The translations under genes were made by a program, and so were the position numbers. A model generated the notes under the pieces. The model searched no databases, was not told where the DNA came from, and saw nothing but the letters and a program-made list of their open reading frames with translations. Source: Solirubrobacterales bacterium (GTDB lineage: Bacteria > Actinomycetota > Thermoleophilia > Solirubrobacterales > Solirubrobacteraceae). From it: 34,241 nt of DNA. The first letter of the stretch is position 1. Each line of letters begins with the position of its first letter. The DNA lies in contig DAIDJO010000092.1 in assembly GCA_027451345.1 (NCBI GenBank), positions 1 through 34,241 of the forward strand, read 5' to 3'. Below are positions 1-34,241 of this stretch, piece by piece.

Positions 1-63
1 TTCCCATAACCGCACCATACCGCACCCACCAGACAGATAGTCGTGGGTACACACCAACGACAC

Positions 64-101
64 AAAAAACCGGGATTCCCCCATCAACACAGGGATCCCG
101 G
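64..101 (-). terminator. Rho-independent terminator-like hairpin (minus strand)
   Basis: Read on the minus strand there is a GC-rich stem of CCGGGATCCC with GGGAATCCCGG (one bulged base) followed directly by six T residues. This is the classic intrinsic-terminator layout. The gene it would terminate is unclear: the minus-strand sequence just upstream (118-381) can be read as an 87-residue frame, but I recognise nothing in it. Confidence 0.6.
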
Positions 102-325
102 CACCTACCACGGCTGGCTACAGGGGGAACTTCGGCCTAGCCTTGAACGGCTCTGAATCGAGGTAACGCGTGACACTCTCTTCGAGATCAACAACCGGCT
201 CAACGGGCGCTGAAGCATTTACCCCCAGCGGCGCGGAGCCCACCCCGGGGCGTCGGCTCTCGACAGGCCGACAGAGCGTCCACGCCAGGCGGCTCTGCCT
301 CCGAAAGGCCGTCAGCCGTTCATGA
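102..325. other. Unassigned sequence between terminator and transposase remnant
   Basis: An open minus-strand frame runs from 381 to 118 and ends 17 bases before the hairpin. It could be the end of a degraded gene, but its upstream part lies antisense to the transposase remnant and its product resembles no family I know. No promoter or repeat was recognised here. Confidence 0.3.
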
Positions 326-611
326 GAGGCCCGCGACGAGCTGCTGGCCGTCGAGAGCTTCTCCTGCCTCGCGGAGGCCAAAGTGCTCGTCGAGGACTAC
401 CGCCAGGACTACAACCGCTCGATGCCGCACCGCAGCCTCGGCATGATGGCCCCGATCGCGTTCTCAGAGGGCTGGAGGGCCGCCCATCAGGCCGCGCGCG
501 CCAGCGCCGAACTACAAGCCGGCCTACGGCCGTCTTCCGTTCGACGCAGGCGCAACCCTTACCCTGCAGGAACCACCCAACCACCAGCTCTCACAGCAGG
601 TGGACCGATGA
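326..611 (+). pseudogene. IS3-family transposase (orfB/integrase core), 3' remnant with frameshift
   Basis: The frame starting at 326, directly after an in-frame stop at 323-325, reads RDELLAVESFSCLAEAKVLV followed by EDYRQDYNRSMPHRSLGMMA. This is the recognisable C-terminal end of IS3-family DDE transposases, around the final catalytic helix and the N-RPH-LG signature. Around 490-515 the match moves to another frame, which continues to LTLQEPPNHQLSQQVDR and a stop at 609-611, the usual ending of such transposases. The N-terminal two thirds and orfA are missing, so the gene is dead. The 208 bases that follow, up to the first dehydrogenase gene, hold nothing I could identify apart from a possible element end. 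Confidence 0.75.
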
Positions 612-613
612 AC

Positions 614-625
614 GGGGTCCGGTCA
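614..625 (+). repeat. Possible right terminal inverted repeat of the IS3-like remnant
   Basis: GGGGTCCGGTCA lies three bases after the transposase stop codon. IS3-family ends commonly finish in CA and often read like TGACC...CCCC when reversed, and they sit just beyond the end of orfB. The matching left end is not in the window, so this is an inference from position and motif. Confidence 0.35.
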
Positions 626-819
626 AGCCCATCCCGGTCACGATCCCGCCTGATCTGCTCAAACAACTCCACTCTGGACCCCACTTCCTGGCCGCCTCCG
701 ATCCGCGCTCGATGAGCACCGGCTCCTCAGCGTCCACTCGGACGAGATGGGTCCCAAACTGACACGCACGGCTATGAATGAGGCGGTTTCACCAATCCTC
801 CCGCGCTCGACCCAATGGG

Positions 820-1608
820 CTAGAGCATGACGCGCCCGCCAGCAATATCGAGCGTCACCCCGGTCAGCCACGAGGCCGAATCAGACACCAGAAACAGTGT
901 CGCCAGCGCACAGTCGACGGTTGTGCCCATGCGCCCAAGCGGCGACATTGCCGCAGTGCGGGCTATCGCGTCCTCATCCATGATCCGCGCAATCCGCTCC
1001 GACATGACAGTTGCCGGAGCGATCGAATTCACGCGAATTCCGTATTGACCCAGTTCCAGCGCTATATGCCGCGTGAACTGGATGACGCCTGCCTTGGCAG
1101 CTGCATACGGGGAGGTGAGCAACTTGTCAAGCAGCCGCCCTCCGTTGGAGGCCATCGTCACGATGATGCCGCTGCGCCGCTCGATCATCGTGCCGAGAAA
1201 CGCCTTTACCGTTAGAAACGTGGCCGTCAGATTCGCGTCCAGGACCTCGCGCCACTCGTCCTCGCCAAGGTCCAAGATCGAGGTGAAGGACGAGAAGCCT
1301 CCAGCGTATGGGAGCAGAATGTCGACCGGGCCGAGTGACGCCTCGACCTCCTCTCGCAGCGCAGCGAGATCATCGGCGCTCGTACAATCTCCCGCCACCC
1401 CGATCACCACACCACCGGCTTCGGTCAGTTCCTCAACGAATGCATCCAGCCTTGGCTTGGAGCGTGCGTTGACAGCAACCCTCACGCCATTGGCGACCAG
1501 CAGACGACAGCAGTCGGCGCCGATCCCGCTCGAACCACCGGTGACCACAGCGACTTTACCTGCAAGGTCAGGGTAGGTAGGAATCGTCCGTCCGTCGATT
1601 GGCATCAT
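820..1608 (-). CDS. SDR-family NAD(P)-dependent oxidoreductase
   Basis: A 262-residue classical short-chain dehydrogenase/reductase, a soluble enzyme that would interconvert an alcohol and a ketone using NAD(P). The dinucleotide-binding TGGSSGIG follows the first strand (about residues 23-30). The catalytic YAAAK is present, with a serine 14 residues before the tyrosine. The family's usual NNAG is PYAGG here, so the structural asparagine is replaced, which is mildly unusual. The start overlaps the stop of the upstream dehydrogenase gene as ATGATG, a sign of translational coupling; either of two adjacent ATGs is possible. It is the last gene of the catabolic run and abuts the transposase remnant. 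The substrate cannot be read from sequence. Confidence 0.85.
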   Translation of the reverse strand: MMPIDGRTIPTYPDLAGKVAVVTGGSSGIGADCCRLLVANGVRVAVNARSKPRLDAFVEELTEAGGVVIGVAGDCTSADDLAALREEVEASLGPVDILLPYAGGFSSFTSILDLGEDEWREVLDANLTATFLTVKAFLGTMIERRSGIIVTMASNGGRLLDKLLTSPYAAAKAGVIQFTRHIALELGQYGIRVNSIAPATVMSERIARIMDEDAIARTAAMSPLGRMGTTVDCALATLFLVSDSASWLTGVTLDIAGGRVML

Positions 1609-2579
1609 CGTCCACCGAAGAGCGCATCCGCGTTCACCGGGTTGCGCGGCTGCCTTCCCGCGATGACATCGACAACCGACTCCACAGCACGCAGCTGAAG
1701 TTCATCCTGCGCCTCGGCTGAGTAGAACGACATATGTGGGGTGATAACCGCCTTGGGATGGGTGCGGAGCGGATGATCGGCGGGTAGCGGCTCAATCTCG
1801 GTCACGTCGAGCCCGACGCCGCCGAGCGCGCCGCTGTTGAGTGCCTCCACAACGGCATCCAAATCGACCAATCCGCCACGCGAGGTGTTGACCAACACAG
1901 CCCCGTCGCTGGGGAGAGCCAGCTCGGTCCTGCCGATCAGGTGGTGGTTCTCAGCAGTCAGCGGGGCGTGAAGCGATACGAAATCGGCTCCCTCCAGCGC
2001 CGCCTCAACCGTGCTCGCGCGCTCGAGGCGAGGATCCCAGTCCGCAACGTAGGGGTCGTGGGCCACGACATCCATGCCAAACGCAAGCGCCCGATCAGCC
2101 ACGCCGCTTCCAATCCGGCCGATGCCGATCAGCGCCAGCCGACTAGCCTGGAGCCGTTTGATTCCCGCGCTGGGGACCTCCCAGCCGCCGTGCCGAACGT
2201 CGTTGGCCGCCGCGACCACACCCCGTGCGAGCGCGAGCAGCAGCGCGAACGTGTGATCGGCGACTTCGCCAATGCAGTAGTCGGGCACGTTTGTGACGAC
2301 AATCCCAAACCGTGTTGCTGCGTCGACGTCGATGTTGTCGTAGCCGATTCCGTACCGAGCAATCACCCGGCATCCTGCCTCAGCAGCAGACCGAATGACC
2401 TCTTCGCCAACTTTCGCATAGCAGACCAGCATCCCTGCCACATCGGCCGCAAGCGCCGTGAGCGTGGCCGGATCAGACTCCGGTGCCCTGACCAGCTCAA
2501 GACCTGCACTTGCGAGGGTACTGCGCTCGATTTCATCGCTTCCGAACGGTCGATCGGTCAACAGAACCTTGTTACTCAT
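1605..2579 (-). CDS. D-2-hydroxyacid dehydrogenase, CtBP-like
   Basis: A 324-residue NAD-dependent D-isomer-specific 2-hydroxyacid dehydrogenase, reducing a 2-oxoacid or oxidising a 2-hydroxyacid. The Rossmann motif GIGRIGSG lies mid-protein. The three catalytic residues appear in order: Arg in NTSRGG, Glu in TEIEPLP and His in TPHMSFYS. The ending HMSFYS, and the RYGIGYDNID and VPDYCIGEVADHT stretches, are typical of the branch annotated as C-terminal-binding-protein-like dehydrogenases. I chose the ATG at 2579 over an in-frame start 20 codons upstream because GGAAG precedes it at a good distance and the family N-terminus fits. It overlaps the end of a cryptic small frame (ATGA). Its likely role is redox handling of a hydroxyacid or oxoacid intermediate of the cluster. 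Confidence 0.88.
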   Translation of the reverse strand: MSNKVLLTDRPFGSDEIERSTLASAGLELVRAPESDPATLTALAADVAGMLVCYAKVGEEVIRSAAEAGCRVIARYGIGYDNIDVDAATRFGIVVTNVPDYCIGEVADHTFALLLALARGVVAAANDVRHGGWEVPSAGIKRLQASRLALIGIGRIGSGVADRALAFGMDVVAHDPYVADWDPRLERASTVEAALEGADFVSLHAPLTAENHHLIGRTELALPSDGAVLVNTSRGGLVDLDAVVEALNSGALGGVGLDVTEIEPLPADHPLRTHPKAVITPHMSFYSAEAQDELQLRAVESVVDVIAGRQPRNPVNADALFGGR

Positions 2580-2722
2580 GGCTTCCAAGCCTCTTCGCTT
2601 TCGTCGTATTTGAGTTGACCCCAGCCGCACTCTGGCCACTTGCCGAGCAGCCTCCGCTCGATCAGGAAGTACGGGTCAGTGAGAGTCCGGCCATGGAAAC
2701 CTGGATCGTCTCCATGAGCCAT
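2576..2722 (-). CDS. Cryptic small coding segment, 48 residues
   Basis: I do not recognise this product. The frame runs MAHGDDPGFHGRT, then DPYFLIERRLLGKW and ends in YDESEEAWKP, with its TGA overlapping the ATG of the 2-hydroxyacid dehydrogenase as ATGA. That junction is the same as elsewhere in this operon and supports real translation of the 3' half. No good ribosome binding site precedes the ATG. The 5' half overlaps the end of another small frame in a different phase, so the two could be one ancestral gene of about 100 residues split by a frameshift, or two coupled small genes. Confidence 0.4.
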   Translation of the reverse strand: MAHGDDPGFHGRTLTDPYFLIERRLLGKWPECGWGQLKYDESEEAWKP

Positions 2723-2864
2723 CCGCCGCGTCCAACAGCGCCGCCCGGGGCCAGATCAACGGCTCTGCAGGAATGGTCATGCCCCCGAGCTGCATGACGG
2801 CGATGCCGTCATGCAGCTCGCCACTGGTGCGCGTCAGGTCAAGCTCCGCGATCTGAGCGGACAC
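2676..2864 (-). CDS. Cryptic small coding segment, 62 residues, GTG start
   Basis: The product is unrecognised. Codons in the first 45 positions strongly prefer G or C at the third base, as in real genes of this region, and this fades after about codon 48. That is where the 48-residue frame takes over in another phase. This pattern suggests a frameshifted or misread single gene. AAGG lies 11 bases before the GTG, a weak ribosome binding site. The frame passes through a strong hairpin at 2786-2820. It lies in the 341-base space between the DRE-TIM enzyme and the 2-hydroxyacid dehydrogenase. Confidence 0.35.
   Translation of the reverse strand: MSAQIAELDLTRTSGELHDGIAVMQLGGMTIPAEPLIWPRAALLDAADGSWRRSRFPWPDSH
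2786..2820 (-). other. Perfect 16-bp hairpin in the catabolic operon
   Basis: CGAGCTGCATGACGGC and its exact reverse complement are separated by only GAT. No T-tract follows on the minus strand, so it is not a standard intrinsic terminator. It lies between the DRE-TIM gene and the 2-hydroxyacid dehydrogenase, inside the cryptic 62-residue frame. An RNA processing, stability or attenuation element is a reasonable inference, as is an operator. Confidence 0.6.
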
Positions 2865-2920
2865 GAGCTCGTCGACCTTACGAGCCTGAAGGCGTCCCGG
2901 ACTTGAGGTCGCGGCCGCTT

Positions 2921-4150
2921 TCAGCTCCGCAACTGGTCGAGCAACTCCTTGACCTCTTCGATCGAGATCAGCGTCTTCAGGTCGAGCCCGCGGCTCTTGA
3001 TCTCGGTCAGCAGCGCGCGACGCTCGTCCTCGGTGGTTTCCACGGCCAGTGCCTCGACCGCCATGTCGACGGAGGCGATGCCGCTCCCCTTTCCATACAC
3101 GACATGGGCACGCGGCTGACCGACAACGCCCCAGTGATACGGGAAGACCTCGGTCGGATACTGATCAACGCAGCGCTGCAACCAGCCGGCGATGATCCCT
3201 GACTCCACCTGGAACAGCCGGTCACCGACAACGGCCCGGTTGGTGGGCACGTTGTGACCTGCCCGCTCGCGAACTAGCCGAGACAGACCGTAGAACGCTT
3301 CCGTGTTCAGAGGTTGCTCGAGGCCGTAGAGCATCTCCAGGGCGAGCGCGAGTTCCTCCATCGGCGTGTTGCCGGCGCGTTCGCCGATCCCCGTGACCGT
3401 GGAGTGCACCACCTCGACGCCACAGCTGAGCGCGGAGATGGTGTTGGCGACCGCCAGCCCGAAGTCGTCGTGAAAATGCGCCTCGAGTGGCTTGTCCGGG
3501 AGCCGCTCGCGTACCTTCCGAACCCACTCTGGGATTGCCTGCGGGGCAACCACGCCGAAGGTATCGACCAACGCCAACGCATCCATGTGGCCGTTGGTGG
3601 CAACCTCGGCCACCAGGTCGAGATACCAATCAAGCTCGGCCCTCGACGAGTCGATCGTGAAGAAGACCGTGTACAGACCGGCTTCCTTGGCCGCGAGGGT
3701 CGCCTCGACCGAAGCTGAGATCGCGCGGTCGAGCGGCCAGCCGTATCCACGATCGATGATATGCCCTGACGAGGGAATCTCAACGACGACGCCCTTCACG
3801 CCTGCCTCAGCAGCCTTTTCCACGTCGGCGACCATGCAGCGAGCGAACGCGAAGATCTCAGCATTCAGTCCCTCTGCCACGATCCGCTCGACCGCAGCCT
3901 GGTCGGCGGGCGAAACGATCGGCATCCCAGCCTCGATCCGGTGGACGCCCGCCGCATCCAGGCGACGTGCTATCGCGAGCTTGTCCTCCTCACTGAAGGC
4001 GACACCCGCCTGCTGCTCACCGTCTCGCAGTGTGACGTCATGGAACTTCACCGTCGACGGAAACGCTAGCCCCTCGCGAGCGCTGTCCATCCAGTTCCAT
4101 GGGCTCGTGAAGAAGCGCCCATCCTTCTCCCATTTTCTCTGTTCACTCAT
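2921..4150 (-). CDS. DRE-TIM metallolyase, isopropylmalate/homocitrate synthase-like
   Basis: A 409-residue TIM-barrel enzyme of the family that includes 2-isopropylmalate synthase, homocitrate synthase and HMG-CoA lyase. These make or break C-C bonds between acyl-CoA (or pyruvate) units and an oxoacid, using a divalent metal. The signature VTLRDGEQQ sits at residues 39-47 with Arg42 and Asp43. The metal ligands His225 and His227 are in HFHDDFG, and GIGERAGNTP follows. The leucine-binding regulatory domain of true LeuA is absent; the tail resembles the short homocitrate-synthase-type C-terminus. GAGAGG precedes the ATG by seven bases. The gene follows the response regulator after 131 bases. 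In this catabolic setting it may act as a lyase or condense an intermediate with acetyl-CoA; direction and substrate are unknown. Confidence 0.85.
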   Translation of the reverse strand: MSEQRKWEKDGRFFTSPWNWMDSAREGLAFPSTVKFHDVTLRDGEQQAGVAFSEEDKLAIARRLDAAGVHRIEAGMPIVSPADQAAVERIVAEGLNAEIFAFARCMVADVEKAAEAGVKGVVVEIPSSGHIIDRGYGWPLDRAISASVEATLAAKEAGLYTVFFTIDSSRAELDWYLDLVAEVATNGHMDALALVDTFGVVAPQAIPEWVRKVRERLPDKPLEAHFHDDFGLAVANTISALSCGVEVVHSTVTGIGERAGNTPMEELALALEMLYGLEQPLNTEAFYGLSRLVRERAGHNVPTNRAVVGDRLFQVESGIIAGWLQRCVDQYPTEVFPYHWGVVGQPRAHVVYGKGSGIASVDMAVEALAVETTEDERRALLTEIKSRGLDLKTLISIEEVKELLDQLRS

Positions 4151-4281
4151 TTTTTAACCTCTCGGTTGGTTGCTGAACTTGACGGACTGGCTGCGACACG
4201 CCTGTATGCGACCGCTCGTGGTGGTGTCACCCAACGATTCAAGTTATGGCTGCTCTGTCAGTCGCCAGAGATTTGGTCCGG

Positions 4282-5124
4282 TCACGTGACCGATACCTCG
4301 GCAGCACCCGGCCGGGCAACTCCGGGCGCGCCCGGTGGACTCCTGGTCGTGCGCAGCGCGGGGACGCGCAACTGAGCAGCTGAGACGCTTTGGACGCGGG
4401 GCACGACCCCCGACGCGGAGCGATAGAGCTTTCGCGGGCGGCCGGGGCCTCGTGGCGGTGCAGCAACGGTGGCCTCGCCGATGGACACCAGGTACTCGAG
4501 GTATCGCCGTGCCGTCCCGCGCGCGAGCCCGGCGGCATTGGCAACGTCAATAGCTGACTGAGGCGTCCCGCCGCGCGCCAACGTCCTCCTCACGAGCTCC
4601 ACACCCTCGCTCGAGAGCCCTTTGGGAAGCCAATCTGGGTCCACCCGCCCGCTGGCGCAAGCAACGTCTATGGCTGCTTGGTCCAGCAGGTCGGCCTGTA
4701 GTGCGTCGGCGCGGTTCACGAACAGCGCCAGTGCTCTGCGCAGCCGCTCGACCGTGAACGGCTTGACGAGATAGTCGACGACGCCATACCTGATCACCTC
4801 ACTGACAATCGTGCGGTTGCGGGTTGCCGTCAGTGCAATCACGTCGATTTCGCCTCCGCTGGCGCGAATATTTCGGAGCAACCTCAGTCCGCTCATTCCG
4901 GGCAGCCTCAGATCGAGCAGCAGCAGGTCGCAGCCGCGATGCTGAACGAACGCGAGGGCGTCCTCGCCACGCGACACTGTGCCGGCGACGGCCATTCGGG
5001 GGGTGGTGAGAATCGTTCTCCCGTAGACGGAGGCGATCTCCGGGTCATGCTCGGCTATCAGGACCCGCCAGAGCCCACCTTCATCGCACCTGCGGCCGGT
5101 CTTCCCAAAGGCACGATCACGCAT
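4282..5124 (-). CDS. CitB/DcuR-type response regulator
   Basis: A 280-residue two-component response regulator. The receiver domain begins near residue 19 and carries acidic residues at 25-27, phospho-acceptor Asp71 in LLLLDLRLPGMSG and a conserved Lys in YLVKPF. The C-terminal part (SAIDVANAAGLARGTARRYL and GPGRPRKLYR) is the winged-helix DNA-binding domain of the CitB/DcuR family, whose known members respond to carboxylates such as citrate and C4-dicarboxylates. A start 32 codons further upstream is open, but the ATG at 5124 fits better: it overlaps the CoA-transferase stop by eight bases and leaves a normal receiver. No sensor kinase gene is in the window. Being inside the catabolic operon, it probably regulates that operon in response to a carboxylate. 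Confidence 0.88.
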   Translation of the reverse strand: MRDRAFGKTGRRCDEGGLWRVLIAEHDPEIASVYGRTILTTPRMAVAGTVSRGEDALAFVQHRGCDLLLLDLRLPGMSGLRLLRNIRASGGEIDVIALTATRNRTIVSEVIRYGVVDYLVKPFTVERLRRALALFVNRADALQADLLDQAAIDVACASGRVDPDWLPKGLSSEGVELVRRTLARGGTPQSAIDVANAAGLARGTARRYLEYLVSIGEATVAAPPRGPGRPRKLYRSASGVVPRVQSVSAAQLRVPALRTTRSPPGAPGVARPGAAEVSVT

Positions 5125-6334
5125 GCCCGTGCCCCAGGACTCCCGCCCGTCTGAGGTGCGCGATCCGGCTCGGGTCGTACCCGCAAAGCTCACCGAGCAC
5201 CTCATCCGTGTGCTCTCCAAGTTCTGGGGCAGGAAGCGGCGGCGAGGCCAGGGGCTCCTGCAACCGAAGCGCGCTGGCCACGTGCCCGACCTCGCCGAGT
5301 CGCGGATGTGAGGTGCGCTGGATCACCTGGCGTGCGGCGACCTGTGGATCCGCGAACGCCTGCTCGACGGTGTTGATCGGCGCGCACGGGACACCAGCCG
5401 CGTTGAGACGCTCGATCCAGACAGCGACTGGCTGCGTACCCAGGCGTGCCTCGATCAGGTGGTTGAGCTCCGCCCGATGCTCCAATCGCTGGGCAAAATC
5501 AAGGAAGCGGGGATCCCGCCCGAGCTCGGACATGTCGATGGCACCAACGAAGGCGAACCACAAGTTCTGTTTGGGCGCGGCGACGACAAGCCATCCATCA
5601 GCCGCTGGGTAGACCTGAAACGGGGTGATGGATGGATGCGCGGAGCGGGTCTGCCGAACCGGCTTGTCCCCGCGTGACAGGAACCAGGTGGCCATATAGT
5701 TGAGCTGGGCGAGTGCCACCTCGTATAGGGCGAGGTCGCAGTCGCATCCCTGACCCGTGGTGCGGGCCTGCAAGACCCCGGCGAGGATCGCGGCCGCAGC
5801 TGCGTAGCCGGCGGAGAAGTCCGCCAGCGATACCCCCGAGCGCAGCGGCGGGTTGTCTGGCTCTCCCGTCAGGCTCATCCAGCCGCTGAGCGCTTGTACG
5901 ACGTGGTCATAGGCCCCCTCGCCCGCGCGGGGGCCGCTCATCCCGAAGCCTGAAAGGCAGCAGCAGACGATCCGCGAGTTCACATGGGCTAGGTCGCGGT
6001 AGCGGAGCCTGAGGCGAACAAAGCTGCTGCCACGGAGATTCCCGAATACGCAGTCAGACTCACGAACCAGGTCCTCGAGTACAGGCCTCGCGCCGGCGAG
6101 CCGCAGATCGAGCGTGATCGAGCGCTTGCCACGGTTGAACGCCTCGAAGAACAGTGACGTGTCATCACTCTGGTGTGGTGGCACGTACCGACCGACGTCG
6201 CCTTTGGAGCGCGGATCTTCAACCTTGATGACATCCGCACCGAGGTCCGCCAGCTGCATCGTGGCCCACGGTCCAGCCCCGAACTGCTCAACTGCCAGCA
6301 CACGCAGACCATGCAGCGGCCGGGAGTCACTCAC
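5117..6334 (-). CDS. CoA-transferase, family III (CaiB/BaiF)
   Basis: A 405-residue class III CoA-transferase, moving CoA between a donor thioester and a carboxylic acid through an aspartyl-anhydride intermediate. Family hallmarks are LRVLAVEQFGAGPWATMQLA near the start, LGADVIKVEDP, the catalytic Asp in AYDHVVQALSG, and LPAPELGEHTDEVL near the end. I selected the GTG start at 6334 because GAGGGGG lies nine bases upstream and it overlaps the preceding stop by eight bases. A longer frame from 6373 would read through coding sequence of the upstream gene. The response regulator overlaps its 3' end in the same manner. It would activate an acid intermediate before C-C cleavage or beta-oxidation-like steps; the acid is not identifiable. 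Confidence 0.9.
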   Translation of the reverse strand: MSDSRPLHGLRVLAVEQFGAGPWATMQLADLGADVIKVEDPRSKGDVGRYVPPHQSDDTSLFFEAFNRGKRSITLDLRLAGARPVLEDLVRESDCVFGNLRGSSFVRLRLRYRDLAHVNSRIVCCCLSGFGMSGPRAGEGAYDHVVQALSGWMSLTGEPDNPPLRSGVSLADFSAGYAAAAAILAGVLQARTTGQGCDCDLALYEVALAQLNYMATWFLSRGDKPVRQTRSAHPSITPFQVYPAADGWLVVAAPKQNLWFAFVGAIDMSELGRDPRFLDFAQRLEHRAELNHLIEARLGTQPVAVWIERLNAAGVPCAPINTVEQAFADPQVAARQVIQRTSHPRLGEVGHVASALRLQEPLASPPLPAPELGEHTDEVLGELCGYDPSRIAHLRRAGVLGHGHA

Positions 6335-7286
6335 CTTCGTCAGCCCCCTCCGCAGTGGTAAGGTGAAAGCCACCGGCGAGGGTCTTCAGGACCTCGTAGA
6401 CAGATGCTGTGTCGAGTTCCGCAAGACCCGAGGCCATCGCCGCCAGGTGCAACTCCGAACTCGCCGCGAACAGTGGCGTTGGCACCGAGTGCTCTGCTGC
6501 GAACTCGCGGATCAAGCCAAGGTCCTTCTGAAACACCCGGTGACTGACCCCTGATTCGTAGCGTCCCGCGAGCATGCTGGGACCTCGCACCTCGAGCATC
6601 CGTGAACTTCCTGCGCTGTCGCAGAGCACCCTGAGCGCCAACTCCTGATCGAGGCCGGCGGCCTTCGCCAGAACGAGCGCCTCCGATGCGGCGACGTTAT
6701 GAATCGCGACGAGTAGATTCGCGACGAACTTCATGCGGGTGCCGGCACCGAACCCCCCCAGATAGTGGTGGGCCCTGGCAAAGCCTTCGAACACAGGAGC
6801 ACACCGGCGGACGGCCGCTTCATCGCCGCTGGCGAGGACAACGAGATCACGGTGCAGCGCCTGATGCCCGGTGCCACTCAGGGGGCAGTCGATCAGGACC
6901 GCACCCGCAGGAGCCACAGCTGCCCTCGCTCGCTGCTTCGCAGCCACCGACAACGTGCTCGCCTCGATGACAACCTGGCCGGATCGGGCCCGCTCGGCCA
7001 GATGATGCAGGACATCCGCCAAGGCACGCTCGGAGGGCAGCGACGTGATCACGATCTCGGCCTGCGCAACGTCGCCGGGTGTATCAGCCCCGGCGCCGCC
7101 GCTCATCTCGAGTTCACGGACACGTTCACCATCAAGGTCGAAGCCGATAACCGCGAACCCAGCATCCACGAGATTCCTCGCGATCGGCCCGCCCATCCGA
7201 CCGAGCCCGACAACTCCGACGGTCAGCTGCGACCGAGGAGCTTCGGGACCGCGCTCGGCGCTCGTGGCGCCTTCGAGGCCGCTCAT
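6327..7286 (-). CDS. NAD(P)-dependent beta-hydroxyacid dehydrogenase (3-hydroxyisobutyrate dehydrogenase family)
   Basis: A 319-residue member of the beta-hydroxyacid dehydrogenase family, which oxidises 3-hydroxyacids to semialdehydes or oxoacids (3-hydroxyisobutyrate, tartronate, 6-phosphogluconate relatives). The Rossmann motif GLGRMGGPIARNL lies near residues 27-39. DCPLSGTG is the substrate-binding stretch, and GFGAGTRMKFVANL carries the catalytic lysine with the conserved Asn. A short polar N-terminal extension precedes the fold. The ATG overlaps the stop of the upstream SDR as ATGA, and the CoA-transferase follows with an eight-base overlap. These three genes therefore form a tight translational unit, consistent with successive oxidation and CoA activation of one intermediate. 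Confidence 0.9.
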   Translation of the reverse strand: MSGLEGATSAERGPEAPRSQLTVGVVGLGRMGGPIARNLVDAGFAVIGFDLDGERVRELEMSGGAGADTPGDVAQAEIVITSLPSERALADVLHHLAERARSGQVVIEASTLSVAAKQRARAAVAPAGAVLIDCPLSGTGHQALHRDLVVLASGDEAAVRRCAPVFEGFARAHHYLGGFGAGTRMKFVANLLVAIHNVAASEALVLAKAAGLDQELALRVLCDSAGSSRMLEVRGPSMLAGRYESGVSHRVFQKDLGLIREFAAEHSVPTPLFAASSELHLAAMASGLAELDTASVYEVLKTLAGGFHLTTAEGADEGE

Positions 7287-8041
7287 TGTGCGGTGTAGCC
7301 ACCGTCGACGAGTAGTGCGTGACCGGTCACGAACGACGCGTCGTCGCTGGCAAGGAAGAGCGCGGCCTTTGCCTGGTCCTCAGGTGTACCGAGACGCCCC
7401 AACGGGTGGCGATCCAGGAGCCACTGTTCCGCAGCCTTTGCGTCCCCGGAGGACGCGAGCCAGTCGCGAAGGAACTCGGTGTCGGTGCCGCCTGGACACA
7501 GCGCGTTCACCCTGATCCCATCACCGGCGAGCTCGAGCGCCAAAGACTTCGAGAAGTTGACCGCCGCAGCCTTGGTCAGCGCGTACCCGGCTGAACCGGC
7601 GGCGCCAACCATGGCAAACGTGGAGCCAAAGTTGATGATGCAGCCCCGCGTCTTTCGGAGTTCCGGGATGGCGTGCTTGCACACCAGGAACATGCTGCGA
7701 ACGTTCGTCGCCATCAGATTGTCCCAGGTCTCCACATCCATGGACTCGACCGTAGAGGCAGGGGCGATCCCGGCGCAGTTGACGACGATGTCGATCTTCC
7801 CGTACGTGGCAACGGTGTTGCGCACCAGGCCCTCGACGCTTTCCTCATCTCGGACGTCTGCGGCGAAGAAATGGGCCGGGTAGCCCTCATCGATCAGGCT
7901 CTGCTCCATCTGCTCGCCAAGCACGGCTCTGCGCGCAGCGAACACGACGCTGGCGCCCTCCTTCGCGAAGAGACGAACGATCGCCTCGCCGATTCCCCGG
8001 TTACCTCCGGTTACCAGGGCTACTTTCCCTTCCAGACGCAT
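7283..8041 (-). CDS. SDR-family NAD(P)-dependent oxidoreductase
   Basis: A 252-residue classical SDR. TGGNRGIG binds the cofactor near the N-terminus and NCAG is intact. The catalytic Ser (in NFGSTFAM), Tyr and Lys (YALTK) are all present, and the tail FVTGHALLVDGGYTAQ is that of FabG-like enzymes. The acidic end of strand 2 is not obvious (FAARR), which leans towards NADP, but this is weak evidence. AGGAG lies six bases before the chosen ATG; a GTG one codon earlier is also open. It starts ten bases after the second permease gene, linking transport and enzyme genes in one transcript. The substrate is probably an alcohol or hydroxyacid generated from the imported compound. Confidence 0.9.
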   Translation of the reverse strand: MRLEGKVALVTGGNRGIGEAIVRLFAKEGASVVFAARRAVLGEQMEQSLIDEGYPAHFFAADVRDEESVEGLVRNTVATYGKIDIVVNCAGIAPASTVESMDVETWDNLMATNVRSMFLVCKHAIPELRKTRGCIINFGSTFAMVGAAGSAGYALTKAAAVNFSKSLALELAGDGIRVNALCPGGTDTEFLRDWLASSGDAKAAEQWLLDRHPLGRLGTPEDQAKAALFLASDDASFVTGHALLVDGGYTAQ

Positions 8042-8050
8042 CACTTTCTC

Positions 8051-9082
8051 CTAACTTTCATCGGTCGCCTGCTGGCGGGGCTGCGTCGCCCTTCGCAACC
8101 CCATGACGGTGCCACGACGAGCCCGCTGCACTCGCCACCAGCGCAGCACGTCCGGGGCGTCAACGATGGTGACAATCAGTAACAGCACCGCCGGCAGGAG
8201 CGAGTTCACGTAGTTCGCCGAATGCAGCACCGGGATCGCCTCCGTCACGATCCCCAGCGATAATGCACCGGCAGCAATTGAAATCGGGTTTCCCCTTCCA
8301 CCGGAAAGGGGCACGCCGCCCAAGAGCGCGGCTGTAGTTGCAAAGATCAATGGACTGACCGTTTGCGTCGGGGCCGCGTACTGCAGGCTGTAGCCCTGCA
8401 GAGCACCGGACAGTGTGCAGAGAACTGCCGACGTTGCGAAGACCGCGGTGACGATCAGCGGAATCCTGAGTCCCACGACACGGGCGCTCTTGCGATCACT
8501 GCCGATTGCTCTCAGGTTACGGCCAAGCGCCGTGGCCATGAGGATCAGGGCAACCAGCACGAATACGCCAATCGCGACGAAGACCTGCACCGAGAACACG
8601 CTGGCGATCGGGTTGGTCAGCGCCGTGCTGACACCCTGATTGGGATAGGAGAGCGTCTGGTTGTTGCTGATCACGTAGACGAGTCCGAGGACGGTGATGA
8701 AGCCACCCAGTGTGACCGCTATCGAGTTGATGCCGAGCCTGGAGACCACCAGTCCCTGGATCAGACCAATCACAAGGCCGGCGCCCATCGCCACCAGAAC
8801 GCCAACCAGAGGTGAACCGACGCCTGTCTTCACAGCCAGGATCGATCCAAGCAGGTAAGTGGAGGAGACCGACAGGTCGAACTCACCGGCGATCATGCTG
8901 AGACCTAGCGCGAGCGTCACGAGGCCAAGCGTCGCCAGCGTGTTGAGAATGTCACTGACGTTGACGGTCCCGACTCTGGCAGCGCTGTCGAACACCGGGA
9001 GCAGCGCGAACAGGATCGCAAGGATAACGAGCAGCGCAAACGGCCGCAAAGCGTCGCGCCGGTAACGCAGGATGGCGCTCAT
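8051..9082 (-). CDS. ABC transporter permease, ribose/monosaccharide type
   Basis: A 343-residue hydrophobic protein of the BPD_transp_2 (RbsC-like) family with about eight to ten membrane helices. The family core appears in SMIAGEFDLSVSSTYLLGSI and in the late stretch GGVPLSGGRG. The ATG at 9082 is preceded by GGAGG eight bases upstream and overlaps the stop of the other permease as ATGA; the longer open frame upstream lies within that permease gene. Two non-identical permeases side by side suggest a heterodimeric channel. RbsC-type systems carry sugars but also nucleosides, autoinducer-2, polyols and other small molecules, so the family name does not fix the substrate. Confidence 0.92.
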   Translation of the reverse strand: MSAILRYRRDALRPFALLVILAILFALLPVFDSAARVGTVNVSDILNTLATLGLVTLALGLSMIAGEFDLSVSSTYLLGSILAVKTGVGSPLVGVLVAMGAGLVIGLIQGLVVSRLGINSIAVTLGGFITVLGLVYVISNNQTLSYPNQGVSTALTNPIASVFSVQVFVAIGVFVLVALILMATALGRNLRAIGSDRKSARVVGLRIPLIVTAVFATSAVLCTLSGALQGYSLQYAAPTQTVSPLIFATTAALLGGVPLSGGRGNPISIAAGALSLGIVTEAIPVLHSANYVNSLLPAVLLLIVTIVDAPDVLRWWRVQRARRGTVMGLRRATQPRQQATDES

Positions 9083-10071
9083 GATGCTGACCTCCCACGA
9101 ATCAGACGGATCAGGATTACGACAGCAAACACGACGATCCCCTTTGCGAGCAGTTGCCAGCCCTCGTTGTACCCGCGTAACACCACCAAGTCGGAAACCG
9201 CCTGAATGAAGATCGCGCCAACGAGCGCCTGCCACGCAGAGCCTCTACCACCCGTGATCGCAATCCCGCCGACCACGGCGGCCGCGATCCCGTCGTAGGT
9301 GTAGGTGCTCTCATCCAACAGCGATCCGCTCCCGTTGAAACCGCCGACCTCGACGCCGGCGATTCCGAGGCATAGTCCTGCGAGGGCAAACGCCCCAACG
9401 ATGATCCACCCGGTCGGAAGTCCGGCAGCATGTGCTGCGCGACGGTTCTCCCCGACGAGGTACAGCGACTTCCCGAAGCTGGTTCTCCGCAGGACAACCT
9501 CGATGACGATGACCAGCCCGAGGAGCACGAAGCAGGCGACGGGCAGGTCACCGATCAGGGGTACGTGCACCAGATTCTCGATGAACGCCAGAGAGGTGTT
9601 GCCCATCGGCGGCTCGATCGTGGCCCCTTGGCTGAGCCACAGGAACACGCCTTCCTGGAGGCCACCAGCAGCGATCGACACGATGATCGGGTTGGCGCCC
9701 ACGCCGCCGACCAGGAGACCCTGGATACCGAGCATCACTACTGCGCTGGCGAGCGTCACGATGATCGCGATCGCCCCGCCGTTCGGCAGCAGGTAAAGCA
9801 CCTCCGAGGCAGTCACCGCGCCGGTCGCAGCGATCGACAGCGAGAAGAGATTGCCGCTGATCATGATCAGCGCCGTGGCGACTGCGAACACGCCAACAAA
9901 TGCGCTCTGATCCAGCACGGATCGGAGGTTTGCAGCTGTCAGATAGCCGCTCGTGCTGACTGCCAGATAGACAAAGGCCGCGACGATCATGACCATCAGC
10001 GCGTACCCAGCGATCTCGCTGGCTCCAAGTCGTCGCTGCGGCGCGCGGACTACTGCTTGAAGAGTGCTCAC
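9079..10071 (-). CDS. ABC transporter permease, ribose/monosaccharide type
   Basis: A 330-residue inner-membrane permease homologous to RbsC, with roughly nine hydrophobic segments. Typical landmarks are LIMISGNLFSLSIAATGAVT and, near the C-terminus, AVVGGIAITGGRGSAWQALV. It begins ten bases after the ATPase gene and its stop overlaps the next permease start. The core stretch has NLFSLS where most family members have a GIDLSVG-like sequence, a small divergence shared with some heterodimeric pairs. It would form the translocation pore together with its neighbour. Confidence 0.92.
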   Translation of the reverse strand: MSTLQAVVRAPQRRLGASEIAGYALMVMIVAAFVYLAVSTSGYLTAANLRSVLDQSAFVGVFAVATALIMISGNLFSLSIAATGAVTASEVLYLLPNGGAIAIIVTLASAVVMLGIQGLLVGGVGANPIIVSIAAGGLQEGVFLWLSQGATIEPPMGNTSLAFIENLVHVPLIGDLPVACFVLLGLVIVIEVVLRRTSFGKSLYLVGENRRAAHAAGLPTGWIIVGAFALAGLCLGIAGVEVGGFNGSGSLLDESTYTYDGIAAAVVGGIAITGGRGSAWQALVGAIFIQAVSDLVVLRGYNEGWQLLAKGIVVFAVVILIRLIRGRSAS

Positions 10072-10081
10072 GCCTATCTCC

Positions 10082-11650
10082 CTACGCCTCGTGGACCCGG
10101 TGCTCGCTCACGCGGTCGCGCCTGCTGAGCGTGATGTCTGCAGACAGGTTCTCCATTGTCACTTCCGCTCGGGATCGCTCCGCCACAGTCGTTCCTTCGA
10201 ACATCGTGATGACGACATCCGAAAGTTCCATCACCTCATCCGCATCTGTCGAAGCGAACATGACAGCCACTCCCGAGGAGGCCGCCTTCCGGAGAAGCCC
10301 GTGAATATCCGCACGACCGGCGACATCAACGCCCCTGGTGGGCTCATCGAACAGCAGGAGGCGAACGTCGTCACGGTCCAGACACCGACCAAGAAACACC
10401 TTCTGCTGATTGCCACCGCTGAGCGACGAGGCCTCAAGCGGCAGCCGCTCCTTCGCCACTCCGACAAATTCGGCGATGCGCATGGCGAGACGTCGAGCCC
10501 GGGTCGGCCTGAACCAGCCCAAGATCGTCGCCGCGCCAAGTCGGGTTGCGATCAGGTTGCTGGCGATCGGCTTCTCCAGGAACAGGCCTTCGGATTTTCG
10601 GTCGTTTGAGGCAAACGCAATGCCCGACTTGAGCGCGCGTCGTGGCGAACCGAGCAGCACGCGGCGGTTGCCGAGCGTTACTGAGCCCTGAGCGTCAGCG
10701 ACCAAGCCAGCGATGGCCCTCAGCACTTCGCTGGCGCCGGAACCCACCTGCCCGGTCAGACCGACGATCTCACCAGGCATGACCTCCACATCGAAACTCT
10801 GTACGGCGCCAGGCACGCGAAGACCCTCCACCCGCACTGACGCTTCGCCCGATGTTTGAGCCGGCGCCGTGCGGCTCACCTCCTCCAGCTCGGCCCCGAT
10901 CATCATCCTGATCAGTTCATTCCTGGTGCCGATTGCGCTGGTGCGGCGCGTGTCAACCCGGCGCCCATCTCGAAACACGGTCACTCGATCGCACAGTTCC
11001 AAGACTTCACCCAGTCGATGCGATATGTAAATCACGCTTGTACCGGCAGCCGCCAGCTCGCGCGTGACGCTGAACACATGATCGATTTCAGAGTCACTCA
11101 GCGTGGCGGTCGGCTCATCGAGCATGAGTATCCGCGCATTGCGACCCAGGGCCCGGGCGATTTCGACCAACTGCCGTTCACCGACCGATAGCCTCTCGGC
11201 GAGCATGCGCGGTTCCAGGTGACCGAGACCAACCCGCTCAAGCAACTGACTGGCACGCGCTCGGCGAGCGGCCGGGTGTGAAAACAAGCTCTCGGAGGTT
11301 CCGCCCAGAAACAGATTCTCGTCCACGGTCAGGTCAGGTGCGATGCTGAGCTCCTGGTCGACCACGGCGATCCCCGCGTGCCTTGCGGCGAGCGGATCCT
11401 TGAAAGCTGTCGTCTCGCCGTCCAACACAATGGTGCCGTCGTCCGGCTGCACCTGACCGGTCAGCACCTTCACGAGCGTGGATTTGCCGGCACCGTTGTG
11501 CCCACACAGGCCGTGTATCTCACCCCGTCGGACGCTGAAGTCGACCTCGGACAGCGCGACGAGAGCGCCATAACGCTTGGTGATGCCGTGGGCTGCCAGG
11601 ACCTCCTCACCGCTAGTGGTCGATTGGCGCTCGGTGGCTGTTGCGCTCAT
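10082..11650 (-). CDS. Sugar-type ABC transporter ATP-binding protein (double ATPase)
   Basis: A 522-residue cytoplasmic ATPase with two fused ABC domains, the RbsA/MglA/XylG layout and normal length. Domain 1 has Walker A GHNGAGKST (residues 50-58), signature LSVGERQLVEIARAL and Walker B LMLDEPTATLS. Domain 2 has the degenerate Walker A GQVGSGASE that is usual in this family, signature LSGGNQQKVFLGR and Walker B LLFDEPTRGVD. It energises import through the two permeases that follow ten bases downstream. An 81-base gap with a strong hairpin separates it from the binding-protein gene upstream. Confidence 0.95.
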   Translation of the reverse strand: MSATATERQSTTSGEEVLAAHGITKRYGALVALSEVDFSVRRGEIHGLCGHNGAGKSTLVKVLTGQVQPDDGTIVLDGETTAFKDPLAARHAGIAVVDQELSIAPDLTVDENLFLGGTSESLFSHPAARRARASQLLERVGLGHLEPRMLAERLSVGERQLVEIARALGRNARILMLDEPTATLSDSEIDHVFSVTRELAAAGTSVIYISHRLGEVLELCDRVTVFRDGRRVDTRRTSAIGTRNELIRMMIGAELEEVSRTAPAQTSGEASVRVEGLRVPGAVQSFDVEVMPGEIVGLTGQVGSGASEVLRAIAGLVADAQGSVTLGNRRVLLGSPRRALKSGIAFASNDRKSEGLFLEKPIASNLIATRLGAATILGWFRPTRARRLAMRIAEFVGVAKERLPLEASSLSGGNQQKVFLGRCLDRDDVRLLLFDEPTRGVDVAGRADIHGLLRKAASSGVAVMFASTDADEVMELSDVVITMFEGTTVAERSRAEVTMENLSADITLSRRDRVSEHRVHEA

Positions 11651-11676
11651 GAAACTCTCAAAGAGGGTTCATCGTT

Positions 11677-11709
11677 GCGGCCGGCCGGCGAGAGTCGCCG
11701 GCCGGCCGC
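11677..11709 (-). other. Perfect 15-bp intercistronic hairpin after the binding-protein gene
   Basis: GCGGCCGGCCGGCGA and its exact reverse complement flank a GAG loop in the gap between the solute-binding protein and the ATPase. No T-run follows. Hairpins in this position are known in binding-protein-dependent operons, for example after malE, where they stabilise the upstream message so that the binding protein is made in excess. That role here is inferred from position and stem strength. Confidence 0.7.
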
Positions 11710-11731
11710 GCCGGATGTGTTCAGGACTCGT

Positions 11732-12823
11732 CTACTTCGTCGGCCACGCCGAGCACAGAGACTTGAACTGCTTGTAGTTCGCGAGCGTGAAGCGCTGCTC
11801 GCGCACGATCACCGTGTGCGGCTGCTTCTGGCCGTTCAGGAACGAGGCGATGTGCTCCGCCGCAGTCGAAGACTCCTGGATCGGCGACTGCGTCGCATCA
11901 CCCCACAGCTTGCCGGCCTGCATCTGGGCAAAGCCGATCGGAGTGCAGTTGCTGGCCGTGACGACCAGATCCCCATGCGCGACACCGGTTGGGATCCCAA
12001 GCTGCTGAGCAGCCTGGATGATGCCGGCAGCTTGGTAGTCCGCCATGCCGTAAGCGCCCTGGATACCGCCCTTGGACCGATACTGGGTCAGCACCTGGAG
12101 CGCCAACTGGCTCGACTTCACCTGGTCCCAGTTGCCGTCCTGCACGGACACGATCTTGTACTGCGGGTACTTCTTCATGTACGCGTTGAAGGCGTTGATG
12201 CGCTGCTGAACGATCTGCGTGCCCATCGTTCCGGTGATCATCATCACGTTGCCCTTACGGTAACCGGCCTTCCGCATCCCCTGAACGATGTTCTGAGCGG
12301 CAGAGAGGCCGAGTACTGGGTTGTCAGCGACGACCTCGAAGGCGATCTTCTTCTCTCCCGCAGGAGCAACCGGAGCGTTCACGTTGATGACCGGGATGCC
12401 GGCTGCCTTGGCTCTCGCGATGGCGGGAACGATCGCCGTAGCACTTGAGGCGAAGACAACGATGGCGCTCGGCTTCTGCGCGATCGCCTGGTCCATGTGC
12501 TGGTTCTGCAGAGCCGGGTCAAAGTTGTCAGACAACTGCGTCACGCCGACTCCGGCTGCCTTGAGCAGCTTCGTCAGATGGATGTTGTAGGCGTGGCAGA
12601 AGACGTTCGGCTCGCATGTCACCAAAACGATCTTCTTGTGACCCTTGACCTTCGGGACCGCCGTCTTCGTGACCGCTGGGCTTGTGACCGTCTGGCTGCC
12701 ATTGGTCGCGGCTTGCACTGGCGGGACCGCCTGGGTCACGACCATGGCCACGGCGAGCGCCGCGACCGCCGCGAGAATGCCAAATCCCCCGGGCTTCGTA
12801 TAGAGCTTGATAAGGCGAATCAT
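11732..12823 (-). CDS. ABC transporter substrate-binding protein, ribose type (exported)
   Basis: A 363-residue periplasmic-binding-protein fold type I protein. Residues 1-38 form a signal peptide: basic start, hydrophobic stretch about 14-33, and VQA-A as a likely signal peptidase I site. No lipobox cysteine is seen. The mature part has the two-lobe features of RbsB-like receptors, with SAIVVFASSATAIVPAIARA, GIPVINVNAPV and MMITGTMGTQIVQQRINAF. A Pro/Val/Lys-rich linker precedes the fold. GGAGAGG lies eight bases before the ATG. It is first in the transport operon, with a predicted promoter about 75-100 bases upstream. The ligand is unknown; as the neighbours are hydrolases and a deaminase-like enzyme, an amide- or nitrogen-containing molecule is as likely as a sugar. 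Confidence 0.92.
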   Translation of the reverse strand: MIRLIKLYTKPGGFGILAAVAALAVAMVVTQAVPPVQAATNGSQTVTSPAVTKTAVPKVKGHKKIVLVTCEPNVFCHAYNIHLTKLLKAAGVGVTQLSDNFDPALQNQHMDQAIAQKPSAIVVFASSATAIVPAIARAKAAGIPVINVNAPVAPAGEKKIAFEVVADNPVLGLSAAQNIVQGMRKAGYRKGNVMMITGTMGTQIVQQRINAFNAYMKKYPQYKIVSVQDGNWDQVKSSQLALQVLTQYRSKGGIQGAYGMADYQAAGIIQAAQQLGIPTGVAHGDLVVTASNCTPIGFAQMQAGKLWGDATQSPIQESSTAAEHIASFLNGQKQPHTVIVREQRFTLANYKQFKSLCSAWPTK

Positions 12824-12897
12824 CTGCGCAACCTCTCCTCTACCTCAGACTGCACCGCACTTACGACTCGCGCAGTCAGTTTGAATAATGTGAAGTG

Positions 12898-12926
12898 ATA
12901 CTATCGTTTCCACAGCGTGGCTGCAA
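12898..12926 (-). promoter_or_regulatory. Predicted housekeeping promoter for the transport/catabolic operon
   Basis: On the minus strand TTGCAG (12926-12921) and TAGTAT (12903-12898) are separated by exactly 17 bases, a good sigma-70-type promoter. Transcription would start near 12891, leaving a leader of about 68 bases before the binding-protein ATG. The spacer contains the small dyad CCACGCTGTGG, a possible regulator contact. Confidence 0.5.
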
Positions 12927-13058
12927 GCCATCGCGTCGTTTAGTATTTGTCGCTTAAGGTCTCGCTGTTCATAGGCTCCACACGACCAGCTTGCGCGCAG
13001 CGACAACTGCGCCGCTCGAGCGTCGAAGCCCGACGCATGCAGTTGCCGTGAGCGCGCG

Positions 13059-14249
13059 TCAGTCGTCGAGGAACAGGCCCCTGGGGGCATTGGTGAGCAC
13101 CTCGCACCCCGTATCGGTGACAACGACCACATCCTCGATCCGGGTTCCCGCCACACCTGGCTTCAACAGGCAGGGCTCAATCGTGAAGACCTCCCCGACT
13201 CGCAGCTCATAATCGTCGTAGTAGTAGTCCGGCACATCGTGGATATCCAGGCCGACCCCATGCCCGACGAGCTCAATCTTGTACTCCCCGAGACCGGCGT
13301 CATCAGCAACAGCCTTGGCGACCGCGTTCAGGTGAGCCGGCGTCACGCCCGGCTTGACGGTTTTAGTCACCTCGGCGTTCATCAGCACCGTGGTCGCGTG
13401 CAGGTGACGGAGTTCCTCTGACAGGTCCGACGGATCACCGGCGAGCCGCATCCTCGCGATGTCTCCGGCGTACCCGTCGAACTTGGGCAGCACATCAAAG
13501 AGAACCCATTCACCGCGCTCGATCTTCTTCCTGCGAGTCGGCAAGGAACTGCCTGAGGCACTGTTCACTCCGGCGCTGATGATGCAACCACCTGCCGTCT
13601 CCAGATCGCCCAGGCGTCGAAGCTCCTCCTCCGCGACCAGCCCCACCTCATACTCATTTGCACCGGGCTCAACCGCCTTCATGCCGGCGATGGCGGCCGC
13701 GTCGGCGATCTTCTCCGCTCGGCGATGCCGCTCCAGCTCGGCGGGGCTCTTGACCGCCCGCACGCGAGAGATGGCAAGTGTGGGCACCAGTTCGACATCT
13801 TGTGCGGCGGCCGTCAAGGCGAGGTAGTCCCGAGCCGGGAAGATGTACCAATTGTCGATCCCCACGCGTCGGAGACCGTGTTTGGCAATCAGTCGCCCAA
13901 GATCGGCTCCCATCTGCGTTGAGGCGCGAGTGTCTGCGTACTTCGACATCTCCTGGGCACGCACCACATCCCACAGTGCATCCGTCAGCAGCACCGGTTC
14001 ACCGTCAACAGGCACGAGTGCCGCAGCAGCACCAAAGATGTAGTAGCCGTGCTCACGCGTGTGCTGATGACCGACGAACCTCGTGTAGTAGGACGTCAGG
14101 TACCGGATGTTCGCCGTCAACTTCGCGTTTGAGTAGGCGATGATCGCGTCCAGTCCCTCCGCGCTGGCAGCCGCCCGAACGGCTTCGGTGCGGGTGCGGT
14201 ATTCGGCATCTGCGATCGGCTCGATGGGCCACAGGTCACTTGCGCGCAT
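13059..14249 (-). CDS. M24-family (creatinase/prolidase-type) metallohydrolase
   Basis: A 396-residue two-domain protein: an N-terminal creatinase-like domain (about 1-165) and a C-terminal pita-bread domain. All five metal ligands are visible: Asp252, Asp263, His330 (GHGVGLDIHD), Glu358 (IEPC) and Glu372 (RIED), with second-shell His337. The M24 family includes Xaa-Pro aminopeptidase, prolidase, creatinase and ectoine hydrolase, all cleaving C-N bonds, so a C-N hydrolase function is likely but the substrate is open. The ATG at 14249 is supported by GGAGA seven bases upstream; an open extension of 19 codons lacks such a site. It follows a second M24 gene after 99 bases. The pair may act as a heteromer or on successive substrates. 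Confidence 0.88.
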   Translation of the reverse strand: MRASDLWPIEPIADAEYRTRTEAVRAAASAEGLDAIIAYSNAKLTANIRYLTSYYTRFVGHQHTREHGYYIFGAAAALVPVDGEPVLLTDALWDVVRAQEMSKYADTRASTQMGADLGRLIAKHGLRRVGIDNWYIFPARDYLALTAAAQDVELVPTLAISRVRAVKSPAELERHRRAEKIADAAAIAGMKAVEPGANEYEVGLVAEEELRRLGDLETAGGCIISAGVNSASGSSLPTRRKKIERGEWVLFDVLPKFDGYAGDIARMRLAGDPSDLSEELRHLHATTVLMNAEVTKTVKPGVTPAHLNAVAKAVADDAGLGEYKIELVGHGVGLDIHDVPDYYYDDYELRVGEVFTIEPCLLKPGVAGTRIEDVVVVTDTGCEVLTNAPRGLFLDD

Positions 14250-14290
14250 AACGCTGTCTCCAATTGGTGTTCGTAACGGGCTCCGCCTGC

Positions 14291-14328
14291 CCGCCCGCGA
14301 CGCCACACAGGGCTGGCCTCGCGGGCGG
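14291..14328 (-). other. Long intercistronic hairpin between the two M24 genes
   Basis: A ten-base arm CCGCCCGCGA pairs with TCGCGGGCGG, then after one C/C mismatch GCCA pairs with TGGC, closing an eight-base loop. The structure fills much of the 99-base gap and has no T-tract. Partial termination or message processing between the two hydrolase genes is inferred. Confidence 0.6.
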
Positions 14329-14348
14329 CTTCATGAGCGGCTATCGGC

Positions 14349-15647
14349 TCAGATCAAGGCCTCGTCATAGAAGGGATGCTTGGTGAACAGAACAGGTCCA
14401 TCCTTCGTGACAAGGAGGTTCTCCTCCAGGCGGACCGTCTGCTCCAGACCCGGATGGCCGGCAAAGGTCTCACATGCGAAGTACATGTTCTCCTCGAGCA
14501 CAACCGGGTAGTCAAGCGAGTAAGCGCGCGAGATCCACATTCCCTCATACAGAGACAACCCGATGGAATGTGCGAACTGTTGCAGCGTCACAGTTCCATA
14601 TTCATCGTCGGCGTACTTCGGGAGCTTGGATGCAACGTCGGCTGTGGTGTTGCCGGCCTTCATCATCTCGATCGCGGCGTACATGGTCTCGTAGCATTCC
14701 TTGTAGAGATCCTTCTCCTTAGGACTCAGCGGCGCGTCCACCTTGAAGCAGCGGACGAAGTCCACGAAGTACCCACCCGGACCGACCGCGTTCTGGTCAA
14801 CGATCACCAGATCTCCCTGGCGAATCACCTTGTCCGTGTGCCAGCGCCGATACGGGCTGGTATTTCCTCCGGAGGCAACGATGATGTCGTAGACGAAGTC
14901 GAAACCATTCTCGTACAGGTACTCATTGACCTTTGCAGTGATCGTTGACTCACGCACTCCCGGCTTGAGCCACTCATTCTCGATCTTCCAGAACGATGTG
15001 TCTCCGAATGCGCTTGAGATCTTCAGACACTCGAGTTCATCAGGTGTCTTGATGACGCGGGCGCCCGACATCACGGGCCACGCGCTGACCGTCTTGAGGC
15101 CCGCCCGCTCGAACGCGGCCATCGCCGACGGATCGGCGATGTCCAGGCCGATACGCTCACCCTCAACGCCATTGGACTTGAGGACATCGATGATCGACTG
15201 GACCATCTTGTCCGCCATCATCTCCTCGGCGCTCTCCGCCCACTTCCATGTGATCGCCGGCCGGATGTTCCCGTTCAGCCAGGGGGCATCGATCTTCGCG
15301 CACTCGAGGTCGGAGCCGGCTGTCTCGAACAGGACCGGCTCTCCACCGCGCGGCAGGACGCAGTAGCGGATGAAGATGTTGTTCTTCCAGTTGCCCTGGA
15401 ATACCCCGGTGATGTAACGGACGTTCTCGCCCACGAAGCACACTACGGCACCGAGATCATGTTCTTCCATCTTCATGCGAGCCCGTGCCAGCCGGTCACG
15501 GCGCATGCGATCGAAGTCGACGCGGCCCTGCCAGTCCGTGGCAGTTGTGCTGTAGACCCGCCTGGGGTCATGCTCATGCGGCTTTCCGAGGAAGGAGAGG
15601 TCCATGCCCTTGCCAACCGGAGTCAGCTCGTGATCATTGGTGGTCAT
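14349..15647 (-). CDS. M24-family metallohydrolase, DddP-like branch
   Basis: A 432-residue pita-bread-fold protein. The five metal ligands of M24 enzymes are in place: Asp284, Asp296, His360, Glu393 and Glu408. From memory of DddP, the M24-type DMSP lyase of roseobacters, several stretches line up: the DFDRMRRDRLARARM start of the N-domain, NVRYITG, and the ending LEENLLVTKDGPVLFTKHPF. However, the residue six positions after the metal histidine, the catalytic Asp in DddP, is Leu366 here, and the aspartate two residues after the first metal Asp is Asn286. DMSP lyase activity is therefore unlikely, and a C-N hydrolase of unknown substrate is the safer call. It sits between the deaminase-like gene and the other M24 gene on one strand. 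Confidence 0.82.
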   Translation of the reverse strand: MTTNDHELTPVGKGMDLSFLGKPHEHDPRRVYSTTATDWQGRVDFDRMRRDRLARARMKMEEHDLGAVVCFVGENVRYITGVFQGNWKNNIFIRYCVLPRGGEPVLFETAGSDLECAKIDAPWLNGNIRPAITWKWAESAEEMMADKMVQSIIDVLKSNGVEGERIGLDIADPSAMAAFERAGLKTVSAWPVMSGARVIKTPDELECLKISSAFGDTSFWKIENEWLKPGVRESTITAKVNEYLYENGFDFVYDIIVASGGNTSPYRRWHTDKVIRQGDLVIVDQNAVGPGGYFVDFVRCFKVDAPLSPKEKDLYKECYETMYAAIEMMKAGNTTADVASKLPKYADDEYGTVTLQQFAHSIGLSLYEGMWISRAYSLDYPVVLEENMYFACETFAGHPGLEQTVRLEENLLVTKDGPVLFTKHPFYDEALI

Positions 15648-15704
15648 TCTGGGTAATCGCCCTTCGGGTCGTGGCTGTTGTCTATTGCTGCTCGCACCCG
15701 AGCC

Positions 15705-17480
15705 CTAGTGGCCTTCGCTGACGATCAGCGGCAGCCACTGGCGGCTCTGGACATCGAACGGGCCGAGATGGCCGAGTTTCAGGAACGGCAACTCGCCGCA
15801 CACAGCCGTGAACGCGAGGTTGTGGAACGGTGAGTCCATCGTGCATCCGAGTTCCCGCACGAACTCGTACAGACGCTCCATCGCCGGGATGAACTCGGCA
15901 GCGGGGCGATCTGACATCAGTCCACACAGCTCTAGAGGCACCGCGACCACGCGGTCACCGTTTACCGCGACGAACCCGCCGCCCATCTGCGCGAGAGCGT
16001 TGGCCGCGGTCGCCATGTCCTCATCGTTGACTCCCGCAACGAGCACGTTGTGATACATCGGGTCGTAGGTGGTGCCGATCGCCCCGCCGGCCAGACCGTA
16101 ACCCTGCAAAAAGCCGATTCCTGCAGGGTCATCGCGTCCGTAACGGTCGAGCATCGCAAGCTTGATCACATCCTGGGAGGTGTCGGCGACCACGCCGCCG
16201 TCAACCACAGGCAGGGTCACATGCCGCTCCGGCGATACGAGGTTCTCACCGCCGATCACGCGGACGACCACGCTGTGGCTGCTGGCTGGGACGCGGAACG
16301 ACGCAGCGGTTGCCGGGCGCGCGAGACGCACGCTGTTCTTGAGGAATGCGGGGTACAGCGGCTGGGAGCTGCGAGCGACGTACTCGCGGTTTCGAACCAC
16401 CACCTCGCCCTTCGCGACGACCGACTCCACTTGGAAGCTCTCCAGGTCCGGAACCATGACGATGTCCGCCTGCCGCCCCGGCGCGAGGCTGCCGATCGCA
16501 TGGTCGACCCTGTAGTAGCGCGCGGCATTGATGGTCGCCATCTGGACTGCCGCGATCGGATCCACGCCGCCCTGGATGGCCAGGCGTACGTTCTGATCAA
16601 TGTGGCCAATGTTGGCGGCCTCTACCGGGTCGAGCACGTCCGCGCAGAAGACAAAGTTGTGAGTGCTGGCGCCGAACTCAGTGATCGCGCGCTGCAGTTC
16701 GCGTTGGTTGCGAGCAACGCACGACTCGCGCATGGAGACGACCATCCCGGCGCTGACCCGTGCAAGCGCCTCCTCCGGTGTCACCGCCTCGTGGTCGCAG
16801 GTGACACCGGCCGCCGCATAGCACAGCAGATCCGGCCCCGTGAGCCCGGCCCCGTGCCCCATGACGACCCTTCCGCTCGCCAGCGTCCGCTCAATGAGGT
16901 CGCGAATCACCGGATCCTTTTCGACTATCGGAATCAGCGGCGGCTCCTCCATCCCGACACAGCCGTCCCAGCCAAGCGTCTCCCTGAGGTCAGCGCCGTC
17001 GAGGCTGTTTGGTCCGCTTGCGATGCCAAGCTCGAGGTTCTGCAGGTAACCGAGCGCCGGAACCTGGTTCAGCACGGTGATCGGGGTGCGGCGCAACTCG
17101 TCCGTGAAGAAGCGCACCGCCTCGAGCCCGGCGATCTGACCCGCTCCGTACATCGCCTCGGGAAGGGCAGTCGTGCCATGGGCAAGCACGAGGCGGGCAA
17201 ACTCCGTGGGATTCAGGTTGGACTCGTAGACGTGCAGGTGAGTCTCGATCAGTCCAGGCGTCAGGTAGAAACCGCTGGCGTCGATGACCTCTGTGTCCGG
17301 GCCGATGAACGCGTCAACCTCACCGGCGGCGACGATCGTGCCGCCGACGACCGCTACCCCACCGTCGACGATCCTGCCGCTCCATACATCGACGATCCGC
17401 CCCCGGACGACCGCAAGATCTGCCTTCCGGGCGCCCAGAAGGACCTCGAGCGCGTCAATGCGCTCCGCATAAGCTCGCAT
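15705..17480 (-). CDS. Adenine-deaminase-like amidohydrolase (Ade family)
   Basis: A 591-residue metal-dependent hydrolase with the two-domain layout and length of adenine deaminase. Metal-site candidates are His81 and His83 (ETHLHVYES), Glu178/Glu179, His209 (GHGAGL), His230 (CDHEA) and Asp281. The Ade-specific C-terminal domain is present, with YHNVLVAGVNDEDM near residue 495. The first motif is HLHVYES, whereas typical adenine deaminases have HLHIESS, so the metal or substrate pocket is altered and adenine may not be the substrate. GGGAG precedes the ATG by about nine bases. It is first in a unit with the two M24 genes, downstream of a predicted promoter that lies inside a large dyad and divergent from the XRE-cupin regulator. 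Confidence 0.82.
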   Translation of the reverse strand: MRAYAERIDALEVLLGARKADLAVVRGRIVDVWSGRIVDGGVAVVGGTIVAAGEVDAFIGPDTEVIDASGFYLTPGLIETHLHVYESNLNPTEFARLVLAHGTTALPEAMYGAGQIAGLEAVRFFTDELRRTPITVLNQVPALGYLQNLELGIASGPNSLDGADLRETLGWDGCVGMEEPPLIPIVEKDPVIRDLIERTLASGRVVMGHGAGLTGPDLLCYAAAGVTCDHEAVTPEEALARVSAGMVVSMRESCVARNQRELQRAITEFGASTHNFVFCADVLDPVEAANIGHIDQNVRLAIQGGVDPIAAVQMATINAARYYRVDHAIGSLAPGRQADIVMVPDLESFQVESVVAKGEVVVRNREYVARSSQPLYPAFLKNSVRLARPATAASFRVPASSHSVVVRVIGGENLVSPERHVTLPVVDGGVVADTSQDVIKLAMLDRYGRDDPAGIGFLQGYGLAGGAIGTTYDPMYHNVLVAGVNDEDMATAANALAQMGGGFVAVNGDRVVAVPLELCGLMSDRPAAEFIPAMERLYEFVRELGCTMDSPFHNLAFTAVCGELPFLKLGHLGPFDVQSRQWLPLIVSEGH

Positions 17481-17536
17481 CCTCAGTCTCTCCCATCAAG
17501 AGCGCAGTGGCGCTCGGTCTCCACGTCGCGATCACA

Positions 17537-17572
17537 CTACGAATCGCGTTAGCGACTCTAACGAATCCGTAG
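17537..17572. promoter_or_regulatory. Nested dyad operator candidate
   Basis: Two inverted repeats share almost the same centre. The inner arms are CGTTAG and CTAACG around CGACT; the outer arms are CTACG and CGTAG. AATC follows each left arm or precedes each right arm. The 36-base element lies in the intergenic space between the deaminase-like gene and the XRE-cupin gene and covers the -10 region of the predicted minus-strand promoter. It is the natural binding-site candidate for the adjacent regulator. Confidence 0.6.
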
Positions 17573-17584
17573 CCTCACTGTCAA
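17555..17584 (-). promoter_or_regulatory. Predicted promoter for the deaminase-like/M24 unit
   Basis: Minus strand: a perfect TTGACA (17584-17579), 18 bases, then TAGAGT (17560-17555; four of six consensus positions). Transcription would begin near 17548, about 68 bases before the ATG. The -10 element lies in the centre of the nested dyad, so a protein bound there would block RNA polymerase. Confidence 0.5.
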
Positions 17585-17648
17585 ATCAGGAGAGAGCCAT
17601 CACGCTCATTTCACGATCTCCGACCAAGCTGATAGCTTTTTGACTTCT

Positions 17649-18416
17649 ATGAGCGGTACTGTCCGTCCTGACATCGACGCGGCCACGGCGGCCATCGGGG
17701 AACGCTTGGCAGAGATGCGGTCTGCCCGTCGGATGAAGGTCTCCGAGCTCGCGCGGCAAGCGGGGGTCTCATCGAGTCTGATCAGCCAGATCGAACGCGG
17801 GACGTCCAAACCCTCAGTCGGAAGCCTGTTCGCGCTGGCGCAGGTGCTCGGTGTCCCCGTCGACAGCTTCTTTGACGATGGTGGGGGTCCAACAGCCGCC
17901 CAGGCAGATGCCGTGCCCGCCGGCCACCAGTCAGATGCCAAGCGAGCGGCTGACAGCGGGATCCTGGAGATGATCCGCGATGTCCAAAGCGGCCGCTATC
18001 GGCACTGGAATCACGGCATCACGACAGAGCGGGAGGTCGTCCGCTACCAGTCGCGAGCGGGGATCGACATCCGGGGTGGCGTGCGGTGGGAGCGCTTGAC
18101 CTCGACCCCACTCGACGGTCTGGAGTTCTTGGAACTGATCTACGCACCCGGAGCCGAATCCGATAGCCAGGCCTACCGCCACCCAGGAGTCGAACTGGTG
18201 CTCGTAACCCAGGGCATGATGACGATCTTCCTGGGCTTCGAACAACACGATCTGCGCCCCGGAGACTCGATCTCGTTCGCGTCATCGACGCCGCACCGGT
18301 ACGTCAACCTCACCGACGGAGAAACACGAGCGGTGACCGTGATCCTCAGGGATAGCCTCTCCACGCTGCCGATCCGTGAGGATCCGGGCACCGAACCGGC
18401 AGACGCCCGGGGTTAG
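17649..18416 (+). CDS. XRE-family regulator with C-terminal cupin
   Basis: A 255-residue transcription factor. An XRE helix-turn-helix occupies about residues 18-75 (SELARQAGVSSSLISQIERG is the recognition core). A cupin ligand-binding domain occupies about 165-240 (HPGVELVLVTQGMMTIFLG, LRPGDSISFASSTPHRY). Such regulators, PuuR- and SutR-like, usually sense a small catabolic substrate and repress adjacent genes. I take the ATG at 17649; a TTG three codons earlier is open. No ribosome binding site is visible and a weak -10-like TAGCTT lies close by, so the message may be leaderless. It is divergent from the deaminase-like gene, with a large dyad between them, so local and autogenous control is the simplest reading. 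Confidence 0.9.
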   Translation: MSGTVRPDIDAATAAIGERLAEMRSARRMKVSELARQAGVSSSLISQIERGTSKPSVGSLFALAQVLGVPVDSFFDDGGGPTAAQADAVPAGHQSDAKRAADSGILEMIRDVQSGRYRHWNHGITTEREVVRYQSRAGIDIRGGVRWERLTSTPLDGLEFLELIYAPGAESDSQAYRHPGVELVLVTQGMMTIFLGFEQHDLRPGDSISFASSTPHRYVNLTDGETRAVTVILRDSLSTLPIREDPGTEPADARG

Positions 18417-18565
18417 GGAGCGGCAGTCTCGGCGGACAACCCCGTTCCGCACCGGTAACGCGACGGGCTGCGTCAGTGGTCGCGTCATTGGCCGGCAGCG
18501 TGTAGTTCAGCCAGACACGGGCCCAGGGCTCACGTTCCGGGCAGCCCGTCGCGACTCGGTGTCCG

Positions 18566-21500
18566 TCAATCCCGCTCGGGCTCCAGGACCAGAATCAGGT
18601 CACCCTGCTCCAGCCGCATTCCGTCCTCGACAGCCACGCGCGCCACTTTCCCAGCTCGGGGAGCCGTGATCGTCGACTCCATCTTCATGGCCTCAAGCAG
18701 AGCGACAGGCTGACCCTCTTCCACCTCCTCCCCAGCCTCCACACGCAAGGTCACCAGCCCGGTCAGGGGCGCGGCGAGATGGTCGGGATTGTGCGGCCCG
18801 GCCCTCTCAACATGCGAAGAGGTCACCTGGGCCGACTCATCCCTCACCCTCAAGCTCCGCAGCTGACCGTTGAGGCGCATGAGCACGCTTCGCATGCCGT
18901 GCCCGTCCGCCTCTCCCACGGCCTCGAGCTCGACCAGCAGACGAACCCCGGGCTCGAGCTCGATCTCCAACTCCTCTCCCGACCGCAAACCATAGAACAG
19001 CGCCTTGGTCGGGACCACAGAGATGTCCCCGAACCGTTCGCGACTGTCCTCGAAGTCCCGGTAGGGAGCGGGAAACAGCAGCCGAGCGAGCGCTGCACGC
19101 CGCTCCACACCGGGGCGCCCGAGCGCTGATTCGTCAACGACCGCTGTGCTCGGGCCTGCAACCGCTGCGACTCCTCTGATCGCACGGGCCGCGAACGGCT
19201 GCGGCAGCCCGCCGGCCGGCTCTCCGAGATCGCCGCGCAGATACCCGAGTACAGAAGCAGGAAGCGGGAAGCGTTCTGGATTACGCTCCAGTTCCTTCCA
19301 GTCGATCTGGCCGGAGACGACGAACAGTGCGAGATCACCGACAACTTTGCTCGAGGGGGTCACCTTGACGATGTTGCCCAAGAGCTGGTTTGCCCTCTGG
19401 TAGGCATCCTCCACCTCGTCAAAGCGGCCACCCAGCCCGACAGCCAGCGCCTGCTGGCGGAGATTGGAGATCTGGCCGCCGGGCATCTCGTGCCGGTAGA
19501 CGCGGCCGGTCGGTGCCTGGAGACCGGTCTCGAAAGGGGCGTAGATCGAGCGCACCGCTTCCCAGTAGGGCTCGATGTCAAGCAGGGCGTCGAGCGAGAG
19601 AGAGTCTCCTCGCGGTGTGTGAGCAATGGCTGCCACGATCGCCGACAGTGAGGGTTGGCTGGTCATTCCGGCCAGGGGAGCCGCCGCACCGTCGATCGCA
19701 TCAACACCCGCCTCGATAGCGGCCAGGTAGGTCGCGAGTTGGCCGCCCGCCGTGTCATGCGTGTGCAGATGGATCGGCAGGTCGAACTCGGACCGCAGGC
19801 GGGTGACCAGCGATTCGGCCGCCGGCGGCCGCAGCAACCCTGCCATGTCCTTGATCGCGATGATCTGGGCTCCCGCCTCCACGAGCTCCTGCGCGAGACG
19901 CAGGTAGTAGTCCAACGTGTAGACCCGCTCGGATGGATCTGAGATATCTCCGGTGTAACAGAGGGCCACCTCGGCGACGGATCCGGTCTCAAGCACCGCG
20001 TCGATCGCCGTCCGCATCGGATCAACGTTGTTGAGAGCGTCAAAGATTCGGAAAATGTCGATCCCCGTGGCGCTCGCCTCGGCCACGAATGCTCGTACCG
20101 CCGTATCTGGGTAGGGCTCGTACCCGAGCAGATTTCGACCCCGCAGGAGCATCTGCAGGCAGATGTTGGGGATCGCCTCGCGCAGCGCAGCCAGTCTCTC
20201 CCAGGGGTCCTCACCGAGGAAACGCAAGGCAACGTCGAACGTCGCGCCACCCCAAACCTCGAGCGACAGCAGTCCGGAGAGATGATGAGCGATGTGCTGA
20301 GCAGATGCGAGCATGTCGAAGCTGCGCATCCGTGTGGCCAGCAGCGACTGATGCGCATCACGCATGGTGGTGTCCGTGATCTGCACGCGCTGTTGGTCGC
20401 GCAGCCACCGTGCGAATCCAGCGGAGCCGAGTTCCGAGAGCAGTTGGCGCGATGACAGGGGCGGTTCGCCTGACGGGCTGGGCGGAAGCTTTGACCTAGG
20501 GTCATCTCCCTCAGGCGCGTGCCCCGCCCGTCGGTTGACCGTGACATCTGCCAGACGTCGCAGCAACTTCGTCGCACGATCACCGCCGTCATCGGCCTGC
20601 GTGAGCCATTGCCGCTCGTCGACGAAGGTCGTATAGGTCTTACCGGCCTGGAAATCAGGGTCGTCCAACACCGCCAGTAGGAACGGCTGGTTTGTCGCCA
20701 CTCCGCGGACCCTGACCTCGGCGACAGCCCGGCGCGCACGCGCGATCGCGGCGACGGGATCATCGGCACGGGCGGTGACCTTGAGAAGCAGTGAGTCGTA
20801 GTAGGGCAACACGTCCGCACCGACGTATGCGGAGCCCTCATCGATTCGGATCCCGGCACCCCCAGGAGCTCGGTAGGCAGAGATCCGTCCGGTGTCGGGG
20901 CGGAAGCCCTCCGATGGGTTCTCCGTCGTGATCCGACACTGAAGCGCGAAGCCGCGCCGGGTGATCCTGTCCTGACCGAGCCCGAGACTCGGGAGCGTCT
21001 CGCCGCCGGCGATCAGCAACTGGGAGCGGACCAGATCAACCCCGGTCGTCTCCTCCGTGACCGTGTGTTCGACTTGGATCCGCGGGTTCATCTCGATAAA
21101 GAAATACTCCCCTCGGCGTTCGTCGAGGAGGAACTCGACAGTTCCCGCGTTCTCATAGCCGATCTCTTGGGCGAAGCGAACCGCATCCCCGCAAAGTGCA
21201 TCGCGAAGCGCTGGCTCGAGACGTGGAGCCGGCGCCAGCTCGATCACCTTCTGGTTGCGTCGCTGAACAGAGCAATCGCGCTCGAACAGGTGGATCACGT
21301 TGCCCTCGCCGTCGGCGAGGATCTGAACCTCAATGTGTCGCGGACGGATGAGTGCCTGCTCCAGGTAGACCGAAGGATCGCCGAAGGCACCCTCGGCCTC
21401 GCGCATGGCGACCTCCACCGCTGCCTCCAACTGGTCGAGTTGCGTGATCAGCCGCATACCGCGGCCGCCGCCCCCCGCCGTCGCCTTCACGAACACGGGC

Positions 21501-21958
21501 AGAGTCATCTCCTGCGCGTGCTTCAGTGCCTCGAAAACCTCAACCACGGAAGCAGATGCGGGCAGCACCGGCAAGCCGGCCCGCCCCGCGGCCTCGCGGG
21601 CGCGCTCCTTGTTGCCCGCCGTCGCCAACACTGCGGCCGGTGGCCCGACAAAGATGATCCCCGCTTCCGCGCAGCGCCGGGCGAGCTCCGGGTTCTCGGA
21701 CATGAACCCATAGCCGGGGTAGATTGCGTCGGCGCCGATCCGCCTTGCCAGCCCGACCACGAGCTCAGCGTCCAGATAGGCACGTACCGGGTGTCCGGCA
21801 GGGCCGAGCTCGTGCGATTCATCAGCCTTTACGCGATGGGCTGAGCGCCGATCCTCGGGGGCATACACAGCCGCGGAGGCGATCCCCAGCTCGTACGCGG
21901 CCCTGAACGCGCGGATGGCGACCTCCCCGCGATTCGCGACAAGCACCTTGGTGATCAC
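18566..21958 (-). CDS. pyc: Pyruvate carboxylase
   Basis: A 1130-residue multidomain biotin enzyme converting pyruvate, bicarbonate and ATP to oxaloacetate; length and domain order match single-chain pyruvate carboxylases. The biotin carboxylase domain opens with VLVANRGEVAIRAFR and holds the ATP-grasp loop KATAGGGGRGMRL. The carboxyltransferase TIM barrel starts at ITDTTMRDAHQSLLATR, with the carboxylated Lys in AIKDMAGLLRP and metal ligands in HLHTHDTAGG. The C-terminal carrier domain has the biotinyl lysine (about residue 1092) in EAMKMES. I use the GTG before ITKVLVANRGE; GTG at 21964 is an alternative, and the open frame further upstream has no family resemblance. It converges on the XRE-cupin gene. 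Its anaplerotic role fits growth on compounds degraded to pyruvate or acetyl-CoA. Confidence 0.95.
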   Translation of the reverse strand: MITKVLVANRGEVAIRAFRAAYELGIASAAVYAPEDRRSAHRVKADESHELGPAGHPVRAYLDAELVVGLARRIGADAIYPGYGFMSENPELARRCAEAGIIFVGPPAAVLATAGNKERAREAAGRAGLPVLPASASVVEVFEALKHAQEMTLPVFVKATAGGGGRGMRLITQLDQLEAAVEVAMREAEGAFGDPSVYLEQALIRPRHIEVQILADGEGNVIHLFERDCSVQRRNQKVIELAPAPRLEPALRDALCGDAVRFAQEIGYENAGTVEFLLDERRGEYFFIEMNPRIQVEHTVTEETTGVDLVRSQLLIAGGETLPSLGLGQDRITRRGFALQCRITTENPSEGFRPDTGRISAYRAPGGAGIRIDEGSAYVGADVLPYYDSLLLKVTARADDPVAAIARARRAVAEVRVRGVATNQPFLLAVLDDPDFQAGKTYTTFVDERQWLTQADDGGDRATKLLRRLADVTVNRRAGHAPEGDDPRSKLPPSPSGEPPLSSRQLLSELGSAGFARWLRDQQRVQITDTTMRDAHQSLLATRMRSFDMLASAQHIAHHLSGLLSLEVWGGATFDVALRFLGEDPWERLAALREAIPNICLQMLLRGRNLLGYEPYPDTAVRAFVAEASATGIDIFRIFDALNNVDPMRTAIDAVLETGSVAEVALCYTGDISDPSERVYTLDYYLRLAQELVEAGAQIIAIKDMAGLLRPPAAESLVTRLRSEFDLPIHLHTHDTAGGQLATYLAAIEAGVDAIDGAAAPLAGMTSQPSLSAIVAAIAHTPRGDSLSLDALLDIEPYWEAVRSIYAPFETGLQAPTGRVYRHEMPGGQISNLRQQALAVGLGGRFDEVEDAYQRANQLLGNIVKVTPSSKVVGDLALFVVSGQIDWKELERNPERFPLPASVLGYLRGDLGEPAGGLPQPFAARAIRGVAAVAGPSTAVVDESALGRPGVERRAALARLLFPAPYRDFEDSRERFGDISVVPTKALFYGLRSGEELEIELEPGVRLLVELEAVGEADGHGMRSVLMRLNGQLRSLRVRDESAQVTSSHVERAGPHNPDHLAAPLTGLVTLRVEAGEEVEEGQPVALLEAMKMESTITAPRAGKVARVAVEDGMRLEQGDLILVLEPERD

Positions 21959-22417
21959 AGGCACCACGCTGCCAGGTCTGTGGCGCCGTATCGAGAATTG
22001 GACGCCAACCGATGGCCAAATTCCATCTGGGTGCCCCGGATCGTGATTCCCGGCGGCAGCTCGAGTCAGTCTGATGGCACGTCGATCGCGGCGTTGGTAC
22101 CTCGAACCGCGCGCGGCTGCGCCGACTGAGGAATCCTTGGCGGCCGCGACGAGAGCCTGCTCCACCTGGATGTCTGCCAGCTCGTGCATCGTCATGTCGA
22201 TCGACTTATGGGCGCGGTCGATCTGAGCCAGGCCGGGATGGCTCGCTGCATCACTACCTACGACTTGACTTGCTCTGCCGTGACTCCGGCAGGAGAAAAC
22301 CGACGCAACCCGCCCCTCGATCAGATGTTGAGGTCGCTGACGCCGATGCTCCGGTCACCGGTACTGTGCGCGGACGTCGTCACCCGGCGGCGACCGGACC
22401 GACCGAGGGGCACCAGC
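21959..22417. other. Intergenic region between divergent pyruvate carboxylase and Hcp-like genes
   Basis: Both strands are open over parts of this stretch, as extensions of the two flanking genes, but neither extension looks like protein of the respective family and neither has a convincing start. It must carry the two divergent promoters; I could not pick out confident -35/-10 pairs. No strong hairpin or RNA gene was seen. Confidence 0.5.
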
Positions 22418-23173
22418 ATGCAGAGGCGATTCGCCAAACTCCACAGCCGCCGCATCCGACGGGCCGCGGCGATCGGGGGAGCCGCTCTCGTGGGCCTGTC
22501 GGTGACGCAGGCGTTCGCCTCCGATGCGACCAACACCGTCTACGCCTGCGTCGCGAAGGCGACGGGCAGCGTGCGGATCGTCGCCCAGGGGACGACATGC
22601 CGTCCGAACGAGTACGCGACATCCTGGAACGTCACTGGACCCCAGGGCGCACCCGGCACTGCCGGGCCTCAGGGCCCCGCCGGCCCGCAGGGCCCCGCCG
22701 GAGCCGCGGCCCCCAACCCCACGCCCCGCGCCAAGGCGGTCGGCACCGTGACGCTCACACCGTACGGCACCACCACCTCACCGGTCTCCTTCGACATCTA
22801 CGACTTCTCCTCAACCGTCGACCAGACGCTGAACATCGGGTCCTCATCCAGCGGAGCCGGTGCGGGCAAGGTGTCGTTCGAGCCGATCAGCATGACGAAG
22901 CTGCCAGACAGCGCCTCGCCGCGGCTCTTTGCGATGCTGGCCTCCGGCCAGGCCTTCAAGTCCGCCGAAGTCAAGCTGTACGGCCGAGATGGCAGCGTGG
23001 CCGAGACCTTCGACTACAACCTCGTCGCGCTGAAATCGATCACGACCGCAAACAGCGGCGCGGCGACGGACTCGCTGTTCGAGCAGCTCACCCTGGAGGT
23101 GGGCACGATGATCGACACCGTCGGCACGACGAGCAACGGCTGGAACAGGGTCACCAACACGTCCGCGTCCTGA
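22418..23173 (+). CDS. Secreted collagen-like protein with C-terminal Hcp-like (T6SS tube) domain
   Basis: A 251-residue exported protein. Residues 1-34 form a signal peptide (arginine-rich start, hydrophobic core, AFA-S cleavage). Residues 36-72 are the small domain often found before bacterial collagen repeats: YACVAKATGSVRIV, then Cys61 and SWN, with Cys44 and Cys61 as a likely disulfide. Seven Gly-X-Y triplets span residues 74-94. From about 105 to 245 the sequence follows the Hcp family: an FDIYDFS strand, GKVSFEPISMTK, DSASPRLFAMLASGQAFKSA and EVKLYGRDG. Hcp proteins form hexameric rings in type VI systems, which this organism would lack, so a repurposed extracellular role is inferred. 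GAGGGG lies seven bases before the ATG. There are no functional neighbours. Confidence 0.8.
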   Translation: MQRRFAKLHSRRIRRAAAIGGAALVGLSVTQAFASDATNTVYACVAKATGSVRIVAQGTTCRPNEYATSWNVTGPQGAPGTAGPQGPAGPQGPAGAAAPNPTPRAKAVGTVTLTPYGTTTSPVSFDIYDFSSTVDQTLNIGSSSSGAGAGKVSFEPISMTKLPDSASPRLFAMLASGQAFKSAEVKLYGRDGSVAETFDYNLVALKSITTANSGAATDSLFEQLTLEVGTMIDTVGTTSNGWNRVTNTSAS

Positions 23174-23370
23174 AGCGGTTGAGCGGCCGGTCCGATCCCG
23201 ACCTCGCCGGGCCGGTCGACTCAGCACCGGCTGGCCCGACCGACCCGATCTGTTCAGCACCGACCGGCCCGATCCGGTGTGCGACGCAGCTCAGGCAACG
23301 CAAACGCGGGCGCCGAGCGACAGGCGTGATTCGGAGGTGTTCAGTCGTCGCCGGCCAGGCCGACCGGGGG

Positions 23371-24111
23371 CTAGGCCGACGGCCGCTCGGCGTAGGCGAT
23401 GCCGCCCTCGTGCTCGAGCGCCTCGACGCGCACGGCGGTGAAGCCACACTCGCGAAGGGCCTTGTCCCACCATTCAACGCTGGCGGGATGCTCGGAGGGG
23501 GCGAGGAGCGTCTTGACCACGTTGACCGCGACGCGCAGCAGCCCGGCGGGGTGACTGCGCACCATCGAGGAGACGATGCGCAGGATGACGCGACGGTCAC
23601 GCCCGGTGCGCAGCCCGAGGGTGAACATCATGTCGCCGAACACGAGCCTGCCTCCCGGTCGCAGCACGCGGGCCATCTCGCGCAGCGCGACGAGTTTCTC
23701 GGCGTCCGGCACGTGGTGCAGGCAGTAATTGGAGAGCGCGAGGTCGATCGAGGCATCCGGCAGCGGCAGCTTGCGAACGTCCGCGACGGTCACCGTGAGA
23801 TTCGTGATGTCAAGCTGGCGGGCCCGCTCCTCGAGGAGCTGCGATACGGCGGGAGAGTTGTCCACCGCCGTCACATGAGCCACGTGCGGCGCCACGCCCA
23901 GGGCGAGGAGGCCTGTACCGGCGCCGAGGTCGAGCGCCTGGTCGGTGCTCCTCGGCTGCGCCCGGGAGAGGATCTCGTCGCGAAGCCGCTCGAACCCGGG
24001 AGTCTGCGCGAGCTGCTCGATGTGCGACGCGTGTCGCTCATCGCGGCCGAGCCGACGCCCGTTACCGGCGCCGGAGACAGGATGCTGCTGAGGAGGAAGA
24101 ACCCGATCCAT
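23371..24111 (-). CDS. SAM-dependent class I methyltransferase
   Basis: A 246-residue soluble methyltransferase. Motif I is LDLGAGTGLLALG (about residues 60-72), the acidic end of strand 2 is VTAVDNSP, and ADVRKLPLPDASIDLALSNY plus LRPGGRLVFGD give the remaining nucleotide-fold motifs of the UbiE/Methyltransf_11 type. The acceptor is not predictable. A start further in, at a later Met, is not available before motif I, so the full frame is used although no clear ribosome binding site precedes it. It is divergent from the alpha/beta hydrolase gene after 101 bases and has no metabolic neighbours. Confidence 0.85.
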   Translation of the reverse strand: MDRVLPPQQHPVSGAGNGRRLGRDERHASHIEQLAQTPGFERLRDEILSRAQPRSTDQALDLGAGTGLLALGVAPHVAHVTAVDNSPAVSQLLEERARQLDITNLTVTVADVRKLPLPDASIDLALSNYCLHHVPDAEKLVALREMARVLRPGGRLVFGDMMFTLGLRTGRDRRVILRIVSSMVRSHPAGLLRVAVNVVKTLLAPSEHPASVEWWDKALRECGFTAVRVEALEHEGGIAYAERPSA

Positions 24112-24212
24112 GTGAGTGAGATAACCGCCCTAACCTGCACGTAAGCTCAAGCAAGCATAAGACAGCTCTCAGCCGTCCGCTCGTTCCGCCACCGCACGCG
24201 TACATTCAGGCG

Positions 24213-25316
24213 ATGCCGCACACAGGTCCCCCAGGTTCAGCCCGAGCGCGCGATGCGCGAGCGCGGCAGCGACGCAGGCAGGTGCTTCGGAGGCGCGCCG
24301 CGGCGCTCACCGCCCTGCTCGTGACCATCTTCCTGGTCGGACTGCTCGTCACCGAGCAGCTCTCCCCGGCCGCCCGGCGCCCCGGCGCGCCCGGGCGGCC
24401 GCTCACCGCGTCCGGCGGTGGCGCCAAGCAGCATCCCGCGCGGCCCCGGCCGGCGAGCGCGACCCCGGCCGGGACGTACGGCATCGGCACGATCACCCTG
24501 CATCTGGTCGACCACAGCCGCACGATCCCGCTGCCCAGCGGGCAGCTGGTGCCTCGCCCGGTGACAACGATCGTTCGCTTCCCCACGCGCCGAGGGCACG
24601 GGTCGCGCCCCGGCTCCCCCCCGCCTGACCTGCTGTTCCCGCTGATCGTGTTCGGGCACGGGTTCAACATCATGCCCCACGCGTACGCCCGCCTGCTCGC
24701 GTACTGGACCAGCGCCGGGTTCGTCGTCGCGGCCCCGATCTTCCCCCGGGAAAATCCGGATGCGCCGGGCGGCCCGAACGAAACCGACCTCCCCAACCAG
24801 CCCGACGACATGCGCTTCGTCATCTCGAACCTCCTGCGCCTGAGCGCTCGCAGGAGCGGCCCGCTGCACGGGCTGATCGACCCGCACGAGGTGGCGGTGG
24901 CCGGGCACTCCGATGGTGGCGACACCGCGCTCGCGCTCGCCTACGACCCCACCCTGCGGGACCCCCACCTGCAGGCGGCGGTGATCCTCTCAGGCGCGGA
25001 GATTCCCATGCTCCCGGCGTTCACGATCGCTCCGGGGGGCCCACCACTGCTGGCGACGCAGGGGACCGCGGACACCGTCAATCTGCCCTCGGCGACCGCT
25101 GCCTACTTCGACACGGCGGCGCCGCCCAAGTACCTGCTGCAGCTGCTGGGTGGGACTCATATGGGACCCTACGCCACCGACCGGCCCGAGCTGGGAGTCG
25201 TCGAGCGCGTCACCACGGCCTTCCTCCAGCACTACCTCGACCACGATGGCCCAGCCCTCGTGGCGATGCTGCGTGCGGGCCACGTGGCCGGCGTCGCGCA
25301 GCTCACGGCCGGTTGA
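24213..25316 (+). CDS. Membrane-anchored alpha/beta hydrolase
   Basis: A 367-residue protein with one N-terminal hydrophobic helix (about 30-48) after an Arg-rich start, which would place the enzyme outside the membrane as an uncleaved anchor or signal peptide. A low-complexity Pro/Ala/Gly linker follows. The catalytic domain has the nucleophile elbow GHSDGG (Ser233), Asp287 in QGTADTVN and His316 in GGTHMGPY, a complete triad. HGFN near residue 149 supplies the oxyanion region. The fold resembles chlorophyllase and PAF-acetylhydrolase-like esterases. Substrate is unknown; an extracellular esterase or lipase role is likely. Confidence 0.85.
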   Translation: MPHTGPPGSARARDARARQRRRQVLRRRAAALTALLVTIFLVGLLVTEQLSPAARRPGAPGRPLTASGGGAKQHPARPRPASATPAGTYGIGTITLHLVDHSRTIPLPSGQLVPRPVTTIVRFPTRRGHGSRPGSPPPDLLFPLIVFGHGFNIMPHAYARLLAYWTSAGFVVAAPIFPRENPDAPGGPNETDLPNQPDDMRFVISNLLRLSARRSGPLHGLIDPHEVAVAGHSDGGDTALALAYDPTLRDPHLQAAVILSGAEIPMLPAFTIAPGGPPLLATQGTADTVNLPSATAAYFDTAAPPKYLLQLLGGTHMGPYATDRPELGVVERVTTAFLQHYLDHDGPALVAMLRAGHVAGVAQLTAG

Positions 25317-25344
25317 CGCCGCCAGACCGAACGGACGGCCGCGA

Positions 25345-25788
25345 TCAGCCGCGGTGTCCGTCGTGAACCGGCACGGCGAGCACCGGACAGGGAGCGGTAT
25401 GGAGCAGCCGCTGCGTCACGCTGCCGAGGAACAGCCCCGCCATCGGACCGCGGCCCCGCGTCCCGACGACGATCACCTCGCCCGCCTGGTCGCGCACCAC
25501 CTCCGCGATGGCGCGGGCGGCGTGCCCGGCATCGGTGTGGGTGACCTGCATCGTGGCGTGCACGCCACGCCCGGTGAGCTCGTCGACCTGGCGACGGATC
25601 TTCTGCTCCATCTCCTCCTCATCCGCGAAGACGGGGAACCGTCCGCCACCCTTGCCCGGCAGGGTCATCTCGACGCAGTGCACCGCCAGCAGCTCGCCGC
25701 CGGCATCGGATGCCATCTGCGCGGCGACGTCGAGCGCCTCGTCGGCGGCGTCGCTTCCATCGGTTGCCCAGACCACCTTCTTGAACAT
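25345..25788 (-). CDS. Universal stress protein (UspA family)
   Basis: A 147-residue single-domain protein. It begins with the typical strand VVWATDGSDAADEAL and ends with the ATP-binding signature G-2x-G-9x-G-S in GTRGRGPMAGLFLGSV, followed by PCPVLAVP. ATP-binding UspA proteins act as small cytoplasmic stress sensors or chaperone-like factors. AGGAAAGGA precedes the ATG. It converges on the hydrolase gene with a 28-base gap. The large Gly/Lys loop near residue 48 is longer than in minimal UspA proteins but not remarkable. Confidence 0.93.
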   Translation of the reverse strand: MFKKVVWATDGSDAADEALDVAAQMASDAGGELLAVHCVEMTLPGKGGGRFPVFADEEEMEQKIRRQVDELTGRGVHATMQVTHTDAGHAARAIAEVVRDQAGEVIVVGTRGRGPMAGLFLGSVTQRLLHTAPCPVLAVPVHDGHRG

Positions 25789-25910
25789 CGCTCATCCTTT
25801 CCTGCGCCTGCACCGGCGCACCGCGCCGCGCGTCGCCCTTCGGATCTGCGATTCAAGCTATGGCGTCCCGCCCCGGGCGTCTGCCGCACCCGCGCGCACT
25901 CTCGCTTCGG

Positions 25911-26375
25911 CTAATTACGGAGGGCGCCCGATCGATCGGCCGTGCGGCGGGGACGGAGGTACCACCCGAGCGTGGTCGCCCGCCGGACGATCGGCACTCC
26001 GTGGGTCTGGGCCGCGGCGAGCAGGGGAGCGAGCTCTCGGCGGCGCAGGACGATGAACCGGCACTCAGATCCCGATCCGCTGAGGACGACGCTCTGCGGT
26101 CCGACCGTGACCTGCACGAGATCCTCCCACCGCTGCGCCCACATCGGCTCCGACGGCGAGGTCCGCTCGGCGAGCAGCCCTCCGAGCAGGCGCCTGAGTG
26201 GCTTGGGTCGGACGTCGAGGCTGACGCCGGTCGCGTCACTCGTGAGACGGAGAAAGGGGTAGGTCGCGGTCACGGTCCCCACCCGTCCCACGAACGAGCC
26301 GCCCCCGCTGATGATCACCCGCCCCGACGTCAACTCGGCCACAGCCGAATCATCGGTCACGGGGCGCCGCGACAT
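25911..26375 (-). CDS. Uncharacterised protein, PH-like beta-rich
   Basis: I do not recognise this 154-residue protein. Its pattern of alternating short hydrophobic strands (GRVIISGGGSFVGRVGTVTA, PFLRLTSDATGVSLDV, then QSVVLSGSGSECRFIVLRR) and a final amphipathic helix (ELAPLLAAAQTHGVP) resembles bacterial PH-domain proteins. There is no signal peptide or membrane helix. The start overlaps the upstream untranslated region of the divergent enolase-superfamily gene, with about 50 bases between the two starts. Confidence 0.55.
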   Translation of the reverse strand: MSRRPVTDDSAVAELTSGRVIISGGGSFVGRVGTVTATYPFLRLTSDATGVSLDVRPKPLRRLLGGLLAERTSPSEPMWAQRWEDLVQVTVGPQSVVLSGSGSECRFIVLRRRELAPLLAAAQTHGVPIVRRATTLGWYLRPRRTADRSGALRN

Positions 26376-26424
26376 GAGGCGCTGGCGACCTCGCGCTCCC
26401 GCGGTGCGACATCATTGCGCCAGG

Positions 26425-27498
26425 ATGGCCACCTTCGATCTCCTCGCCCACCTCCCGGTGAGCGTCGACGGATATGCGCTGCACGACCTGAGCGCGGAGA
26501 TCTCGCCGGGGTTCCGCCGCCGCACGACGATCGTCGCGATCGGTGGGAACGGACTCACGGGCCTTGGCGAGGACGTCGTCTACACCCCGGAGGAACACGA
26601 GGAGCACCAGCGGCGTGGTCCGGTGCACGACCTGACGGGCACCCGCGCCCTCGGTGAGCTGTGCGAGCTGATCGAGTCCCTCGATCTCTTCCCCGCCCCG
26701 CCGCAGATGGAGGCCTCACGCCTGTATCGGACCTGGGCCTTTGAGAGCGCCGCGCTCGACCTGGCCCTGCGACAGGCCGCCACCAGCCTGGCCGACGCGC
26801 TCCGCCGCACGCCCAGACCGATGGCCTACGTCGCCTCGACGCGGCTCGGTGAACCTCCGTCGATCGATCCGGTCCGCCAGCGGCTGGCCCTCGATCCCAC
26901 CCTGCGCTTCAAGCTCGACGCCACCAGCTCCTGGACCCCCGAGATCTTCGCGCAGCTCGTCGCCACGAAGGCCGTCGACTCCATCGACTTCAAGGGGATG
27001 TATCGCGGCACAACGGTCGATCAGGCGGCCGACCCGGTGCTCTACCGCCGCGTCGTCGAGGCGTTCCCGCAGGCGTGGCTGGAGGATCCCGATCTCAGCT
27101 CGCCGGAGGCGATGGCCGTCCTGGCGGGCGAGCACGATCGCATCACCTGGGACGCTCCGATCCACTCCATCGCCGATATCGAGGCGTTGCCGTTCGCCCC
27201 CCGCATGGTGAACATCAAGCCGTCGCGGATCGGTCGGCTGCGCGAACTCTGCGATACCTACGACTATTGCGCGGCCCATCGCATCGGCGCCTATGGCGGG
27301 GGACAGACCGAGCTCGGCGTTGGCCGCGGACAGGCGCAGTACCTCGCCGCGCTGTTTCACCCGGATACCCCGAATGACCTCGCGCCGTCGGCGTACAACC
27401 AGGCGGAACCACCCGCCGGCCTGCCGCCCAGCCCGCTGGTCGCGGACCTCACCGCTCCCGGGTTCCGGTGGCCCGAACCGGATCAGAGCCGGCGGTAG
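26425..27498 (+). CDS. Enolase-superfamily enzyme (MLE/OSBS-like)
   Basis: A 357-residue enzyme with an N-terminal capping domain and a TIM barrel. In order along the barrel are Lys163 (RFKLD), Asp188 (IDFKG), Glu220 (LEDPD), Asp243 (TWDAP) and Lys265 (NIKPS). Lysines on strands 2 and 6 around a D/E/D metal site is the arrangement of the muconate-lactonizing-enzyme, o-succinylbenzoate-synthase and dipeptide-epimerase subgroup. These enzymes abstract a proton alpha to a carboxylate with Mg2+. I begin at the ATG before ATFDLLAHLPV because the fold starts there; an open extension of 38 codons overlaps the divergent gene. The 3' end overlaps the convergent DUF1206 gene by 16 bases. Substrate not determined. 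Confidence 0.8.
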   Translation: MATFDLLAHLPVSVDGYALHDLSAEISPGFRRRTTIVAIGGNGLTGLGEDVVYTPEEHEEHQRRGPVHDLTGTRALGELCELIESLDLFPAPPQMEASRLYRTWAFESAALDLALRQAATSLADALRRTPRPMAYVASTRLGEPPSIDPVRQRLALDPTLRFKLDATSSWTPEIFAQLVATKAVDSIDFKGMYRGTTVDQAADPVLYRRVVEAFPQAWLEDPDLSSPEAMAVLAGEHDRITWDAPIHSIADIEALPFAPRMVNIKPSRIGRLRELCDTYDYCAAHRIGAYGGGQTELGVGRGQAQYLAALFHPDTPNDLAPSAYNQAEPPAGLPPSPLVADLTAPGFRWPEPDQSRR

Positions 27499-28376
27499 CG
27501 CGCCTCGTAGAGCGAGTACGCGGCGAAGACGAGCAATCCAGCCCCGACGAGCCCGAGGAGCCACGGACCCCACGTCTGATGGTGCAGCCGGCTCAGCGCC
27601 CCGTCGAGGCCGACCGCGCTCGCCGGGTCATACGTGACGGCACTCTGGATGAGGAAATAGGCACACAGCCCGAACACCACGGCGCGGGCGGTGAGCCCCA
27701 CGCGCCCGGCGCCGCGGAAGAGTCGCCGCTGCTCGTTCGTCATCTCCTCGGCTTTGATCTGACGCATGAAGCGCTCCGAGATCCCGTAATAGCCCTGGAC
27801 GGCAGCCACCGCCATCAGGGCGGCGCCGACGATTCCGACGATCCACGGGCCGCCGGGCCAGGCCAGAACGCCGGCCGTGGCCCGACGCGGTGCGCCGTTG
27901 GAACTTCCGGCCCCCGCGCCAACCAGGATCCGCACCGCGATCGAGGCGAAGGCGAGATACGCGAGTCCTCCCCCGCCGTTGGCCAGTCGCTCGCCCAGCC
28001 CGGATCCGCCGCCGCCCTCGGGACCGTGCCCCCGAGCCGCCTGCGTCAGCTTCCAGAGCGCGTAGGAGACCAGGCCGGCGGCGATGACGGCCAAGGCGAC
28101 GAAACCGAGCGGCGCGCCCGCGATCAGCTTCAGCGCACCCTGCTGGTCCGGAGTGGCGCCGGCGGTCCCGGCGCCGCAGGCGATCGCCACGGCGAGCACC
28201 CCGATGACCCCGTAGGTCACGGCCCTGGACAGGAACCCGACGCGAACCAGCCATTGAAACGCCCCGGACCGCTCCGCCCCGGCAGGATTCCGACGGGGGC
28301 GGCGCCCCGCCCCGCCCGTGCGGCGGTGCAGGGGGGAGGTCGGCGGTACAGCCCGAGCCAGAGGTCCACCGGTCAC
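27483..28376 (-). CDS. DUF1206-domain membrane protein
   Basis: A 297-residue integral membrane protein with six hydrophobic helices in three repeated pairs. Each pair opens with an arginine-aromatic-glycine motif (VGFLSRAVTYGVIGVLA, then GLGERLANGGGGLAYLA, then VGLTARAVVFGLCAYF), the hallmark of DUF1206 proteins common in actinobacteria. The function of the family is not established. A GTG start is used; the first 40 residues are Arg/Pro/Gly-rich and may be cytoplasmic. Its last codons are antisense to the end of the enolase-superfamily gene. Confidence 0.85.
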   Translation of the reverse strand: MTGGPLARAVPPTSPLHRRTGGAGRRPRRNPAGAERSGAFQWLVRVGFLSRAVTYGVIGVLAVAIACGAGTAGATPDQQGALKLIAGAPLGFVALAVIAAGLVSYALWKLTQAARGHGPEGGGGSGLGERLANGGGGLAYLAFASIAVRILVGAGAGSSNGAPRRATAGVLAWPGGPWIVGIVGAALMAVAAVQGYYGISERFMRQIKAEEMTNEQRRLFRGAGRVGLTARAVVFGLCAYFLIQSAVTYDPASAVGLDGALSRLHHQTWGPWLLGLVGAGLLVFAAYSLYEARYRRL

Positions 28377-28429
28377 GGCCCTCTGCTACCCGATGCCGGC
28401 CGCTTCATCCCACCCGGCCTGCCGCGGAG

Positions 28430-28513
28430 CGATCAGCCGTTCGTGAGCAGCGATCAGCCGTCCGTGAGCAACGATCAGCCGTCCGTGAGCAGCGATCAGC
28501 CGTCCGTGAACAG
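28430..28513. repeat. 21-bp tandem repeat, four copies
   Basis: Four nearly identical units of CGATCAGCCGTCCGTGAGCAG (written here as CGATCAGCCGT plus CCGTGAGCAG with small variants) lie head to tail. The last 18 bases run into the 3' end of the phospholipase D gene, whose stop codon lies in the fourth unit. Copies differ at one or two positions. Length 21 keeps reading frame, but on neither strand is it part of a convincing protein. Confidence 0.85.
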
Positions 28514-29956
28514 CCCGTCGAGCGGTCCGAGCAAGCGACGCGCCCGCCGGGACACCCCGGGAAGCGCGAGCAACCGATGGGTCGGAGGTTCGCCCCGCCG
28601 CAGGCGCTCGAGCTGCGCGCCGGCGACAGGACGCCAGAGCTCGTCGACCACCTCCGCCGTGTCGCGCTCGGCGACCGTCGCCGCCTCGACCTCCAGATGC
28701 TCGGCCCACAACCGCACGCGCGTGTCGCGAGCGAGGTCGCGGTCCTGGGTGACGACGTTCATCTCGGTGTCATTGAAGAGCGAGTGCGCGTTCAGGTTGG
28801 CCGATCCGACGGTCAGCCAGCGGTCGTCGACGATGCCGACCTTCGCGTGGATGTAGAGGCGATCGTCCCGCTGGCCACTCAACGAGCGCAGCGTGGCGAC
28901 GAGGAGCCGATGCTCACGGTCGGCTTCCTCGAGGACCGCCACCTGTCCGACCGTGTCATCCTGGCCGTTGTTCGCCCTGGCGGGCAGCAGAATGACCATC
29001 CGGAACGCGTCGCTCGGCGGGTGACGCAGCTTGTCGGCCAGGCGCTCGGTGATCTCGGGCGCCCACAGGAATTGGTTCTCCAAGTAGATGAGGCGCTCCG
29101 CGCCACGGATCGCGCGCACGTAGGACTCGAGGACGCGGAAGTCCCCGTTCGGCACGCGGTCATACATGCCCTCGGCCACGGTGCGAACGACCTGTACCGT
29201 GTGCGGGCCGGCCGGGCCGGGTGGCTCGGGAATCTCGAGCGCCTCGCCGGTCAGTTCGCTCCAGCGCAGCGCGAAGTGCTCGGCCACGTCCCGCACCACG
29301 GGCCCCTGCAGGCGGGTGGCCACGTCGTGCCAACCCTGCCGCCGCCGGGCCGGATGGTCGGGGGTGTCAAAGCGATCGCCCGCCATGTCGGTGATGTCGA
29401 TCCCACCGACGAACGCGACTCGCCCGTCGACCACGACCGTCTTCTCGTGATGGCAGTGGAACGGGTGCTCGCGCGGATCCGGCTCACAGCGGATCCGCGT
29501 CGCGCGAGTCAGCGCCGCGACTGAGCCGGTCACCTCTCGGCGCGTCGGATGAAACAGTGGCACCGGAGCTCCCGCCCAGACGAGCACGCGCACGTCCAGT
29601 CGTTCGGCCGCGTCGGCGAGGAGCGCGCCGATCGATCGAGTCGGCTGGCCGCGCACGAGCTCGAAATGGGGGGCGAGGTGCCAACCGGTGATCCACACCG
29701 AGCGTTCGGCGTCGAGGATCGCCCGCGCGATCGCCCCGAAGGCCTCGGCGCCGTCGATCAGGACATCGAGGCGACAACCCTCCCTCGGCGGCGGCTCACC
29801 CTGCGCCCACCAACCCGGACCGGGCTCGAGGGCGCGTTGCGAGTCGAGGCGTTGCAGCCGGCGTCGGTGCTTCAGCAGCACGACGCGCTCGATCCCGTCG
29901 CCGATGACGGCATCGACGCGGGGCAGTCGGTCGGTGAGCGGTCCCACGTCGAACAT
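28496..29956 (-). CDS. Phospholipase D / cardiolipin-synthase-like protein
   Basis: A 486-residue protein with two HKD motifs, HHEKTVVVD in the first half and YIHAKVGIVD in the second. Each is followed by the usual GG-or-GSAN segment (FVGGIDITD and LTVGSANLNAHS), so both halves of the PLD active site are complete. There are no obvious membrane helices, unlike typical cardiolipin synthases, so a soluble phosphatidyltransferase or phospholipase is possible. The ATG before FDVGPLTDRLP is chosen; the open frame upstream consists of repeat sequence (TARDQ repeated). The gene is bracketed by tandem repeats on both sides. It shares direction with the EamA gene upstream. Confidence 0.88.
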   Translation of the reverse strand: MFDVGPLTDRLPRVDAVIGDGIERVVLLKHRRRLQRLDSQRALEPGPGWWAQGEPPPREGCRLDVLIDGAEAFGAIARAILDAERSVWITGWHLAPHFELVRGQPTRSIGALLADAAERLDVRVLVWAGAPVPLFHPTRREVTGSVAALTRATRIRCEPDPREHPFHCHHEKTVVVDGRVAFVGGIDITDMAGDRFDTPDHPARRRQGWHDVATRLQGPVVRDVAEHFALRWSELTGEALEIPEPPGPAGPHTVQVVRTVAEGMYDRVPNGDFRVLESYVRAIRGAERLIYLENQFLWAPEITERLADKLRHPPSDAFRMVILLPARANNGQDDTVGQVAVLEEADREHRLLVATLRSLSGQRDDRLYIHAKVGIVDDRWLTVGSANLNAHSLFNDTEMNVVTQDRDLARDTRVRLWAEHLEVEAATVAERDTAEVVDELWRPVAGAQLERLRRGEPPTHRLLALPGVSRRARRLLGPLDGLFTDG

Positions 29957-29983
29957 GATGTCCCGAGTGAGCTGGGGGTAATC

Positions 29984-30019
29984 CTGATCGCGGGCGGTCG
30001 GCTGATCGCGGGCGGTCGG
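29984..30019. repeat. 18-bp tandem repeat, two copies
   Basis: Two perfect copies of CTGATCGCGGGCGGTCGG lie between the start of the phospholipase D gene and the end of the EamA gene. They share the core CTGATCGC and a CGG-rich end with the 21-bp repeat at the other end of the phospholipase gene, where the core is read on the opposite strand. Confidence 0.75.
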
Positions 30020-30032
30020 CCGGTTGTCGCCG

Positions 30033-30932
30033 TCAGCCCGGTGCCGTCTCGACCGCACCCGCTCGCGCGACCGCGGCCGGGGTGCCGCGGCTTCGGGTGG
30101 CGAGCGCGGAGCCGGCGAGCACGAGCAGGAACCCCACGCCCATGCCGAAACTGAAGCGATCCCCCAGGAGCGTGACGCCGAGCACCGCGGCGATGGCCGG
30201 ATTGACGTAGGTGACCACCGTGGCGCGGACCGGGCCCACCTCCGCGATGAGCGCGAAGAAGATCAGGAAGGCGAGGGCGGTGCAGACGACGGCGAGGCCG
30301 AGTACGGAGCCCACGACGACCCACCGCACGTGGGCCGGAGGCTCGGTGGCGGCGACGGGAGCGTACGCCAGCGACGCCAGCGTGAGCGAGGCCGCGATCA
30401 CCCCGAGCGGAGGCAGATCCGAGAGCCAGCGGGCGAGCACGATCGGACCGCTGACGTAGCCGACCACGACGACGAGCAGCTCGAGCAGCGGCCCGGTCCC
30501 GACGCGCCCGAAGTCAAGGCCCACGAGCGCGGCGACCCCCGAGACCCCAACCAGCAGGCCGACCCACGCCCGGCGCTCGAGGCGATGCGCGCTACCCCTG
30601 AGCGCCCCCGCCACCGCGGCCACAAGCGGCACGGCGGCGACCAGGAGCCCCGTGAGCGAGCTGGCCAGGTGCTCCTCGGCTCGCGAGAGCAGCAGCCAGG
30701 GAACGCCGATCTCCACCACCGTGAAGAGCAGCACGGGCCGCCACCGCGGGAGCAGCACCCGAAGCTCCCCGCGCCGTGCCGCCAGCGGGAGCAGCAACAG
30801 CGCCGCGACGCCCGTGCGAGCGAAGACCAGGAACGCCGGGGACAGCTCGCCGACGGCGACCCGGATCAGGAGATAGGGGATCCCCCAGATGACGCAGAGC
30901 GCAGCGAACAGGGCCGCCCCACGATGGCTCAA
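30033..30932 (-). CDS. EamA-family (DMT) transporter
   Basis: A 299-residue protein with about ten membrane helices in two EamA repeats. It opens with ALFAALCVIWGIPYLLIRVA, has the second-repeat conserved segment VTYVNPAIAAVLGVTLLGD, and ends in an Arg/Ala-rich cytoplasmic tail. The family exports amino acids, metabolites or drugs through the drug/metabolite transporter fold; the substrate cannot be inferred. It is divergent from the PP2C phosphatase gene, with a perfect 30-base dyad between them. Confidence 0.9.
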   Translation of the reverse strand: MSHRGAALFAALCVIWGIPYLLIRVAVGELSPAFLVFARTGVAALLLLPLAARRGELRVLLPRWRPVLLFTVVEIGVPWLLLSRAEEHLASSLTGLLVAAVPLVAAVAGALRGSAHRLERRAWVGLLVGVSGVAALVGLDFGRVGTGPLLELLVVVVGYVSGPIVLARWLSDLPPLGVIAASLTLASLAYAPVAATEPPAHVRWVVVGSVLGLAVVCTALAFLIFFALIAEVGPVRATVVTYVNPAIAAVLGVTLLGDRFSFGMGVGFLLVLAGSALATRSRGTPAAVARAGAVETAPG

Positions 30933-30961
30933 ATGGGGCCTCGCTCCATCCGCTGGTCCAT

Positions 30962-30991
30962 GACGCCAGCATGCCAGGGCATGCTGGCGTC
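30962..30991. promoter_or_regulatory. Perfect 14-bp dyad between divergent genes
   Basis: GACGCCAGCATGCC and its exact reverse complement are separated by only two bases, in the 112-base space between the EamA gene and the PP2C phosphatase gene. A two-base centre is too small for a stable RNA loop at full pairing and suits a dimeric DNA-binding protein. A shared operator is inferred; a bidirectional terminator is less likely at a 5'-5' junction. Confidence 0.6.
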
Positions 30992-31044
30992 CGTCAGGTC
31001 GAATCGAGGGCGGAGCGGCGAAAACCTGCCATGATCGGCCGGTC

Positions 31045-32745
31045 GTGGAAGGACGAGTAGACCAGCCCCCGGCGGGGGAGGCAGGAACCCGCGAGCCACC
31101 GAGCCCGACCGCGCCCGCGCCGCAGGCCGATGCCCGTCCCGTGGACGAGCGGGGCCTCGCCCGCTGGTCCTACCGATGGGTCTGGGTGGTGCTCTCGGTC
31201 GGCGCGCTGTTCACGGCGGCCCTGGCGATCGTCTCCGGGGATCTCGCCGCCTCGAACGAGAGGCACCTGCTCAGGTTGCGCAGCAAGGAGGTGGCGGCCG
31301 TCCTCACCGGCGCGCTGCCGGACATCGAGACGCCGCTCGGCGCCGCCGTCGCGCTCGCCAACCTCACCGGCGCCGATCCCGCCAAGTTCACCCGGTTCGC
31401 GAGGAACTACGTCGGCGCAAAGGACCAGTTCGTTTCGATGTCGGTATGGCGCAGAGGCGACTACGGGGGTGGACCGGTCATCGTGGCGGGCAGCCCACCG
31501 GAGCTACCCGAGACACCTGGCGGCGCCGCCCCCATCCTCCGCGCCGCCTCGCACCGCACCGCGGCGCACAACGCCCTGACGGTCCGTGGCCTGCTGAGTG
31601 CGACGCAGCGACGGGTGGCCTACGTGTACGCCGGATCGGACGCGGGGCGCTTCCTGGTGGAGGCGGAGGCCGCCCTTCCGCGAGACACCTATACGCGCAC
31701 GCCCCCGGGCTCGGCGTACTCGAACATCAACGTGGCGGTGTACATCGGCACACGCCCGCAGCCCGACCGGCTGCTCCTCAGGACGACTCACCGGATGCCG
31801 CTTCCCGGAGCACACGCGACGACGACCATCCCGTTCGGGAGCAACCACCTCACGGTGGTCATCAGCGCCCGCCAACCCCTGGAGGGTCGCCTGCCCGAGG
31901 AGTTGCCGTGGCTCGTGGCCATCTTCGGAGCCCTGATCACCGCCGGAGCGGCGGTGCTCACGTTCCGCCTCGTCTCCGGCGGACGTCGGGCCGGGGCGCT
32001 CGCAGCGGAGAACCGGCGGCTCTACGGCGAGCAGCGCGAGATCGCCCAGAGCCTCCAACACGCGCTGCTGCCCGACGCCGCCCCCGAGATCGAGGGCCTC
32101 GAGCTCGCCGCGGTCTACGACGCGGGGGCGCCGGGGGTCGATATCGGCGGCGACTGGTACGACATGATCAGGCTCAGCTCTCGCCGCCTGCTGCTGGTCG
32201 TGGGCGACGTCTCCGGTCGTGGCATCCGTGCCGCCGCGGCGATGGCGACGCTGCGCTCGGCCATCCAGTACGCCGCTCAGGTTGACCCCCCCGAGGACTT
32301 TCTGCCGACCCTGTCGGGCCTGCGCTCGCTGCGCAACGAGGGACAGATCGCGACCGTGCTGTGTGTGATGATCGACCTCCAGGAGCAGCGGGTGGACATC
32401 ACGAGCGCCGGTCATCTTCCGCCTCTCCTCGTGCATGACGGCCACAGCCGCTACCTGGAGACCGAGGTGGGCCTGCCGATCGGGATCGACACCGACAGCC
32501 AGTACGTGACACAGGGCTTCGACATCCCCGACGGCGCCTCACTGCTCGCGTTCACCGACGGACTCATCGAGCGTCACGGCGAGAGCCTCGACGAGGGACT
32601 TGAGCGGCTGAGGAGCGCGGGTGAGAACGCTCCGGGAGACCTCGAGGCGATGATCACCTGGATCCTCGACGAGGTCAGGGGTTCCAACTCAGTTGATGAC
32701 ACAGCGATCGCAGGTGTGAAATGGGCGAAGCGGACGAACCACTGA
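31045..32745 (+). CDS. Membrane PP2C-type (RsbU/SpoIIE-family) serine phosphatase
   Basis: A 566-residue sensor phosphatase. Helix 1 (about residues 44-64) and helix 2 (about 287-307) flank an extracellular domain of some 220 residues with a CHASE-like placement. A short linker leads to the SpoIIE domain: metal residues in GGDWYDM, GDVSGRG, LLAFTDGLIE and SVDDTAI are all present. It should dephosphorylate a STAS antagonist, freeing it to bind an anti-sigma factor. The gene for such an antagonist starts inside its last codons (25-base overlap). A GTG start is used, with no evident ribosome binding site. The extracellular domain would sense an unknown envelope or environmental cue. Confidence 0.9.
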   Translation: MEGRVDQPPAGEAGTREPPSPTAPAPQADARPVDERGLARWSYRWVWVVLSVGALFTAALAIVSGDLAASNERHLLRLRSKEVAAVLTGALPDIETPLGAAVALANLTGADPAKFTRFARNYVGAKDQFVSMSVWRRGDYGGGPVIVAGSPPELPETPGGAAPILRAASHRTAAHNALTVRGLLSATQRRVAYVYAGSDAGRFLVEAEAALPRDTYTRTPPGSAYSNINVAVYIGTRPQPDRLLLRTTHRMPLPGAHATTTIPFGSNHLTVVISARQPLEGRLPEELPWLVAIFGALITAGAAVLTFRLVSGGRRAGALAAENRRLYGEQREIAQSLQHALLPDAAPEIEGLELAAVYDAGAPGVDIGGDWYDMIRLSSRRLLLVVGDVSGRGIRAAAAMATLRSAIQYAAQVDPPEDFLPTLSGLRSLRNEGQIATVLCVMIDLQEQRVDITSAGHLPPLLVHDGHSRYLETEVGLPIGIDTDSQYVTQGFDIPDGASLLAFTDGLIERHGESLDEGLERLRSAGENAPGDLEAMITWILDEVRGSNSVDDTAIAGVKWAKRTNH

Positions 32746-33038
32746 CGCGCCACCACGTCACCGATCTCGGCGGCGGGAGCTTCCAGATCGCGCTCGAGGG
32801 CGAGCTCGACCTCTCGACGGCCGACGCGGTCCGCGACGCCGTCGAGAACACGATCAACTCGGTCACCGAAACGCTGGTGCTCGAGCTCTCCGGCCTGCGC
32901 TTCGCGGACAGCTCCGCGATCGCGCTCTGGGTGACCTGGAGCCAACGCGTTCCGCGAGTTGAGATCCGTCATGCCCAGCCGATGATCCTGAGAGTGATCC
33001 AGACGATGGGACTCAGCGGCAGGCTCAACCCACGATGA
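32721..33038 (+). CDS. STAS-domain anti-sigma factor antagonist (RsbV-like)
   Basis: A 105-residue STAS protein. IALEGELDLSTADAVRDAV is the first half of the fold. The phosphorylation site is in FADSSAIALW (Ser64/Ser65, second serine most likely), where SpoIIAA and RsbV carry theirs. Dephosphorylated antagonist binds and sequesters the HATPase anti-sigma protein. AGGTG lies before the ATG, inside the phosphatase gene. The stop overlaps the start of the next gene as ATGA, so the three proteins are translationally coupled. Confidence 0.92.
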   Translation: MGEADEPLTRHHVTDLGGGSFQIALEGELDLSTADAVRDAVENTINSVTETLVLELSGLRFADSSAIALWVTWSQRVPRVEIRHAQPMILRVIQTMGLSGRLNPR

Positions 33039-33460
33039 CGACGAGCCGAACCTTCCCCCACGCCCCGCGGTCGGTGCGCGACGCGCGCAAGTTCGCGCTC
33101 GAGGCGCTGGCGGGCCAGCCTCAGGAGACCCTGGAGGTCGTCGAGCTCCTCGTCTCGGAGCTCGCCGGGAACTGCGTGCGCCACACCGACACGAGCTTTG
33201 TCGTCGAGGTCTCCGACGCTCGCAGATCGATCCGGGTCGCCGTCACGGATGGCGGGCCGGGCGAGCCGGTGGTGCGGCACGTGGACGCGACCGCAGTCGC
33301 CGGTCGCGGCCTCGCTCTGGTCGAGTCGCTCTCCCGCTCCTGGGGCGTGGATCGCCGCCGGTCCCCGGGGTCGGGCAAGACGGTGTGGTTCGAGCTTCCC
33401 TCCGCAACGCGGACCGCCGGTGGGCGGCGCGCGGCCACGGCGACGGCGAACCGAGGGTGA
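33035..33460 (+). CDS. HATPase_c anti-sigma factor/serine kinase (RsbW-like)
   Basis: A 141-residue GHKL ATPase. The N box is ELAGNCVRH (Asn46, His50), the G1 box TDGGPG (Asp72) and the G2 box GRGLALVESLSRSWGV. Proteins of this kind hold an alternative sigma factor and phosphorylate the STAS antagonist. No sigma-B-type gene is present in the window, so the partner sigma is encoded elsewhere or the protein controls another target. With the phosphatase and STAS genes it forms a complete partner-switching cassette. Confidence 0.9.
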   Translation: MTTSRTFPHAPRSVRDARKFALEALAGQPQETLEVVELLVSELAGNCVRHTDTSFVVEVSDARRSIRVAVTDGGPGEPVVRHVDATAVAGRGLALVESLSRSWGVDRRRSPGSGKTVWFELPSATRTAGGRRAATATANRG

Positions 33461-33492
33461 GCTGGTCAGTGAGCTGACGCTGAGGGGACAAC

Positions 33493-33531
33493 TGGAGGCT
33501 CCCTCCGCTATAGTTCCGGAGGGAGCCTCCA
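33493..33531. terminator. 15-bp hairpin after the anti-sigma gene, upstream of the small basic gene
   Basis: TGGAGGCTCCCTCCG and its exact reverse complement flank the nine-base loop CTATAGTTC. It begins 33 bases after the anti-sigma stop and ends 37 bases before the next start. There is no T-run, so efficient intrinsic termination is doubtful. The loop contains TATAGT, a -10-like hexamer, so the element could also be a promoter with a built-in operator. Both readings are inference. Confidence 0.5.
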
Positions 33532-33568
33532 CATCTGTGTAGGCGGACCGACGACCCAAGGAGGCCCC

Positions 33569-33871
33569 GTGTCCACCAACAATCGCAACCTCACTTCCGG
33601 AGCGCGGAGCCGCAGCAAGCGATCCCGCGCCGCCGACGGGGTGATCGCCGGGTATCTCCGGTCGCTCGCGCGCGCCCCCTCGCGCGAGACCTCGACCGGG
33701 CCAACCCCTCTGCCCTGCCCACCCCGAGCGCGCGCCGGCGCGTACCGCCGCCAGCGCACGTCAGCGCCGACGAGAGGCGGGGTTCCCACCTCCTCCGGTG
33801 GCGCGCGGCGAGGCGGGGTGTCGGTTGGCCGCGGGAACCGCCACCTCCAGCCGGAGCCGTCTCCCGCCTGA
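33569..33871 (+). CDS. Small basic protein of unknown function
   Basis: I do not recognise this 100-residue, Arg/Ser/Gly-rich protein. The case for it is a near-ideal ribosome binding site, AAGGAGG four bases before the GTG. The first 35 residues (starting STNNRNLTSGARSRSKRS, then DGVIAGYLRSLAR) look ordered, with one short amphipathic helix. The rest is low complexity and may reflect a frame that has run on past a lost stop. A real product of 35-40 residues is also possible. It has no transmembrane segment. Confidence 0.5.
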   Translation: MSTNNRNLTSGARSRSKRSRAADGVIAGYLRSLARAPSRETSTGPTPLPCPPRARAGAYRRQRTSAPTRGGVPTSSGGARRGGVSVGRGNRHLQPEPSPA

Positions 33872-33901
33872 GAGTCCGCCGGCGCGGGCGGGAGGTCCCA
33901 C

Positions 33902-33997
33902 CGTCCGCGCTCCCGCCGTCGTCCGCGCTCCCGACGTCACGGTCTCGCCGTCCGCGCTCCCGCCATCCACGGTCCCGCGGGCTCCACGGTCCCGCGG
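33902..33997. repeat. GC-rich interspersed short repeats
   Basis: CGTCCGCGCTCCCG occurs at 33902, 33920 and 33949, then TCCACGGTCCCGCGG occurs at 33966 and 33983. The irregular spacing of 18, 29 and 17 bases rules out a CRISPR-like array. The patch fills the gap before the final exported-protein gene and could contain that gene's promoter region; no promoter was discernible. Confidence 0.7.
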
Positions 33998-34025
33998 ACG
34001 GGACGCCGCGGACGAACGGGCCCGG

Positions 34026-34241
34026 ATGACGTACGCTCGATGGGTGTCGCGTCCAACCTGGAGGTTGCCCACGCTGGCGCTCGTCGTCGCGGTGTCGACG
34101 CTTGCCGCGCTGACCACGGCCGCCGCCGCGTCGGCACCGCGCGGTGCACTCTCGAGCGTTGAGTACCGGCGGCTGGCGGTCGTGACGCGCGCGCTCAATG
34201 AGGCGACGGGTGCCCGGTCGGTCAACTGGCGCCGCACGACC
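34026..34241 (+). CDS. Exported protein, N-terminal fragment (cut by window end)
   Basis: The first 72 codons of a gene that continues beyond the window. MTYARWVSRPTWRL is a basic start, LALVVAVSTLAALTTAAAA is the hydrophobic core of a signal peptide or anchor, and ASA-P is a likely signal peptidase I site. The mature part seen so far (VEYRRLAVVTRALNEATGAR) is helical and unassignable. The frame stays open to the last base. No strong ribosome binding site precedes the ATG; another ATG-containing start a few codons on cannot be excluded. Confidence 0.6.
   Translation, partial: MTYARWVSRPTWRLPTLALVVAVSTLAALTTAAAASAPRGALSSVEYRRLAVVTRALNEATGARSVNWRRTT

Follow-up and report, generated by a model that had tools for sequence, protein, structure and literature searches.

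The window analysed here is a stretch of 34,241 nucleotides from a Solirubrobacterales bacterium (contig DAIDJO010000092.1). It carries 15 genes at positions 820–18416, recognized as open reading frames of the window, of which 14 are on the minus strand and one, encoding an HTH-cupin regulator, is divergent on the plus strand (Table 1). An earlier note on this DNA had counted about seventeen genes: the gene set lies where it had been placed, but the count comes to 15. Its description of the genes as mostly co-directional with short overlaps holds, since five junctions overlap, by 4 bases (SDR2/2HADH, HIBADH/SDR1 and perm2/perm1) or by 8 bases (RR/CoAT and CoAT/HIBADH), with start codons chosen by position and by a Shine-Dalgarno-like sequence where present.

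Table 1. Genes of the cluster, with their limits in the window and the basis of each assignment
Gene product	Positions	Strand	Basis and remarks
SDR2 dehydrogenase	820..1608	-	profile match; adjoins 2HADH also in L033, L036, L039, L059
D-2-hydroxyacid dehydrogenase (2HADH)	1605..2639, likely start 2579	-	profile match
DRE-TIM protein (HMGL-like), unnamed IPMS/HCS-like subfamily, predicted C-C lyase	2921..4150	-	profile, fold, residues
Response regulator (RR), DcuR/DpiA-like	4282..5220, likely start 5124	-	profile match
Class III CoA-transferase (CoAT)	5117..6373, likely start 6334	-	PF02515
HIBADH/L-threonate-dehydrogenase-type dehydrogenase	6327..7286	-	NAD_binding_2/11
SDR1 dehydrogenase	7283..8044	-	profile match; 61–65% relatives in L033, L036
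Importer permease 2 (perm2)	8051..9235, likely start 9082	-	BPD_transp_2
Importer permease 1 (perm1)	9079..10071	-	BPD_transp_2
Importer ATPase, ribose/arabinose type	10082..11650	-	ABC_tran in two stretches
Ribose-type periplasmic binding protein	11732..12823	-	Peripla_BP_4; relatives 45% in L033, 60% in L036
M24b, second M24 enzyme, prolidase-like	13059..14306, likely start 14249	-	Peptidase_M24
M24a, M24-fold metalloenzyme, unnamed family, module core	14349..15647	-	Peptidase_M24; metal ligands
Ade-like amidohydrolase, probable C-N/ring hydrolase	15705..17480	-	Amidohydro_1 + Adenine_deam_C
HTH-cupin regulator, PuuR-like, candidate cluster regulator	17640..18416	+	profile, below the PuuR-like model's cut-off

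Profile searches also recovered the families named in that note, i.e. an importer, an amidohydrolase, two M24 enzymes, two SDRs, two other dehydrogenases, a CoA-transferase, a DRE-TIM enzyme and two regulators. The ribose-type ABC importer has a Peripla_BP_4 protein, a double ABC ATPase and two BPD_transp_2 permeases, all above the Pfam cut-offs. The HTH-cupin regulator has relatives in L035 (56%) and L036 (47%), and a 54% relative of the response regulator adjoins a histidine kinase in L083.

Recurrence of the cluster core in other genomes

Relatives of the window proteins at other loci were counted by tblastn with a cut-off of 38% identity and 35% coverage; clusterings of ORFs, which gave shadow ORFs in this GC-rich DNA, served for the choice of neighbours and not for the counts. 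The M24a family was found at 27 metagenome-bin loci at 68–93% identity and on one Haloarcula plasmid at 61%; this Haloarcula strain carries 2HADH as well as M24a. The titles of the 27 records name six bacterial phyla, three of the titles reading only 'bacterium'; since all 27 are metagenome bins, the phylum given for some short contigs may be mistaken. The DRE-TIM protein is present at 17 of these 28 loci and 2HADH at 12, one or both being found at 23, whereas nine control proteins, searched with the same cut-off, were found at 0/28. The core of the cluster thus recurs elsewhere and the controls do not, which indicates an association beyond chance. The co-occurrence search that the earlier note had suggested thus found the catabolic-type gene set conserved in other genomes. 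On sequence evidence, we take the cluster to be a real catabolic module conserved in distant genomes.

Ten of the cluster genes are common to L033 and L036, M24b among them (72% and 53%, respectively), and gene order differs among the window and these two loci. This joint recurrence in a changed order argues for a kept function and against a mosaic, in which several catabolic functions without a common purpose, such as a sugar importer, scavenging by amidohydrolases and peptidases, and a CoA-transferase branch, would be neighbours by chance. We regard a mosaic as quite unlikely: the changes in gene order, the varying importers and the failure of the CoA-transferase, HIBADH and response regulator to be conserved with M24a at the cut-off used would fit it, and the nine controls at 0/28 speak against it. 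The importers are of ribose type, BPD_transp_1 ABC, TctA/TctC or MFS depending on the locus, so that the substrate may differ too.

The CoA-transferase, the HIBADH-type dehydrogenase, the response regulator and the adjacent pyruvate carboxylase were each found at 0/28 M24a loci with at least 38% identity and 35% coverage; weaker matches exist for HIBADH (30% in L036, 26% in L060) and for the CoA-transferase (27% in L054). The latter matches PF02515 over its full length (381 bits, cut-off 23.3), and its best NCBIfam equivalog score (281.6 bits, cut-off 750) gives no substrate assignment. These zero counts leave CoA activation, which the earlier note had made a step of the pathway, weakly supported, and it may at best be a local addition.

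Relatives of the Ade-like protein occur at only five of the 28 loci (L033, L035, L036, L040, where it is cut off, and L042), at 40–69% identity. A plasmid search with this protein gave 89 records, all below 60% identity; the one region among them that was inspected, on Sinorhizobium pSymA, was rejected as an instance of the module, an adenine deaminase gene adjoining an NCS2 permease there. With the DRE-TIM protein as query, no plasmid matched at 1e-60.

Four of nine genomes without a DRE-TIM gene in the fetched M24a locus carry the family elsewhere. Twelve genomes were tested by way of their M24a loci, and five of them gave no DRE-TIM match anywhere. In the Actinomycetota searches with M24a and DRE-TIM, the best four candidates per genome were scored, so that copies can escape; the DRE-TIM family was found in at least 10 of 396 sampled genomes. 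Outside the source genome, five Actinomycetota carry M24a, nine DRE-TIM and three both (P = 8e-5, not corrected for kinship). One M24a piece, in G032, was missed by the genome search and recovered later. Five of the 11 actinomycetotal DRE-TIM copies have no M24 gene in the fetched stretch (G100, G135, G183 and two in G305). A second, distant M24 clade (33–34%) is paired with the same DRE-TIM (54–55%) and 2HADH (49–50%) proteins in G049, G084 and G106. The M24 tree was built from 44 rows by a quick method that gave long-branch warnings. Its M24a rows come from the plasmid, the window and 18 of the 27 loci scanned; the other nine, which are near-copies, short or partial, were left out, as were two loci with a distant M24 gene.

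FAA hydrolase-like genes are found at three loci, L033, L035 and L036, and the DRE-TIM search of these three genomes was negative. This exclusion is weak (P ~0.05 among related genomes): the hydrolases of L035 and L036 are only 44% identical to that of L033, both families are present in L082, and the source genome has two FAAH relatives (41–43%) elsewhere than in the cluster. Some loci carry aldehyde-oxidising genes, of AFOR type in L042 and XDH type in L055 and L060.

Active-site residues of the DRE-TIM protein and M24a

The best profile and fold matches of the DRE-TIM protein are homocitrate and isopropylmalate synthases. Its best NCBIfam score is 288 bits against a cut-off of 484.75, and it falls below the cut-offs of all 25 NCBIfam families among the matches listed; we assign it to an undescribed subfamily. 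Seventeen members were aligned (Nitrospinota near-copies, truncated sequences and a split gene in L082 being omitted). R42, D43, Q46, T197, H225 and H227, which align with R89, D90, Q93, T257, H288 and H290 of methylthioalkylmalate synthase (MAMS), are kept in 17/17. By contrast, the sites of MAMS E227 and H388 hold Ile (15) or Val (2) in every member, and the Tyr399 site, where the alignment is less sure, holds no Tyr. According to PMC11532901, BjMAMS2A E227A and E227D had no detectable activity, and among five H388 mutants only H388N had any.

Because the general base that acts on acetyl-CoA in MAMS/IPMS is absent, the protein is unlikely to condense its substrates and more likely to cleave them. 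The earlier note, which gave C-C bond cleavage or condensation as the known chemistry, had itself inferred a splitting to central metabolites. The DRE-TIM protein probably catalyses a reaction other than the synthesis performed by its look-alikes, and we predict it to be a C-C lyase, not a synthase. A residue other than the lost Claisen base could nevertheless act as base, in which case the protein would still be a synthase, joining an acyl-CoA to a 2-oxoacid to give a 2-alkylmalate-like acid, and the cluster would be partly biosynthetic or anaplerotic. The look-alike matches would fit a synthase, as would the presence of a CoA-transferase in the window cluster and the kept Gln, which in MAMS (Q93) lies near the CoA thiol according to the same source (PMC11532901). 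We find it improbable given the replaced bases, the inactive BjMAMS2A mutants and the fact that the CoA-transferase has no relative of at least 38% identity at the 28 related loci.

In M24a, the five M24 metal ligands are kept, aligned with D295, D307, H371, E406 and E421 of the DMSP lyase DddP; the D297 position is Asn, so that five of six DddP metal ligands are kept. The four best fold matches of its predicted structure are DddP entries, albeit with a model of modest confidence (pLDDT 67). The positions of Tyr366 and Asp377, the DddP bases proposed in PMC4108388, are L355 and L366 in M24a, invariant in 17 rows, and M24a scores 84 bits on the DddP model NF043017 (cut-off 600).

These features bear on whether M24a might be a β-eliminating lyase like DddP, in place of a missing sugar-acid dehydratase. 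The module would then be an oxidative pathway for sugar acids or polyol acids, with amidohydrolases serving as lactonases. Such a pathway would agree with the fold matches, the five ligands and the neighbours at other loci, which include Zn-alcohol dehydrogenases, GFO/IDH/MocA, HisD-like and Amidohydro_2 proteins; no aldonate-dehydratase-type family was found among 50 neighbour ORFs scanned with Pfam, these being only part of all neighbours. Given the two invariant Leu at the base positions, the Asn at Asp297 and the modest model, we consider it unlikely.

Proposed pathway and comparison with known systems

We tentatively favour, though with somewhat less than even confidence, a conserved catabolic module acting through import, hydrolysis, oxidation and a retro-aldol split. 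What we observe are the genes themselves, their occurrence side by side in distant genomes, and the residues that two key enzymes carry in their active sites; the order of the steps and the substrate we infer. A sugar- or polyol-like small molecule with a C-N (amide or ring) bond would enter via the ribose-type importer and be hydrolysed to a hydroxyacid by M24a, M24b and the Ade-like amidohydrolase. The SDRs and the D-2-hydroxyacid dehydrogenase would oxidise this to a 2-oxoacid, whose carbon chain the DRE-TIM protein would split in the retro-aldol direction, releasing an aldehyde together with pyruvate or a similar 2-oxoacid. In three actinobacterial genomes without DRE-TIM, the FAA-type hydrolase at the locus may be another exit, and the CoA-transferase and HIBADH-type dehydrogenase may form a local extension handling the second fragment.

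A wider reading is more doubtful but still a serious possibility: a new pathway, present in six bacterial phyla and on a haloarchaeal plasmid, would degrade a widespread natural compound, M24a being a new small-molecule hydrolase or lyase with the M24 fold and the DRE-TIM protein a new C-C lyase that evolved on the scaffold of isopropylmalate synthase by losing the base that acts on acetyl-CoA. If so, lineages met here as metagenome bins (Solirubrobacterales-type Actinomycetota, Nitrospinota, Tectomicrobia) would have a common catabolic module, pointing to a compound that its bearers encounter, and two enzyme subfamilies would be recognized that automatic annotation would probably misname (as 2-isopropylmalate synthase and Xaa-Pro peptidase).

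A literature search on the gene set and its enzymes, at surface level and with partly over-narrow queries, found no named pathway that matches, in agreement with the earlier note. The creatine and pantothenate pathways were rejected, no partner genes being present among the annotated ones, as were the nicotinate/enamidase pathway, where only the HIBADH-like and amidohydrolase parts agree, and the lumichrome/riboflavin pathway, for which the genes named in the available part of PMC12746152 differ.

Ectoine hydrolase (DoeA/EutD) and creatinase, which act on small molecules by cleaving C-N bonds, are also fold matches of the M24a model, but M24a is only 18–20% identical to them; it scores 28–49 bits on the ectoine hydrolase models (cut-offs 575–613), and the ectoine pathway was rejected because M24a and M24b both fall below these cut-offs. 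The Ade-like protein shares with adenine deaminase (Ade, 3nqb) the two-domain architecture with Adenine_deam_C, the family being the one that the earlier note had named; unlike that enzyme, it misses the equivalog cut-off of TIGR01178 (349 bits against 472.5), for which adenine salvage was rejected, and, in the C-T-D-D stretch, carries Val where the other has its second Asp. M24a resembles DddP in its M24 fold and five metal ligands and differs from it at both proposed bases, at Asp297 and in its score far below the model cut-off. Finally, the DRE-TIM protein shares with isopropylmalate, homocitrate and methylthioalkylmalate synthases the fold, the RDGEQ motif and the metal and 2-oxoacid residues but, unlike them, carries Ile/Val in place of the general bases Glu227/His388 and lacks the Tyr of the Tyr399 site.

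Cluster layout and recurrence

The window is one complete contig (G000:C92) of a genome of 3.3 Mb in 133 contigs, 85% complete. Its cluster comprises 15 genes, where the earlier note, correct in its protein families, had counted about seventeen. Fourteen are minus-strand genes, running from the Ade-like amidohydrolase to SDR2, and the fifteenth, encoding the HTH-cupin regulator, is divergent from the others. With the likely starts, five gene overlaps measure 4, 8, 8, 4 and 4 bases, and most of the cluster therefore reads as one or a few putative operons.

Coordinates of features in the window and in fetched loci (L handles)
Feature	Sequence	Position	Strand	Remark
Gene cluster	window	820-18416		
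DRE-TIM (IPMS/HCS-like)	window	2921-4150	-	
DcuR-like response regulator	window	4282-5220	-	no kinase among annotated window genes
M24b	window	13059-14306	-	
M24a	window	14349-15647	-	
Protein with T6SS Hcp-like domain	window	22184-23173	+	PF05638, E 9.5e-12; NCBIfam Hcp1 under cut-off; unexpected in an actinobacterium
Two tandem Ade-like genes	L042	3331-6920		adjoin M24a; L099 (same genome) has a third, and DRE-TIM
PEP_hydrolase-like and UPF0261 genes	L055 (Bacillota bin)	5900-7995		beside M24a and XDH-type oxidase
DRE-TIM, distant M24 and 2HADH	L074 (Actinomycetota; also L075, L076)	890-6160		in L074, 589 aa ORF with pyruvate-phosphate-dikinase-type ATP-binding domain in between; like-sized ORFs in L075, L076
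Split DRE-TIM gene	L082	6143-7347		two frames (frameshift or assembly error); two FAA-hydrolase-like matches nearby

The M24a protein, used as a query against named genomes, gave 27 loci (68-93% identity), all from metagenome bins; L056 and L059, opposite ends of the M24a gene in one bin, are both counted. Record titles label them Actinomycetota, Bacillota, Nitrospinota, Tectomicrobia, Armatimonadetes or Acetobacteraceae, and three 'bacterium' alone. A 61% relative on a plasmid of Haloarcula sp. JP-L23 completes a set of 28, in which a gene was scored present if its match reached at least 38% identity and 35% coverage; since several loci span only 3.2 to 7.5 kb, these are minimum counts. DRE-TIM relatives occur in 17/28 loci, relatives of the D-2-hydroxyacid dehydrogenase (2HADH) in 12, and one or both in 23. 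SDR2 recurs in five, Ade in four (five with a cut-off gene in L040), SDR1 in three, and the HTH-cupin regulator, M24b and every single importer gene in two. Nine controls (eight other window proteins, including pyruvate carboxylase, plus the next IPMS-like protein in the own genome) scored 0/28 at this cut. Two loci, L033 and L036, carry Ade, SDR1, SDR2, the binding protein, the ATPase, both permeases, M24a, M24b and 2HADH, these ten common genes being arranged in orders unlike the window's.

These genes make up a genuine and conserved catabolic module that matches no description found in literature searches, which in part bears out the earlier note's candidate undescribed pathway; in the co-occurrence search it proposed, the core recurs. 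M24a, 2HADH and DRE-TIM form this core together with an amidohydrolase and dehydrogenases, while the importer, the Ade-like protein and M24b belong to the actinobacterial version (window, L033, L036). The CoA-transferase, previously taken as part of the pathway, looks like a local addition, as do HIBADH and the response regulator: all three scored 0/28 at the cut, with HIBADH matches below it in L036 (30%) and L060 (26%) and a CoA-transferase match in L054 (27%). A 54% relative of the response regulator adjoins a GAF/SPOB-type histidine kinase in L083, which also has DRE-TIM and SDR2. Pyruvate carboxylase is indeed adjacent, but as one of the controls it shows no link to the pathway. Our best reading, held tentatively, is that a substrate would be imported, hydrolysed at a C-N bond, oxidized and finally split by a retro-aldol-type cleavage.

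Genome-level association and neighbouring genes

Among 396 sampled Actinomycetota genomes (G handles), ten have the DRE-TIM family (E 1e-120) and five, including the own genome, have M24a (at least 72% over at least 400 residues); G032 bears a 72% piece of M24a at a contig edge, adjoining DRE-TIM. With the own genome excluded and G032 included, M24a occurs in 5, DRE-TIM in 9 and both in 3 (P = 8e-5, uncorrected for kinship). In a second test on 12 genomes reached through M24a loci, DRE-TIM was found in seven: four of the nine picked for a fetched locus without it, and all three picked with it. In L042's genome, DRE-TIM (L099) lies on a contig equal in length to L042's, about 22 kb on; in G100, it sits on a different contig from M24a. 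Five M24a-bearing genomes (L033, L035-L038) gave no DRE-TIM match, and for 5 of 11 Actinomycetota DRE-TIM copies (G100, G135, G183, two in G305) no M24 gene was found in the fetched stretch. Three Actinomycetota genomes (G049, G084, G106) have the same DRE-TIM and 2HADH beside a different M24 protein (33-34% identity), a clade apart from M24a in a quick tree; the pairing therefore holds for two separate M24 clades.

Pfam scanning of 50 neighbouring ORFs, together with one annotated record carrying M24a, turned up partners that include Zn-alcohol dehydrogenases, GntR-FCD regulators, Amidohydro_2 proteins, HisD-like and XDH-type oxidases, GFO/IDH/MocA, AFOR and FAA hydrolase. Transporters differ among loci (ribose-type, BPD_transp_1 ABC, TctA/TctC, MFS). 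FAA hydrolase occurs in L033, L035 and L036, whose genomes all lack a DRE-TIM match, and in 0/17 M24a loci bearing DRE-TIM, which would be consistent with two alternative exits that each cleave a carbon-carbon bond. The exclusion is weak (P ~0.05, among related genomes); L082 carries members of both families, and two FAA hydrolase relatives (41-43%) lie elsewhere in the own genome, on contigs other than the window's.

Comparison with characterized enzymes

M24a retains five M24 metal ligands (D284, D296, H360, E393, E408), invariant in a 17-row alignment. Its top fold matches are structures of DddP, the M24-fold DMSP lyase, followed by prolidases, ectoine hydrolase and creatinase (model pLDDT only 67). 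We do not classify M24a as a DddP because both bases proposed for that enzyme in PMC4108388 are replaced by Leu, and Asp297 by Asn. For M24b, the prolidase model scored highest, under its cut-off.

DRE-TIM is closest, by profile and fold, to homocitrate and isopropylmalate synthases (model pLDDT 85). Measured against the catalytic residues of methylthioalkylmalate synthase given in PMC11532901, the metal and 2-oxoacid residues (R42, D43, Q46, T197, H225, H227) are kept in 17/17 members. By contrast, the sites of Glu227 (I166) and His388 (I320) are each Ile in 15 and Val in two, and that of Tyr399 lacks Tyr; L002, an own-genome protein 26-27% identical to DRE-TIM, retains the His. In the methylthioalkylmalate synthase studied in that paper, E227A, E227D and all His388 mutants save H388N had undetectable activity. 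We therefore infer from these residues that DRE-TIM has probably lost canonical acetyl-CoA condensation and that, of the two reactions previously envisaged (cleavage or condensation), it more likely cleaves a 2-oxoacid-type substrate: DRE-TIM shares with methylthioalkylmalate synthase the metal and 2-oxoacid residues, but not Glu227, His388 and Tyr399.
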